DNA of 64,000 nucleotides from Nocardioides sp. REDSEA-S33_B3. GTDB lineage: Bacteria > Actinomycetota > Actinomycetes > Propionibacteriales > Nocardioidaceae. The notes under the pieces are model-generated. The model did not search any database, had not been told where the DNA came from, and was given only the letters and a program-made list of their open reading frames with translations. A program made the translations under genes and the position numbers. This document shows, one piece after another, positions 1-64,000 of this stretch; within the stretch, counting starts at the first letter, position 1, and each line of letters opens with the position of its first letter. The stretch covers positions 27,860-91,859 of the forward strand of contig LUPK01000015.1 of the NCBI GenBank assembly GCA_001627335.1. Direction: 5' to 3'.

Positions 1-456
1 CGCGTGCTTCGACGCGTGGTAGGCCGCGACGCCGGGCACGGACGTGGCGCCGCAGATGGAGGAGATGTTCACGATCGCGCCGGAGCGGGCGGGTCGCATC
101 AGCCGCAGCGCGTGCTGCATGCCGAGCAGGACGCCGGTCTGGTTGATCCCGATGATCCGGTTCCACTCCTCCAGCGACAGCTCGTGGAGCTGGTCGTAGC
201 CGGAGACGCCGGCGTTGTTGACCAGGATGTCGAGGCGTCCGTGGTCGGCCTCGATCTCGGCGACGACGGCCGCCCAGCGCTCGGCGTCGGTGACGTCGTG
301 GGAGCGGGTCCGGATGTGGTCGCCGAGGTCGGACTGGTCACGGACGTCCGTGGCCACCACGGTGGCGCCGGCCTCGGCGAGCGCGGTGGCGACGGCGTGG
401 CCGATGCCCTGGGCGGCACCGGTCACCAGCGCGACGCGCCCGGTCAGGTCGTGCAT
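1..456 (-). CDS. SDR family oxidoreductase (3' part cut by window edge)
   Basis: Reverse strand reads MHDLTGRVALVTGAAQGIGHAVATALAEAGATVVATD...LVNNAGVSGYDQL...; Rossmann TGxxxGIG and NNAG motifs. Confidence 0.85.
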   Translation of the reverse strand, partial: MHDLTGRVALVTGAAQGIGHAVATALAEAGATVVATDVRDQSDLGDHIRTRSHDVTDAERWAAVVAEIEADHGRLDILVNNAGVSGYDQLHELSLEEWNRIIGINQTGVLLGMQHALRLMRPARSGAIVNISSICGATSVPGVAAYHASKHA

Positions 457-581
457 GGGGAGCTCCTTCGGACTCGCGGGCCGATCGGTGACCGGCGTGT
501 CCGAGGACGGTAGGAATCCGCGGGCACCCGCGGCGTCCGTCGATCTACGTATCCCGACCGGGTGATGTGCCCCCCACCGCC

Positions 582-694
582 GGTCGGGCAGGCGAGCGCC
601 AGCGAGCCGTGGTCGAGACCCGGTGACCCGACCGCTGCACCCTCAGGTGGTCGAGCAGCGAGGAGCGCCAGCGACGAGCGGGCGTCGAGACCCC
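582..694. repeat. Two dispersed palindromic repeats (582-620, 646-694)
   Basis: GGTCGGGCAGGCGAGCGCCAGCGAGCCGTGGTCGAGACC; GGTGGTCGAGCAGCGAGGAGCGCCAGCGACGAGCGGGCGTCGAGACCCC. Confidence 0.85.
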
Positions 695-705
695 GACCGA
701 AGTGC

Positions 706-2670
706 CTACCGCAACCGCAACGTGGCCGACTTGGCCCACTTGCTCCTGCCGCCCTCACCGACGGCCCGCACCTTGAACCGCACGGTCCGGTCCTTGCGCT
801 TGACCTTCACCTTCGTCGAGGACGTCCTGAAGCCGATCTTCTTGAACTTCCCCTTGCCCCGCTTCACCGCCACCTCGAACCGAACGCCCGGCGGGCTCGG
901 GTCGCCGCTGGCCCACCAGAGCACGACCTTCTTCTTCGAGTGCTGCCACAGCTGCGGGTTGGTGGGGCGGCCGGGCTTGGCCAGGGTGCCGCCGTCGACG
1001 GTCCAGGTGCCGGTGGTCGAGCGGCCGGCGAGGTCGGTGGTGGTGACGGCGAGGGTCGTGTCGCCGTACGGCAGCTCGAGGTCGAAGACCGCCGACCCGT
1101 CCGGTGCGCTGAACCCGACGTAGTCGACCGGGCTCAGCGAGCCCAGCGCGTCGCCGTAGGTGCCGGGCGGGTCGATCTCCGCGCGCGCGACCTCGACGCC
1201 GTCCGCGGTCACGACGACCCGCGAGGTCCACAGCGGCCCCGCCGGCAGCGCGAAGGGCAGCGACACGCGCGAGCTCCCGTCGGGGTCGGCGACCCGGCAG
1301 GACCCGCCGGTCGCGGTGGGCGCGTAGCCGGTCATCTCGTCGGCCGCGCACGGGTCGAACGCCACCACGGGCCCCACCTCGGGGCGGGTGATGGTCACGA
1401 CGGCGCCGTCGTCGTCCTGCGCGCCGAAGGCGACGGTGATGCCGCCGGGCAGCCACACCGAGGTGCCGGGGGCGTGCCCGGTGCGGTACCCCTCCACGTC
1501 CCCGTTCTCCCGCGCGACGCCGATGCTCGGCACGAGCACCGAGCCGACGTCGTACGCCGGCAGCCGGGCGTCGTGGGCGTCGACCGGGGTCGCCAGCGCC
1601 CGCACCTGCACGCCGCGTCCGCCGCCGAAGTAGAGCTCGGGGTGGCCGGGCGTCCCGCTCCCCTCGACGGCCCACTCCTCGTCCCAGCGCAGCGGCCAGT
1701 CGTCACCGGTCGCGGGGCGGTACTCCAGCGCGAACGCCCGCCGCTCGTTCAGCGGCACCACCGCCATCCGGGTGCCGGCGCCGACCACGTCGATCGGCCG
1801 CAGCGTCAGCGTCGTGGTCTCGCCGACGACGGCGAGGTCGTCGGGCCCGAGCAGTCCGAGCATGTCGCGCTCGTACGCCGAGAAGCGCATCGTCCGGGAG
1901 TTGTTGCCCATGACGGCCGAGGTGTCGCCGTACGTCACGACGTCCCACCGCGACGCGGCGAGCGGGTCGTCGGTGTGGTCGGGGAGCAGGTTGGCGGCGT
2001 GCTCGAGCCCGAGGTTGTGCCCGACCTCGTGGGCGAAGACCTCGATGTCGAGGTGCTTGCTGCCGGACACGTTCTCCGGCTCGACGGGCGCGCTGCCCGG
2101 CGACCAGGAGCCGTTCATGTGGATGCCGGAGCCGCCGAGCGAGGCCTGCCCGGCGTAGGTGCACTTGGTGCGCGTCGTCACGACCACCCAGGTCGCGTAC
2201 GCCGACGCGCCCTCGAGAGCCGCCTGGATCTGCTCGGAGTAGCGCCCGCCGACGGTGAACACCCCGCAGGGCTCGTCGTCGGCGGCCGGCAGCTCGACGT
2301 AGTCGTGCATCCGGAAGCGGTAGCGCCCGCCCGTCTCCCGGTCGTACTCCTCGTCGAGCCGCTCGATCATCCGTCGCGACTCCTCCTCGTCGGTCCCGTG
2401 CGGCCCGGCGGCGGTGTCGAGTGCGAGCACGGCGACGTCGTAGGTCACCGACGTACGCCGCTGGCCGGCCGCCCGCCCGGCAGCCCCCTCCCCCGGCCGA
2501 CCCGCCAGGTCGCGCAGCGTCGGCAGCGGCTCGGCGTCCGGGTCGTGGGCGTAGTCGGGCATCGGCGACGGCTCGACGGCCTGGACAGAGGCCGAAGGTG
2601 TCGTCGCGACCAGCGCCGCAGCGAGCGCGGTCGGGAGCAGAGCGGACAGGACACGGCGTGGGGACGTCAT
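706..2670 (-). CDS. Secreted zinc metalloprotease (HEVGHNLGLEHA; gametolysin/M11-like) with C-terminal FnIII-like region
   Basis: Signal peptide MTSPRRVLSALLPTALAAALVATTPSASVQA; HExxHxxGxxH motif. Confidence 0.8.
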   Translation of the reverse strand: MTSPRRVLSALLPTALAAALVATTPSASVQAVEPSPMPDYAHDPDAEPLPTLRDLAGRPGEGAAGRAAGQRRTSVTYDVAVLALDTAAGPHGTDEEESRRMIERLDEEYDRETGGRYRFRMHDYVELPAADDEPCGVFTVGGRYSEQIQAALEGASAYATWVVVTTRTKCTYAGQASLGGSGIHMNGSWSPGSAPVEPENVSGSKHLDIEVFAHEVGHNLGLEHAANLLPDHTDDPLAASRWDVVTYGDTSAVMGNNSRTMRFSAYERDMLGLLGPDDLAVVGETTTLTLRPIDVVGAGTRMAVVPLNERRAFALEYRPATGDDWPLRWDEEWAVEGSGTPGHPELYFGGGRGVQVRALATPVDAHDARLPAYDVGSVLVPSIGVARENGDVEGYRTGHAPGTSVWLPGGITVAFGAQDDDGAVVTITRPEVGPVVAFDPCAADEMTGYAPTATGGSCRVADPDGSSRVSLPFALPAGPLWTSRVVVTADGVEVARAEIDPPGTYGDALGSLSPVDYVGFSAPDGSAVFDLELPYGDTTLAVTTTDLAGRSTTGTWTVDGGTLAKPGRPTNPQLWQHSKKKVVLWWASGDPSPPGVRFEVAVKRGKGKFKKIGFRTSSTKVKVKRKDRTVRFKVRAVGEGGRSKWAKSATLRLR

Positions 2671-2755
2671 GTGAGGACCTCGGGTCGGGGGAGCTCCCAC
2701 CCACCCTGCCGACATCCCCGCCACCCCGCAGCACTTTCGACCAACCCCCAATGCA

Positions 2756-2914
2756 GGTCGAGGAGGTTGCGCAGCAACCGTCTCGAGACCCCGTGACCGA
2801 CACACCCACCGCAACCCCAGGTGGTCGAGCAGCGAGGAGCGCCAGCGACGAGCGAGCGTCGAGACCACCGACGCTGGTCGAGCAGGCGAGCGCCAGCGAG
2901 CCGTCGTCGAGACC
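2756..2914. repeat. Three dispersed palindromic repeats (2756-2790, 2820-2869, 2876-2914)
   Basis: GGTCGAGGAGGTTGCGCAGCAACCGTCTCGAGACC; GGTGGTCGAGCAGCGAGGAGCGCCAGCGACGAGCGAGCGTCGAGACCACC; GGTCGAGCAGGCGAGCGCCAGCGAGCCGTCGTCGAGACC. Confidence 0.9.
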
Positions 2915-2956
2915 CCGCGACCCGACCACCGCCCCCGACCACCCCCGAGGACCTGG

Positions 2957-3748
2957 GTGAACCCCAGTAGGTTCACCAGCGTGCGCATGCTCCACGGCCC
3001 CACGCCCGGACCGGTCGATGACGACGACCTCGCCGATGCCTACCCCTGGCCCGACACGACCGAGCGCCCCTACATCCGCGCGATGATGGTCAGCACCCTC
3101 GACGGCGCGGCGGCGGGTGACGACGGGCTCAGCGGCTCGGTGTCGGGTGGGGCGGACCGCGCGGTCCTGCGCGCCGTACGCCGCTTCGCAGATGTCGTCC
3201 TGGTCGGCGGCGGCACCATGAAGGCCGAGGGGTACGGCCCCCTCAAGGCACGCGACGAGGACGCCGCGCGGCGCGAGCAGCAGGGCCAGGCGAAGGCGCC
3301 GGTGCTCGCGGTCGTCTCGGGCAGCCTCGACCTGCCGCTGGGCGAGGGGTCGTTCGCGGACTCCGACGTCACGCCGATCGTGTTCACGACCGAGAAGGCC
3401 GACCCGACGAAGGTCGACGACGCCCGCCAGCGGGTGGAGGTCGTGCAGCTGCCGGGCGAGCACGTGGACGCCGCGACCGTGATCGACCAGCTCCACAAGA
3501 AGGGGCTGGGCCGGATCGTGTGCGAGGGCGGGCCGGGCCTGCTCAACCAGGTGACGGACGCGGGCCTGCTCGACGAAGCCGACATCACCATCTCCCCGAT
3601 GCTGGTGGGCACCGAGAAGACCCCCGACACCACGATGCTCCACAACCCGGCGAAGTTCGAGTTGCAGCACGTCCTGACGGCGGAGGAGTTCCTGATGCTG
3701 CGCTACACGAAGGCCGACCAGAGCAAGCAGCAGGGAGACGACCAGTGA
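2957..3748 (+). CDS. Pyrimidine reductase family protein (RibD C-terminal / DHFR-like fold)
   Basis: RPYIRAMMVSTLDGAAAGDDGLSG...ADVVLVGGGTMKAEGY...IVCEGGPGLLNQ. Confidence 0.8.
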   Translation: MNPSRFTSVRMLHGPTPGPVDDDDLADAYPWPDTTERPYIRAMMVSTLDGAAAGDDGLSGSVSGGADRAVLRAVRRFADVVLVGGGTMKAEGYGPLKARDEDAARREQQGQAKAPVLAVVSGSLDLPLGEGSFADSDVTPIVFTTEKADPTKVDDARQRVEVVQLPGEHVDAATVIDQLHKKGLGRIVCEGGPGLLNQVTDAGLLDEADITISPMLVGTEKTPDTTMLHNPAKFELQHVLTAEEFLMLRYTKADQSKQQGDDQ

Positions 3749-4647
3749 TCGACCTGCGCCGCCTGGCCAGGCTGGTCGAGGAACACGGCGACCTGCTCGA
3801 CGCACCGGTCGCGCCGTTCCGGCTGTCCACGCCTTCGAGCAGCCGCGAGGTCGACACCGACGTCGAGCCGGCGATCATGGGCGTGGTCAACCTGTCCAAG
3901 GACAGCTGGTACCGCGAGTCCGTCGCCATCGGCACCGACGCCGCCCTGCGCCTCGGCCGCCTGCAGGTCGCGCAGGGCGCGCACTTCATCGACGTGGGCG
4001 CGGAGTCGATCCAGGACTACGCCGAGGACGTCGCCGCCGAGCAGCAGGTCGAGCAGCTCGTCCCCGTCATCGAGGGGCTTACCGGCGACGGCATCGTCGT
4101 CTCGGTCGAGGCCTACCACCCGAGCGTCGTGAAGGCCTCCTTCGAGGCCGGGGCCCGCGTCCTCAACCTCACCGGGTCCGGGCACGACGAGGAGATGTTC
4201 GCCCTGGCAGCGCAGTACGACGCCAGCGTGATCCTCTGCCACGTCGGCGGCACCCACCCCCGCGACCTCGACCCCGACGCCGACCCGGGCGCCGACCCGA
4301 TCGCCCACATGACCCCGCAGTTCGAGGCCCGCATTGCGGCCGCCCGCGCCGCCGGCGTCACCAGCCTCTCCCTCGACCCGGGCATCGGCTTCGGCTTCCG
4401 CTGGGCCCCGACCATGGACGCCCGGGTGGCCTACCAGTCCCACGTCCTGCTGGAGACCTTCCGCCTGCGCGCCCTCGGCCTCCCGCTGTGCCACGCCCTT
4501 CCCGCCGCCCGCCACCTGTGGGGCGAGGAGGTCCGCTCGGCCGAGCACTTCTTTGCCGTCCTCGCCCACCTCGGCCGCACCGGCATCTACCGCGTCCACG
4601 AGGTCCCCCGCGTCGCCGCCGCCCTCAGGACCCTCCACACCCTCTAG
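3745..4647 (+). CDS. Dihydropteroate synthase-like protein (divergent)
   Basis: MGVVNLSKDSWYRES...AQGAHFIDVGAESIQ...SLDPGIGFGF; GTGA overlap with the upstream stop. Confidence 0.75.
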   Translation: MIDLRRLARLVEEHGDLLDAPVAPFRLSTPSSSREVDTDVEPAIMGVVNLSKDSWYRESVAIGTDAALRLGRLQVAQGAHFIDVGAESIQDYAEDVAAEQQVEQLVPVIEGLTGDGIVVSVEAYHPSVVKASFEAGARVLNLTGSGHDEEMFALAAQYDASVILCHVGGTHPRDLDPDADPGADPIAHMTPQFEARIAAARAAGVTSLSLDPGIGFGFRWAPTMDARVAYQSHVLLETFRLRALGLPLCHALPAARHLWGEEVRSAEHFFAVLAHLGRTGIYRVHEVPRVAAALRTLHTL

Positions 4648-4703
4648 AGACCTTCTAACGGTCGGAGATCAAGGAGTCCGTTGGGCAATCGGCTCTACGG
4701 ACA

Positions 4704-5961
4704 GTGGGCGACGTGTTTCCAACCACGAACGGATTCAGACGTTGCCGCCATTCTGCCTCGTATGCCCGGCGCGCGATCCCGGCACTGGAGATGGTGTCGC
4801 TGACGATCGAGGGTGACTCGTGGGCCAAGGGTGGGCCGGGCGCGCTCGATGGCACCCGGTTCTGGGACCGGGTGGCCTCCCGCAACCGCATGATCGTCGC
4901 CGCCAACCGGGGCATCTCCGGCTCACGTTCCTACGGCATCCTCGCCAGCATCCAGAGCAACTGGACGCCCAACAGCATCGGCATGGTCGGCCTCGGCGAC
5001 ATCGTCATCAACGACGTTCGGAACTACGCCGACGACCACGGTCGCACCACCTCCCGCGAGGTGTTCCGCGCCATGCTCGACCACCTCTCGGCCTGGGCGG
5101 TCGAGACGAGTAGCTCGGCTTCCCTGATCTACGGCCCCGGGTGGACCGCAGGTCTCAGCGACGGCACCGCTGGGCGCACGTCGACATCGCCTGGACGGGC
5201 GACGCCTGCGCCATCCGGGTGAGGTGTGTGAACGGCGCCGGGGCCAACGTCACCGTCACCGACACGGGCACCGGCACCGGCACCGGCACCGGCACGACGG
5301 TCGCAACGTTCTCCACGGGCGGCTTCCGCGACACCTTCACTGGCGCCATTGTGATGTCGGGCTACGGCGACGGGGACCACACCGTCCGTGTCTCCGTCTC
5401 GGCGGCAGCCACCGTCGCAGGCGTGAACCCGCTCATGGAGTCGCCACCGCTCATCGCTTGGATGAAGCCCGGCCCCTACGTCAACGGCGGCGCCGACCAG
5501 CAGGCCCGCCTCGCCCTCTACCTCGCCGAGCTCCAGACGGTCGCCGACGACTGGGCGAACGTGGTGTCCATCGGTCACGACGCCGACTGGGACATGGACA
5601 CCATGCTCTACACCGACGGCTTCCACCCCAACGACCTCGGCAACGCCTACTACGCCGACCGCATCAACACGGTGCTGGCCGCGCGGCTGGGCGACGACTT
5701 CGAGCAGGGCCTGAACGCCGTGGTCGGCACCTCAGCAGGCACCTATACGCCGCCCGTCCCGGTCTACACCGCCCCAGGCGCGACAGTGCCCGCTCAGGTC
5801 ACCGGACTTGCTGCTACCGGCCAGCAGGGCGCGGCCGTGCTCACCTGGACACGGGCGAGCGACGGCGGCTCCACCCTCACCGGCTACTCCGTGCAGTACC
5901 GCGTCAGCGGGGCAGGCTCGTGGGTGGATGCTCCTGATGCCACCGGCACCGCCACCGGGGC
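4704..5961 (+). pseudogene. SGNH/GDSL hydrolase with FnIII region, frameshifted near 5150-5200 and truncated by the IS at 5962
   Basis: TIEGDSWAKG...NRGISGSRSYGI in one frame; VDIAWTGDACAIRV...DGFHPNDLGNAYYADRI and a FnIII-like region continue in another frame. Confidence 0.65.
5264..5297 (+). repeat. GGCACC-type hexanucleotide tandem repeat (TGTGTG peptide)
   Basis: ggcaccggcaccggcaccggcaccggcac. Confidence 0.85.
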
Positions 5962-7667
5962 CCTGACTCGTGCCACTTGGAGCGGGATCGCTGATCGAAT
6001 CGATGTTTGTGCAGGTCACGGGGTTGCCGGCGATGTGTTTGACACACCCCGCTGGCCGATAGGGTCCGCCGGTGGTGTTCGTGCGGAAGGCTCCGGGTCG
6101 CACGGGCAGTACAAAGGTCCAGCTCGCTGAACGCCGCGACGGGCGCGATGTGGTCCTCGAGCATGTGGGCACGGCTCGCGACGAGGCCGAACTCGCGGTG
6201 CTGATGTCGGTGGCACGACGACGCATGCACGAGGGCCAAGAGGCTCTCGACCTCGAGATCGTCGGGCTCGAGGATGAGGGTGTGCCAGCCCGGCCAGCCC
6301 CGATCACCAGCAAGCGTTCAGCGCTGCTGTGGCAGGTCCTCACCGAGGCCTACACGCGGCTGGGATTCGGCGCCGTCGATGACGAGGCCTTCGCTCAACT
6401 GGTGCTGGCCCGGGTCATCGAGCCGACCTCGAAGGCCGACTCGGTCAGGGTGCTTCACGAGATCGGAGCCCCGGCGGTCTCGCTGCGCACGATGTTCCGT
6501 GCGCTGCAGCGCGCCCAGGAGCGTGACTACCGAGCCACGATCGCGACCGCGTGCTTCCAGCACGCCATGACCAACGGCGATGTCTCCCTGGTCCTCTACG
6601 ACGTCACCACGCTGTACTTCGAAGCAGAGGACGAAGACGCCCTACGCAAGGTGGGCTACAGCAAGGAACGCCGCGTCGACCCCCAGATCGTGGTCGGACT
6701 GCTGGTCGACCGGCGAGGGTTCCCCCTCGAGATCGGCTGCTTCGAAGGCAACAAGGCAGAGACCCTCACGATCATCCCCATCGTCAAGCAGTTCCAAGAC
6801 CGTCACGGCATCGCCGACATGGTCGTGGTCGCCGATGCCGGGATGCTCAGCTCGAAGAACCTGCGCGAGCTCGACGAGGCGGGCTTGAGGTTCATCGTCG
6901 GGTCGCGGGTAACGAAGGCGCCCAAGGATCTGGAGTCCCACTTCCGATGGCACGGCACCGCCTTCACTGACGGCCAGGTCATCGACACCATCACCCCACG
7001 CGACCAGCGCGGCATCCTGGTCAAGTCATCGGACCCCAAGACCAAGGCCGAGCCGGTCTGGGACCCCGCGGTGCACGCGAAGTCGTGGCGTGCGGTGTGG
7101 GCGTACTCGACGAAGCGAGCCGTACGTGACAACAAGACGCTGACGCTGCAGGAGAACAAGGCCCGCGCGGTCGTCGCGGGCGAGAAGGCCGCCAGGACGC
7201 CACGGTTCGTCAAGACCCGCAACGGCTCCACCGTTCTCGATGAGGCCTCCCTCGGTCGGGCGCGTGAACTGGTCGGCCTGAAGGGCTACGTCACGAACAT
7301 CCCCGCCACCGTGATGCCCCCAAGCGAGGTCATCAGCAGCTACCACGACCTATGGCACGTGGAGCAGTCGTTCCGAATGTCCAAGACCGACCTGGCCGCA
7401 CGGCCGATCTTCCACCACACCCGCGACGCCATCGAGGCTCACCTCACCATCGTGTTCGCGGCGCTCGCGATCGCTCGCGACCTGCAGAACACCACTGGGA
7501 TGAGCATCAAGAAGATCATCACGACCCTGCGACCGCTCCAGCAGATCACCGTCCGCATCGCCGGCCACGATCACCTCGCCGCCGACCCACTCACCCCGAC
7601 CGCCAAGACGATCCTGGACTCGCTACAAACCGGCCCTCACTGACACACCCCGGTGGCACGAGTCAGG
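5962..7667 (+). mobile_element. IS1634-like insertion sequence
   Basis: Terminal inverted repeats CCTGACTCGTGCCAC (5962-5976) and GTGGCACGAGTCAGG (7653-7667) bracket the transposase ORF. Confidence 0.75.
6072..7643 (+). CDS. IS1634-family-type transposase
   Basis: 523-aa ORF with LVLYDVTTLYFEAE, VVVADAGMLSSKN and YHDLWHVEQSFRMSKTDLAARPIFH. Confidence 0.85.
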   Translation: MVFVRKAPGRTGSTKVQLAERRDGRDVVLEHVGTARDEAELAVLMSVARRRMHEGQEALDLEIVGLEDEGVPARPAPITSKRSALLWQVLTEAYTRLGFGAVDDEAFAQLVLARVIEPTSKADSVRVLHEIGAPAVSLRTMFRALQRAQERDYRATIATACFQHAMTNGDVSLVLYDVTTLYFEAEDEDALRKVGYSKERRVDPQIVVGLLVDRRGFPLEIGCFEGNKAETLTIIPIVKQFQDRHGIADMVVVADAGMLSSKNLRELDEAGLRFIVGSRVTKAPKDLESHFRWHGTAFTDGQVIDTITPRDQRGILVKSSDPKTKAEPVWDPAVHAKSWRAVWAYSTKRAVRDNKTLTLQENKARAVVAGEKAARTPRFVKTRNGSTVLDEASLGRARELVGLKGYVTNIPATVMPPSEVISSYHDLWHVEQSFRMSKTDLAARPIFHHTRDAIEAHLTIVFAALAIARDLQNTTGMSIKKIITTLRPLQQITVRIAGHDHLAADPLTPTAKTILDSLQTGPH

Positions 7668-8105
7668 TCGAACGCCCTGTCCTGCATCGCCATCTCCGGG
7701 TCCCAGCAGCATCTGCTCGTCAACTCCGGCGCAGCCTATGGCACGTTCCGCTGGGTCCGGGGCTCCTCCGAGATGATCCAGGTCGGCATCTCCTACGGCT
7801 TCTCCTCCGGCACCGGCACCACCGGCTACATCCTGTACCGCACCAGCACGTTCTACCGGCTGGTCAAGCAGACCGCCAGCGGCTCCTACACCACCCTCGC
7901 CGACACCACCGGCGTCACGCCCGCCGCTGGTGACGTGGTCGAGGTCGTGTGGAACGGCAACTCGCACAAGGTGCGCGTCAACGGCACCGAACGCGCCAGC
8001 GCCACCGACTCGGCTTACAGCGGCACCTGGAACGGCGCGTTCAACATCAGTGCCACCCACGCTGGCGCGTGGGACGAACTATCTCACACGAGCGCGACCG
8101 CTTGA
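7668..8105 (+). pseudogene. Lectin/LamG-like C-terminal fragment, probably the distal part of the IS-interrupted SGNH hydrolase gene
   Basis: Reading frame SNALSCIAISGSQQHLLVNSG...VEVVWNGNSHKVRVNG without a native start, directly after the IS end. Confidence 0.5.
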
Positions 8106-8124
8106 GAGAAGCGACTGTCTGAGA

Positions 8125-9213
8125 TCACGCCGACTCCGATGCCGGAGCGACCGCATTGGCTGGCGCGCGCTGAAATCTGCTCTTCAACGCCAGGAACGGC
8201 GCTTCGATGAAGCGGTAACTAGCTGCAGCCACCAAGAGCGCAGCGATGGGGGCAAACACTGTTTCGCCGATGACCGGTAAGGCGTCGGAGCCACTCGCAA
8301 GCAGTGGCTCTTGCCAGAGATACAGGCTGTACGAGATCAAGCCAACGTAGACAAGCGGCGGCCATTCCAACGGCCTGCGCAACGGGCTCTTCCTATTTTG
8401 CAGGACGGCAACTAGGACGGCTGCGGCGGCGAGATTGTGTACCGTGTACCCAAACGGCAGAAGCCAGATTCCTCCGAGGTATATTCCCGCCGCCGAAGAT
8501 GCCAAGATGACAGGCAGCGCGACCAGCTCCAGGCGATACCGGATGACGGCGGTGACGGTGTACGACCACGCTTTCGGGTATGCGATAGGCAGAAGAGCGA
8601 CCGCGCAGCCGATCAGAAGCGAGTCGGCTCGTGTGTGAAACATGATACCGATCCTCGGCTGAAGATCGGGCGTCAAGACATAAGTTGCGACACGCAGTAT
8701 CGGGAGAACGACGATCGCGGCGACAGCGACCTTACATGCGAGCCGCGTGTTCAATGCGAGGAGCGTCAGCGGCCAGAAAATGTAGAATTGTTCCTCTACA
8801 GACAGTGACCATGTGTGTCCCAGGTGCCAGCCGGTCGGAAGGTAGTCCGAGACTAGTAGGCTGGCTCTCAGAAAGTCTGCTCGTGGAATTTCAGCCGCGC
8901 CCACCGCCGTCAGGACGCCCATAGCCATTAAGAAAAAGGCAAAGGCTGGAATGATTCGCAGAAAGCGGCGTACATAGAAGTTGTAGATACTAATCGTTCG
9001 AGTGCGCTCTCGTTCTCTAGTCAGAATTCCCGTGATAAGGAAACCGCTGAGGACGAAGAACACCAGCACGCCGAATCCGCCGTCGAAGAAGACGTGGCCC
9101 ACGTCGTTCCATCGAGTTGAATCGATCGCCATCGTCATGCTGTGAGAGATGACGACGAGTAGGACCGCCACCCCTCTGAGACCTTGCAGCGCAGCGATCC
9201 GACTCTCAGACAT
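8125..9213 (-). CDS. Acyltransferase 3 family (OafA/YrhL-like) membrane protein
   Basis: RIAALQGLRGVAVLLVVISH...FFVLSGFLITGIL...HTWSLSVEEQFYIFWP. Confidence 0.9.
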   Translation of the reverse strand: MSESRIAALQGLRGVAVLLVVISHSMTMAIDSTRWNDVGHVFFDGGFGVLVFFVLSGFLITGILTRERERTRTISIYNFYVRRFLRIIPAFAFFLMAMGVLTAVGAAEIPRADFLRASLLVSDYLPTGWHLGHTWSLSVEEQFYIFWPLTLLALNTRLACKVAVAAIVVLPILRVATYVLTPDLQPRIGIMFHTRADSLLIGCAVALLPIAYPKAWSYTVTAVIRYRLELVALPVILASSAAGIYLGGIWLLPFGYTVHNLAAAAVLVAVLQNRKSPLRRPLEWPPLVYVGLISYSLYLWQEPLLASGSDALPVIGETVFAPIAALLVAAASYRFIEAPFLALKSRFQRAPANAVAPASESA

Positions 9214-9278
9214 GGCGTGATCCTAGGCTGCAGACGCCAGAACTAGGATGCGAAACATGGGCGCCGTAGCGTGTTGGT

Positions 9279-10274
9279 GTGGGGATCAGAGTAGCCGCCG
9301 CCGTCGTCCTCTCCCTTCTACCGGCTCTTGTTGCCTGTTCGACAGTCGATGACGCTGCGCAGCCGGTGGCGACTCGACACGGAATCGCCGTGTGGGGCGA
9401 CTCGATGTCGAGCCGATACCCGCGTTACCTGCAGGAAATGATGCCTGAGAGCACGATCTACAACGGTGGGGTCAGCGGCGAGTTCTCGGGCTCGGTCGCG
9501 GTGCGCCAGGGCGGCGTTGTGGCCGCGTTCCGCGTCGAGTCTGGAGCCCTCCCCACTAGCGGCGAAGCCGGCCTGGCGTTCACAAATGAGGATCGCGGCT
9601 GGGCAAGTGAGTATCCCGGCATCCGGCTGGGTTGGCAGCCCAACGAAGCGTCGCCGATGCCCGGGACCTTAGCTGGGGTGCACGGAACCCTCACCGCCTA
9701 CGCGGAGGGAACCGAAGAGTCCATTCGCTTCGGATTCACTCCGGATAAGCCGGGGGAAGCAGCGCCGGTGGGCGAAGACGTCACATTCGTCCCTGACTCC
9801 GCCGAGGCGCAGGCCGAGGCGGTCCACATCATCATGGTTGGCCGCAACAATCCGCAGAACGTCGGCGATGTCCTCGAAGACATCGCCTCAATGGTCGCGG
9901 CGACCTCCGATGACCGCTACCTGATTCTGTCTACGATCAACGCCACCGATGAGGGCGAAGGCAGTGGGGCCACCTACTCCCGGATCGTCGAGGGCATCAA
10001 CCAGGGGCTGGCCGAGACCTACGGCGAGCAATACCTCGACGTGCGACGGCTCCTCATCCAGGAAGGCCTGGACCGAGCCGGCATATCGCCAACGCCCGCG
10101 GATCGGGCGGACATCGCGGCTGACACTGTCCCGACATCACTGCGCGTGCCGAACGACGTCGTGCATCTGAGCTTCGCCGACCCGCCGCAGATTGGACAGA
10201 AGTCCGGTGATGAGGTGCTTGCCGAACTAGTGCACGAGAAGCTAATCGATCTCGGATGGGCCGAACCGGCCTGA
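9279..10274 (+). CDS. Putative SGNH/GDSL-type hydrolase, lipoprotein-like
   Basis: Lipobox-like LPALVACS; GIAVWGDSMSSRYPRYLQEMM; VHLSFADPPQIGQKSGDEV. Confidence 0.65.
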   Translation: MGIRVAAAVVLSLLPALVACSTVDDAAQPVATRHGIAVWGDSMSSRYPRYLQEMMPESTIYNGGVSGEFSGSVAVRQGGVVAAFRVESGALPTSGEAGLAFTNEDRGWASEYPGIRLGWQPNEASPMPGTLAGVHGTLTAYAEGTEESIRFGFTPDKPGEAAPVGEDVTFVPDSAEAQAEAVHIIMVGRNNPQNVGDVLEDIASMVAATSDDRYLILSTINATDEGEGSGATYSRIVEGINQGLAETYGEQYLDVRRLLIQEGLDRAGISPTPADRADIAADTVPTSLRVPNDVVHLSFADPPQIGQKSGDEVLAELVHEKLIDLGWAEPA

Positions 10275-10391
10275 GCTCAGACGATCAGCCGGCGCCTTGA
10301 TTGGGCTGTGCAAAGGACCGAACGAGGTTCTCAGGCTGATTGAGCATCGGCCTGAGCCATTTGGACGGGAATGACCCGTCGAGCAACTCGA

Positions 10392-11006
10392 CTACCGCTG
10401 TGCCACCCTGATCGCGAGCCCACACAAGGGCAGCGCCACGAGCACGACGGCCACCTGCCCGACCCAAGCCGGCCCAGCCACGAACGCCAGCGACACCACG
10501 TGCCCGAGCAGCGCGATCGGCACCCACCGCGCAATGACGTCGGTGCCGGCGCGCCACAGCGCGATCGCGAGCAGCAGCTCCCCGAGGTAGAACGCCCCGA
10601 CCCAGGCGAAGACGAAGGTCATCAGCCCGTTCTCCTCCGCGGCCGCCTCCAGCGCCGTCGCAGTCAGCGCCTCGGTGACGACGAGCGCCCGGAAGAAGAT
10701 CAGCAGCGCGGCATAGCCCGCCGTCCCGAGATATCCCACCGCCAGCACCACGCACGCCGCCATCGCCGTACGCCGCCCCCGGCCCTGCACCAACACGATG
10801 ATCGCCGGGAGCCCCAGGATCAGCCCGACGGAGGCGAGGAAGTACATGAACGCCCCGCCTAGCCACCGCCCGCCCTGCGCCTGCACGGTGCGGAACATGT
10901 CCTGGGTCGTGGCGCCGTCGGTCGTCAGCACCGTGGCCAGCAGCAGCGCCATCGCGCCGGCCACCAACGAGGCCGCGCTGACGGGCAGCCAGTCGTCGTT
11001 CCGCAT
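10392..11006 (-). CDS. Multi-pass membrane protein (DUF4386-like)
   Basis: 215-aa ORF with several hydrophobic segments; MRNDDW is the likely start. Confidence 0.55.
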   Translation of the reverse strand: MRNDDWLPVSAASLVAGAMALLLATVLTTDGATTQDMFRTVQAQGGRWLGGAFMYFLASVGLILGLPAIIVLVQGRGRRTAMAACVVLAVGYLGTAGYAALLIFFRALVVTEALTATALEAAAEENGLMTFVFAWVGAFYLGELLLAIALWRAGTDVIARWVPIALLGHVVSLAFVAGPAWVGQVAVVLVALPLCGLAIRVAQR

Positions 11007-11111
11007 GGGCGGACTGTGGCAGATCGCGGCCCCGCCCACGAGACCCGACGGGTATGGACCGGGTGACGAGCGTCCCAGCGCGGAAGCGTCACCACCTTTA
11101 CACTCGCGGCC

Positions 11112-11957
11112 GTGCGCCGTGCTCCCGGTTCGTCCTCCCCCGGCTTCTCCCCCGCTGTCGTCCTGGTCGTCCTCCTGGCGATCGTGGTCGTGGGTGGCAC
11201 CGCCTACGGCTACCAGCAGTGGCAGGACGACATCGCCGCTGCCACGGCGACCGACACCACGAACCCCGGCGCGTCCTCAGGCGGCGGTCTGCCCAGCGCC
11301 CCGTCGAGTGACGAGGCCAGCAAGGACGCAAAGGGCGGCAAGGGTGACGACGACAAGGCGGACCCTTACGAGCCGCCAACCTTCGACGTGCTGGAGCCGA
11401 CCGACAACCGGCCGCAGCCGGTCGTGCTGCTGGTGGGCGACGGGTACGCCGACGGACGCGGCGCCTCTAGTCCCAGCAACTCCTACGCCAGCTTGATCAG
11501 CAAGGAGCTCGGCTGGGACGTCCGGCTCGCCACCGCCCCGGGCGCCGGTTACCTGTCCGGCAACTCGCTGCTCGACCTGTTCACCGACTCGCCCGACTCG
11601 GTCGACCCGGACCTGGTGATCATCCAGGGCGGGTACGGCGGCGACGGCTCGAACGACGCCGCCAAGACAGCCATCGAGGAGCTCGACGCGGCCATCGCCG
11701 AGCGCTATCCCGACGCCGACGTCGTCGCAGTCAGCCCGTTCTGGCCGGGCACGCCCAACAAGCAGGCCGAGACCCGCGAGCGCACCGTCGCCCGCGCATG
11801 GCGGGAGGACCCCGACGTCCTGGTCCTGCGCCCCCAACCCGACGGCTGGTCCACCTTCGACACGGTCAACGGCGCACCAGACGACGCCGGCCACGAGCTC
11901 ATCGCCACCTCGATGATCGAGTCCTTCCGCGACTCAGGTCTGGCACCGACGAGGTAG
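11112..11957 (+). CDS. Membrane-anchored SGNH/GDSL hydrolase
   Basis: N-terminal TM segment; VVLLVGDGYADGRGASSPSNSYASLISKELGW; IQGGYGGDGSNDA. Confidence 0.7.
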   Translation: MRRAPGSSSPGFSPAVVLVVLLAIVVVGGTAYGYQQWQDDIAAATATDTTNPGASSGGGLPSAPSSDEASKDAKGGKGDDDKADPYEPPTFDVLEPTDNRPQPVVLLVGDGYADGRGASSPSNSYASLISKELGWDVRLATAPGAGYLSGNSLLDLFTDSPDSVDPDLVIIQGGYGGDGSNDAAKTAIEELDAAIAERYPDADVVAVSPFWPGTPNKQAETRERTVARAWREDPDVLVLRPQPDGWSTFDTVNGAPDDAGHELIATSMIESFRDSGLAPTR

Positions 11958-11986
11958 AACCTGGACCTCGTTCGGGCCTCGAGGTC

Positions 11987-13276
11987 TTACCTCTTGGGCT
12001 TCACAGCGAGGTGAACCGGGGCGGTGTATCCAGCAAGTCGGAGACTTACCGAGATTCCTCTACGCCCCAAGTGCCTCGCAGCCCTCTTCGTCAACCGAAC
12101 GCGCCCCTTCCAGACATGGTTGGCTGTCAATTCGATTCGCCCGGTCTTCAGCCGCATTTCCTTGACATCACCCCCCTCGCTCGACAGCAACAGTGTGGGC
12201 CACCCGCGGACTGGGGCATGAACGGACAGGCGCAGTTTGACCGTTCTCGTCCCACGACGAAGGACGGCAGATGGGACGACCGCTTGCGTGAAGCCGCGGA
12301 CAGTGACGAACGACGTCCGATTTTCAGCCCCTAGCCCGAGGACCACTGCTTGCCGATCCTGCAACTCGTGCCCGAGATGAATCGAGTCAGCCTCACCCTG
12401 CCATCCGGCGCCGATGATGCTGTGGCGGTCCGGAGCAACGAACGTCGAAGAGTGGGGGCTCTCGCTTGCTGGACGCGTGTTCACGAAGTTGCCGACGACA
12501 AGCCTTGAGGTGGCGCCAGTGGTCGCTTGCAAACAGGCAAGTCCCACCACCCGCGGCGTCGATGTCGGCGACGCGAACCCGAAGTCCCACGACCTGCCAT
12601 CCGCCACAGGCCGTGCCATGACCGGAGCGCCGTCCTCCGACTTCCACGATGGGGCGAGTCCGATCGTCCCGACGGGGCAGGCCACACTGCGGCTCGTCTC
12701 GCCTGGCTCCAGTCGCTGGTTCGGACCGGCGGTCACCTCGAGGTTGCCGCCACCAGATGTCTCACGGCGCAGACAGGTAGCTAGCAACTTGACTTGCGCC
12801 TGTCCTGAGGTGTTGTTGCGAACAGTCACTCGACGCTCACCAGGCAGCATCAGCGGGTCACCCACCACTTCAGTCACGACGACTTTGCGAAGGTCTTCGC
12901 CTTGGTCGACGTGCTGGACAAGGGGGCTGACGTCGCTCAGCAAGGCACCCTGAGGGCAGGTGATCGCCTCCGTCAAGGTTTGGCCTGCCTGCAGAGTCAC
13001 GTGACGATCCGCGCGCTGGTAATGGATGTGATCGTCGACTTGGTCGGCGGCCGCTTCCTCCGTGGGCCCGCGCTCGAACTGCAACACGACGCTGATCGGA
13101 CGGTCCACGCGAGCGATCTCAGAGGTGACGCTTTGTGCAAGCGATCCGATTGTTGCTGTGACCTGAACAGATGTGCTGTCTTGTTCCAGCAGGCTCGTCA
13201 CCAGCCACCCATCAGGACCAGTAGTCCCACCCAAACCGTTCGCCGACGACGAGGACGTCACCACACCAGGCGCCAA
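11987..13276 (-). CDS. Hypothetical protein, possibly the 3' half of a frameshifted surface protein
   Basis: 429-aa ORF with no signal peptide, overlapping the end of the exported ORF at 13258-13845. Confidence 0.5.
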   Translation of the reverse strand: MAPGVVTSSSSANGLGGTTGPDGWLVTSLLEQDSTSVQVTATIGSLAQSVTSEIARVDRPISVVLQFERGPTEEAAADQVDDHIHYQRADRHVTLQAGQTLTEAITCPQGALLSDVSPLVQHVDQGEDLRKVVVTEVVGDPLMLPGERRVTVRNNTSGQAQVKLLATCLRRETSGGGNLEVTAGPNQRLEPGETSRSVACPVGTIGLAPSWKSEDGAPVMARPVADGRSWDFGFASPTSTPRVVGLACLQATTGATSRLVVGNFVNTRPASESPHSSTFVAPDRHSIIGAGWQGEADSIHLGHELQDRQAVVLGLGAENRTSFVTVRGFTQAVVPSAVLRRGTRTVKLRLSVHAPVRGWPTLLLSSEGGDVKEMRLKTGRIELTANHVWKGRVRLTKRAARHLGRRGISVSLRLAGYTAPVHLAVKPKR

Positions 13277-13845
13277 CTCGGCACCAACTCCACCGGCGCC
13301 GACAAACTGAAGAAACCCGCCTGCTCCCCCACCGGAGTCGACTGACCACGACTCACCCCCAAAAACCGCGCGTCAGCAGGCACCACAGCCGAATACCGTC
13401 CCAACTCATCAGTAGAGGCGCCCCCAGCATCCGTCCCGTCGGAAAAACCAACCGACACCCCCACCAACGGAACCCCATCACCATCACGCACCACACCCGA
13501 GACAGTTGCGGATGTATCCACTCCTTCGACCCGGATCGGATTCCATCGCGAACCCTCGGGCGGGGTGAAGACGACATCGACGACCGACGAGGCCACCATG
13601 AGTGAGTAGGTCCCATCGGCAGTCACCGTCGACGAGCCCACCAGAGAGTTCCCATCAAGCGCTTGCACTTCGGTACCCGGCACGGTCCCTGTTTCACTCG
13701 GTGCGAAGATTCTGCCTGTCACCTGGTGCCAGGCCTGAGCACTGGCCGCAGGCGCCACGAGACCAAGCACCAACAACGCAGTCGCCGCCAGAGTGATTGA
13801 TCGCCTGGCGGCAGAATCGAAAACACGCGCACGCGTGAAGAACAT
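13258..13845 (-). CDS. Secreted protein with carboxypeptidase-regulatory-like domains
   Basis: Signal peptide; VSGVVRDGDGVPLVGVSVGFSDGT...STDELGRYSAVVP. Confidence 0.6.
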   Translation of the reverse strand: MFFTRARVFDSAARRSITLAATALLVLGLVAPAASAQAWHQVTGRIFAPSETGTVPGTEVQALDGNSLVGSSTVTADGTYSLMVASSVVDVVFTPPEGSRWNPIRVEGVDTSATVSGVVRDGDGVPLVGVSVGFSDGTDAGGASTDELGRYSAVVPADARFLGVSRGQSTPVGEQAGFFSLSAPVELVPSWRLVW

Positions 13846-14054
13846 GGCTGGCCCCCCAATGCCATCGCTGATCTGTCAGCGGTTTCATCATGGGTGGGCT
13901 TACGCAACTCGCGAAAGCAGTTCCTGAGAAAATGCTTTACTGTCTAGAGCGCCTCTCCCATCCCAAACGCTCGGTCGGAGGGATTCACCATGCGTGGTTG
14001 AGACTCGCACGCCTACTCGCGTCCGCTAAGTAGACAAGCGAGCAGGGACGACGC

Positions 14055-15032
14055 CTAACCGACCTCGCGCAGGTCAGCCGCGTGCTCGCGGTACCACGCG
14101 ACGGTGGACTCCAGTCCCTCTCGCATGCCGATCGAGGCCTCCCAGCCGGCGTCCCGAAGCTTGCTGACGTCGAGCAGCTTCTGCGGGGTGCCGTCGGGCT
14201 TCGAGGTGTCCCAGTGGGTCTCACCCTCGAACCCCACGACGGAGGCGACGGTCTCGGCGATCTCCTTGATCGTCGAGTCGCGGCCGGTGCCGACGTTGAC
14301 CTGCTGCGGCCCGTCGAAGTGCTCCATCAGGTGCAGACACGCAGCGGCCATGTCGTCGACATGTAGGAACTCCCGCCGGGGGGAGCCGGTCCCCCAGTTC
14401 GTCACTGACTCCGCGCCCGAGGCACGGGCCTCGTCGTAGCGCCGGATCAACGCCGGCAGCACGTGGCTGCCGGTGGGCGAGAAGTTGTCGCCGGGGCCGT
14501 AGAGGTTGGTCGGCATCGCCGAGATCCACGGAAGCCCGTACTGGCGTCGCACGGCTTGGACCCCGAGGATGCCGGCGATCTTCGCGATCGCGTAGGCGTC
14601 GTTCGTCGGCTCAAGGTGTCCCGTGAGCAGAGAGTCCTCGTGAATCGGCTGAGGCGCCATGCGTGGATAGATGCACGATGACCCGAGGAAAAGCAGCCGC
14701 TCGGTCCGCACTTCCAACGCCGCATCCATGACGTTGGTCTGGATGCGCAGGTTGTCGGACAGGAAGTCGACCGGGTAGGTGTTGTTGGCCAAAATGCCGC
14801 CGACCTTAGCTGCGGCGAGCACGACGTAGCGCGGTCGCGTCTCGGCGAAGAAGTCGAAGACCGCCTCGCGGTCACGCAGGTCCAGCTCGCCGGAGCGACG
14901 GCCGACGAGAGAGTTGAAGCCCTCGCCCTCCAGCTTGCGCCAAATCGCGGAGCCGACCAGACCACGGTGCCCAGCGATGAACGTTGTGGCGTCGCGGTCC
15001 AGCGGACGGGGCTCGAAGGCCCCCTCAGACAC
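14055..15032 (-). CDS. fcl: GDP-L-fucose synthase
   Basis: [18 protein letters not shown]...[16 protein letters not shown]...[23 protein letters not shown]. Confidence 0.93.
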
Positions 15033-16077
15033 CGGTGATCCCCGGGTTGCCGACCTTCGGCCAGCCCTCGAGCGCCACCTGGTCGTACCACGGCCGGCCC
15101 TCGTGCTCGAGCGCGGCGATATCGGCGTCCACCATGATCCGAGCCAGTTCGTCGGTCTGGACGCTCGCCTTCCAACCGAGCTTGGCCTCGGCCTTCGACG
15201 CGTCACCGATGAGGGCGTCGACCTCGGTGGGGCGCAGGTAGCGCTCGTCGAAGCGGACGTGCTTCTCCCAGTCCAGACCGGCGTGCTCGAACGCGGTGAC
15301 CACGAAGTCGCGTACGGTGAAGTTGCCGCCGGTGGCCAGCACGAAGTCATCCGGCTCGTCGGCCTGCAGCATCCGCCACATGCCCTCGACGTACTCGGGC
15401 GCGTAGCCCCAGTCGCGGACGGCGTCGAGGTTGCCGAGGTAGACGTGGTCCTCCAAGCCGGCCTTGATACGGGCGACCGCGCGGGTGATCTTGCGAGTCA
15501 CGAAGGTCTCGCCGCGGCGGGGGGACTCGTGGTTGAAGAGGATGCCGTTGACGGCGAAGGTGCCGTAGCCCTCGCGATAGTTCTTGGTCACCCAGTAGGC
15601 GTAGACCTTGGCCGCACCGTAGGGCGAACGCGGGTAGAACGGCGTCTCCTCATTCTGAGGCGGCGGCGTCGCGCCGAACATCTCCGAGCTCGAGGCCTGG
15701 TAGTAGCGGCAGTCGACGCCAGCCAGGCGAACCGCCTCGAGGAGACGCATGGCACCGACCCCGGTGGTGTCACCCGTGTGCTCCGGCTCGTCGAAGCTGA
15801 CCCGGACGTGTGACTGGGCTGCGAGGTTGTAGACCTCGGTGGGCTGGATCTCGTGCATCAGGGTGACGAGGCGGGCGCCGTCCGAGAGGTCGCCGTAGTG
15901 CAGGAACAATTTCGCCTCATCGGAGTGCGGGTCCTGGTAAAGGTGGTCGATCCGCGAGGTGTTGAACGTGGAGGCCCGGCGGATGAGCCCGTGCACCTCG
16001 TAGCCCTTGCCGAGCAGCAGCTCGGCCAGGTAGGAGCCGTCCTGGCCGGTGATGCCGGTGATGAGTGCGCGTCGCAT
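15025..16077 (-). CDS. gmd: GDP-mannose 4,6-dehydratase
   Basis: [33 protein letters not shown]...[10 protein letters not shown]...[21 protein letters not shown]. Confidence 0.95.
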
Positions 16078-16246
16078 CGATGTTCCCTTCAGAGTTTCCG
16101 AACTGCCCGGAGGCTATCGGACCTCTTTAACGTCACCCACCGGCCGGGTGTCCGCCGTGTAACGATCCGCTGCCTCCCGCCGGTCGAGACGCGAGCGGAT
16201 GAGCCACCCCCACCGGTCGAGGTGCGAGCGAGGGGCGCCTCGACGC

Positions 16247-18835
16247 TCAGCGGATCTTGAACGGCGTGTCACTGACGTCGTAGAAGTAGTTCCCCCGCGC
16301 CTCGACCATCACCCACGCCGCGTCGGCGGTGATGCCGGCCGGCAACCGGACCTTCTTCTTCCCGTCGTTGCGGGTGTTGTTGGCCAGCACGGTGCCCCAG
16401 GTCTGTCCGTCGTCGGTGGACAACCGGATGCGGACCTTGCGGGCCAACTCCTTGGTTCCGTTGACCTTCCAGCGCACGCCGATCTTCTGCCCAGCGTGCT
16501 CGGTGCGACCGCTGTACTGCGAGCGCAGGAGGAAGGGGCCGGCCGAGCGCTGCACCTTGATGGCGACGTCGGCGTAGGACGTGCCCCCGCCGACCGGGTT
16601 CCCGTCGCGCGACGTGAGCCGGAAGTGCATGGTCCGTCGGCCGATGTGCGCGGCCCCTCGGTACTGCCCGGTCGGGAGGAACTCCGAGTAGCAGTCCAGC
16701 ACCTTGTCCCGGGCGGAGCTCCCGGAGACCCCGGGGCACTTGCCGGTCTTGGCGTTGGTGCGACCGCGCAGTACCTGCTCGAGGTCGGGGAACCATCGGG
16801 TGGGCTCGGTCGAAGCGGTGTTCTGCCCGGGCGAGGGGCTTTCGAGGGCACCGCTGCCGGTGACGCGCGCGTTGTCGCCGAACTGGCGGAACAACGGGCC
16901 GAACACCTTGCTGTTGTTGAACAGTGCCGTGCCGATGCCTGGGTCGTCCTGCTCCCAGGAGTAGGTCATCGGGTCGCCGTCAGGGTCGGTGGCCGACCCG
17001 CGGAGCGTGAAGGGCGTGCGAACCGGGATCGTCTTCCGCGCAGGCGCCGCGACGACAGGCCGCAGGTTGCCGGAGGCCTCCGCCTCGCCACCGTTCCGGG
17101 CCGGGCCACCCCGTGCGACCTCGACGACCTCGGCTTCCACTCCGGGTCCACCCGTGGCGACCAGCTCCGGGCGGTCCTGTCGGACTCCGCCCACATCCGG
17201 CTCGAGGCTGGAGGCGTAGACGATCTGGAACCCAGCGTCCGAGGGCTGTCCCGGGGCGGCCGCGGACGAGGAGACCTGCCCGAGGTAGGGGTCGTAGTCC
17301 CATCGGGCGACCCGGACATCACTGCCCACCAGGTCGCCGACCGCGGACTGGACGGCCGCCCGGGTGTAGCCCGTCCCACGGGTGAGGGTCGTGCTCTTCT
17401 CACCCAGGCTCAGGGTCACGGTGTCCCCGTCGGTGACGAAACCGCTGAGCGAGACCTGCTGGACCTCGACCACGTCCACTTGGTCGCCGCCTACGTAGCT
17501 CCCGATCTCCTCGATGGAGTGCTGGGAGAAGTACGGGTCGGTGTGCGGCTGCAGGTCGTCGGCTCCGCAGATGCCGGCGTAGGCCATGACCGAGGAACCG
17601 GAGCCGGGCTCGACGGAGGCGTCGGAGCCGTTGGCGCCGCAGAAGTCGCCCGCCCCGTTGAACGTGTGCTCGGCGGAGAACTGGTGACCGATCTCGTGGG
17701 CGACGTAGTCGATGTAGAAGACATCACCGCGCGGCTGGGTGAGCCCGGTGCAGCCACCGCCGGCGTAGTCGCGCCCGGCGACGCCCAGCCACGCCACTCC
17801 TCCGCCGTCGACGCCCAGCGTCAGGTGACCCACGTCGTACGCCGAAGCGCCGATGAGGTTCGCCAGCACGAGCCTCGTCCGCCCGAGCGTGTCGGTCCCG
17901 CACCGGCCGAGCATCCCCTCGCTGTCCTCGATGGCGTCGTCGAAGCAGGGCGCGGACCCACAGGGCCCGTCAGGGCCAATCGCCTTCGCGTCGGAGTCGA
18001 GGTTGAGCTCCTCGGAGTCCTCGACCAGCAGGAAGCGGATGGCGTGGTCGTCGTTGTAGATTTGGTTGAGCCGGGTGACGAGCGCGACCTTCGCCGCCAG
18101 CACGTTCTCGCTGCCCCAGTAGTCGGCGTACGTCGGGTCGTTCAGCAACGCCAGCCGGTACGTCCGACGCACCACCTGCCCCTGAGGTGGTCGAGCAGCC
18201 GAACTGGGCTGGTCGAGGTGCGAGCGAAGCGAGCCACGAGACCCCTCGGGCACCAGAACATCGACCGGTGGTCGAGCAGCGACGGCCGTCTGACGGCCCG
18301 AGCGAGCGTCGAGACCACCCACCGCAACGACATGCCGAGCGCCACCGGACGTCCCAGCCGGCTCGACCACCCACTCCTGGGCCCCGCGCACGGACGCCGA
18401 CACTCCAAGTGGCGTCACCGCCACGGAGACCGTGGTGGTCGGGTCGCCCACCGATCGCCCGGCATAGGCGGCGAGTTCCGGGTGACGCTCAGCCAGTCGC
18501 GGCTCCATCACCTCGACCGGCTGGACCTCGAACTCCACGACGTCACCACCTGGGGCGGGCAGCTCCAGTAGATCCCCGCGCAGGTCGCGCTTCACCACCC
18601 GTTGATCGACGCGCACCACCTCACCGTCCCCGAGGCCGGTCGAGTCCGACAGCCCGGATGGTCGAGCAGCAAGGAGCGCCAGCGACGAGCGAGCGTCGAG
18701 ACCATCCTCCGCGAGTTCAGCGGCGACGGCCACCGAGGCCTGAGCGTCATCGAGACCCGGTGACGCAGGCACGGCCGCAACCGCCGGCGCCCCGACAACG
18801 GACGCGGCCAGGACAGCGACAACCAGTCGCCGCAC
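16247..18835 (-). CDS. Secreted zinc metalloprotease (HEIGHQFSAEHTF; reprolysin-like)
   Basis: Signal peptide; VAHEIGHQFSAEHTFNGAGDFCG; N-terminal region contains peptides encoded by dispersed repeats (GLDARSSLALLAARPSG). Confidence 0.8.
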   Translation of the reverse strand: MRRLVVAVLAASVVGAPAVAAVPASPGLDDAQASVAVAAELAEDGLDARSSLALLAARPSGLSDSTGLGDGEVVRVDQRVVKRDLRGDLLELPAPGGDVVEFEVQPVEVMEPRLAERHPELAAYAGRSVGDPTTTVSVAVTPLGVSASVRGAQEWVVEPAGTSGGARHVVAVGGLDARSGRQTAVAARPPVDVLVPEGSRGSLRSHLDQPSSAARPPQGQVVRRTYRLALLNDPTYADYWGSENVLAAKVALVTRLNQIYNDDHAIRFLLVEDSEELNLDSDAKAIGPDGPCGSAPCFDDAIEDSEGMLGRCGTDTLGRTRLVLANLIGASAYDVGHLTLGVDGGGVAWLGVAGRDYAGGGCTGLTQPRGDVFYIDYVAHEIGHQFSAEHTFNGAGDFCGANGSDASVEPGSGSSVMAYAGICGADDLQPHTDPYFSQHSIEEIGSYVGGDQVDVVEVQQVSLSGFVTDGDTVTLSLGEKSTTLTRGTGYTRAAVQSAVGDLVGSDVRVARWDYDPYLGQVSSSAAAPGQPSDAGFQIVYASSLEPDVGGVRQDRPELVATGGPGVEAEVVEVARGGPARNGGEAEASGNLRPVVAAPARKTIPVRTPFTLRGSATDPDGDPMTYSWEQDDPGIGTALFNNSKVFGPLFRQFGDNARVTGSGALESPSPGQNTASTEPTRWFPDLEQVLRGRTNAKTGKCPGVSGSSARDKVLDCYSEFLPTGQYRGAAHIGRRTMHFRLTSRDGNPVGGGTSYADVAIKVQRSAGPFLLRSQYSGRTEHAGQKIGVRWKVNGTKELARKVRIRLSTDDGQTWGTVLANNTRNDGKKKVRLPAGITADAAWVMVEARGNYFYDVSDTPFKIR
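18184..18319. repeat. Dispersed palindromic repeats inside the metalloprotease ORF (18211-18243, 18267-18319)
   Basis: GGTCGAGGTGCGAGCGAAGCGAGCCACGAGACC and GGTGGTCGAGCAGCG...GCGAGCGTCGAGACCACC. Confidence 0.85.
18656..18708. repeat. Dispersed palindromic repeat inside the metalloprotease ORF
   Basis: GGATGGTCGAGCAGCAAGGAGCGCCAGCGACGAGCGAGCGTCGAGACCATCC. Confidence 0.9.
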
Positions 18836-18837
18836 GC

Positions 18838-19521
18838 TCAGCCCCCGAGCGCCCAGCGCCCGAAGAGGGTGCCGGAGTCTTCCAGCAGCATGGTCAGCTC
18901 GAGCGGCACGTTGATGGGCGCACCCTCGGTCGTCCGCGGATAGGCGCCAGCCACGAGGCGCGGCACCGTGGTGGCGGCGACCTCGTCGACGCAGCCTTGG
19001 AAGACCATGTCCCGCGACAGGTGCGGCCCGCCCTCGCAGAGCTGAGACATCCAGCCGCGCTCGGCGAGTGTGGCCTTCAGTTGCGGCAGGTCGACCCGGT
19101 GGGAGCCGAGCTCCAGGATGTGGTCGTCGCCCAGGATTTCCCGTGCCGCCGGCAGCCCGTCGGAACGAGAGCAGGTAGCCAGGTGGACCGACCCGGCCGG
19201 CGCCCCTTGGAGCGACTCGGGCACCTGGGCCTTGCGTGACACCAGCACGATCGGCACGTCGGTGGGTGCGTACTTCTCTGCCTTGGCGGTGCCGGCTCCC
19301 ACGATGATCACGTCGGCCAGCGAGCGCAGCGCCTGGAAGACGCGCTGGTCGGCCGCGTTGTTGATCGAGGCAGTACGTGCGTCGTCGCCGGTGGCAGAGC
19401 CGTCCACGGTGCTCACCATGCCCACCCTCAGCCAGGGCTGCCCTGCCGGCGGAGCGTAGAGCTCGGCCAGGTCCGCGTCGGTGATGTTCTCGTTCGGCGT
19501 TGCGCCGGTCAGGACTCGCAT
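18838..19521 (-). CDS. Pyrimidine reductase family protein (RibD-C), second copy
   Basis: RVGMVSTVDGSATGDDARTASINN...ADVIIVGAGTAKAEKY...LCEGGPHLSRDM. Confidence 0.8.
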   Translation of the reverse strand: MRVLTGATPNENITDADLAELYAPPAGQPWLRVGMVSTVDGSATGDDARTASINNAADQRVFQALRSLADVIIVGAGTAKAEKYAPTDVPIVLVSRKAQVPESLQGAPAGSVHLATCSRSDGLPAAREILGDDHILELGSHRVDLPQLKATLAERGWMSQLCEGGPHLSRDMVFQGCVDEVAATTVPRLVAGAYPRTTEGAPINVPLELTMLLEDSGTLFGRWALGG

Positions 19522-19835
19522 CGTTACCTCGTCACCCGGTTGAAGACGGCGGGGTCTCCCGCTGGCCCCTAGGTTCGCACCCCGGTGTCACGCCGCGCGG
19601 CACCACCCCCGCTCGAATCGGTACAGACCAGCGGACGAGCCCTTCGGGAGGACGAGGACCCAGTGCTGCCAGGACTCGCGAGGCTGCACCCTCAGTGTTC
19701 AATCACGCGTAACACGGACGAGATGCACCGCAGAGTGAAGAGAAGTAAAGTCAGGCGTCGCGTCCGGTCGGGCGGACCACAATCCAGCCCCTCATCGTCG
19801 AGGGGGTAGCAATACCACGCCGCACGCGCGGAAGC

Positions 19836-21305
19836 ATGGGACCAGCAGCGATGACCCTTCTGTCGGAAACCACGAGCCGGTGGTCTGGCGCCCGCAGTCG
19901 CTATCTCCGCGCCCTGCCGCTCACGGCTCTGGCCATCGACGTCGCCCTCATGGTTGGCATCGGGCTGATCGCAATAGTCGGGCGGCGCGAGCTCGACATC
20001 TTTACCTCTTCGGCCAGTGTTGAGAGTAGCGCGAGTGTTGCGGGACCGATGATCATCGCAGGATGGATCGCCACAATCGCGCTCGCAGGCGGCTACAAGA
20101 AGGATGTCTTCGGCGCAGGCACCGACGAGTACCGTCGAGTTTTCAACGCCAGCATCATTGCCGCCGGGCTGTCGGGCGTCGGTTGCTACCTCGCGAAGTA
20201 CGACCTCTCACGGGGGTTTTTCCTGCTCGCGTTCGGCGCGGGCATCCCCACGCTGCTCGTCGGCCGGCTTCTACTCCGCCGTGCGGTACAGCAAGCGCGC
20301 AAGCACGGCTCACTGCGCCAGCGAGTACTTATCGCTGGCAGCCGCTCGCATGTCGACGAGATCGCAGCTGTCCTTCGACGGGAGACCTGGCTCGGCTATG
20401 AGGTGATCGGGGCCCTGACCCCCGAGTACGACCTCGCGGAGGAGACTTCGTCCGGAGTTCCAGTCCTAGGGAATACGAGCGACGCCACCCAATTGGTAGC
20501 GGCAGCCCGAGCCGATGTCATCTTCTACGCGGGTGGCTCAGTAGGCGCGTCAAGCCAGTTCCGTTGCTCATTATGGGACCTGGAACTGCACGACGTCCAA
20601 GTGGTTGTCGCCCCTAGTGTCACCGACATCTCGGCCGAGAGAATTAGGATTCGTCCCGTAGCGGGGTTACCGCTGATCCATGTGGACCCGCCGACCTGGT
20701 CCGACGCGAGTCGATGGGGAAAGCGCCTATTCGACATCATAGGCTCGTCTCTGTTGCTGATCGTCTTCTGCCCACTTATGGCCGCCATTGCAACTCAAAT
20801 CAAAGTCAACGACCAGGGTCCGGCGCTTTTTCGACAGACACGCACCGGCAGGGAAGGGCGCGAGTTCTCTTGCTTGAAGTTTCGCACCATGGTCGTCGAC
20901 GCCGAAACTAAATTGGCAGCCCTACACCAGCAGGCCGGATATTCGGAAGGCCTGTTTAAGATTCATGACGACCCCCGGGTGACTTCACCGGGGAGGTGGC
21001 TGCGCCGATTTTCGCTGGATGAACTGCCACAATTGATCAACGTCTTGCGCGGCGAGATGAGTTTGGTCGGCCCACGGCCACCTCTCCCGCACGAAGTCGC
21101 AGCCTATGACGACTACACATCCCGCCGACTGCGTGTACGGCCAGGAATGACCGGCCTCTGGCAGGTATCGGGACGATCCGACCTGACCTGGTCAGAGACC
21201 ATCCGACTGGACCTGTACTATGTGGATAACTGGTCAATGCTGCAGGATCTGACAATTCTGTTTCGGACGTTAGGCGCTGTCCTCGGGGCCCGCGGCGCGT
21301 ACTGA
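19836..21305 (+). CDS. Undecaprenyl-phosphate sugar phosphotransferase (WbaP/CpsE-like initiating transferase)
   Basis: GKRLFDIIGSSLLLIVFCPLMAAIA...SCLKFRTMVVDAE...FSLDELPQLINVLRGEMSLVGPRPPLP...RPGMTGLWQVSGRSDLTW. Confidence 0.92.
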   Translation: MGPAAMTLLSETTSRWSGARSRYLRALPLTALAIDVALMVGIGLIAIVGRRELDIFTSSASVESSASVAGPMIIAGWIATIALAGGYKKDVFGAGTDEYRRVFNASIIAAGLSGVGCYLAKYDLSRGFFLLAFGAGIPTLLVGRLLLRRAVQQARKHGSLRQRVLIAGSRSHVDEIAAVLRRETWLGYEVIGALTPEYDLAEETSSGVPVLGNTSDATQLVAAARADVIFYAGGSVGASSQFRCSLWDLELHDVQVVVAPSVTDISAERIRIRPVAGLPLIHVDPPTWSDASRWGKRLFDIIGSSLLLIVFCPLMAAIATQIKVNDQGPALFRQTRTGREGREFSCLKFRTMVVDAETKLAALHQQAGYSEGLFKIHDDPRVTSPGRWLRRFSLDELPQLINVLRGEMSLVGPRPPLPHEVAAYDDYTSRRLRVRPGMTGLWQVSGRSDLTWSETIRLDLYYVDNWSMLQDLTILFRTLGAVLGARGAY

Positions 21306-21490
21306 CGCCGCCGACCTGAATCCCTCATGCCGGCGCAACACAACCTCCGAACAACTCAGTGGGAGACCAGCATTCTCAAAGCGCATCAGAATTAGATCTA
21401 CTAAGCGGCTTTGCAGGACTTATGGCTAGTAAGTCACGTCAAGGACTCCAACATGGTCCTTAGTTAGAAGCAAGCGAGGAGTAGCAGTCA

Positions 21491-22021
21491 TTGAGCCTTC
21501 GTCACAATATTCGCCGCGCGATTCACCGCCTTTTGGGCCTCATGGCTTCAGTGCGCTTTGCAGGCGCCGAAGGACTGCGCTCAGAGGGATTTCCCCGAAT
21601 CGTTAGGTTGCGAGGAGGAACTGTTCGCCTTGGCCGCAACGTAAAACTGCACCGCAAGCTACTGCTTCACTTGTACACCCCGTTCGCATTGGTTGAGATC
21701 GGGGATGACACTTACCTAAATGAGGACTGTAGGCTTTATTGCTTCGACAGAATTTCAATTGGAAAGTCGTGTGCGATCGCCTGGGGTGTGCATATGACTG
21801 ACAGCAACCATCACGAACTCGATGACGTGCCGAAGACTCTTCCTATAACGATTGGCGACGGCGTTTGGATTGGCGCTCGCGTCACCATTCTCCCAGGTGT
21901 CACTATCGGCGATGGAGCCATCGTCGGTGCAGGTAGTGTTGTTGCGAATGACATCCCGCCCCGTTCGCTGTGCTTGGGTACCCCTGCGCGAGTCGTACGC
22001 CAAGGTGTCGAATGGAGGTAG
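21491..22021 (+). CDS. Hexapeptide-repeat O-acetyltransferase
   Basis: ITIGDGVWIGARVTILPGVTIGDGAIVGAGSVVANDIPPRSLCLGTPARVV; TTG start. Confidence 0.85.
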   Translation: MSLRHNIRRAIHRLLGLMASVRFAGAEGLRSEGFPRIVRLRGGTVRLGRNVKLHRKLLLHLYTPFALVEIGDDTYLNEDCRLYCFDRISIGKSCAIAWGVHMTDSNHHELDDVPKTLPITIGDGVWIGARVTILPGVTIGDGAIVGAGSVVANDIPPRSLCLGTPARVVRQGVEWR

Positions 22022-22374
22022 AAGCGGATGCGGTGCCGAGATTCGCCTTCAAGGTGTTGACGATGAGTCCGCCTGACGGCACGCCTCGGAGAAGCCACTT
22101 GTAAGTACGCATCCTCGGCGATACCGGAGCGTCGACGGGCTCCAGTAGTCGAAGCGACACCGAGGAGAGGGTGTCGTGGCAAGACGGACGTATGACCCGT
22201 TGGTAGTCGAAGAGTACCTAGCGCTGATCGCGCGGGGCGTGGGCTACACCGACGCCAACGCACGTCATTCGGGCCGGGGCTGCGGTGGTGGGCCAAGTTC
22301 GCTCCCATCGACTTCCCCGAGGTCGCCTTCCACCACGGCCGGCCGGCCGGGCTTCGCGGGGCACCGGCCCCGGC

Positions 22375-22585
22375 CGGGACTGGCAGATTTCCTGTGTAAC
22401 TGGCCTCTGGCGTTCCTGGTTGTCCGAGGGGTTGATGCGTCCCCCGAAGGTGATGGCGAAGGCGTTGAGTGCTGACTCCCATCGGATGACCCATCGTGCC
22501 TTGCCGGTGCCGGTGGGGTCGAGTGATCGGGTCACCAGGTAGAGGCACTTCAAGGCGGCCTGGTGCTGGCACAGGCAGAAGCGAG
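22375..22585 (-). pseudogene. C-terminal fragment of an IS256-type transposase
   Basis: Minus strand reads ALKCLYLVTRSLDPTGTGKARWVIRWESALNAFAITFGGRI. Confidence 0.65.
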
Positions 22586-22591
22586 CAGTGG

Positions 22592-23278
22592 TCGATGATC
22601 GCGACTCTGGAGCATCTGCTGGCGCGTGAGGTCGAGGCCACCGAAGCCCGCAAACTCGCCGGTCGACTGCGGTTCGCCTCGTTGCCGACACCCGCCACCT
22701 TAGCGGACTTCGACTTCGACGCCGCCCCCGGCGTCGACAAGAAGCTCCTCGACGAGCTCGCGGCCTGTCGCTACCTCGAGTCCGCCACCAACGTGCTCCT
22801 CATCGGCCCGCCCAGGGTCGGGAAGACCCACTTGGCTGTCGGCCTCAGCCGAGCCGCAGCCGAAGCGGGCTACCGGACCTACTTCACCACCGCCGCCGAC
22901 CTCGCCGCCCGCTGCCACCGCGCCGCGATCGATGGACGGTGGTCGACCACCATGCGGTTCTTCGCCGGCCCCACTCTGCTGATCATCGACGAGCTCGGCT
23001 ACCTCCCGCTGCCCGGCGAGGCAGCGTCCGCGCTGTTCCAGGACGTGTCCCAGCGCTACCTGAAGACCAGCATCGTCCTGACCACCAACCGCGGCGTCGC
23101 CTCCTGGGGCGAGGCCCTCGGCGACACCACCGACGCCGCCGCCGCCATGCTCGACCGACTCCTGCACCGCTCCTTCGTGCTCAACCTCGACGGCGACTCC
23201 TACCGCCTACGCGACCACCACGCCGAGAACGAAGCACTCCGAGTTACCGCGTCCGGCACCCGCCGACCGCTACAGTGA
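22592..23278 (+). CDS. IstB-like ATPase of an IS21-type element, N-terminally short, no istA partner
   Basis: ATNVLLIGPPRVGKTHLAVGLSRAA...LLIIDELGYLPLPGEAASALFQDVSQRY...LTTNRGVASWGE. Confidence 0.8.
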   Translation, partial: SMIATLEHLLAREVEATEARKLAGRLRFASLPTPATLADFDFDAAPGVDKKLLDELAACRYLESATNVLLIGPPRVGKTHLAVGLSRAAAEAGYRTYFTTAADLAARCHRAAIDGRWSTTMRFFAGPTLLIIDELGYLPLPGEAASALFQDVSQRYLKTSIVLTTNRGVASWGEALGDTTDAAAAMLDRLLHRSFVLNLDGDSYRLRDHHAENEALRVTASGTRRPLQ

Positions 23279-23329
23279 CCACCGCCCAGGGTGGGGACTT
23301 TCGATGAGCATCCCTGGGGAACTTCGGCG

Positions 23330-24042
23330 AGCGCCATCAATCAACGCAGTCGTTTGCTCGCCACCGGCGTCACCAACGAGGGCCACCATGAGGTCCTCGG
23401 CATGCGTTTGGCCATCGCCGAGAGCGGTCGGCGTGGAACGAGTTCCTCGCCGACCTGGTGGCCCGCGGCCTGCCCGGCGTGCGGCTGGTGACCACCGACG
23501 CGCACCGCGGCCTGGTCGAGGCGGTCGCCGCGAACCTGCCCGGCGCGGCCTGGCAGCGCTGCCGCACCCACTACGCCTTCAACCTGATGGGAGTGACACC
23601 CAAAGGCATGTGGCCGGCAGGCATGGCGATGCTGCACAGCGTCTACGACCAGCCCGACACCGCCGCGGTCTACGCCCAGTTTGACCGGCTCCTGGACTGC
23701 GTCGACCAAAAGCTGCCCGAGGTCCACGACCACCTCGACCGTGCTCGAGCCGACCTGCTGTCCTTCACCGGCTTCCCGAAGGAGATCTGGACCCAGATCT
23801 GGTCCAACAGCCCCACCGAGGGACCCAACAAGGAGATCCGACGCCGCACAGACCCGGTCGGGATCTTCCCCACCCGCGAAGCCATCGTGCGCGTGGTCGG
23901 TGCCGTGTTGGCCGAGCAGACCGACGAATGGGCCGAGGGCCGCTACCTCGGACTCGAAGTCCTTACCCGCTCGCGCGTCAACATTGTCCCCACCAACGAC
24001 ACCGAGATCGGAGCAGAAGACCTACCCGCCCTGACCGCCTGA
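23330..24042 (+). pseudogene. IS256-family transposase remnant, N-truncated and frameshifted
   Basis: ATGVTNEGHHEVLGMRLAIAES, then after a frame change LVTTDAHRGLVEAVAANLPGAAWQRCRTHYAFNLM...REAIVRVVGAVLAEQTDEWAEGRYLGLE. Confidence 0.8.
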
Positions 24043-24209
24043 CCCATCAGCGAAGGAACGCAGCGCTACACCACTCCCGGGGACTTAATCCCCACTACTC
24101 GACCCTGATGATTAAGAACTTAGCATCATACTGGTCTACAGTTCCACGGCCGCCCTAGATCGCAATGCCCGTGAATTCACACACTTCAAACTTCTTACCC
24201 GACCCAACC

Positions 24210-25013
24210 CTAGGTCTTTGACTTGGACGACTCATCATTTGATCGGCCCATTTCCCACAGGTACATCTCTATCAGGCCATCGTAGAATCCCAGCAAAGAT
24301 GCCACAACCAAACCGCGACTGCCGTCCAGAACCCCGCCCCTTACGGTAAGCTTCCACACGGTGCGGAGAAATGGGCGTAGCAGAAGACGCCACACCTTAA
24401 AGCGACGACCCATAGCGTATCGCTCTTGCGCTTCTTGACGCGCATACCGCATCAAGCTGCGTTCCACGAATTCAGATACTTCATCATAGTCAAGATGGAT
24501 CATAACCCCATCTCTAGGCGTAATCGTCGCGACGGGGCCGACCACTGCCACCTGTTGGTGGATTGTGTTGCCCCAGGAACGATCCCAACTGTCCGCACGA
24601 AACAGGCCCACCTGCCTCGCCTCCAGCCAGCCGCCGTGACGCACTGCTCCACCGAACAACACGTTCAACCGGGCGAAGCGTACAGCGGACACTTCCCCCG
24701 TCGAGATGAACGACCGGAGCGATCGCGCCAAGTCGTCAGTGACGCGCTCGTCCGCATCCATACGAAGAATCCACCCATGCCGAACCAGTGAGAACCCTTG
24801 CTTAAACAGACGCTCTACGTTGCCCGAAGCCTCAGGCTGGGCCTGGACGACCCATGCCCCGGCGCGACGGGCGTACTCGGCGGTCTCATCGGTACTGAAA
24901 TCGTCGATCACGATAACTCTGGTCGCAAGGCTGGCCGCAGAACGGATAGCATCAGCTATCTGCGCAGCCTCGTTTCTCGCGGCAATTACTGCAACTACCT
25001 CGTCATCCGACAT
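24210..25013 (-). CDS. Glycosyltransferase family 2
   Basis: VVAVIAARNEAAQIADAI...VIDDFSTDETAEYAR...HGWILRMDADERVTDD. Confidence 0.88.
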   Translation of the reverse strand: MSDDEVVAVIAARNEAAQIADAIRSAASLATRVIVIDDFSTDETAEYARRAGAWVVQAQPEASGNVERLFKQGFSLVRHGWILRMDADERVTDDLARSLRSFISTGEVSAVRFARLNVLFGGAVRHGGWLEARQVGLFRADSWDRSWGNTIHQQVAVVGPVATITPRDGVMIHLDYDEVSEFVERSLMRYARQEAQERYAMGRRFKVWRLLLRPFLRTVWKLTVRGGVLDGSRGLVVASLLGFYDGLIEMYLWEMGRSNDESSKSKT

Positions 25014-25015
25014 AT

Positions 25016-26125
25016 TTAAGACCTTATCACTCGATTGCGGAGACTTCGTAGAACCATGCGCAACACTGCACCCACGCGGGCTGCCGCGGAGAAGCCGTGA
25101 CCGCGAGTTCCCAACATCCAGACATAACCAACGCCAGACGATATGGACCTGAGTTCGGTCATTTCTTCGGGTGCCGTGTTCGCGATCTGCATGATGGCTT
25201 CCCCATATTCGCGCACAGGCCGTCGTGAACTGCCGACTGACTTTGAACTGAACTCAAACCGCGAGAGGCTTGTGTCAGCATTTTTAAGCAGCCAGCCACG
25301 GCTCGCGAACAAGAATGAAGATTGAGGCAGATACTCCACCGGTGCGCAGTCCCAGCCTAGGCTGGCAGCGAAGATCACCGGCAGACCCGTTTCCTGCGCC
25401 TCGAAGACCGTATTTCCAAACGTTTCGCCAATACGCGAATAATGCACGTACAGATCGGCACCTCTATAAATCTCTGAGAGGTCGTCCTGATATGGCAGAT
25501 CCTCAACCCTCACGCCAGCCACACTTGTCACAGCGTGGGGACCTGGATAGCCGACGCGCACAAGACGTACGGGCCTGCGTGTCTTTCGATGGAGCGCAAC
25601 AGCATACTCAAGTTCAAAGTTCGACCACTTGATGGGGTCGGGCCTACCTATCCTGAGAAGAGTTAACTCCCCTCTGTCAGGCAGCGACCTAATTGTAGAA
25701 GTTCTACCAGAACCCCACCTGGGATTAGGGAGCACAAAGCAGGACGACGTTTGTTTCAGCCCCTCGAGCCGTGACCGGAGCTGGTATCTCATTTGTCCGT
25801 CCCTACTCATCAGGCATATTCGGTAGTTCCGGTGCACCGGGCGATTCACACTTGGCATGGCGAAGACGTTCTTTTCAACAATCACGGCCCCCAGTTCAAG
25901 ACAGTGCTCGAGAGTCCGCCTCTCAGACATAGATATCTCTGCGGAAGATTGCCAAAAGATGACACAATCCGACACGTCCATGGCGTTGAGTTCTTCCAAT
26001 TGGGCAACAGAGACTGAGTAGGCGAGAGATGTACCTGACTCGGCAATCGCCTCAACAAGCAATTGCGTTCCTCCTCGTCCGTAGGCCCCAGCAGCGGACG
26101 TAACCAGAATGAGTTTCTTCACCAT
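25016..26125 (-). CDS. Glycosyltransferase, GT-B (family 1/4-like)
   Basis: LLRIGRPDPIKWSNFELEYAVAL...IYRGADLYVHYSRIGETFGNTVFEAQETGLPVI. Confidence 0.82.
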   Translation of the reverse strand: MVKKLILVTSAAGAYGRGGTQLLVEAIAESGTSLAYSVSVAQLEELNAMDVSDCVIFWQSSAEISMSERRTLEHCLELGAVIVEKNVFAMPSVNRPVHRNYRICLMSRDGQMRYQLRSRLEGLKQTSSCFVLPNPRWGSGRTSTIRSLPDRGELTLLRIGRPDPIKWSNFELEYAVALHRKTRRPVRLVRVGYPGPHAVTSVAGVRVEDLPYQDDLSEIYRGADLYVHYSRIGETFGNTVFEAQETGLPVIFAASLGWDCAPVEYLPQSSFLFASRGWLLKNADTSLSRFEFSSKSVGSSRRPVREYGEAIMQIANTAPEEMTELRSISSGVGYVWMLGTRGHGFSAAARVGAVLRMVLRSLRNRVIRS

Positions 26126-26167
26126 TGCGACTCTCTCTCGTAATCTTGAGGCAGTAGACTGGGGTAC

Positions 26168-27529
26168 GTGCCCCGTGAGACCCGTCCCCCCGTCCTAGTC
26201 GCAGGCACTCTCTCCGTGGCTCTCCTGCTGGGAGGAACACGATGGGGAGCCTACGTCGGAGTGGGTCCTCTCTACCTGTCTGATCTATTGCTGGCGTTCG
26301 CGGGCCTCGGAGTTCTCATTCGGGCGCAGTTGCCAGCCTACCGCGAACTTCGCAAAGGGCATGCTCCTGCTCACGGGCGGGACAGTCAGGTGACATCACT
26401 TGCCTTAGTTTGCTGGCTATTGTTGGCCTACACGATCGCCAGGCTGATCATAGGGTCGTCCTTGTCCATTGATGTACTTCGGGATGCCGCTCCTTATGGT
26501 TACGTTGTAGTCGCCCTCTTAGCTGGCAGCAGAGTTGGCGGCGCCGACGCGAGAAGCACGTTGGACCGCACCGGCCGCGCACTCACTTGCGTCCTGAAAT
26601 TTCACGCAGTTTGGGTCCTGGCGGCAACAACTAGCCAAGTTTTCGCGAACTGGCACTTCCCCGTGAACCCAGCGGCTGTACACATCTGGCTGTTCCAGAC
26701 CCGGAATGATATGGATACCATGCTACTCGGCGTGCTTGCGTCTATTCTGGTTTTTCGGGTTCTGAGTGGGCGTCGATCCGGGTACCCGTTGCTCTGGCTT
26801 GCAGTCTGCTTGATCGGCACATTGAGCACTGGATCGAGAGCAGGACTTGCATCAGCCATCTTGCTCTGTTGTCTCTCAGTCGTTCTCGCGTACAGACGAG
26901 GTCTAACCCGCAACGCCGGCTTGATCTCCGCGGCCTTAGTGCCCATGTTTCTCATCGGCATGATGGCCGTGCTTCCCCAAACCGACATCGGTCAGCGACT
27001 CGCAGGCACACTCGGCGCGTCGGCGGACGGCAGTGAACTCGGTTTGGGGGCTGCCGGCACGACCGAAGCCAGAAAGGAAGCATGGGTCGCTCTGTATAAC
27101 TACTCAGTCGATGACGCATTCCGGGCAGTTGCTGGAGTTGGGTTCGGCCCCGACGTTCTCTTCGATTCAGGCGCCCGGAGGCTTTTGGTTGGCGCAGATC
27201 CCTCCGAAGAGACAATACCGCGAGCACCCCACAACTTCTGGTTAAACACGCTCGCGCGACTTGGCGTCATAGGCCTCATGCTGTACTTTTGGCTGATATT
27301 TTTGGCATTGCGGGAGGCGATTCGAGCATGGCCACGCGGAAACGAACTCGATCTCCTAGTCGGTTCTTTGATTCTAGGAACGTTGATCATCGCAACTCTG
27401 GGTGTTGTTATGGAGTCACCTTTCGGCGCCGTGCCGTTTTACTACTGCGTAGGCCTACTGATGGCGCAGCAGCGAGCACAGCGGCACACACGACGTAAAT
27501 ACCCTCACTTAGAGAGCGCGATAGCATGA
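26168..27529 (+). CDS. O-antigen ligase/polymerase-like (Wzy) membrane protein
   Basis: Multi-TM ORF; GTLSTGSRAGLASAILL; APHNFWLNTLARLGVIGLMLYFW. Confidence 0.8.
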   Translation: MPRETRPPVLVAGTLSVALLLGGTRWGAYVGVGPLYLSDLLLAFAGLGVLIRAQLPAYRELRKGHAPAHGRDSQVTSLALVCWLLLAYTIARLIIGSSLSIDVLRDAAPYGYVVVALLAGSRVGGADARSTLDRTGRALTCVLKFHAVWVLAATTSQVFANWHFPVNPAAVHIWLFQTRNDMDTMLLGVLASILVFRVLSGRRSGYPLLWLAVCLIGTLSTGSRAGLASAILLCCLSVVLAYRRGLTRNAGLISAALVPMFLIGMMAVLPQTDIGQRLAGTLGASADGSELGLGAAGTTEARKEAWVALYNYSVDDAFRAVAGVGFGPDVLFDSGARRLLVGADPSEETIPRAPHNFWLNTLARLGVIGLMLYFWLIFLALREAIRAWPRGNELDLLVGSLILGTLIIATLGVVMESPFGAVPFYYCVGLLMAQQRAQRHTRRKYPHLESAIA

Positions 27530-28383
27530 CTACCAGTCTGGAAGTATTGACCCCATCATTCGGCTACGGGCGCTACATCACCGAGGCAGGGTGCAGCATC
27601 GCTGGTCAAGGCAACTGGGGCGTCACGTGGCGCGTTCAAGATGCTGGCTCCACGGATGAAACATTGTCGGAACTCGCGAACTTTGAGCGCCCAGACCCCG
27701 TTTTGGACTTACACGTGCAGCGGGATAATGGGCAGTCTCACGCATTGAACTTGGCTCTCGCCCGTGCTTCGTCGGAGTTCATAGGTTGGCTGAATGCAGA
27801 CGAATTCTATCTCCCCGGCGCTTTTGACAAGTTTCAGCGCACCGCCGCTGACGATTCGGCCGCGGATGTGATTTACGGTGATTGCGCCTTCGTGGACGCC
27901 GATGGCGCGCTTCTTCGCCTCGTCCCTGGTCACACATTCGACATCAGCGTCCTGCGCTACTACGGATGCTTTATCAGTTCATGTACCACGTTCGTCCGAG
28001 TAAGTGCGATAGAAGCTGTAGGCGGATGGAATGAAGATCTGCGCCGAAGCATGGATTGGGACTTATGGCTACGACTAGCCGCAAATGGAGCTCGATTCAG
28101 ATACATCCCCGCACCACTTAGCGCCTTTCGAGTCCATGAGGCACAGGTGACAGCAACTCCGGAAAGTGCCGACGCCGACGAATTCTCGACACTAGATGGT
28201 ATGCATAACATCACGAGGAGTAGGCGGAGCGCGCGAGCTGCCAAACTTCGACACAGACGTCTTAAGTTGGCTGAGGGCGCATATGTACGAGAGTTGCGAG
28301 CAAAGAGGTTAAGGCCGGAGCGCGTGGCATGGACTTCTGATGGGCTCCCTACTGCAGCGGCTACGGCCTTGGCGCACCTCTGA
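27526..28383 (+). CDS. Glycosyltransferase family 2
   Basis: EVLTPSFGYGRYI...WRVQDAGSTDETLSEL...FIGWLNADEFYLPGAF...DWDLWLRLAANGA. Confidence 0.85.
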   Translation: MTTSLEVLTPSFGYGRYITEAGCSIAGQGNWGVTWRVQDAGSTDETLSELANFERPDPVLDLHVQRDNGQSHALNLALARASSEFIGWLNADEFYLPGAFDKFQRTAADDSAADVIYGDCAFVDADGALLRLVPGHTFDISVLRYYGCFISSCTTFVRVSAIEAVGGWNEDLRRSMDWDLWLRLAANGARFRYIPAPLSAFRVHEAQVTATPESADADEFSTLDGMHNITRSRRSARAAKLRHRRLKLAEGAYVRELRAKRLRPERVAWTSDGLPTAAATALAHL

Positions 28384-28385
28384 GA

Positions 28386-29612
28386 ATGCGGATCTGGCCG
28401 CGCAGTGCTGCAGCTCCTGCACTCATTTCAGATCAACTGCTGTTTTCTGCAGGAAACTTTGGTTGCTCTCTTGTCGCTCTTCATGCTCTAGATAAGGGCA
28501 ACTTCGGGATCTTCGCATTTGTTTGGGGCGTGTCTTGGGGCAGCTTCGCCGTCCTCTCGGAGGCAACGATCACCCGCTCGCGGATCGCGGATGACCAAAC
28601 CGGCAGTTCACAATTGGCCGTCCTGAAGAACGCGTATCAAAAGTGCTATCTACTCTTACTAGCACTACTCCTCCCTGTGGTCCTTCTCGGCGGCGCAGGG
28701 GCGGCACACGCGTCGGCGGCACTACTCCTGACGGTTTCAGCGTGCTGTATGGGTGCCTCCCGCCAACTCCGCGCGCAACAGCGAGATTGGCGACGCTTAG
28801 TCGAAGGATCATGCCTTTACGCCGCCCTGAGCCTTAGTATTCTCATCGGAGTCGCATGGAGCTTCGAAGCGAGCCCAGAAGCGCTAATCGCTGTGTCATC
28901 GTTGACACTGTTCGCTGCCTCGGGAGCTAGGGGGGTCGTCGCTTCGCGATTGCGAAATGGCTATTGGGAGGCACTAGGCACTGTCATTTTTCGCGTCGCC
29001 TCGGGAGTTGCTTTCGCAACTTCAACAGCGGCCCGAGTTCTGCTCTACACATACTTGCTCACATCTGCTGCCGTTTTGTTGCGGGGGGCTGAAGAATATG
29101 CTTACTACGCACAGCTTCTCCTCCTCGTTGCCCCAGCGCAGATTCTATCCGCCAGCCTCCCCTGGCTGTCTATTGGCCGCTGGGGAGCTAGTTCCAGCAG
29201 GCCTGAAACGCTCCGAGCAGAGACCCGAACGCAACTCTTCTGGTACTTATCTGCTTCGTTGGTCCTAGCAGTCCTCTACGCTTCATGCGGTGGCTGGGTA
29301 GCCGGTCTCGTCGGAATGGAGTTCTCGGGCGATGGCGCCTACCCGTATTACGCTGGGTTGTTGGTTTTTGGCATAGTGATGAGCGTTTGGTCCTCACTAC
29401 TTAGCCAGGTTGCGAACTGTCCTCGTCGGCAGCTTATTTCCGTTATCGTGGCCGGAGTCGTCGCCACTGCCGCACTCTTTCTGGGCGCGCCTATTGGTCT
29501 TGTTGCTGGGTTGCCGTACCTTGCCGCCGGTACCTCCGCTTACATATTGTATGGTCGTCACATCGTGATGTGGGGCGGCTTGGATCATGGAAGGCGGATT
29601 CTCGATGCCTGA
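28386..29612 (+). CDS. Wzx-like flippase / polysaccharide export membrane protein
   Basis: 408-aa polytopic ORF in cluster context, immediately downstream of the glycosyltransferase. Confidence 0.65.
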   Translation: MRIWPRSAAAPALISDQLLFSAGNFGCSLVALHALDKGNFGIFAFVWGVSWGSFAVLSEATITRSRIADDQTGSSQLAVLKNAYQKCYLLLLALLLPVVLLGGAGAAHASAALLLTVSACCMGASRQLRAQQRDWRRLVEGSCLYAALSLSILIGVAWSFEASPEALIAVSSLTLFAASGARGVVASRLRNGYWEALGTVIFRVASGVAFATSTAARVLLYTYLLTSAAVLLRGAEEYAYYAQLLLLVAPAQILSASLPWLSIGRWGASSSRPETLRAETRTQLFWYLSASLVLAVLYASCGGWVAGLVGMEFSGDGAYPYYAGLLVFGIVMSVWSSLLSQVANCPRRQLISVIVAGVVATAALFLGAPIGLVAGLPYLAAGTSAYILYGRHIVMWGGLDHGRRILDA

Positions 29613-30366
29613 ATACATCTGGCTAGCCGACATTCCTTTCCTGCGCTTTCCTAGCGCGGACAATGCGGCGGACGACATAGTAAAGTCCGCTGCAAGACGC
29701 TCGTTTGGGCGAAACGTTCATTTAGCAAATGCGTACACGAGCGTCTGCGCTGCCAAGGACCCGGCTTTTCTTTCGATTCTGCAGCATGCTTGGAGGGTCT
29801 TGCCTGACGGTCGCTCGGTGGTTTTGGCCGGGAAGCTACTCCGGGCAATGCGCTTGACTCAGGTGCCGGGACCTTCTCTCTTCGAGGATGTGCTGGACTT
29901 TGGTCGTGGCGGGGGGGTTCGACACTTCATGTTAGGGACAACACCAGAGACTCTTGTTAGGCTGCGTGAGAGTCTCGAAAAGAAGTTCCCAGGGGTGCTT
30001 ATAGTGGGACAACTGGCTCCACCCTATCGAGACGACTGGGACCGGATGGAAGTGCAGGACTGGATTGTACAGTTTGAGGCGGTTAACGCCGACATCGTTT
30101 GGATCGGCCTGGGGACCCCGAAACAGGACCGTGTCGCTGGACTCCTCGCTCAACAGTCGGACAGGATCTTCATTGCAGTGGGGGCTGCGTTTGACTTCAG
30201 CAGCGGTACGAAGCGTCGCGGTCCACGCATTCTACGAAGGCTCGGGTTGGAGTGGCTCTTCCGCCTGTTAAGCGAACCAAAGCGGCTGTGGCGTAGATAT
30301 CTGCTCGGGCTTCCGGAATTTGCGTGGGTTCTGCTTCGCGCGGAAAGGAGATGTCGCCAGAGATGA
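29605..30366 (+). CDS. WecG/TagA/CpsF family glycosyltransferase
   Basis: NAYTSVCAAKDPAFLSIL...LPDGRSVVLAGKLL...DIVWIGLGTPKQDRVAGLL...AVGAAFDFSSGTKRRGPRILRRLGLEWLFRLLSEPKRLWRRYL. Confidence 0.92.
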   Translation: MPEYIWLADIPFLRFPSADNAADDIVKSAARRSFGRNVHLANAYTSVCAAKDPAFLSILQHAWRVLPDGRSVVLAGKLLRAMRLTQVPGPSLFEDVLDFGRGGGVRHFMLGTTPETLVRLRESLEKKFPGVLIVGQLAPPYRDDWDRMEVQDWIVQFEAVNADIVWIGLGTPKQDRVAGLLAQQSDRIFIAVGAAFDFSSGTKRRGPRILRRLGLEWLFRLLSEPKRLWRRYLLGLPEFAWVLLRAERRCRQR

Positions 30367-31502
30367 AGATCCTTGTGGCGCATAGCCGCTATTCAGGGAG
30401 TCAGCCGAGCGGTGAGAACATCGTTGTCGATGCACAGGTTGCGGTGTTGCGGACTCGGTTTGATGTTGTCACCTATACGAGCCAGACGCCTACTCGTCCT
30501 ACCTTGAGCAACCGGCTCATTGCCGCGCATTCTATGATGACAAATGGCAGCAACTCGGATATTACGGAATGCATCGCGGACGAAAAGCCCGACTTGGTTC
30601 ACGTACATAATGTCGTGCCAAATTTGGGTTTGGGGTGGCTAGATGACGTTTCAGTCCCGATTGTCGCCACTCTGCACAACTTCAGGACTATGTGCATGAA
30701 GGGAACCATGATGCTCAATGGGAAACCCTGCGCCAAGTGCCGAGCTACGTCGCTGCACGGCGTAGTCAACGGATGTTATCGAAATTCAAGAGTACAGTCG
30801 GTGCCGATGAGTGTTCATCTTAGTGGGCCTGTGGCTGATTATCTCTTGGTGCAGCGAGCAACTTGCCTTCTTGCTTTGTCCGAGCGCGCCCTACGTATGC
30901 ACGTGGAGAACGGGATTCCGCGGGCCAAGATCGAACTTCTGCCGAATTTTGGGCCGGCTAGCACGGTTGTTGACGACGCGGCATCTGGTAGTTGGATCTA
31001 CACTGGTCGACTGTCCGAGGAAAAGGGACTTCGTCGGTTGATGGAGTATTGGCCACTTGAGGCACCGCTTCAGATCGTTGGCGACGGCCCAATGCGTCGT
31101 GAGATCGAGTGGTGGAGCAGCTCGTCCGAAGCGGTCGACTACTTAGGCGTGCGCACGCATGAGGAGGTCCTTGAACTCCTGACTAGTAGTAGAGGGGTCG
31201 TCGTTCCCAGTATCTGGGCAGAGGGAGCTGTGCCACAGGTGTATCTTGAGGCGATTGCAGCTGGACTACCGGTGCTAGCACAGCAGGGAAACGCAGCTGC
31301 GGATGACATCCATGCGTCTGGCACCGGGGCTACTTACACGGACGCTGCTTCATTGAAGATGGGTCTGGATTACATCCATCGTAACCAACTTACCCTTAGG
31401 CGAGCCTCCCGTGCGCGCTATGCAGAGCGGTACACGCCGGCAAAGTGGCTTGAGAGTATTTCCGGACTGTACACAGGAGTTTTGGGAGGCGCTGGGCGGT
31501 GA
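30351..31502 (+). CDS. Glycosyltransferase family 4
   Basis: ILVAHSRYSGSQPSGENIVVDAQ...VHVHNVVPNLGLGWL...YTGRLSEEKGLRRLMEYW...VVPSIWAEGAVPQVYLEAIAAGLPV. Confidence 0.87.
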   Translation: MSPEMKILVAHSRYSGSQPSGENIVVDAQVAVLRTRFDVVTYTSQTPTRPTLSNRLIAAHSMMTNGSNSDITECIADEKPDLVHVHNVVPNLGLGWLDDVSVPIVATLHNFRTMCMKGTMMLNGKPCAKCRATSLHGVVNGCYRNSRVQSVPMSVHLSGPVADYLLVQRATCLLALSERALRMHVENGIPRAKIELLPNFGPASTVVDDAASGSWIYTGRLSEEKGLRRLMEYWPLEAPLQIVGDGPMRREIEWWSSSSEAVDYLGVRTHEEVLELLTSSRGVVVPSIWAEGAVPQVYLEAIAAGLPVLAQQGNAAADDIHASGTGATYTDAASLKMGLDYIHRNQLTLRRASRARYAERYTPAKWLESISGLYTGVLGGAGR

Positions 31503-31999
31503 ATCACCTGAAAAGTTTCACCTGCGACTGGCATGCGAACCGCGGAAATCCAAAGGCGATATTGATTTTGACGTTGTTCAGAATGGCCTCCACCGCTAGG
31601 CAACCGCGCGACTTGCCGCCTCGAGTGGCCGCCATTCCTATCGGGGTATTCTATCGCCTGTTGGTTGATTGGCTACTTGGGGCGGAAATTCCCTGGCGAC
31701 TTAGGGTTGGACCTGGCCTACGAATTCCTCACGCGAACGGAATAGTTGTCCACGACGACGCTGTGCTTGGCTCCGGGGTCACGCTGCGCCAGCAGGTGAC
31801 TATCGGGAAACGAACAGATAACGGATTGCCGCCAACTATTGGTGACGACGTTGATTTCGGGGCGGGTGTCCGAGTGCTTGGAGAGGTGCATGTTGGCGCA
31901 GGTGCCAAGTTGGCTGCTGGCGCTATTGTCCTCAGTGACGTGCCGGCGGGGGCTACGGTCGCGGGGGTCCCCGCCAAAGTGGTGTCACAGGCAGTTTAG
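31499..31999 (+). CDS. Serine acetyltransferase-like (WcaB-type) hexapeptide acetyltransferase
   Basis: DWHANRGNPKAILILTLFRMA...GPGLRIPHANGIVVHDDAVLGSGVTLRQQVTIGKR. Confidence 0.87.
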   Translation: MNHLKSFTCDWHANRGNPKAILILTLFRMASTARQPRDLPPRVAAIPIGVFYRLLVDWLLGAEIPWRLRVGPGLRIPHANGIVVHDDAVLGSGVTLRQQVTIGKRTDNGLPPTIGDDVDFGAGVRVLGEVHVGAGAKLAAGAIVLSDVPAGATVAGVPAKVVSQAV

Positions 32000-32203
32000 C
32001 CTGATATTGCATCTGTGAGAGTGAATCGCCTGTAAGTCTTCGTCGCGGCTGGCCTGGGGCTGGCTGTCAGGGTTAGCGCTGGTCCGCCGGTGCGCGATGT
32101 GACTTCTGAATCGCCTGACCCCCTCGGGGGTATCAGCCTGGGATCTGTCCAGCGGACACAGGGTGCCGGCGCCGACCCTGGCCACAACGATGGCCTGATC
32201 AGA

Positions 32204-32229
32204 CCTGACTCGTGCCACCGAGGTGTGTC
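32204..32229 (-). mobile_element. Solo terminal repeat of the IS1634-like element
   Basis: CCTGACTCGTGCCACCGAGGTGTGTC matches the reverse complement of the right end of the IS at 5962-7667 at 25 of 26 positions. Confidence 0.7.
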
Positions 32230-32230
32230 G

Positions 32231-32276
32231 CGGCGGAGTACCTGGCCTTCACCGCAAGATCGATCTTCTTCGGCAT
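32231..32276 (-). pseudogene. N-terminal stub of an IS3-type OrfA
   Basis: Minus strand reads MPKKIDLAVKARYSAA before losing similarity at the IS1634 end. Confidence 0.5.
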
Positions 32277-32490
32277 GGCTGCATCCTCCTAGACTCAAAC
32301 AGGAGCGACGTCGAAACTGGGGTGGTTCAGATACTTCCACATCGTCCGACTTGCCGGCCACTCGCTGAACCGGTCTCCCGCCGGGACCCACCGGCCACCC
32401 CCGGGCCGCCGGGCCCCGAAGGGCGACCCGCTACACCTCACGACGCATCCGGTTGACTGCCAAGCGCCTGTCTACAGGCCAGGGAGTGGC

Positions 32491-33810
32491 TCACAGAATC
32501 ATTCCCGCTCCCACCGTCACGCCCGTTGCCTCGTCAATGAGGATGAATGAGCCGGTCGTGCGATTCTTCGAGTAGGAGTCGCAGAGGAGGGGGACGGTCG
32601 TGCGCAGTTGGACTCGCCCGATCTCATTAACTGCGAGTTCGTGGGTGTCCTGGTCGCGGTGAAGTGTGTTGACATCCAATCGGTACTGAATGTCCTTCAC
32701 CAGTGCGCGAGCGAGCCGCGTGGTGTGCTTGATGGCCAACTTCTGCCTCGGTTTGAGCGGAGCAGTAGTCATCCAGCACACCATGGCGTCAAGGTCTTGC
32801 GTAGGCTGTGGTGCATTCTTGACGCGGGCGATCATGTCCCCACGAGAGACGTCCACGTCATCGGCCAGGCTGATGGTGACGCTCATGGGGGGAAATGCCT
32901 CGGGCACCTCCTGGTGGAAGAGATCGATCTTGGAGATAGTCGAGGTCATCCCACTAGGAAGTACGACGACCTCGTCGCCTGGCTTGAGTACGCCCCCGGC
33001 CACCTGGCCGGCGTACCCACGGTAGTCGTGGAATTCGTCCGACTTGGGACGCACCACGTACTGGACAGGGAAACGTGCGTCAATCAGATCGCGATCCGAG
33101 GCAACGTGGACGTGCTCGAGATGGTGCATCAGCGTGGGGCCGGAGTACCACGGCATGTTCTCGCTGCGGTTGACCACGTTGTCACCCTGGAGCGCCGAGA
33201 TCGGAATGACCTCGAGGTCGGGGATCGATAGCTTGGTCGCGAACTGGGTGAACTCGTCGTGGATCTTCTCGTAGATTTTCTCGTCGAAGTCAACGAGGTC
33301 CATCTTGTTGATGGCGAGCACCAGGTGGGGGACGCGCAGCAGCGAGAGGATCACCGCGTGCCGGCGCGACTGCTCGGTCAGGCCCTGACGGGCGTCGACG
33401 AGCACGAGACCCAGGTCGGCCGTAGAGGCGCCGGTCACCATGTTACGGGTGTACTGCACGTGACCCGGGGTGTCGGCGATGATGAACTTGCGGTTCGGCG
33501 TCGCGAAGTAGCGGTAGGCCACGTCGATGGTGATGCCCTGCTCGCGCTCGGAGCGCAGACCGTCGGTCAGCAGGGCCAGGTCGGTGTAATCGTAGCCCTT
33601 GCCCTTCGAGGTCGCCTCGACGGCCTCGAGTTGGTCCTCGAAGATCGACTTCGAGTCCAGCAACAGGCGTCCGATGAGCGTGGACTTGCCGTCGTCGACC
33701 GAGCCGGCTGTCGCGAAGCGCAGCAGGTCCATGTTCGTGGTGACGTTCTCGACGGCCTGCTCGCCGGCGGTGGGCGTCTCGACAGGCTCGACGTGCGAAT
33801 TGGTGGCCAT
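32491..33810 (-). CDS. cysN: Sulfate adenylyltransferase subunit 1 (GTPase)
   Basis: LLRFATAGSVDDGKSTLIGRLLLDSK...LRSEREQGITIDVAYRYF...IADTPGHVQYTRNMVTGAS. Confidence 0.95.
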   Translation of the reverse strand: MATNSHVEPVETPTAGEQAVENVTTNMDLLRFATAGSVDDGKSTLIGRLLLDSKSIFEDQLEAVEATSKGKGYDYTDLALLTDGLRSEREQGITIDVAYRYFATPNRKFIIADTPGHVQYTRNMVTGASTADLGLVLVDARQGLTEQSRRHAVILSLLRVPHLVLAINKMDLVDFDEKIYEKIHDEFTQFATKLSIPDLEVIPISALQGDNVVNRSENMPWYSGPTLMHHLEHVHVASDRDLIDARFPVQYVVRPKSDEFHDYRGYAGQVAGGVLKPGDEVVVLPSGMTSTISKIDLFHQEVPEAFPPMSVTISLADDVDVSRGDMIARVKNAPQPTQDLDAMVCWMTTAPLKPRQKLAIKHTTRLARALVKDIQYRLDVNTLHRDQDTHELAVNEIGRVQLRTTVPLLCDSYSKNRTTGSFILIDEATGVTVGAGMIL

Positions 33811-34724
33811 CAGAAGTAGCCCTCCTTCTTGCGGTCTTCCATGGCGGCCTCAGAGAACTTGTCGTCACCGCGAGTGGCGCCGCGCTCGGTGACGCGGGCG
33901 ACGGCGATCTCCTCGATGATCTCCTCCACCGTGCTGGCGGTGGACTCCACGCAGCCGGTCAGGGTGATGTCGCCGCAGGTGCGGAAACGGACGGTGCGCT
34001 CCTCGGCGACCTCGCCGTCTTTGCACGGGTTGAGCGGCGTCTCGGTCATGAGCATCCCACCGCGCTCGAAGACCCGACGCTGGTGGGCGAAGTAGATCGA
34101 GGGGATCTCGATGCCCTCGCGGGCGATGTAGGACCACACGTCGAGCTCGGTCCAGTTCGAGATCGGGAAGATCCGCATGTGCTCGCCCTCGTGGAGGCGG
34201 CCGTTGTAGAGACTCCACAGCTCCGGCCGCTGATTCTTCGGGTCCCACTGGCCGAACTCGTCGCGGTGGGAGTAGACACGCTCCTTGGCGCGGGCCTTCT
34301 CCTCATCGCGGCGCCCGCCGCCGAACGCGGCGGTGAAGCCATTCTCCTCGATGACGTTGAGGAGGGTGCCGATCTGCAGACGGTTGCGCGAGGTCTTGCC
34401 GTCGTCGACGACCACGCCGTTGGCGATCGCGTCGTCGATGCTGGCGACCACGATGTTGACGCCCAGGCGGTTGACCCAGTTGTCACGGGTCTGGAGCACC
34501 TCGGGGAAGTCCAGGCCGGTGTCGACCTGCAGCATCGGGAAGGGGATCTTCGCCGGGTAGAAGGCCTTCTCGGCCAGTCGGAGCATCACGATGGAGTCCT
34601 TGCCGCCGCTGAACATCAGCACCGGCTTCTCGAACTCCGCCGCGACCTCGCGGAAGATGTGGATCGACTCCGCTTCCAGCTGGTCGAGTTGACTCAGCCG
34701 GTAGTCGGCGTGGGTGTCGGGCAT
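33810..34724 (-). CDS. cysD: Sulfate adenylyltransferase subunit 2
   Basis: LDQLEAESIHIFREVAAEFEKPVLMFSGGKDSIVMLRLA...AFGGGRRDEEKARAKERV. Confidence 0.96.
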   Translation of the reverse strand: MPDTHADYRLSQLDQLEAESIHIFREVAAEFEKPVLMFSGGKDSIVMLRLAEKAFYPAKIPFPMLQVDTGLDFPEVLQTRDNWVNRLGVNIVVASIDDAIANGVVVDDGKTSRNRLQIGTLLNVIEENGFTAAFGGGRRDEEKARAKERVYSHRDEFGQWDPKNQRPELWSLYNGRLHEGEHMRIFPISNWTELDVWSYIAREGIEIPSIYFAHQRRVFERGGMLMTETPLNPCKDGEVAEERTVRFRTCGDITLTGCVESTASTVEEIIEEIAVARVTERGATRGDDKFSEAAMEDRKKEGYF

Positions 34725-34922
34725 GCGAAACAGACCTCTCCTGTGGGAAGCAGGCCTCATCGTAGCCATGAGCATCCATCGTGAGACATCACCGAGCGCT
34801 GGACAGCCGCCAGCGTGCCGTGCGCCACGATCACATACGTCTCAGATGTCGTGCGCGTTGCGCACCGGTGACGATCCCGTGCGAGGTCTGTAAGTCGGCT
34901 CGGGTCGCCCTAGAGTGCCAGG

Positions 34923-36089
34923 GTGAAGATCGCAGTCGCCGGACTCGGGTACGTAGGGCTCTCCAACGCTGTCGTCCTAGCCCAGCACCACCAGGTGTGG
35001 GCTGTGGACCTCGACGAGACCCGGGTGGAGATGGTGAACCGGGGTGAGTCCCCGCTAGTGGACCCCGAGCTCACCGACTACCTCGCCCGTGGCTCACTCG
35101 ACCTGACCGCCACCACGGACTCGCACGCGGCCTACGCCGGAGCCAAGTTCGTCGTCGTTGCCACGCCCACCGACTACGACCCCGAGAGCAACTACTTCGA
35201 CACCACCTCGGTGGAGTCGGTCATCAAGACCGTTCGCCAGGTGAATCCCACGGCGGTGATCATCATCAAGTCCACGGTCCCGGTGGGCTTCACCGCACGG
35301 ATGCGGGGAGAGCACCTAGGGGCCCACATCGTCTTCAGCCCCGAGTTCCTCCGCGAAGGTCGCGCGCTCTACGACAACCTGCACCCCTCGCGCATCGTGG
35401 TGGGCGATCGAACCGAGGACGGCCGCGCCTTCGCGCACCTCATGCTGGAGGGGGCGATCGAGAAGGACGTGCCCGTCCTGCTCACCGACTCCGCCGAGGC
35501 AGAGGCGATCAAGCTATTCGCCAACACCTACCTTGCGCTGCGGGTCGCCTACTTCAACGAACTTGACACCTACGCGGCCCGGCACGGTCTGTCGACGGCG
35601 CAGATCATCGAGGGTGTCGGGCTCGACCCCCGCATCGGTTCCCACTACAACAACCCGAGCTTCGGCTACGGCGGCTACTGCCTACCCAAGGACACCCGCC
35701 AGCTTCAGGCCAACTACCAGGACGTACCGCAGAACCTCATCAGCGCCATCGTCTCGGCCAACACGACCCGCAAGGACTTCGTCGCCGACGACATCCTCAG
35801 GCGCCAGCCACGTACGGTCGGCGTCTACCGACTGGTGATGAAGGAAGGGTCTGACAACTTCCGGATGTCCTCCATCCAGGGCGTGATGAAGCGGATCAAG
35901 GCCAAGGGCGTCGAGGTCGTCATCTACGAGCCGACGCTCGAGGACGACCTGTTCTTCAACTCCGAGGTCGTGCGCGACCTCGACGAGTTCAAGAAGCGCA
36001 GCGACGTGATCATCGCCAACCGGCGCGCCGAGGAGCTCGACGACGTCGAGGACCGCGTCTACACCAGGGACATCTACGGGCGGGACTGA
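34923..36089 (+). CDS. UDP-glucose/GDP-mannose family nucleotide-sugar dehydrogenase
   Basis: [23 protein letters not shown]...[11 protein letters not shown]...[12 protein letters not shown]...[20 protein letters not shown]. Confidence 0.92.
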
Positions 36090-36103
36090 TCCGTAGGGCG
36101 AGG

Positions 36104-36145
36104 GGGTCTCGACGCCCGCTCGCTGGCACTCGCTGCTCGACCACC
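36104..36145. repeat. Dispersed palindromic repeat between ugd and the gmd pseudogene
   Basis: GGTCTCGACGCCCGCTCGCTGGCACTCGCTGCTCGACCACC. Confidence 0.85.
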
Positions 36146-36213
36146 TCAGCGCGGATGAGACGGCGCTCACCCATGCCTGGGACACGACTGGTTTGATGTC
36201 CTGAACCCCGATC

Positions 36214-37271
36214 GTGGAGGCAGGACACGTGGTTCCCAGCAGCACCGACCGGCGCAGGCGCGCACTCATCACCGGCATCACCGGCCAGGACGGTTCGTAC
36301 CTCGCCGAGCTGCTGCTCGGCAAGGGCTACGAGGTGCACGGTCTGATGCGCCGCTCCTCGTCGTTCAATACCTCGCGCATCGACCACCTCTACCAGGACG
36401 CCCACGACCCCGATGCGCGGCTGTTCCTCCACCACGGCGACATCACCGACACCAGCCGACTGACCAGCCTGATCCAGTTCGTGCAGCCCGATGAGGTCTA
36501 CAATCTCGCGGCCCAGTCGCACGTGCGAGTCTCCTTCACCGAGCCCGAGCACACGACTCAGGTCACGGCGATCGGCGCGGCACGCATCCTGGAGGCGCTG
36601 CGCCTCTCCGAGGTGCCCGCACGCTTCTACCAGGCCTCGAGCTCCGAGATGTTCGGCGCCACGCCGCCTCCGCAGCGGGAGGACACCGCACTGCACCCGC
36701 GCTCGCCGTACGGCGTGTCGAAGGTCTTCGCCCACTGGATGACGAAGAACTATCGCGAGGGCTTCGGCATGCACGCGGTGAGCGGCATCCTCTTCAACCA
36801 CGAGTCACCTCGCCGGGGTGTGACCTTCCTGACCCGCAAGGTCACCCGCGCCGTGGCCCGCATCAAGGCCGGGATCGAGTCGGAGCTCTGGCTGGGCAAC
36901 CCGACTGGGGCTACGCCCCGGAGTACGTCGAGGGCATGTGGCGGATGATGCAGGCCGACTCCCCCGATGACTACGTACTGTCCACCGGCACCGCCTGTTC
37001 GGTGCGCGACTTCGTCGAGGCCTCGTTCACCCACGTCGGCCTGGACTGGGAGAAGCACGTCCGGTTCGACGAGCGCTACCTGCGCCCCACCGAGGTCGAC
37101 GAGCTGATCGGTGACGCGAGCAAAGCCGCGCACGACCTCGGATGGAAGGCCACGGTCACTGCGCTGGACCTCGCCCGGCTGATGGTCGACGCCGACATCG
37201 CCGCGCTCGAGCACGGCGCCGGGTGGATCGACCGGCCCCAACTAGCCGACTGGCCGGTCCTGCCCTTTTGA
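36214..37271 (+). pseudogene. Second GDP-mannose 4,6-dehydratase, frameshifted at ~36900
   Basis: 36214-36948 and 36936-37271 are the two halves of Gmd in different frames; 13 nt missing relative to the intact gmd. Confidence 0.85.
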
Positions 37272-38276
37272 GTCGCCGGACGGCGTGGTGCGCCGGCCGG
37301 CATAGTTCCAGGTGTCGAGCTCGCTCACCGTCGGCGCACCCATGAAGGGTAGCCCCTGCTCCTTGCGCAGGAAGCCCCAGATGATCGGCAGCAGCAAGAG
37401 CACCACCAGTCCGACGACGGCGATTAGCACCGGGTGGGTCTCCTCGCGCCCGAGAGGTGCCCAGCCCGCCTTGTCCAGCAGCGCGACCCCGGACATCGTC
37501 AACACCACAACGATGCCTCGGCGGATGTAGGACTGCGGCACGCGGGGGGCGATCTTCGCACCCAGCAGCGTGCCCGGCACCGAGCCGAGGATCAGGGGGA
37601 TCGCGATACCCCAGTCAAGACCGTGAATGGCAATGTTCGCGACCGCAGCGGCCAGCACCAGCGGAACGGCCTGCACCAGGTCGGTGCCGACCAGCTTCAC
37701 CGCCGAGAGCCCCGGGTAGAGCATCAGCAGGGCGATCATGATGACTGAGCCCGATCCCACGCTCGTGACGCCCACCAACAAGCCACCCAGCATGCCGACC
37801 AGCAGCGTGGGGATCGGCCGCACCGGCGGGTTCGGGTCGCCCGGGTCGCCTCCGGAGCGGACGCGGCGCAGGTTGATGTAGAGCCGCAGCGCATAGGTTG
37901 CCGCCGCGAACAGCAGCGCGAACCCGATGCTCAGCTTGAGCACCCGGTCGAGCTCCTCGGCATCGGTGGTGAACGCCTTGACGGCGTACGGGCCGACGAA
38001 CGCCATGGGGACCGAGCCGATGATCAACCACATCGCGAGCTTGAGGTTGGGCGAGCCCTCCTTGGCGTGCACGGCCGCGCCGCCGGTCTTGTAGACCGCA
38101 GCGGCGGTCAGGTCCGCCGTCACCACGGTTGCGGCTTCGCCCCCACCGACGCCGAGGAAAATCAAGGCCGGCGTCATCAGGGCGCCTCCGCCCATGCCGG
38201 TGAGGCCGACGACGACCCCGACGACGAATCCGGCGACCGCGATCGACAGGGCGGTGAGGGTGAGGATGTCGGTCAC
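37242..38276 (-). CDS. TSUP family (TauE/SafE) transporter
   Basis: VVGVVVGLTGMGGGALMTPALIFLGVG...LLVGVTSVGSGSVIMIALLMLYPGLSAVKLVGTDLVQAVPL. Confidence 0.9.
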   Translation of the reverse strand: MTDILTLTALSIAVAGFVVGVVVGLTGMGGGALMTPALIFLGVGGGEAATVVTADLTAAAVYKTGGAAVHAKEGSPNLKLAMWLIIGSVPMAFVGPYAVKAFTTDAEELDRVLKLSIGFALLFAAATYALRLYINLRRVRSGGDPGDPNPPVRPIPTLLVGMLGGLLVGVTSVGSGSVIMIALLMLYPGLSAVKLVGTDLVQAVPLVLAAAVANIAIHGLDWGIAIPLILGSVPGTLLGAKIAPRVPQSYIRRGIVVVLTMSGVALLDKAGWAPLGREETHPVLIAVVGLVVLLLLPIIWGFLRKEQGLPFMGAPTVSELDTWNYAGRRTTPSGDSKGQDRPVG

Positions 38277-40183
38277 ACGGACACCTTGGGGGCGAGGGCG
38301 GCCAGGGCCGCGCGGAGGAGGGACTCGATGTGGGCCGCGGCGCGCTCGCACGCCTCCGGGCCACGGCGGTAGGGGTCAGCCACGTCCAGGTCGGGGGACG
38401 CCGTCGCGCGGTGTGCGCCGACCGCTGCGAGGAGCTCGAGGCCGTGGAGGCCCTCTTGCCCGGCGAGGGAGTCGACGAACTGACCGAGGGTGAAGACCTT
38501 GCGGAAGAGCGCCGGGTGGTCGTCGAGGATGAACTGGCGGTGGTCGGCCTCTGCCGTCAGCACCACGTCGGCCCAGTCGAGCTCGGCCTTCGTCAGGGGG
38601 CGGCTGCGGAAGTCCTGCTCCCCGGTGACACCACGAGGCTCAAGGGTGACCGCCATCTCGGGGTTCATCGGGTGGTCGCTGAAGCCGTGAGTGCCGGCCG
38701 ATCGGAACTCGATCGCCGCGTCGCCGGCCAGGTGGCGGGCGGTGAGCTCCATGAAGGGGCTGCGGCAGATGTTGGCGGTGCAGACGAAGAGGACCTTGAG
38801 GGGTTCGTCCGGAGCCTGGGTGGTCTCGGGGGCCTCGGTTCCGAGACGGCGCTGGCGCGCCTCCTCAACCGGTGGCTTGTCGGTGGTCTCGACGCCCGCT
38901 CCTCGCTGGCGCTCGTCGCTGCTCGACCACCTGTCAGGGGTGCTGAGCGGGAGGTCGAGGTAGCCGGCTTCCTGGAGCGCCACGATCACGTCGTCGAGGG
39001 CGTCGGGGATGGTGCGGCCGGTGGTGTCGACGCGGACGTCGGCGTCTCCCGGGACCTCGTAGGGGCTGGAGATGCCGGTGAACTCCGGGATCTCACCCGC
39101 GCGGGCCTTCGCATAGAGCCCCTTGCGGTCGCGGCGCTCGCACTCCTCCAGGGGGGTCGCAACGTGGACGAGGAAGAACGCACCTCCAGCATCCTCGACC
39201 ATCGCGCGGACCTGCTGCCGCGTCTCGTCGAACGGGGCGATCGGGCTGACGACCGCCAGGCCGCCGTGACGGCTGATCTCGGCCGCGACCCAGCCGATCC
39301 GGCGGATGTTGGTCTCGCGGTCGGCCTTGGAAAAGGTCAGGCCGGCCGACAGGTTGCGGCGGACCACGTCGCCGTCGAGGCTGGTGATGGTGCGTCCGCC
39401 CTGCTCGAGAATCTTGTCCATCAGCGCGCGCGCCAGGGTCGACTTGCCGCTGCCGGAGAGACCGGTGAAGAACAGGACGAGCCCCTGCTCGTCGGGCGCC
39501 GGACGGTCTGCGGCCACCACAGGGGCGGCCACCTCGGCGTAGTCACCCTCGGGGTCGTCGGCCAGCGCCACGACAGGGTCGTCGCCGGCGTACGTACCCA
39601 GCACCTGCACGCCGAGAGCGTGGTCGGTGTTTGGGTCTTCGTGCGCGGCCAGCGGGACCGCGACGACCGCGGCTTCAGGCAGGGTCTGCGCCACCAGGCG
39701 GGTGGCGCGGATGAGGGCCACGGGCGAAAGGTCCGGGGTGCCGGTGCCGACCAGCGCCACCAGCACGACGGCCCCGAGGCCGCGTACCTGCTCGGCCTGG
39801 GTCTCGGTCAGGGCGTCGGTGACGGGGACCCAGGTGCGACCGGCGTACTGCTCCCGGGCCTGGGCGGGGGTGAGGTAGAGCTCGCGGAACGGGCCGTACT
39901 GCGCGTGGGTGAGCGCGTCCACGCTGCCGCCGGGCACGGTCACGCGGGCGAGAGGGAGACCCTCAGGGTCGACCAGCTCCACGCCGCCCGCGGTGACGGC
40001 GGCTGCGTACACGTCCTCCGGAAGAACAAGCGAGATGAGGCTCTCGAGGCTCGCTTCGCTCGCACCTCGACCACCGGCGGCGCGCACCGAGAACGAGGTG
40101 AGGGGGGCGAGGGCACCGGTCGCGAGGAGCTCGAGGTCGTCGAGCTCGCGCGGAGTCGGACAGAACTGCGGGAGGGCACTCAC
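38273..40183 (-). CDS. ATP-sulfurylase-like N-terminus + adenylyl-sulfate kinase (CysC) + low-molecular-weight protein-tyrosine-phosphatase fusion
   Basis: LELLATGALAPLTSF; FFTGLSGSGKSTLARAL...SLDGDVVRRNLSAGLTFSKADRETNIRRIGWVA; VLFVCTANICRSPFMELTARHL and DVADPYRRG. Confidence 0.9.
   Translation of the reverse strand: MSALPQFCPTPRELDDLELLATGALAPLTSFSVRAAGGRGASEASLESLISLVLPEDVYAAAVTAGGVELVDPEGLPLARVTVPGGSVDALTHAQYGPFRELYLTPAQAREQYAGRTWVPVTDALTETQAEQVRGLGAVVLVALVGTGTPDLSPVALIRATRLVAQTLPEAAVVAVPLAAHEDPNTDHALGVQVLGTYAGDDPVVALADDPEGDYAEVAAPVVAADRPAPDEQGLVLFFTGLSGSGKSTLARALMDKILEQGGRTITSLDGDVVRRNLSAGLTFSKADRETNIRRIGWVAAEISRHGGLAVVSPIAPFDETRQQVRAMVEDAGGAFFLVHVATPLEECERRDRKGLYAKARAGEIPEFTGISSPYEVPGDADVRVDTTGRTIPDALDDVIVALQEAGYLDLPLSTPDRWSSSDERQRGAGVETTDKPPVEEARQRRLGTEAPETTQAPDEPLKVLFVCTANICRSPFMELTARHLAGDAAIEFRSAGTHGFSDHPMNPEMAVTLEPRGVTGEQDFRSRPLTKAELDWADVVLTAEADHRQFILDDHPALFRKVFTLGQFVDSLAGQEGLHGLELLAAVGAHRATASPDLDVADPYRRGPEACERAAAHIESLLRAALAALAPKVSV
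38837..38931. repeat. Two dispersed palindromic repeats inside the CysC-PTP linker (38837-38870, 38882-38931)
   Basis: GGTTCCGAGACGGCGCTGGCGCGCCTCCTCAACC; GGTGGTCTCGACGCCCGCTCCTCGCTGGCGCTCGTCGCTGCTCGACCACC. Confidence 0.9.
40039..40072. repeat. Dispersed repeat (short subtype) in the 5' part of the CysC-PTP ORF
   Basis: GGCTCTCGAGGCTCGCTTCGCTCGCACCTCGACC. Confidence 0.75.
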
Positions 40184-40248
40184 CCGAGTATCTTGACAGA
40201 ACTAGTCGAGTTTCAGGGGATGCAGGTGCCGGGACTACGTTCGCGGTC

Positions 40249-41223
40249 ATGACGTCGCTCCCCCACTCCGCTCAGGCCGTGGTCGCCGAGATCGTGCGCT
40301 CCGGCTTCGTCGAGGGGCATCACTACGGCTCAGTGGTCGCGCTCTCGCCCGACGGACGCGTGGAGTGGTCGGTCGGAGACGTGGACTCCCTGGTGCTGCC
40401 GCGGTCGTGCAACAAGCCGCTGCAGGCCGTAGCGCTGCTCGAGGCAGGGCTCGTCCTCCCGCCTGACCTGCTGGCGCTGGCCAGCGCGTCGCACTCGGGA
40501 GAGCAGATGCACCTTGACGGCGTGCGGCGCCTGCTGGAGCGGGTCGGTCTGACCGAGGACGACCTGCAGTGCCCGGTCGACTGGCCGATGATCGACGCGG
40601 TTCGCTACGAGGCGCTGCGGGCCGGAGCAGAACCCTCACGGCTCTTCATGAACTGCTCCGGCAAGCACGCGGCGATGCTGGCCACCTGCGCCGCCAACGG
40701 ATGGGACACCGCGACGTACCTGGACCCCACCCATCCGCTGCAGCAGCAGATCGTCGAGACGTTCTCGCGACTCACCGGAGAGACAGTCGACACGATCGCC
40801 GTGGACGGCTGCGGCGCCCCTCTGCTCTCCACCTCGCTCACCGGGCTGGCGCGCGCGTTCCGCACGCTCGCGGTCGCCACTGAGGGGCCGGAGACGGCCG
40901 TTGCTGAGGCGATCCGTTCGCACCCGGAGCTGGTGTCCGGATCGACGCGGGACGAGCTGGCGCTGCTGCGGGCGATCCCGGGCGCGATCGGCAAGGCCGG
41001 GGCGGAGGCGTGCTACGCCGTAGCACTGCCCGACGGGCGGGCGTCCGCGTTGAAGATCGACGACGGGGGTGCCCGGGCGCGGCCTGTCGTGATGGCGGCT
41101 GCGCTGGAGCGCTCCGGGGTGCTCGATCTGCCGGGTGTCGATGCTGCTGCTGTGCGGCGCACCGGGGAGCACGTGCTTCTGGGTGGCCGCGTGCCGGTCG
41201 GGGAGATCAGGGCTGCTTTGTAG
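40249..41223 (+). CDS. Asparaginase (AnsA/L-asparaginase II type)
   Basis: RSGFVEGHHYGSVVAL...SCNKPLQAVALLEAG...LASASHSGEQMHLDGVRRLL...NCSGKHAAMLATCAANGW. Confidence 0.9.
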   Translation: MTSLPHSAQAVVAEIVRSGFVEGHHYGSVVALSPDGRVEWSVGDVDSLVLPRSCNKPLQAVALLEAGLVLPPDLLALASASHSGEQMHLDGVRRLLERVGLTEDDLQCPVDWPMIDAVRYEALRAGAEPSRLFMNCSGKHAAMLATCAANGWDTATYLDPTHPLQQQIVETFSRLTGETVDTIAVDGCGAPLLSTSLTGLARAFRTLAVATEGPETAVAEAIRSHPELVSGSTRDELALLRAIPGAIGKAGAEACYAVALPDGRASALKIDDGGARARPVVMAAALERSGVLDLPGVDAAAVRRTGEHVLLGGRVPVGEIRAAL

Positions 41224-41230
41224 GTCACCG

Positions 41231-41270
41231 GGTTTCGAGGCTCGTCGCTGGCGCTCCTCGCACCTCAACC
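41231..41270. repeat. Dispersed repeat after the asparaginase gene
   Basis: GGTTTCGAGGCTCGTCGCTGGCGCTCCTCGCACCTCAACC. Confidence 0.8.
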
Positions 41271-41377
41271 GGCGGTGGGGCATCGCCGCCGGCGATCCTC
41301 GCGCCTCGACCGGCGGGAGCGGCGTCGCAGCGACCGCGTGCGTCCCAGCACTCCGGGGCATCTCGTAGGCTGCACGT

Positions 41378-41665
41378 GTGCTGGACGTGCGATCGCTGGA
41401 CCTGAACTTCTACCTCGTCGTGGCCTTCGTGCTGCTGGTGGTGAAGATCTTCGCGTTCGTGAACTCGCTGATGCACTCCAATGAGGAGTACGAGGCGGCC
41501 GGCAAGCTAACCAAGACGGCCTGGTCGCTCATCCTCGGGCTCGGGGTCGTGGTGCAGCTGCTGCTCGGCGGTCCGCTGGGGCTGCTCAACATCGTGTTCA
41601 CCATCGCGGCGTTCGTATACCTAGCGGACGTGCGGCCGGCGATCGGTGGGCTGCGCCGACGTTGA
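41378..41665 (+). CDS. DUF2516-like small membrane protein
   Basis: 95-aa polytopic protein: FALVVKIFAFVNSLMHSNEEYEAAGKLTKTAW-type pattern. Confidence 0.7.
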   Translation: MLDVRSLDLNFYLVVAFVLLVVKIFAFVNSLMHSNEEYEAAGKLTKTAWSLILGLGVVVQLLLGGPLGLLNIVFTIAAFVYLADVRPAIGGLRRR

Positions 41666-41676
41666 GCGTCGGGCAA

Positions 41677-41775
41677 GTGGTCTCGACGCCCGCTCCTCGC
41701 TAGCGCTCGTCACTGCTCGACCACCTGAGTGCGCGGGGTCTCGAGAGGCTCGCTCCGCTCGCACCTCGACCGCCG
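41677..41775. repeat. Two dispersed repeats between DUF2516 and the BY-kinase
   Basis: GTGGTCTCGACGCCCGCTCCTCGCTAGCGCTCGTCACTGCTCGACCACC and GGTCTCGAGAGGCTCGCTCCGCTCGCACCTCGACC. Confidence 0.88.
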
Positions 41776-41872
41776 GAGAGCCCGCTGGCTGAGCGGGTCG
41801 CTTGCTGAAACATCCGTCGGTTAGGGTTTTCGGCAGACGCGCAGGCTCGGCGCGCCGACGAACGGAGTCTCT

Positions 41873-43315
41873 GTGGAACTGCGTGATTACCTGCGCATCC
41901 TTCGGCGGCGGTGGCTGCTGATCGCGACGCTGACCCTCCTGGTGGTCGGGGCCGCTGCTGCGTGGACCTTCACCTCTACCCCGCAGTACCAGTCGACGGC
42001 ACGCGTCTTCGTCTCCACCACCTCCTCGAGCTCCGGCGACTCAGTCGGGGAAGCCTTCACCGGCGCTCAGTTCTCGGGCCAGCGGGTGAAGTCGTACGCG
42101 GACCTCGTCACCAAGAGCACAGAACTCGCTGGATGGGTGATCGACGATCTCGGCGCCGACATGACCGAGGGCGAGCTGCTCGGAGAGGTCGCGGCGTCCG
42201 TCGTGCCAGACACGGTCATCATCGACCTCTCGGTCACCGACCCTTCTCCGACGATGGCCCAGGCCTTGGCCCAGTCCTACGCCACCGGGCTGAGCGATCT
42301 CGTGCGCCGACTGGAGACGTACCCGGGCAACAGCGACTCACTCATCCGGGCGAGCATCGTGGACTCAGCGTCCCTGCCGACGTCCCCGGTGGCGCCTCAG
42401 CCGGTGCGCAATCTCGGGCTCGCCGTCGTCCTCGGCCTGCTGCTCGGCTTCGGCATCGCGGTACTCCGTGAGCTGCTCGACACCACGATCAAGTCCCCCG
42501 AAGACGTGCGTGAGTCCTCCGACGCACCGCTGCTCGGCACGATCGGTTATGACCCCTCGATCCGCACCCAGCCGCTGGTCACCTCGCTGGGCTCGCACGC
42601 ACCGCGGGTCGAAGCGTTCCGCGTCCTGCGAACCAATCTCCAGTTCGTCGACGTGGACGCGACCACCAAGGTCTTCGTGGTCACCTCCGCGCTCCCTGGA
42701 GAGGGCAAGACAACCACCGCGGTCAACCTGGCCATCACCCTGGCCCAGGCCGGCCAGAAGACGCTGCTCGTCGAGTGCGACCTGCGCCGTCCGAAGGCAT
42801 CGCTCGCTCTGGGCCTGGACAACTCCGTCGGCGTCACCACCGTCCTGGTCGGCAAGGTCGCCTTCGAGGACGCCCTGCAGGAGCACTCGGTCTCTGGACT
42901 GACCGTCATGGGCAGCGGCGCTGTGCCGCCCAACCCGGCAGAGCTGTTGCAGTCCAACGCGATGGCCGACATGCTCACGAAGGCGAAGGGTCGATTCGAC
43001 ACCATCATCATCGACGCACCCCCGCTACTCCCCGTCACGGACGCCGCACTGCTCGCCGTGCAGGCCGACGGCGCGATCGTCGTCGCGGCCCACGGCAAGA
43101 CCACGCGCGAACAGCTCTCGCAGGCCCAGGACCGGCTCGCGCAGGTCGACGCCGATCTGGTGGGGCTCATCCTCAACATGACGCCGTCCCGCCGCCGTGG
43201 TGGCTACGGCTACGGCTACGGCTACGGCTACGGCTACGGCTACGGCTACGGCTACGCTCCCGAGGACGTCGACAAGCCCACGCGCGGCGCTCGTCGCGCG
43301 GACACCGGGTCGTAA
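41873..43315 (+). CDS. Wzz-domain / BY-type tyrosine autokinase (CapA/CapB-Wzc-like) with Tyr-rich tail
   Basis: MELRDYLRILRRRWLLI...VFVVTSALPGEGKTTTAVNLAITLAQAG...FDTIIIDAPPLLPVTDAALLA; C-terminal (GY)9. Confidence 0.93.
   Translation: MELRDYLRILRRRWLLIATLTLLVVGAAAAWTFTSTPQYQSTARVFVSTTSSSSGDSVGEAFTGAQFSGQRVKSYADLVTKSTELAGWVIDDLGADMTEGELLGEVAASVVPDTVIIDLSVTDPSPTMAQALAQSYATGLSDLVRRLETYPGNSDSLIRASIVDSASLPTSPVAPQPVRNLGLAVVLGLLLGFGIAVLRELLDTTIKSPEDVRESSDAPLLGTIGYDPSIRTQPLVTSLGSHAPRVEAFRVLRTNLQFVDVDATTKVFVVTSALPGEGKTTTAVNLAITLAQAGQKTLLVECDLRRPKASLALGLDNSVGVTTVLVGKVAFEDALQEHSVSGLTVMGSGAVPPNPAELLQSNAMADMLTKAKGRFDTIIIDAPPLLPVTDAALLAVQADGAIVVAAHGKTTREQLSQAQDRLAQVDADLVGLILNMTPSRRRGGYGYGYGYGYGYGYGYGYAPEDVDKPTRGARRADTGS
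43202..43255 (+). repeat. (GGCTAC)9 perfect hexanucleotide tandem repeat encoding (GY)9
   Basis: Nine exact copies counted by eye. Confidence 0.97.
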
Positions 43316-43325
43316 GGTCCACTCC

Positions 43326-43790
43326 ATGACTCGACCTGGACGGCTCCGTCTGGCCTCGCTGGCTCTCCCCTCACTGCTGGTCCTCAGCGTGGCAACCGGC
43401 TGCAGCGACGACTCGAGCCGTCCCGACGATCCCGAGCCCACCGGGGTTTTCCTCTCCGAGGCAGCGACGCCCGACGCAGAGGACGGGCTCCCCGCCGACT
43501 TCCCCCGCGACGTCGTTCCGGTGCTCGACGGAGAAGTCGCCTCCACCGACGGCGACGCCGACGCAGGGTTCTCCATCACCACGAACATCTACTCCGCGGA
43601 AGCGGAGCCGGTCCTCGACGCGGCGATCGCAGCACTGGAGGACGCCGGCTGGGAGCTCACCGACCGGACGGACGAGCTCGGCTTCCCGAGCGCGACCTTG
43701 CGCCTTCCGGCTGGGGGACTTGTGATCCTGCAGGCGTTCCCGTCGGACGACGACGTCAACCTGACCTATTTCGCGCGCGTCGACTCCTGA
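43326..43790 (+). CDS. Putative lipoprotein of unknown function
   Basis: LVLSVATGCSDDSSRP lipobox; 154-aa ORF directly downstream of the BY-kinase. Confidence 0.65.
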   Translation: MTRPGRLRLASLALPSLLVLSVATGCSDDSSRPDDPEPTGVFLSEAATPDAEDGLPADFPRDVVPVLDGEVASTDGDADAGFSITTNIYSAEAEPVLDAAIAALEDAGWELTDRTDELGFPSATLRLPAGGLVILQAFPSDDDVNLTYFARVDS

Positions 43791-43838
43791 TCAGCTGATC
43801 GGCGGCCGCCCAGCTCCGGCCTCGGGCGGTTCGGGTGC

Positions 43839-45635
43839 TCAACAGGCCGAGCGCACCGCGCCCAACTCCCCTGAGTCCAGGGTCGGAGTCACCCACAACT
43901 GGTGGTCAGCACTCTCTCCCGAGGCGCCCAGCGCTCGCCATGACAGGTCGACCACCTGACCGGGGTCGAGCCGCACGTCGACGCTGGACACCGTGTAGCC
44001 CTGGAGCTCCTGCGTCGCCGTCGGGACCGGGTCCTCGGACTGCCTGACGTCGCCGATCTGTGCGCCCGGGGGTGCGTAGACGTTCACCGTCACGGCGAGC
44101 TGACCGGGCTCGTTGTTGCTGCTGCCCGGCCCAGTGACGTAGCTCGGCAGTGAGGCAGCATCGTCGGGCGCCGTGGACTGCAGCCGCATCGACAGCTCGA
44201 AGGCTTGGCGGCCGCCCACACAGTAGCGAGGCATCAGACGCGTCCGAGCGCGGAGGAAGTAGGTCATCTTGTCGGCGCCTTTGTCATCCAGGGTCACGAC
44301 GAACTGAGGAGCATCGCTCGCCGCGAGATCGGGACCGGTGATCCGCTCGTCCGTCAGCGGCGCCGCGAGCTGGCTGTTCCGGCCCTGGGCCGCAAAGAGC
44401 ATCCGCCCCTCCCGCGTGGCCCGCGCCAACACCGTGAAGAGGTCCTCCACATCGAAGGCGCCGGCTCGGACGCGGTCGAAGACTGCAGCGGACACTGCCG
44501 CGAAAAACCGATCCTGGGCGGCAGGCTCCTCGAGGCGGAGGTAGGTGCGGTGGAGCAGTTCGTCGACCACCGACGACTCGTCGAGGACGACCCCGTCCAC
44601 CTCGACCGGCTCGTCGAGGGCGGCGACCACGTAGCTCAGCGCCACGGTGTCGAGGCTCAACACACCATCGACATCGCCAGGGAAGCGCTCCTGCCACCGG
44701 GCGCTCCACAGTTCCGAGGCACGGGAGAAGTCGGGAGTGAACCCGGCGTTGAGGAAGAACGTACCGAACTGGACGCCGTAGAGGTTCAGCTCGCCCGGCG
44801 TAAGGGGCAGCACCGGCGTCTCCCGTCGACCGAAGCTGTTCCCGGCCACCTGCTGCTCCAGGGAGATCGCACCGTCGTCGGCAGACACCAGAGCGACCGA
44901 CCCCGGGAGGCCACCTGTGGCCCGGACCTCCGCGTTGTTCTGGAAGACCAGCAGGTAGTTGCGCTGACCGTCGCCCCCCAGGATCTCGGGAAGGACGTCC
45001 AGAGCCGCATCAGCGGCGCCCAGTGCCTGGTCGGCCTCCTCGATCTCACCCACCAGGTCGCGGAAGGGAGTGCGCAGCGGCGCGACCAGACGTGTGGTAT
45101 CGACGTCGTTCAGACGGTCGGCCGCCGACTCGAGGGAGGCGGCTGCCTGGGAGGTCGGGTCGGCGATCGTTTCCAGCGCGGACAAATCGATGCGGCCGTC
45201 GCGAGGTGCGAGGTCGCCGAGCCCGTCGGCCGCCTGCACGGCTGCCTCGAGGCCTCCACCAGCCAGGTCGTGCACCACCTCGGACACCATGGCGACCGCG
45301 CCGGCGTCGTCGCCGACGTACGGCAGCAGACCCAGGACCCGCCAGGTGGGGCCGTGGGTGCGCTCGTCCGCCTGCCCACTGGCCTGCTCCAAGTCGTCAA
45401 GGAGATCAGGGAGCGCGTCAGTCTCTCGCGAGGTGGCTGCCACCCGGACCCGCTCAGCCGCATCGACGGTGTCGAGGAGCGCCGCCTGCACCGTCCACGC
45501 ACGGTAGGCCGTCCACGCCGATGCCACGACAACGACCGCGATCACCGCCGCCACGACGAGAAGAACACGACGGCGACGAGAGCCAGGCATGGAGAGCACC
45601 TTAATGAACGGCAGAGAGCGGACGCGTGCGGACAC
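43839..45635 (-). CDS. DUF4012-like membrane-anchored protein
   Basis: GGDGQRNYLLVFQNNAEVRATGGLPGSVALVSADDG...SLDTVALSYVVAAL. Confidence 0.8.
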   Translation of the reverse strand: MSARVRSLPFIKVLSMPGSRRRRVLLVVAAVIAVVVVASAWTAYRAWTVQAALLDTVDAAERVRVAATSRETDALPDLLDDLEQASGQADERTHGPTWRVLGLLPYVGDDAGAVAMVSEVVHDLAGGGLEAAVQAADGLGDLAPRDGRIDLSALETIADPTSQAAASLESAADRLNDVDTTRLVAPLRTPFRDLVGEIEEADQALGAADAALDVLPEILGGDGQRNYLLVFQNNAEVRATGGLPGSVALVSADDGAISLEQQVAGNSFGRRETPVLPLTPGELNLYGVQFGTFFLNAGFTPDFSRASELWSARWQERFPGDVDGVLSLDTVALSYVVAALDEPVEVDGVVLDESSVVDELLHRTYLRLEEPAAQDRFFAAVSAAVFDRVRAGAFDVEDLFTVLARATREGRMLFAAQGRNSQLAAPLTDERITGPDLAASDAPQFVVTLDDKGADKMTYFLRARTRLMPRYCVGGRQAFELSMRLQSTAPDDAASLPSYVTGPGSSNNEPGQLAVTVNVYAPPGAQIGDVRQSEDPVPTATQELQGYTVSSVDVRLDPGQVVDLSWRALGASGESADHQLWVTPTLDSGELGAVRSAC

Positions 45636-45640
45636 GACAA

Positions 45641-45685
45641 AGGGCGGCTTCCCACACCCACGACCGTGGGAAGGGAAGCCGCCCT
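45641..45685 (-). terminator. Intrinsic-type terminator hairpin downstream of the 45701 gene
   Basis: AGGGCGGCTTCCC (45641-45653) pairs with GGGAAGCCGCCCT (45673-45685). Confidence 0.75.
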
Positions 45686-45700
45686 GTCGCGACTACTCGG

Positions 45701-46132
45701 TCAGACGGTGACCGTGAAGCTGGAGCTCGACGAGCCGTCGAGCTTCGGGCGGTTCGGGACGAAGGTCACGACGCAGGTCCACTCGCCCTCGACCGGGAAG
45801 CGGAAGTTGACCTTGCGCGGCTTGCCGTTCTTCTTGGACTTGCGGCCGTAGTTCTTCACCGCGTCGCCGGGGCCGGTGCAGGAGAACAGGAAGGTGCCGC
45901 GCGGAGCGTCACCCTTGCCCTCGGCGCCCTTCTTGGGCGCGACGTCGACCTTGACCTTGACGCGCGTGACGCCCTTGCCGTTGGTCTTCTTGCGGACATC
46001 CTCGACCTGGGTCTTCGTGTCGTCGCAGCGGTTGTAGGACGGGTCGCAGGCAGCGGACGCCGGGCTCGCGACGGACACCAGGCCCATGGCGGACATGGCG
46101 GCTACGGCGATGCCGGCAGCAAACTTCTTCAT
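45701..46132 (-). CDS. Small secreted protein
   Basis: MKKFAAGIAVAAMSAMGLVSVASPASAACDPSYNRCDD; Lys-rich mature region. Confidence 0.65.
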   Translation of the reverse strand: MKKFAAGIAVAAMSAMGLVSVASPASAACDPSYNRCDDTKTQVEDVRKKTNGKGVTRVKVKVDVAPKKGAEGKGDAPRGTFLFSCTGPGDAVKNYGRKSKKNGKPRKVNFRFPVEGEWTCVVTFVPNRPKLDGSSSSSFTVTV

Positions 46133-46356
46133 GATGAGACTCCCCATGTGGCGCCTGGGCACCTAGCGGACTGGGTCTGGACGGGTAAAAGACAACCACA
46201 CCCGGGGGTGGTTGGCGAGTCGATCTCGGAGATCGGGCAGTCCCGGAGGCAAAGTTCACCGGAACCACCGCAGCGTAACTCGGATGTAACGCGAGGGCGG
46301 GCTGGCCTGGACGCGAGATCGCCGATGCCTGGTCGCGCGCCCGCCGCCTCTCACTA

Positions 46357-46481
46357 GGTCTCCACGACGGCTCGCTGGCGCTCGCCTGCTCGACCATCAA
46401 CGCACGAGGCCCGGACCTCATGGTCCGGGCCTCGCTAGTGGCGCTGGGTCTCGGGGCTCGCTTCGCTCGCGCCTCGACCGG
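46357..46481. repeat. Two dispersed repeats flanking the 46405-46434 terminator
   Basis: GGTCTCCACGACGGCTCGCTGGCGCTCGCCTGCTCGACCATC; GGGTCTCGGGGCTCGCTTCGCTCGCGCCTCGACC. Confidence 0.75.
46405..46434 (-). terminator. Hairpin terminator after the DUF1416-like gene
   Basis: CGAGGCCCGGACC (46405-46417) / GGTCCGGGCCTCG (46422-46434). Confidence 0.7.
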
Positions 46482-46490
46482 CGCAGGGCA

Positions 46491-46790
46491 TCAACCGACG
46501 GAGATCTCGACCTCCGCGACGCTGCCGGTCTGGGCCTGGACGACCCGGTCGACCGGGTCGGCCTTGGGTGCCAGGGTGCGCAGGGTCCACTCGCCGTCGC
46601 CGGCGAAGAAGCGGAAGTGGCCGGTGGCCGAGGTGGGGACCTCGGCGGTGAACTCACCGGTGCGGTCGAGGAGACGCACGTAGGCGTTGCCGACCGGCTC
46701 GCCGCCGCGGACGACGCGGCCCTGGACCACGGCCTCCTTGGCGACGTTCACGCCGTCGAGGGACAGGCCGCCCTCAGTCGCGCCGCACAT
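46491..46790 (-). CDS. DUF1416-like (SseC-like) protein
   Basis: [42 protein letters not shown]; overlaps the sulfurtransferase stop. Confidence 0.8.
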   Translation of the reverse strand: MCGATEGGLSLDGVNVAKEAVVQGRVVRGGEPVGNAYVRLLDRTGEFTAEVPTSATGHFRFFAGDGEWTLRTLAPKADPVDRVVQAQTGSVAEVEISVG

Positions 46791-47638
46791 CAGGCCTCAC
46801 CCTTCTCGTCACCCAGGGAGACCGGGACGCCGACGAGCGAGCCGTACTCGGTCCACGAGCCGTCGTAGTTCTTCACGTTCTCCTGGCCGAGCAGCTCCTT
46901 GAGCACGAACCAGGTGTGGCTCGAGCGCTCGCCGATGCGGCAGTAGGCGATGGTGTCCTTGCTCCAGTCGACGCCGGCCTCGGTGTAGATCTCGCGCAGC
47001 TCGTCGTCGGACTTGAAGGTGCCGTCGTCGTTCGCGGCCTTGCTCCACGGCACGTTGGCGGCGGTGGGGATGTGACCGGCGCGCTGGGCCTGCTCCTGCG
47101 GGAGGTGGGCCGGGGCGAGGAGACGACCGGCGTACTCGTCGGGGCTGCGCACGTCGACGAGGTTCTGCGTGCCGATCGCGGCCACGACCTCGTCGCGGAA
47201 CGCGCGGATCGAGGAGTCCTGCTCGGTCGCGGTGTAGGAGGTCTTCTCGCGGCTGGGCAGCTCGTCGGTCAGCTCGCGGGAGTCCAGCTCCCACTTCTTG
47301 CGGCCGCCGTCGAGCAGCTTGACGTCCTGGTGGCCGTAGAGCTTGAAGTACCAGTAGGCGTAGGCGGCGAACCAGTTGTTGTTGCCGCCGTACAGGACGA
47401 CGGTGTCGTCGTTGGCGACACCGCGGTCCGAGAGCAGCGCCTCGAACTGCGCCTTGTTGACGAAGTCACGACGGACCTGGTCCTGCAGGTCCGTGGTCCA
47501 GTCGAGCTTGATGGCGCCCTTGATGTGGCCCTTGTCGTAGGCGGCGGTGTCCTCGTCGACCTCGACCAGCACCACCTTCGGGTCGTCCAGGTGCTCCTCC
47601 ACCCACTGGGCGGAGACGAGGGTGTTCTCGCGGGTCAT
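46790..47638 (-). CDS. sseA: Thiosulfate sulfurtransferase (two-domain rhodanese)
   Basis: [23 protein letters not shown]...[15 protein letters not shown]...[22 protein letters not shown]. Confidence 0.9.
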
Positions 47639-47689
47639 GGTTGATGCCTTTCGATCGAGTACAGCGGTGTGGTTGCGGTTGCTTGCGGG

Positions 47690-47776
47690 GTGGTCTCGAC
47701 GCGCGTTTCGGCGCTGGCGCGCCTCACTGCTCGACCACCGACGCCGGTCGAGCAGCGAGCGGGCGTCGAGACCGGC
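47690..47776. repeat. Two dispersed repeats between DUF4395 and sseA
   Basis: GTGGTCTCGACGCGCGTTTCGGCGCTGGCGCGCCTCACTGCTCGACCACC; CGGTCGAGCAGCGAGCGGGCGTCGAGACCGG. Confidence 0.85.
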
Positions 47777-47788
47777 GGACGGGTGCCC

Positions 47789-48262
47789 TCAGGAGGTGGC
47801 GCGGCGGAACAGCAGGTACATCTCGCAGCCGAGGCAGAAGCGGAACACGGCGTTGAGCAGGGCGGCGACGAGCGCGAAGCCGATCGCCGTCTGGGCCACG
47901 ACCACGCCGCCGGCGGCGTAGGCGACGAGGGCGACGACGGTGAAGCCGAGGCCCACGGCCTGGGCGAAGCGCGGCGGCTCAGGAGCCTCGAGCTCGGTCG
48001 GGGCGGAGAGCCGCGGCCGGACGAGGGTCTTGAACAGCCAGGCGTGCGGGGTGCGCTGCACGCCGCGGGCGGCGCCCAGCGCGAACAGCGCGGCCTGGAC
48101 CGCGGTCAGGGCCAGCGCCGCGGTCGGCGGCAGCAGCAGCACCGCGATCAGCACGACCGCGGTGAGCGACGCCGCGAACTGCGGGCCGCGCGGGTCGATG
48201 CCGGCCGGAGCGTCCGCCTCGGGGGCGAGCGGCGCGGTGCTGGGGTTGAGCGTGGTGGACAT
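47789..48262 (-). CDS. DUF4395-like membrane protein
   Basis: IDPRGPQFAASLTAVVL...FRFCLGCEMYLLFRRA. Confidence 0.75.
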   Translation of the reverse strand: MSTTLNPSTAPLAPEADAPAGIDPRGPQFAASLTAVVLIAVLLLPPTAALALTAVQAALFALGAARGVQRTPHAWLFKTLVRPRLSAPTELEAPEPPRFAQAVGLGFTVVALVAYAAGGVVVAQTAIGFALVAALLNAVFRFCLGCEMYLLFRRATS

Positions 48263-48339
48263 GTCTCTCCTGGGAGGCACCTCGGTCGAGGCGTCCGGTG
48301 GACGCGGCGAGGCGGTCGAGCGGCTGGGACGGGGAAGGG

Positions 48340-48423
48340 TCAGCGCATCGACGTGCGACACAGGCTGGAGCGGGTGCGGCAGTGGTCGACTGCGCGCCGC
48401 TTCGTGAGCCAGGTCGTGGACAT
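48340..48423 (-). promoter_or_regulatory. Candidate cysteine-type attenuator leader ORF (27 aa)
   Basis: MSTTWLTKRRAVDHCRTRSSLCRTSMR*; TACTGT 7 nt before ATG; located upstream of the DUF4395/sseA/DUF1416 operon. Confidence 0.6.
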
Positions 48424-48528
48424 GACAGGAACAGTAAGCGCGGGTCCGGATCTATTCCCAATCTAGATCTCATCATGTGGTCACCGCGTCCACCATGTGG
48501 GAAATGTCGACTCCGCTACGCTGCGCCC

Positions 48529-49566
48529 GTGGCTTCAACAGGCGCGTCGCGACGTACGGCGCTCATCACCGGCGTCGCCGGGCAGGACGGCGTCTACCTC
48601 GCGCGGCACCTGCTGTCGCTGGGCTACCACGTGGTCGGCACGCTGCGCCCCGGCTCACGCTGGGCCCCCACCACCCTCGGCCGCGCGTACGCCTACCTCG
48701 ACGGCGTCACCCTGGTCGACCTCGACCAGCGTGACCACGAGGGCTGGGCCGCCGTCCTCGAGGGGCTGCGCCCCGACGAGGTCTACAACCTCGCCGGCTT
48801 CACCTCCGTCGGCGCCTCCTGGGGCGCCGCCGAGACCGTCGCCGAGGCCAACGGCATGGCCGTGCTGCGGATGCTCGAGGAGCTCATCCGCTTCCGCGAC
48901 CGGCACGGCTGGGCCCCACGCTTCTTCCAGCCCTCGAGCTCGGAGATGTTCGGCGTCACCGACCAGCAGCCGCAGACGGAGAACACCCCGCACCACCCGC
49001 GCTCGCCGTACGCCGCCACCAAGTCCTTCGCCCACCACCTCACGGTCAACTACCGCGAGTCCTACGGGCTCTTCACCGCCACCGGGACGCTCTACAACCA
49101 CGAGTCCCCGCTGCGCCCGCCGCACTTCGTGACCCGCAAGATCTCCGCCGCCGTCGCCGCGATCTCCCTGGGCCAGGCGGAGTCGGTGACGCTGGGCAAC
49201 CTCGACGTACGCCGTGACTGGGGCTTCGCCGGCGACTACGCCCGCGCCATGCACCTGGTGCTGCAGCAGGACGAGCCGGGCGACTTCATCATCGCCACCG
49301 GCGTCTCCCGCTCGCTGGCCGACGTGCTCGAGCTGGCCTTCGCCTCCGTCGGGATCTCCGACCTCGACGCCGTGGTCCGCCAGGACCCCTCCCTGATGCG
49401 GCCCGCCGACGTCGCCGAACTCGTCGGCGACCCCGCCAAGGCGCGCGAGCAGCTCGGCTGGGAGCCGAGCGTGGCGTTCGAGGACGTCATCGCGCACATG
49501 GTGCGCGTCGACGTCGAGCGGTTGCGCTCAGAACGCGAGGAGTCGGCGGGGTACCTGCTGCCCTGA
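48529..49566 (+). CDS. GDP-mannose 4,6-dehydratase-like epimerase/dehydratase (divergent paralog)
   Basis: ALITGVAGQDGVYLARHLLSLGYHVVGTLRPG...FQPSSSEMFGV...LGNLDVRRDWGFAGDYARAM. Confidence 0.85.
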   Translation: MASTGASRRTALITGVAGQDGVYLARHLLSLGYHVVGTLRPGSRWAPTTLGRAYAYLDGVTLVDLDQRDHEGWAAVLEGLRPDEVYNLAGFTSVGASWGAAETVAEANGMAVLRMLEELIRFRDRHGWAPRFFQPSSSEMFGVTDQQPQTENTPHHPRSPYAATKSFAHHLTVNYRESYGLFTATGTLYNHESPLRPPHFVTRKISAAVAAISLGQAESVTLGNLDVRRDWGFAGDYARAMHLVLQQDEPGDFIIATGVSRSLADVLELAFASVGISDLDAVVRQDPSLMRPADVAELVGDPAKAREQLGWEPSVAFEDVIAHMVRVDVERLRSEREESAGYLLP

Positions 49567-49658
49567 TCTGGGCCTTTTCGCTCCTCAGGTCGGCGTGCGG
49601 GGTGACGATGGGAGGGCTGCGCCGTCCCCCCGTGGCGCTCTGTTCCTGAGGAGTCCCC

Positions 49659-49808
49659 GTGACTGCTGCGTCCCCCTCCGTCCCCCGCGCCCTGCTCGGC
49701 CTGGCCGCTGCCGCCTCGCTGCTGGCGCTCTGCTTCTCCGACGCGCTCGTGGTCGAGGGGTCGGGTGCGCCGGTGCCCGACGTCGCCGGCGCTTCAGTGT
49801 CGAGGTAG
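49659..49808 (+). CDS. Small membrane/secreted protein, 49 aa
   Basis: GAGGAG before GTG; MTAASPSVPRALLGLAAAASLLALCFSDALVVEGSGAPVPDVAGASVSR*. Confidence 0.4.
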   Translation: MTAASPSVPRALLGLAAAASLLALCFSDALVVEGSGAPVPDVAGASVSR

Positions 49809-49911
49809 TTCTCCACAGGCTGCCGGGTTCGCGCTCGCCCGATCGGGGGTAAGCACCTAGCGTGAAGCCGCGCCCGCTGCCGGGGCGCACACTCTCGGGA
49901 AGGCAGCAGCA

Positions 49912-50451
49912 GTGAGACAGATCCATCGGCACGCCCTCGCACTCGGGCTGGTCCTCGCGCTCTCCGCGTGCGGAGGGGACCCGGAGCCGCAGTTCGAGGC
50001 GGACCCCTCCCCCACGCCCAGCCAGGTCGCCACCTCGGCGCCCGCCAAGGAGGCGTGGCAGGAGAAGAGCCCGGAGGGCGCGGTCGCCTTTGCTGAGCAT
50101 TGGACGGCGACCTTCAGTGAGGCTTTTCAGACTGGCAACACAGAGGACTTCGCGGCTCTGAATGACGCTAACTGCGAGAGTTGTGACTTCCTGACCGCGA
50201 CAGTCGATGACATTTACGCCGACGGCGGCACCGCGAGAGGGGACGCGTGGCGACTGCGAGAGGCTGCTTGGGCGCCGCCCACTGAGAATGGCCGACGGAT
50301 CGTGGTCACAGGGATGATGGAGATCCCGGCTCTCGAAATTCGCCGTCCTGATGAGCGCCCCGATCGAGAGAAGCCGACCACAGCCCGCTTCAACTTCCAT
50401 CTGGCATGGGAGTCCGGCTGGCGCGTTGAGAAGCTTGTGCGCCAGGCATGA
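49912..50451 (+). CDS. DUF6318-like lipoprotein
   Basis: ALALGLVLALSACGGDPEPQFE...GAVAFAEHWTATFSEAFQTGNTEDFAALNDANCESC. Confidence 0.7.
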   Translation: MRQIHRHALALGLVLALSACGGDPEPQFEADPSPTPSQVATSAPAKEAWQEKSPEGAVAFAEHWTATFSEAFQTGNTEDFAALNDANCESCDFLTATVDDIYADGGTARGDAWRLREAAWAPPTENGRRIVVTGMMEIPALEIRRPDERPDREKPTTARFNFHLAWESGWRVEKLVRQA

Positions 50452-51260
50452 AGCCGCTTGCACCACTAGTCGCCATCTTCCTGGCCATCACGCCCACAGC
50501 CGCTGCAGAAGACCCGGAAGTCGGCGCCGGAGATCACGCATTCTTGGCTGGCATCGAGACAGTGTCGGCCCCCGAGCCCGCGGGGACGAGCTCTCAGGCC
50601 ACGTCCTCCCCTGTCGAGTACATCTACGAACCAGCCTGCGAACGAGGGTCGGGAGCGGCATCCGACTCCTTCTACGGCTGCGGGTCTCAGCAGTCGTGCG
50701 GCACGGACGGATTGCTCTTTAGCGTCGTTGCCGTCTCCTCGGAAGGCAGCAACCCGTTGGGCTTCACCTGTATCGAGCCTGGTCAGGCCACGCCCGTTGA
50801 CATTCTCACTCCGGGCCGCATCCTGGAGGCGTTCGAGCGCATCCCGCTGCCCGAGGCGCCGCTGGAGGTGCAGCCGCCGGGCGGGGTGACGCTGGTCAAC
50901 TTCGACACGATCCTGCACACCGACGCGCAGCCGTTCACTGAGACCGTGCAGCTGCTCAACCGGCAGATCACCTTCGACATCGAGCCCAGCGAGTTCACCT
51001 GGACCCTCGGCGACGGCCGCACCCTCACCACCACCGACCCGGGGCGGGCGTGGCGGGCGGGGCTGCCGATGAACGAGTACGTCTCGCACCGCTACGCCGA
51101 GGCCGGCACCGTCCAGCTCCAGCTGACCACCACCTGGTCCGCACGCTGGCGCCTGCCCAACGGCCCGTGGCGACCCGTCGCCGGCACCGTCGACATCACC
51201 TCTCCCCCGCAGGACCTCGAGATCACCACCGCGCGGCCGCAGCTCGTCTCCTACGACTGA
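50448..51260 (+). CDS. Secreted protein with PKD-like domain
   Basis: Signal peptide; LLNRQITFDIEPSEFTWTLGDGRTLTTTDPGRAW...VSHRYAEAGTVQLQL. Confidence 0.65.
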   Translation: MKPLAPLVAIFLAITPTAAAEDPEVGAGDHAFLAGIETVSAPEPAGTSSQATSSPVEYIYEPACERGSGAASDSFYGCGSQQSCGTDGLLFSVVAVSSEGSNPLGFTCIEPGQATPVDILTPGRILEAFERIPLPEAPLEVQPPGGVTLVNFDTILHTDAQPFTETVQLLNRQITFDIEPSEFTWTLGDGRTLTTTDPGRAWRAGLPMNEYVSHRYAEAGTVQLQLTTTWSARWRLPNGPWRPVAGTVDITSPPQDLEITTARPQLVSYD

Positions 51261-51350
51261 GCCGCGGCACCCACGGGGAGTTCTCCACAGATTTCCGCAG
51301 ATCCGACTTCACCTCTGGCGCCTGTCGGCGGCGAGAGGTAAGATTCGAAC

Positions 51351-52751
51351 ATGAGTTCGAAGCAGACGGATCGAGGCGCGGAGGCCAGCTCCGCGCTCGA
51401 CTCGCTGCGCGAGCTCGACCTCAGCACCATCGATGTCAGCGCCATCCCGGAGCAGCTGCTGGGCGACCTGCTCGCCACCGCCACCCGGGTCGAGTCCCAG
51501 GCCGCCGCGCTCCGTGGCGCCGTGCTCGCGGAAGCCGACCGTCGCAAGACCGCGCTGCGCACGGCCGCGAGCGGCACGGACGCATGGGCGGTCGAGTTCA
51601 CCGGCGACACCCGCGAGATGAACGCGGGCGGGCTACGGATCGCCCGGCTGCTGGAGGAGAAGTACCACGCGACCCGCGACGCCTTCGCCGCCGGCCGAGT
51701 CACGAAGGCTCAGGTCCGCGTCATCGTCAACGCCGCCGAGCAGTCCCCCACCCGCGCCACCGCGCTGCAGGTCGCCCAGGCCGAGGAGCTCATCCTCGGC
51801 AAGGCCACCGGCGACGGTCGCCGCAACGGCAAGCCGATGGACCCCAAGCGGCTGCGTCAGGCCGCTCGACGGATGTACGACCGGATCGACCACGACCTGG
51901 CCGACGAGCACGAGGCGATCATGCTCGGCCGGGAGTCCAAGCACGCCCAGCGCGACACCTACCTCATGCTCAGCGACAACGGCGACGGCACCTGGTCGGG
52001 CCGCTTCACGATCCCCGAGATGCACGGGCACCTCCTCACCTGGGCCCTCGACAAGATGACCGCCCCACGCCGCCAGTCCAAGGGCCCCCTCGGCCAGCAG
52101 GTCACCGACGAGGCCGCGGCCGACGGGAACGGCTGGCTCCCGGGTCCGCTGGAGAAGCGGGGCAACGCCCTGTGCGAGCTCATCGAGCACCTCCCCACCA
52201 CCGGCTGGCAGCTCACCGGCGGCGGCAACGCGACGACCCTGCTGGTGCGGGTCGAGTTCGACGACCTCGTACGCCGCGTCTCCGACGACATGGAGCAGCT
52301 CGGCGTCGGGCGGCTCGACAACGGCGTCAAGCTCACCGCGGCCCACGTCCAGCGGCTCGCTTGCGAGGCCGAGATCGTCCCGACCATCCTCGACAGCGAG
52401 GAGGCGGTGATGTTCCACGGTCGCGGACAGCGGCTCCACGACCGCCACCAGCGCAACGCCCTCGGCCAGATCCACGACTCCTGCGCGATCAGCGGCTGCG
52501 AGCGGCCCTTCGCCTGGTGCGAGATCCACCATCCGTACCCCTGGGCGGCCGGCGGCGGCACCGACATCACCAACGCGGTCCCCCTCTGCGGCTGGCACCA
52601 CCAACGAGCCCACGACGGCGACTTCGACCTCAGACGAGACCCACCCAACGGGCCGCACGCCTGGAAGCTCGCCCGCCGCCGACCACCCCGCGACTGGCGC
52701 GACCGGGCCGAGGCAGCTCAAGCCGCCGGCTACACCATCGTGCGCAGCTGA
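51351..52751 (+). CDS. DUF222 / HNH endonuclease (13E12-repeat family)
   Basis: LLGDLLATATRVESQAAALRGAVLAEADRR...CAISGCERPFAWCEIHHPYPWAAGGGTDITNAVPLCGWHHQRAH. Confidence 0.92.
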   Translation: MSSKQTDRGAEASSALDSLRELDLSTIDVSAIPEQLLGDLLATATRVESQAAALRGAVLAEADRRKTALRTAASGTDAWAVEFTGDTREMNAGGLRIARLLEEKYHATRDAFAAGRVTKAQVRVIVNAAEQSPTRATALQVAQAEELILGKATGDGRRNGKPMDPKRLRQAARRMYDRIDHDLADEHEAIMLGRESKHAQRDTYLMLSDNGDGTWSGRFTIPEMHGHLLTWALDKMTAPRRQSKGPLGQQVTDEAAADGNGWLPGPLEKRGNALCELIEHLPTTGWQLTGGGNATTLLVRVEFDDLVRRVSDDMEQLGVGRLDNGVKLTAAHVQRLACEAEIVPTILDSEEAVMFHGRGQRLHDRHQRNALGQIHDSCAISGCERPFAWCEIHHPYPWAAGGGTDITNAVPLCGWHHQRAHDGDFDLRRDPPNGPHAWKLARRRPPRDWRDRAEAAQAAGYTIVRS

Positions 52752-52856
52752 GCCGACCGTGCATGCCTCACCACCAGCCGGCTCGCCCTGCCAGACCGCT
52801 CCGTCAGTTCGACCTGCCAGTCCGCCCTGCCAGCGACGCCGTCGTCGCTGCGCCGG

Positions 52857-53405
52857 TCAGGCCTCGACGATGCCGTCGAGCGCGGAGAGGACCGCCTCCT
52901 TGCGCGGGGCGCCGCTGGCGCGCGTCGCCTCGCTGCCCGAGGCGTCGAGGATCAACGTGGTCGGCGTGCGCAGCACGTCCAGCGCACGGACCAGCTCCAG
53001 GTGGTGCTCGGCATCCACCTCGAGGTGGACCACGCCTGGCACCACGCCGGCGACGTCACTGAGGATCGTGCGGGTCGCACGGCACGGCGCGCAGAACGCC
53101 GAGGAGAACTGCAGCAGCGTCGCCCGCTCGCCCAGCTGGGCCTCCGGCAGGGCCTCCAGGACGGCGGTCCAGGCGGCGCCGGTGGGTGCTGCGGTGGAGT
53201 GGTCTCGCGAGTGGTCTCGACGCCCGCTCGTCGCTGGCGCTCCTCGCTGCTCGACCACCTCGGCGGAGCCGTCACCGGTCTGCTCGACCACCTGGGGGCG
53301 CGGCGCAGAGGCGCTCTTGAAGCGGCCGTCCGTGCGGGCGCGGTAGAGGCCGAAGCCGAGGGCCAGCACGACGGCGATCACGACGATGGTCAGACCGGTG
53401 CCCAT
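52857..53405 (-). CDS. Membrane-anchored thioredoxin-like protein
   Basis: N-terminal TM; LLQFSSAFCAPCRATRTILSDVA...VLRTPTTLILDASG; linker contains dispersed-repeat peptide. Confidence 0.82.
   Translation of the reverse strand: MGTGLTIVVIAVVLALGFGLYRARTDGRFKSASAPRPQVVEQTGDGSAEVVEQRGAPATSGRRDHSRDHSTAAPTGAAWTAVLEALPEAQLGERATLLQFSSAFCAPCRATRTILSDVAGVVPGVVHLEVDAEHHLELVRALDVLRTPTTLILDASGSEATRASGAPRKEAVLSALDGIVEA
53211..53291. repeat. Dispersed repeat plus partial copy inside the thioredoxin-like ORF
   Basis: GTGGTCTCGACGCCCGCTCGTCGCTGGCGCTCCTCGCTGCTCGACCACC then GGTCTGCTCGACCACC. Confidence 0.9.
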
Positions 53406-53417
53406 AGAGGGATCAAC

Positions 53418-53762
53418 CTACTGATCCGGGCGCGCATTCCCCGTGCGGGCGTCGTCGGAGCGGGCCAGCTCGCCGCGCAGCCGCTCGACCTCGGCCTCCA
53501 GCTCCAGGACCCGGGCGATGCCGGCGATGTTGAGCCCCTCGGCGAGCAGCTCGCGGATGCGGTGGAGGACCTCGATGTCGGCCTGGGAGTAGAGCCGCGT
53601 CCCGCCGGACGTGCGGTCGGGGGTGAGCAGTCCGCGCCGCTCGTACACCCGCAGGTTCTGCACCTCCATCCGCACCATGTCGGCCGCCACCGAGATCGCG
53701 AAGACCCCGTGCGTGCGACGCACGCGGGGCGCGTGCGGATCGGACGAACTGGTCGGGCTCAT
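53418..53762 (-). CDS. MerR-family regulator (HspR-like)
   Basis: GVFAISVAADMVRMEVQNLRVYERRGLLTPDRTSGGTRLYSQADIEVLHRIRELLAEGLNIAGI. Confidence 0.85.
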   Translation of the reverse strand: MSPTSSSDPHAPRVRRTHGVFAISVAADMVRMEVQNLRVYERRGLLTPDRTSGGTRLYSQADIEVLHRIRELLAEGLNIAGIARVLELEAEVERLRGELARSDDARTGNARPDQ

Positions 53763-53891
53763 GGGCTTGATTTTCCATGATCGGGGGAATACAACAAACC
53801 TGTAACTGTTGATATAGGTAAGCGGGGCTCACGCAGACCCGCCACCGAGTGCCCATCCCGCACCCGAGATCCAGACAGAGGAGGAATCCCC

Positions 53892-54323
53892 ATGCTGCTC
53901 CGTACCGCTGACCCCTTCCGTGACTTCGACCGCCTGACCCAGCAGCTGCTGGGGACCACCAACCGCCCGGCCGTCATGCCGATGGACGCGTGGCGCGAGG
54001 GCGAGCGGTTCGTCATCGAGTTCGACCTGCCCGGCGTCTCCCCCGAGTCCATCGACCTCGACGTCGAGCGCAACGTCCTGACCGTCCGCGCCGAGCGCGT
54101 CGCCCGCAACGGCGACTGGGAGCGTCTGGCCTCCGAGCGCCCGACGGGCCAGTTCAGCCGCCAGCTCGTCCTCGGCGACAACCTCGACCTCGACCGGATC
54201 GAGGCGTCGTACGACGCCGGCGTGCTGCGCCTGGTCGTGCCGGTCGCCGAGAAGGCCAAGCCGCGCAAGATCGAGATCTCCGGCGTGACGCCGGAGAAGG
54301 AGACCGCCGCGATCGAGTCCTGA
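53892..54323 (+). CDS. Hsp20/alpha-crystallin small heat-shock protein
   Basis: [30 protein letters not shown]...[31 protein letters not shown]. Confidence 0.93.
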
Positions 54324-54366
54324 TCACCACAGCACCAACACAGCGCCGCGCAGCGCGAACCAGCGC

Positions 54367-54406
54367 GACGAAGGGCCCGGGAGCAAGTGCTCCCGGGCCC
54401 TTCGTC
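54367..54406 (+). terminator. Strong hairpin terminator after hsp20
   Basis: GACGAAGGGCCCGGGAGCA / TGCTCCCGGGCCCTTCGTC perfect stem. Confidence 0.85.
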
Positions 54407-54519
54407 ACGTCTGCGCCGGGCGGCCACTGGTCCAGACCACCTCGAGAGCGACCCATCCGGGCCGATTGGCAGGATCGAACGTGGGGTAATCGGACTCGGG
54501 AGAGATCGTGGAGGCCCTG

Positions 54520-54684
54520 ATGGAGACAACCCTCGTGGTGACGCTGGCCGTGCTGGCGTGGTTGCTCCTGCCTCTTCCTCTCGCCGTCGCCTGCGGGCGG
54601 GCCTTCGACAGCGGGAGCTCCTCCCGCGAGCGACTCAGCCCCCCGCGAACGGCGGCAGGAACTCCACGGTCTCCCCGGGTCTGA
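54520..54684 (+). CDS. Small single-TM protein, 54 aa
   Basis: GGAGG upstream of ATG; METTLVVTLAVLAWLLLPLPLAVACGRAFDSGSSS...; overlaps the MoaD-like 3' end on the other strand. Confidence 0.4.
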   Translation: METTLVVTLAVLAWLLLPLPLAVACGRAFDSGSSSRERLSPPRTAAGTPRSPRV

Positions 54685-54910
54685 CCAGCACCGAGGCCGG
54701 ATCGGCCTTGCCCACCGGCTGCTCGCCGATCAACGCCGAGCACGCCGCCAGGACCTCCCCCAGACGCGTGCCGGGGTGCAGGTCCACCGCTCTCTCGCGG
54801 ATCTCCGCCAGCGTCAACGGCGCCGGAGTCTCGACCAGGTCACGATCCGTGCCGGCTGCGTGCTTGGCGCCCGCCCAGTAGCGAATCTCGATGATCTGCG
54901 TCTCATTCAC
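54635..54910 (-). CDS. MoaD/ThiS family sulfur-carrier-like protein
   Basis: EIRYWAGAKHAAG...SVLVRPGETVEFLPPFAGG; C-terminal GG. Confidence 0.85.
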   Translation of the reverse strand: MNETQIIEIRYWAGAKHAAGTDRDLVETPAPLTLAEIRERAVDLHPGTRLGEVLAACSALIGEQPVGKADPASVLVRPGETVEFLPPFAGG

Positions 54911-55023
54911 CCTTGGAACCTTCCAATATGACGCTCGGATTTCTGTAAGGTGCATGAACTATCAACGGCCGGAGCCCAACGTTGCGTTTCGGTCCCCACC
55001 CACACCCATGGGAGGAGACCAGT

Positions 55024-55776
55024 ATGAGCACCCTTCTGCTGCTGACCAGCGCGCTCCAGCCGTCCGCCGAGGTCCTGCCCGGTCTCGCGCTGCTCGGCCA
55101 CCACGTCAAGATCCTGCCCGCCGAGGGAAGCGCCCTCCTCGAGGCGCCCGAGGCCGACCTCCTCCTCGTCGACGGTCGCCAGGACCTCGCCCACGCCCGT
55201 GACCTCTGCCGACTGATCCGCACCACCGGCACCGAGGTCCCCGTCATCCTCGTCACCACCGAGGGCGGCCTCGCCGTCGTCTCCCACGACTGGGGCATGG
55301 ACGACGTCGTGCTGCACACCTGCGGCCCCGCCGAGCTCGAGGCCCGCATCAAGCTCGCCATCGGCCGCCTCAGCGCAGCCCGCGACGCCGCCGACCCCGA
55401 CGCCCATGTCATCCGCTCCGGCGAGGTCGTCGTCGACGACGCGACGTACACCGCCAAGGTCGGCAAGCGCCCGCTGGACCTGACGTTCAAGGAGTTCGAG
55501 CTCCTGAAGTTCCTGGCCCAGCACCCCGGCCGCGTCTTCAGCCGCCAGCAGCTGCTGCAGGAGGTGTGGGGCTACGACTACTTCGGCGGCACCCGCACCG
55601 TCGACGTCCACGTACGTCGCCTCCGCGCCAAGCTCGGCCCCGAGAACGAGACCCTCATCGGCACCGTCCGCAACGTCGGCTACCGCTTCGTGCTCCCCAC
55701 CAAGGAGTCCAAGCAGGCCGAGGCCGACGCACGCGCCGCTGAGGCCTCGGTCGACCGGGCCAGCGCGTCCGCCTGA
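55024..55776 (+). CDS. glnR: GlnR-like OmpR-family response regulator
   Basis: [35 protein letters not shown]...[54 protein letters not shown]; pattern matches actinobacterial GlnR. Confidence 0.85.
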
Positions 55777-55827
55777 CGCCGCCGGGCCCAGTCGCCGGGC
55801 CCCAGTCGCCGGGCTCAGTCGCCGGGC

Positions 55828-56127
55828 TCAGTCGCCGGGCCACTCCCCGGTCGCGCGCTGGAAGGCGCGCGCACCCCCGCGGTCGACCATCGCCTTCACC
55901 ACCGCGAAGATCGCCCCGTGGACGGCGGCGGCCGCCGCCACCTCGCGCCAGGAGTACTCCGACTCCAGCGCCTTGGGCGCATCGGCGTCGGGATGCCTGC
56001 TGACCCGCGTCCACACCTGTTGGAAGACCTGGCCGGCGAGGACGCCGGCCACGATCGAGCCGACCAGGCCGACCGGGCGGTACAGGATGCGGGCCGACCT
56101 GCTGGTGGGCTCCTCGTGCTTGCTCAT
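55828..56127 (-). CDS. DUF4235-like membrane protein
   Basis: ARILYRPVGLVGSIVAGVLAGQVFQQVW...AVHGAIFAVVKAMVDRGGARAFQRATGEWPGD. Confidence 0.8.
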   Translation of the reverse strand: MSKHEEPTSRSARILYRPVGLVGSIVAGVLAGQVFQQVWTRVSRHPDADAPKALESEYSWREVAAAAAVHGAIFAVVKAMVDRGGARAFQRATGEWPGD

Positions 56128-57218
56128 CTGGTGACCCCCTGGGTCTCTCGTCGTGCGGGGCGCTCGTCGGGCTCCGACGAGTCGCCCTCCTCGTCGTCGT
56201 CACGACCACGGGACTCGCGCAGGGCGCGACCGCGGCGTACGTCCTCGCGGTGCTTGGCCTCGGCCTTCTCGATCCCCGTCGTGTCGCGCGGCGGCAGCTG
56301 CAGCTCCTCCTCGGCCGACAGGCCCGCCTGGAGCTCGCGCCCCCGCTCGAGTTCGGAGTCGAGCTCGGCGCCGAACAGCAGCGCCAGGTTGGTCAGCCAC
56401 AGCCAGAGCAGGAACACGACCACGCCGGCCAGCGAGCCGTAGGTCTGGTCGTAGCTGGAGAAGTTGCCGACGTAGAAGCCGAACGCGGCCGACGCCGCCA
56501 CCCACACCACGATCGCCATCGCTGCGCCCACCGAGATCCAGCGGAACTTCGGCTGCTGCACGTTGGGGGTGGCGTAGTAGAGGATCGCGACCATCAGCAC
56601 CACGGCACCCAGCAGCACCGGCCACTTCGCGATGCTCCAGACCAGGACCGTGGAGTCCTCCAGCCCCAGCTGGGCACCGACGGCCTCGGCGGCCGGACCG
56701 GTCACGACCAGCGCCGTGAGCACCGCCGCGGCCAGGACCACCTCGACCAGAGTGACCACGAGCATCCACGGGCGCAGCTTCCAGAACGGGCGCCCCTCGG
56801 TGACCTCGTGGATGCGGTTCATCGCGCGGCCGAAGGAGCCGACGTACCCCGAGGCCGACCACAGCGCGGCCGCGAGCCCGGTCGCCAGGGCGAGCCCGGC
56901 TCCCGGTCCACTGCTCAGCTCCAGCAGTGTCGGCTCGAGGGTGTCGGCCACCGACCCCACACCGGTGTCACGCAGCACCTCGAGCACGGTGCGCGCCGCC
57001 TGGTCGCCCTGCCCCACCAGACCGACGAGGCTGAGCAGCGCGATGAGGCCGGGGAAGAGCGCCAGCACCGCGTAGTAGGTGAGCGCGGCGGCGTTGTCGG
57101 TGCACTGGTCCTTGCCGAACTCCCGGGCGGTCTTGCGCAGGACGTACTTCCACGACCGAGCGGTCAGGTCGTCCGGGGAGTCGGGCTTCACCTCGGCGTC
57201 GGGGGCCGGTGCGCTCAT
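56124..57218 (-). CDS. YihY/virulence factor BrkB family membrane protein
   Basis: DNAAALTYYAVLALFPGLIALLSLVGLVG...NLALLFGAELDSELER. Confidence 0.88.
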   Translation of the reverse strand: MSAPAPDAEVKPDSPDDLTARSWKYVLRKTAREFGKDQCTDNAAALTYYAVLALFPGLIALLSLVGLVGQGDQAARTVLEVLRDTGVGSVADTLEPTLLELSSGPGAGLALATGLAAALWSASGYVGSFGRAMNRIHEVTEGRPFWKLRPWMLVVTLVEVVLAAAVLTALVVTGPAAEAVGAQLGLEDSTVLVWSIAKWPVLLGAVVLMVAILYYATPNVQQPKFRWISVGAAMAIVVWVAASAAFGFYVGNFSSYDQTYGSLAGVVVFLLWLWLTNLALLFGAELDSELERGRELQAGLSAEEELQLPPRDTTGIEKAEAKHREDVRRGRALRESRGRDDDEEGDSSEPDERPARRETQGVTR

Positions 57219-57463
57219 CGACGCCTCCTCCACACCGCCAGCGCCACGAGCCCCGCCGCCACGACGCCCGCGCCGACGGCGATCTCGGTGCCGTGCTGCT
57301 CGCGCAGCTCGCCGATGCGACGCCGGGCCCGGCTGCGGACGTCCAGCCGCTCCCCCAGCGCACCCACGGTCTCCGCGAGGTCGGCGCGCGTCTGCTCGAT
57401 CTCCTCCTGGACCCGCGCCGGGTCCTCCCGCTCCCCGGCGGTGTCGTCGTGCTGCTCAGCCAC
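57215..57463 (-). CDS. DUF3618-like protein
   Basis: VQEEIEQTRADLAETVGALGERLDVRSRARRRIGEL...VAAGLVALAVWRRRR. Confidence 0.78.
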   Translation of the reverse strand: MAEQHDDTAGEREDPARVQEEIEQTRADLAETVGALGERLDVRSRARRRIGELREQHGTEIAVGAGVVAAGLVALAVWRRRR

Positions 57464-57872
57464 GGCGTGCTCCCTTCACGGCCTCGAGGTCCTGCTGGAC
57501 GCTCTGCGCGGACTCCTGCAGCGGCGGCGGCGCCTGCTGCACCTGGCTCCTCCCCGTCAGGGCGGCGACGCCGACGGCGACGAGGAGGGCGCCGCCCACG
57601 ACCAGGGCGGCCAGCCACGCGGGCCACACCACGGCGAGCCCGAGGATGGCCGCCGCGACCAGGACGCCGACGGCGTACAGGCTCAGCACGCCGGCGGTCC
57701 CGAACAGGCCGAGACCCAGTCCGGCGTGCCGGGCGCTGTCCTTCACCTCGGCGCGCGCGAGCCTCAGCTCCGCGCTCACCAGCTCCGACACCTGGTGGGA
57801 CAGCCGGTCCATCAGCTCCGGCGTGGACAGCCCCATGGGGTCGCTCTCCGAGCTCTCTCGTCTGTGCTCCAT
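57456..57872 (-). CDS. Phage-holin-superfamily-III-like membrane protein
   Basis: STPELMDRLSHQVSELVSAELRLARAEVKDSARHAGLGLGLFGTAGVLSLYAVGVLVAAAI. Confidence 0.72.
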   Translation of the reverse strand: MEHRRESSESDPMGLSTPELMDRLSHQVSELVSAELRLARAEVKDSARHAGLGLGLFGTAGVLSLYAVGVLVAAAILGLAVVWPAWLAALVVGGALLVAVGVAALTGRSQVQQAPPPLQESAQSVQQDLEAVKGARRG

Positions 57873-57960
57873 GCCGACGACGGTGCCCGGTGAGCGCCGG
57901 CCCAACCACTCCCTTCGGGTGACCTGGCACCTCCCCGCCCCGCCCCCCACGTAACGTGGA

Positions 57961-58821
57961 GTGGTGACCCCCGAGGAGACCCGTCAGGTCCTGCACGTCG
58001 CCGCCCGCGCGGAGGCCGCGGACGGCACCGGCCCGCTCGACGAGGCCACCCTGCTCGAGATCCGGATGCGTCCCGACGACGTCCGCGGCTGGGTGCGAGC
58101 CGAGGGCTTCGGGCTGCTCATCGAGGACCAGATCCACCTCTGCGTCGACCCCGATCAGCGCGACTCCGGCGTCGGCGGCGAGCTGCTGGAGGCGCTGCTC
58201 ACCGACGTCTGGCCCCGCCGCTCGCTCGAGGCCTGGTCGCACGCCGACCACCCGGCCGCCCGGCGGCTGGCCGCGCGGCACGACTTCGAGGTCGTGCGCG
58301 AGCTGTGGGTGATGCGCCGGCCCGCCGACCAGCCGCTGCCGCCGGTCGAGCTGCCCGACGGCGTACGGATCCGGGGGTTCGAGCCCGGCGACACCGACGC
58401 CCTGCTGGCCCTCAACGCCGCCTCCTTCGCCTCGCACCCCGAGCAGGGGGCGATGGACGCCGAGGGGTTCGCCGAGCGGTGCGCGGAGCCGTGGTTCGAC
58501 CCGGCCGGGCTGCTCATCGCCGTCGACACCTCCTCGGGGGACGACGGCGGCACAGAGGGGGCGATGCTCGGCTTCCACTGGACGAAGGTCCACGACCGCG
58601 ACCACGGCGAGGTGTACGTCGTCGGCGTCTCCCCCGCCTCCCAGGGGCTCGGATTGGGCCGGCTGCTCACCCTCGCCGGGCTGCACCACCTGCACGATCG
58701 CGGGGTGCGCGAGGTGCTGCTCTACGTCGAGTCCGACAACGCCCCGGCGATCAGAATTTACCGCGACAAGCTGGGCTTCACGCACGCCCAGAGCGACACC
58801 CACGTGATGTATCGCCGCTGA
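57961..58821 (+). CDS. mshD: Mycothiol synthase (GNAT tandem)
   Basis: CVDPDQRDSGVGGELLEALL...VYVVGVSPASQGLGLGRLLTLAGLHHLHDRGVREVLLYVESDNAPAIRIYRDKLGF. Confidence 0.9.
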   Translation: MVTPEETRQVLHVAARAEAADGTGPLDEATLLEIRMRPDDVRGWVRAEGFGLLIEDQIHLCVDPDQRDSGVGGELLEALLTDVWPRRSLEAWSHADHPAARRLAARHDFEVVRELWVMRRPADQPLPPVELPDGVRIRGFEPGDTDALLALNAASFASHPEQGAMDAEGFAERCAEPWFDPAGLLIAVDTSSGDDGGTEGAMLGFHWTKVHDRDHGEVYVVGVSPASQGLGLGRLLTLAGLHHLHDRGVREVLLYVESDNAPAIRIYRDKLGFTHAQSDTHVMYRR

Positions 58822-59060
58822 GCGGACGAGGGTCGTCCCCGGCTGGGGATCTGGCCGCCGACCCACTCATCTCCCCAGGTCAGACACCCCCAGGGGTACG
58901 TGGTCTAGATCACCCATCCGTCACTACGAACCAATAGTGCTTTCGGGGCTACCGCTAAGTAAAGTTCTCGACGAACGGCAGTTCCCCGCCCTCCCCTCGG
59001 GATCGAACAGCGCCGTCCGATCCCACACCCCTCTGTCCCTGCCCTCCCGGTGGAGAACCA

Positions 59061-59141
59061 GTGCTCAAGAAACTCCGGCGGCGCATCCGATGCCGCATGA
59101 AGTACGGCCACGCCTGTCCCCACGTCGCGTCGTTCCACTGA
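59061..59141 (+). CDS. 26-aa basic micro-ORF
   Basis: GGAG six nt upstream of GTG; MLKKLRRRIRCRMKYGHACPHVASFH*; hairpin terminator follows at 59205-59227. Confidence 0.45.
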   Translation: MLKKLRRRIRCRMKYGHACPHVASFH

Positions 59142-59204
59142 GGACGACGCGTCCTCCGACCGGGCCCTCCTGGGCCCGCCGCGAACGACTCCCGGGGTGG
59201 TCCT

Positions 59205-59227
59205 GAGACTCCCACTCCGGGAGTCTC
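59205..59227 (+). terminator. Hairpin terminator
   Basis: GAGACTCCC-ACTCC-GGGAGTCTC. Confidence 0.65.
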
Positions 59228-59280
59228 GTGCTTTCCGGGCCTGTCCTACCCGGTGGGCGCTCCGGAGTCGCGACTGCGCG

Positions 59281-60264
59281 TCAGCGCAGCTTCGGGCGGA
59301 CGTGCAGGCCCACCTCGGGGTCCACGACGACCTCCTGGGCCGCCGGCATCCCGTCGACCTCGAGGGTCACCTCGAGCGGCACGTTGCGCTTGACCAGCGC
59401 CAGCGCGATCGGGCCCAGCTCGTGGTGGCGCGCCGAGGACCCGACGAAGCCGACCGTCTTGGTGGCCTCGCCCGAGCCCATGAGCAGCTCGGTGCCGGGG
59501 GCAGGCAGACGGTTCTCGGTGCCGTCGAGGTGCAGCAGCGTCAGCCGCCGCGGCGGGCGACCCAGGGTGTGCACGCGGGCGACGGTCTCCTGGCCGCGGT
59601 AGCAGCCCTTGTCCAGGTGCACAGCCGGGCCGACCCAGCCGACCTCGTTGGGGATCGTGCGGGCATCGGTGTCGACCAGGTGGCGCGGCTCGCCGCGCGC
59701 GATCCGCAGCGCCTCGAAGGCCCACAGGCCGCACGCGGGCCCGGCGGCCTCGGCGTAGGCCGCGAGCTCGCTGCGCGGGACCAGGTCGTACGTCGGAGCG
59801 TCGGCGCGCGAGCGCCAGGCCACGGCCCAGTCGTCGGTGACGTCGGCGAGCTCCACGCGGGTCATGAAGACCATCCGGCCGAGCCAGTCGAGCAGCGGGC
59901 CGGCAGCACCGGGCTCGGTGTGCGCCCAGAACGACTCGCCGTCGTCGTACCCGGTGAACGCGTGCTCCACGTGCCCCTGCGGGCTCAGGATCAGCGCGGT
60001 CGTCCACTCCTTGGGGGCCAGCTGCAGGAAGTGCTGGGTGGTCAGCGAGTGCAGCCAGGTCAGCCGCTCGGGGCCGCTGATGCGGATCACGTCGCGGTGC
60101 GAGAGGTCGACGAAGCCCTCGCCGGACTCCAGGGTGCGCTGCTCGGCGTTGAACGAGCCGTAGTGCGCGGCGACCGGGGCGTCGACGCCGTCGCCGGCGA
60201 CCGCGCCGGGCAGCGAGAGCAGGGGGCTGGGTGCCTTGCTGGGGCTCGTGGCGGGGTCGGTCAT
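59281..60264 (-). CDS. ygfZ: YgfZ-type folate-binding protein
   Basis: VDLSHRDVIRISGPERLTWLHSLTTQHF...VHLDKGCYRGQETVARVHTLGRPPRRL. Confidence 0.92.
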   Translation of the reverse strand: MTDPATSPSKAPSPLLSLPGAVAGDGVDAPVAAHYGSFNAEQRTLESGEGFVDLSHRDVIRISGPERLTWLHSLTTQHFLQLAPKEWTTALILSPQGHVEHAFTGYDDGESFWAHTEPGAAGPLLDWLGRMVFMTRVELADVTDDWAVAWRSRADAPTYDLVPRSELAAYAEAAGPACGLWAFEALRIARGEPRHLVDTDARTIPNEVGWVGPAVHLDKGCYRGQETVARVHTLGRPPRRLTLLHLDGTENRLPAPGTELLMGSGEATKTVGFVGSSARHHELGPIALALVKRNVPLEVTLEVDGMPAAQEVVVDPEVGLHVRPKLR

Positions 60265-60265
60265 G

Positions 60266-60763
60266 TCAGGCCCTCTTCAGCCGCGCCCACAGGTGGGGCT
60301 GCAGCTCCTGGCCGACCGCGGCCATGTCGTAGGCGTAGAGCAGGTCACCCTCGACGTTGCCGTAGAGACGGTGGCCGGCGGTGACCTCCTTGGCGGTCTC
60401 GGTGTAGCCGACGCCCGCGGTGCGCAGCTCGAGCTTGCCGTCGGCGGCCTCGCCGTACCAGATCTCGGAGAAGCCGATGTTGTGCGCGAGCACCAGCTCG
60501 ACCTTGCCCGGCTCCGGGCAGCGCAGGTAGCCGGTCTCCTGGGCGGCGTCACGGACCTTCTCGCCGTTCTCGTCGATCACCCACGAGCGCGCGAAGTAGT
60601 GCAGGAAGGGACGGCCGTCCTGCTGGAAGACCACCTCCTGGCCGTACTGGAACGGCTCGATCGTCGGGTAGTCACCGTGGCCGTTGCCGATCCAGCTGCC
60701 GAGCAGCCAGGCGACGGGTCCACAGTTCGGGTGCAGGTTGGGAGGAAGCTCGAACGCCACCAC
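60266..60763 (-). CDS. FABP/nitrobindin-like heme-binding protein
   Basis: VAFELPPNLHPNCGPVAWLLGSWIGNGHGDYPTIEPFQYGQEVVFQQDGRPFLHYFARSW. Confidence 0.88.
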   Translation of the reverse strand: MVAFELPPNLHPNCGPVAWLLGSWIGNGHGDYPTIEPFQYGQEVVFQQDGRPFLHYFARSWVIDENGEKVRDAAQETGYLRCPEPGKVELVLAHNIGFSEIWYGEAADGKLELRTAGVGYTETAKEVTAGHRLYGNVEGDLLYAYDMAAVGQELQPHLWARLKRA

Positions 60764-60800
60764 GCCAGCGTAACGACCACCTGCTCCTAGGCTGGAGCCC

Positions 60801-61163
60801 ATGACGTCTCGGCTGCTGCTGAAGGTGACCTGCGCCGCGGAGGCGCCCGAGCGGGCCAACCAGGCCTTCACCGTCGCCGCGGCGGCCTGCGCGGCCGGCG
60901 CGGGGGTCTCGCTGTGGCTGACCGGCGAGGCCGCCTGGTGGGCCGTGCCCGGCAAGGGGCCCGACCTCGGGCTCGAGCACGCGCGGCCGGTCGAGGACCT
61001 GCTCGCGATCATCCTCGACATGGGCGAGGTGACGCTGTGCAGCCAGTGCGCGGAGCGGCGCGGGATCACCGTCGACGACGTGCGCGACGGGGTGCAGATC
61101 GCCGGTGCGGCGTCGTTCGTCGAGGAGGCGCTCACCGAGGGCGTGCAGGCGCTGGTCTACTAG
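60801..61163 (+). CDS. DsrE-family protein
   Basis: LLLKVTCAAEAPERANQAFTVAAAACAAGAGVSLWLTGEAAWWA...TLCSQCAERRGI. Confidence 0.8.
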   Translation: MTSRLLLKVTCAAEAPERANQAFTVAAAACAAGAGVSLWLTGEAAWWAVPGKGPDLGLEHARPVEDLLAIILDMGEVTLCSQCAERRGITVDDVRDGVQIAGAASFVEEALTEGVQALVY

Positions 61164-62030
61164 GTGCTGTGAGCGCGGCCGCACCTCCCCGGTGAGGAGG
61201 CGTCTTCTCGGTAGGCTGCCGCCACGATGAGCTCCCCCGGCCTCCCCCCTGACTCCTCGGCCGGGTCCCCCACCGGCGGGGACCCCGGCCGACGCTGGCT
61301 GCGCCGCAAGGACACCGGCCCCTCCCTCGAGGAGCTCGAGGCCCGGATCGCGGAGCAGACCGCAGCGGCCGAGCGCTTCGCCACCCTGCGCGCCGCGGCC
61401 GAGAAGGCCGCCACCGAGCAGGCCGCCGAGCGGATGATCGCCGAGGAGACCGCGGCCACCGCGCTGCGCGGGCGCAGCGAGTCCGACACCCGCCTGGCCG
61501 AGGCGCAGGCCCGGCTCGAGGAGGCGCTCCAGGCGCGTGCCGACGCGGAGGCCGCCCTGGCCGAGGCCGTCAGCGCGCGGGAGGCTGCCGAGGCGACGCT
61601 GAACGAGGCGTACGCCGCCCGCGAGGCCGCCGAGACCGTCGCCCAGGAGGCACAGGAGGCCGCCAGCGAGCAGGCCCGTCGCCGCGCCGCTGCCGACTCC
61701 AGCGCGGCCGCCGCCGCCAACGCCCGCGAGGCCGCGGAGGTGATCGCCGCCGAGCAGGCCGCTGCCGCGGAGGAGGCGTTCGCCCAGCGCGCCGCTGCCG
61801 AGGCCGCGGCGCAGGAGAGGGCCGAGGAGGCCGAGGCCGCGTACGCCGCCAGGCTCGAGGCCGAGGAGATCACCCGGGCCCACGCGGACGCCGCGACCCA
61901 CGCGCACTCGGACCGGGAGAACGCCGAGCACGACGCGCGCACCGCCCACGAGTCCGCGACCGCCGCGCACGCCGCGCGCGAGTCCGCGGAGGAGGCGGCC
62001 CAGGCCTCCGCCGAGGCGCGTGCGGAGGCC

Positions 62031-62516
62031 GACCGCGTCGCCGCGGAGCACGCCGCCGCCCGCACCGCCGCCGACGAGTCCGCCGCCGAGCAGGCCCGGC
62101 TCGCCGAGGAGGCCCACACCGCTCGGCTCTCCGCCGAGACCGCTGCCCGGGAGGCGGCCGACCTCGCCGCCTCGGCCCAGGCCGCGCGCGAGCAGGCCGA
62201 GGAGGCGGCGCGCCTGGTCGGGGAGTTCGCCGAGCACGCCCAGTCCGACCGGCGCGAGGCCGAGCAGGCCGCCACCGCCGCCCAGGAGCAGGCCGCCGCC
62301 GCCCACGCCGCGCGGGAGACGGCCGAGGCCGCGGCCGCTGCGTCCGCGGAGGCCCGGGCGGAGGCCGACCGCGTCGCCGCGGAGCACGCCGCCGCCCGCA
62401 CCGCCGCCGACGAGTCCGCCGCCGAGCAGGCGCGGCTCGCCGAGGAGGCCCACACAGCTCGCCTCTCCGCCGAGACCGCCGCCCAGGAGGCCGCCGACCT
62501 CGCCGCCGAGGCCCAC
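62031..62516 (+). repeat. Near-identical internal duplication, two ~150-bp copies offset by 336 nt
   Basis: GACCGCGTCGCCGCGGAGCACGCCGCCGCCCGCACCGCC... at 62031 and 62367. Confidence 0.9.
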
Positions 62517-63340
62517 ACCCAGCGTGAGGCGGCCGAGCAGGCCGCCGCCGCCCAGGGCGAGGCCGCCCGGGCCGCCGCCGAGGCCGAGACCGCCGCGCAC
62601 GAGGCATCTGCCGTGGCTGCCGCCGATGCCGAGTCCGCGCACGCCGCGCGGGCCTCAGCGGAGTCTTCTGCGGAGACCGCGCTCGCCGCCGCGACCGAGG
62701 CGCACGAGGGCCGCACCGCCGCCGACGAGGCCGCCCGGGTCGCCGCCGAGGCGCGCACCGCCGCGGAGCAGGCCGCCACCGAGCAGACCGAAGCGGCCCT
62801 GGCCGCCCACACCGCACGCACCGAGGCCGAGGAGGCCGCCCGGGCCGCCGCCGCGCACGCCGGCGAGGCGCAGGCGCAGCGTGAGAGACGGCCGCCGCCG
62901 AGGCGGTCGAGGCCCGCGCTCGGGCAGAGGCCGACGCGCAGACGCACGCCGAGCTGGCTGCGCAGGCAGCCGCCGAGCGCGAGGCTGCCGAGCGTCGTAC
63001 GAGCGAGGTGCTGGGGCAGCTCCAGGAGGCCCTCGACGCCCGCGCCGCCGCCGAGGCGAAGCTCGTCGAGGCGATCACCGCCCGCGCCGACGCCGAGGAG
63101 GCCGCCAGCCAGCGCGGCATCGACCGGCAGTCGGTCGAGGCGTCGGTGCGGCACCAGGCCGAGATCGCCGAGGCCGAGATGACCGCCCGGATCGAGGCCG
63201 AGCGGCGGGCCGCCGCACTCGCCACCGAGCTGGCCGAGGCCCGCGAGGAGCTGCTCGACGGCTCCGGGCGCCACCGGCGCTTCGGGCTCGGCGCCGCCAC
63301 CGGTTCGATCCCGCGGGTGACCGCGGAGCTCGGCTTCGAT

Positions 63341-63402
63341 GGTCGAGGTGCGACCTCCGATGGTCGAGGTGCGACGAGCGCCAGCGAGGAGCCTCGAGAC
63401 CC
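63341..63402. repeat. Dispersed repeats inside the coiled-coil protein ORF
   Basis: GGTCGAGGTGCGACCTCCGAT followed by GGTCGAGGTGCGACGAGCGCCAGCGAGGAGCCTCGAGACC. Confidence 0.82.
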
Positions 63403-63855
63403 AGCGACCGCAGCTGCGACCACCACCGCGCCGGTCGCTCTCCCCGCCCAGCGCAGCCGCGTCCCCTTCGTCGCCGGCGGCCTGGCCGTCGTGGCCCTCG
63501 CCCTGACCGGCCTCGCACTCGCGACCGGGCGCGGGACCGAGCCGGTCGGGGTGGCAGCGGTGCTGCTCACGGTGCTGCTGGTCTTCGTGGCGCTACGGGC
63601 CCGGCGTACCGCCTCGCACGTCACCATCGACGACCACGGCGTCGTCGACATCCGGTCCGGGGAGACCCACCACCGCTTCGACGTCTACGACGCCAGCACC
63701 GACCTGGAGATGGTGGGCGTGCCCGGCCAGCGCGGCTGGGAGGTGCGGTTCAAGCGCCGTGCCCTGCCGCCGGTCGTGGTGACCGCCGCGATGGTCGACG
63801 CTGAGGCGTTCAGCCGCGAGCTGCGGCGCTGGCGCCCGGGGCTGTAGCCCTCGCC

Positions 63856-63889
63856 GGTCGAGGAGGCGCGCCAGCGCCGTCTCGAGACC
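63856..63889. repeat. Dispersed palindromic repeat after the coiled-coil gene
   Basis: GGTCGAGGAGGCGCGCCAGCGCCGTCTCGAGACC. Confidence 0.88.
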
Positions 63890-64000
63890 CGAGGGTCACC
63901 GGGTCTCGTGGCTGTGAGTCTTGGTAGTGGCTGGCCCGGGGCTGGCTGGCAGGGTCGGTCTGGCCGGTTCTCTGTCGTGTTCGTGACCCACTCGTGGCTT

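Follow-up and report, generated by a model that had tools for sequence, protein, structure and literature searches.

What are the short palindromic repeats that are scattered through this stretch of Nocardioides DNA, and what has spread them? The window (the whole stretch analysed, 64 kb) is part of contig C7 of an assembly of 3.56 Mb in 61 contigs. A sequence-only reading had counted more than 20 dispersed copies with paired changes in their ends and stems, likened them to REP/RPE elements, seen no RAYT transposase nearby, and suggested that they could be non-autonomous.

Copy number and distribution

A scan for the grammar GGTYGAG..TCGARACC, with the outer 4 bp required to pair, returned 17 exact matches in the 64-kb window (16 distinct loci), against a mean of 0.1 and a maximum of 1 in 20 second-order Markov copies. 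Together with five clear one-mismatch copies (582, 18211, 38837, 46357 and 46447), and after removal of overlaps and chance coding matches, the window holds 21 clear copies; the earlier count is borne out, and the sequences named with it are present where they had been placed. Genome-wide, the stricter pattern GGTCGAGC(N10-40)GTCGAGACC finds 58 matches, which puts the total for this genome at 58 or more, while its reversed control finds none. The element pattern is matched in 131 of 150 family genomes, in many of them at high number, and within a single genus the copy number runs from 0 to about 200; no A-type element was matched in the plasmid and phage collections. A minimal core, TGAGCNTGTCGAA, is bimodal over the family genomes (0-5 versus 20-150 copies). 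A motif related to this core occurs in at least 120 viral contigs, where many pattern matches may be due to chance, and TGAGCNTGTCGAA-type cores may extend beyond Actinomycetota.

The left part of the window carries its elements on the plus strand: a C-like element at 582-620 (one mismatch) and an A-type element at 649-692, an F-type element at 2756-2790, the A-type element at 2823-2866 that had served as the original reference copy, and a C-type element at 2876-2914. They are followed by a D-type element at 18211-18243 (one mismatch), a GGCCGTC-stem variant at 18270-18316 and an A-type element at 18660-18703, a cluster (18211-18703) that is surrounded by partial copies. A gene pair encoding an M12B reprolysin-like protease and a RibD_C reductase is duplicated in this part (706-3748 and 16247-19521), with an element cluster near each copy. 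Between 24001 and 32000 the GC content drops to 57% amid 65-75%, perhaps marking an acquired island. The first minus-strand copy is a B-type element at 36105-36142.

Architecture of the hairpin

All length classes follow one grammar: A (44 nucleotides), B (38), C (39), D (33-35), E (40) and F (34-35), with additional 52-55-mers and a 19-mer, GGTCGAGCCTGTCGAGACC. A G(G/C)T tag precedes GGTC-[GA]-G.., an inner hairpin and ..C-[GA]-GACC, usually with further tandem GA/GA steps inside. Written as a hairpin, type A reads GGTC[GA]GC A GC[GA]G[GA]GC GCCA GC[GA]C[GA]GC GGGC GTC[GA]GACC, in which short Watson-Crick stems alternate with GA opposite GA. At loci L281-L285 of genome G043 a 19-mer, CCCTGAGCCTGTCGAAGGG, is nested within a B-type element as if inserted there.

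The evidence for covariation consists of the counts of bases flanked by GA steps and of a shuffle test on the 44-mers. The flanked bases are G..C in 46 cases, C..G in 32, CC..GG in seven, CT..AG in three and GG..CT in one; identical pairs (C..C, GA..GA, CT..CT) account for five cases, the printed examples of which lie in contexts without element ends, and inside true elements no G..G or C..C was found between GA steps. Since GC[GA]GC can also be read as a direct repeat, the elements might be double-stranded, protein-binding repeats (GCGAGC..GCGAGC) that form no hairpin; this reading is scarcely credible and we exclude it, because the bases between the GA steps are complementary rather than identical in all copies in element context. 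Among 16 distinct 44-mers, 98.9% of cells are paired, and their covariation score of 0.111 (0.052 when shuffled) is reached by none of 500 shuffles; shifting the partner strand abolishes the signal. Permuting only the distinct (X,Y) types, an underpowered test, gives P values of 0.46 and 0.14. The paired change from GGTC/GACC to GGTT/AACC was confirmed at 41231 and 38837, as were the two inner-stem variants at 2756 and 63856.

The elements are not, however, the plain Watson-Crick palindromes that they had been taken for. Ordinary DNA folding reveals no excess stability (z about 0), which rules out a purely thermodynamic Watson-Crick palindrome, and DNA parameters lend no support to the GA hairpin, as it comes to +2.7 kcal/mol against a minimum free energy of -7.9. 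The palindromy becomes visible only when tandem GA/GA steps are scored as paired. These steps are presumably sheared G.A pairs, an assignment that we infer from known DNA and RNA chemistry because GA opposite GA cannot covary. Grammar and covariation, as distinct from physical evidence, indicate that one element strand is built to fold into a hairpin.

Outside the hairpin, the 5' tag is conserved, with G at position -3 in 97 of 99 elements and T at -1 in 83 of 99, whereas the 3' flank varies and GGT is accompanied by ACC in 16 of 46 A-type copies. This one-sided conservation explains most of the GGTGGTC/GACCACC extension proposed earlier. Pairing in flank pairs 1 (36 of 99, 29.9 when shuffled) and 3 (49, 47.6 when shuffled) does not stand out; pair 2 (65, versus 49.7 when shuffled, maximum 62) is the only one above all shuffles. 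The sequence-only reading had missed three features: the stem built on tandem GA steps, the tag on the 5' side, and the link to DUF222-HNH genes described below.

Position relative to genes

When genes are predicted with a simple caller, 72 of 97 elements fall between genes, where 9.5% would be expected; the others, in predicted coding sequence, comprise 18 in sense and seven in antisense orientation. High-copy, dispersed and mainly extragenic, these short palindromic repeats resemble REPs. Tandem clusters and BIME/REPIN-type pairs are present, among the latter an inverted pair at 47692-47736 (minus) and 47746-47773 (plus). No replication-strand bias was apparent in G140, a relative from the same genus group, with about 19 plus and 24 minus copies in the first half and 22 plus and 19 minus beyond (counted by hand, with the origin only inferred). 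The one-contig genome G132:C1 has 109 forward and 48 reverse elements, unlike the even split elsewhere.

In-frame copies inside genes, a feature shared with Rickettsia RPEs, occupy interdomain linkers, and type A is open in all six reading frames. Their hosts are a membrane thioredoxin, an APS kinase/LMW phosphatase, a xanthine dehydrogenase-like protein and an E2 acyltransferase protein. Two of these copies lie in the window on the minus strand: the A-type element at 53213-53256, in the linker of the membrane-anchored thioredoxin, is also found in G140 and is missing from the thioredoxin orthologues of three other relatives, and the A-inverted element at 38885-38928, in the APS-kinase/LMW-phosphatase linker, is identical in G140. 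The elements thereby supply peptide linkers to ordinary proteins, and their influence reaches beyond intergenic DNA into coding sequence.

These positions bear on the possibility that the elements act as RNA, as terminators or mRNA stabilisers kept by selection. RNA parameters predict folding of the inner portion of type B and favour the GA strand over the TC strand, and G-U variants occur, all of which would suit such a role. Nevertheless, tandem intergenic regions hold 16 sense and 26 antisense elements and thus no sense-strand bias, copies occur between divergent genes as well as within linkers in coding sequence, Rfam contains no match to the elements, and their sites are polymorphic between relatives, so that an RNA function appears very improbable. 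Of the earlier interpretation, the compensatory changes are supported; selection acting on an RNA is not. A strong inverted repeat at 54364-54409, past an HSP20 gene and partly kept in G140, is probably the terminator of that gene.

Turnover between relatives

G140 is syntenic with the window and about 85% identical to it; several copies are present on one side only and others are common to both. Among the minus-strand elements, the F-type element with GGTT/AACC ends at 38837-38870 (one mismatch), the D-type element at 41737-41771 and the D-type element at 46447-46479 (one mismatch) are absent from G140, and the C-like element at 46357-46395 (one mismatch) is common to both; the A-inverted element at 41679-41722 (minus) also entered the comparison. 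On the plus strand, the E-type element with GGTC..GACC ends at 63362-63401 is identical in G140. At two shared sites the subtype differs: the minus-strand E-type element with GGTT..AACC ends at 41231-41270 is replaced by a B-type element in G140, and the C-type element at 2876 by a D-type element. A 2.80-Mb region of G140 is 91% identical to a contig of Nocardioides sp. BWSM_104, and at 91% identity one relative has a cluster of three elements and an insertion of two that the other lacks.

Presence and absence of element sites is thus seen between relatives at 85-91% identity; single-element comparisons, which bear on an origin as MITEs of a DDE transposase with target-site duplication, gave no clean junction and defined no target duplication. 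Comparison of the genomes shows both gain or loss of elements and the replacement of one subtype by another where a site is already occupied. Fixation by vertical descent, which would have spoken against mobility, describes the many shared sites and fails for those with swapped subtypes or polymorphic occupancy. The likening to a mobile, non-autonomous REP/RPE-like family gains support from this polymorphism, from the in-frame copies in ORFs and from the lack of a RAYT.

DUF222-HNH insertion units

In G140, elements recur in pairs whose members lie a constant distance of about 1.2 kb apart, and these are DUF222-HNH (13E12) genes, to our knowledge a very widespread family with no known function. 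The protein scores above the PF02720 cut-off and its HNH residues are invariant; an AlphaFold model of one copy has a mean pLDDT of 58, too weak for a fold search. Six G140 units share homology that begins no more than about ten bases from a C-type element and stops at the stop codon, and the flanks are unrelated. One unit is cleanly missing in G545: there the right-flank sequence picks up again with the first base past the stop codon of the unit. G475 and G134 lack a unit at this site too, and another unit is absent from G475 and G545. Sequence comparison thus shows that DUF222-HNH genes are insertion units with an element as their left end in several species, and this, together with the element in the linker, is new here. 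The empty sites contained no element, so that it travelled with the unit, and a target role is not evident from them.

A second element lies in frame in the DUF222/HNH linker, in four species and as different subtypes; the left-end element is found in three. In orthologous units the site persists while the subtype switches: this genome has F and E (GGTT..AACC) elements, G140 has C, and the G475 and G545 units have yet other linker subtypes. The E-type element at 41231-41270 has the same sequence as the left end of DUF222-HNH units in this genome, and the F-type element at 63856-63889 (plus) is of the subtype found upstream of them. The DUF222-HNH gene in the window itself (51351-52751, plus) has no element at its ends, although other copies in the genome do. 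A second G140 subfamily carries one to three tandem A-type copies past the stop codon, and in G106 the units come with 44-mer arrays of their own. G083, from another genus and without GGTC elements, has hairpins of GCTCCTTGAGCTTGTCGAAAGGAGC type upstream of its DUF222 units; they share the GAGC..GTCGA core, and that core is dispersed in its genome. Units L350, L356 and L357 lie just past the TGA stop of the gene before them and likewise finish with TGA; a CTGA target preference is possible.

Element density near DUF222 loci is 0.28 per kb, compared with about 0.04 per kb. In G140, elements occur at eight of 11 DUF222 loci (0.41 expected), or, with paralogues collapsed, at two of five subfamilies (P=0.011, with windows drawn after seeing the data). 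DUF222 copy number, by inspection, bears no relation to element number and was rejected as a predictor.

A candidate mobilising enzyme

The elements could be what remains of classical REPs once driven by a RAYT that was lost or lies in the missing part of the genome, and their BIME/REPIN-like pairs, tandem arrays, 5' tag and extragenic location would fit. However, no PF01797 (Y1) transposase was found in this 87.7% complete assembly, with positive controls matched, and Y1_Tnp is absent from 148 of 150 family genomes (present in two), while 131 match the element pattern; none was found in the element-rich G157 and G437. RAYT-bearing genomes of the phylum have element counts at background, and the tag is not GTAG. 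The absence of a RAYT, claimed earlier for the window, thus extends to the genome and nearly all of the family; we reject the RAYT as mobiliser and consider a relic origin improbable and largely refuted. The other genes with elements on both sides encode a protease, a DUF2516 protein and a methyltransferase-like protein, and no transposase.

The reading that we tentatively prefer, and hold to be a serious possibility a little short of probable, is a RAYT-independent, REP-like, non-autonomous family of Nocardioides and relatives that owes its spread and its uniformity to breaks made by DUF222-HNH and to gene conversion; the role of the enzyme is one that we infer. On this view a DUF222-HNH unit would have the element both as its end and as the site that it recognises. 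The HNH nuclease would cut in an element or close to one, and the break would be repaired from other copies, whereby elements would be inserted, deleted or swapped and unit ends homogenised. The process would resemble homing by a nuclease, and solo elements would be left behind as by-products. Cutting and repair from another copy would account for the subtype swaps, the uniform unit ends within each genome and the lack of a transposase. The proposal is weakened because DUF222 is near-universal (148 of 150 family genomes, element-poor ones included) and the elements are not, and because some element-rich genomes have element-free units.

A competing explanation, a real possibility if a somewhat less likely one, is that some other enzyme moves the elements and that DUF222-HNH units merely carry those that landed in them, copied along. 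The DUF222 association is subfamily-specific, with elements near only a few of 30 one-per-genome loci; the units of G133, G129 and G020 have none at their ends, although G133 and G129 are element-rich; and most dispersed copies are away from DUF222. Against this stand the six copies whose homology begins at the element, the two element positions that persist across species despite subtype change, and the same-core hairpins at the left side of units in another genus. The broader form of the DUF222-HNH reading, in which homing-type nucleases acting on tandem-GA hairpin sites would spread and homogenise elements by break repair across Actinomycetota as a RAYT-free route for REPs, is slightly less likely again.

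Comparison with known systems

Like GTAG REPs and REPINs with their IS200/IS605-like Y1 transposase RAYT, the elements are short palindromes, dispersed and with a tag on the 5' side that is unpaired, occur in pairs and tandem arrays, and are mostly extragenic and polymorphic; unlike these, they lack a RAYT, carry a G(G/C)T tag in place of GTAG, have a tandem-GA stem and are linked to DUF222-HNH units. With the CGTC-tagged REPs (Rickettsia RPEs, Neisseria dRS3; PMC3733652) they share some in-frame ORF copies and the lack of a known dedicated transposase, but they differ in tag, stem start and loop and have neither the CGTC-type tag nor the AT-starting 8-9 bp stem and 4-5 nt loop of that group. 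In naming the phyla that have GTAG or CGTC repeats, the survey of Di Nocera et al. (2013) did not list Actinobacteria, and it left open how REPs without a RAYT spread (PMC3733652). To that question this abundant family brings a clear structural code, the lack of a RAYT and one particular enzyme as a candidate.

The open-access literature on REPs in Actinobacteria and on DUF222/13E12 with HNH yielded no description of the elements or of their link, nor of small hairpin elements at the end or in the linker of 13E12 units. A further close parallel is mycobacterial REP13E12/13E12 (DUF222-HNH), known here from the literature alone, which is of the same protein family and also multi-copy; in M. tuberculosis, REP13E12 loci are gene conversion hot spots (PMC13061034). 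If true, the homing-type reading of DUF222-HNH would give the 13E12 family its long-missing role.
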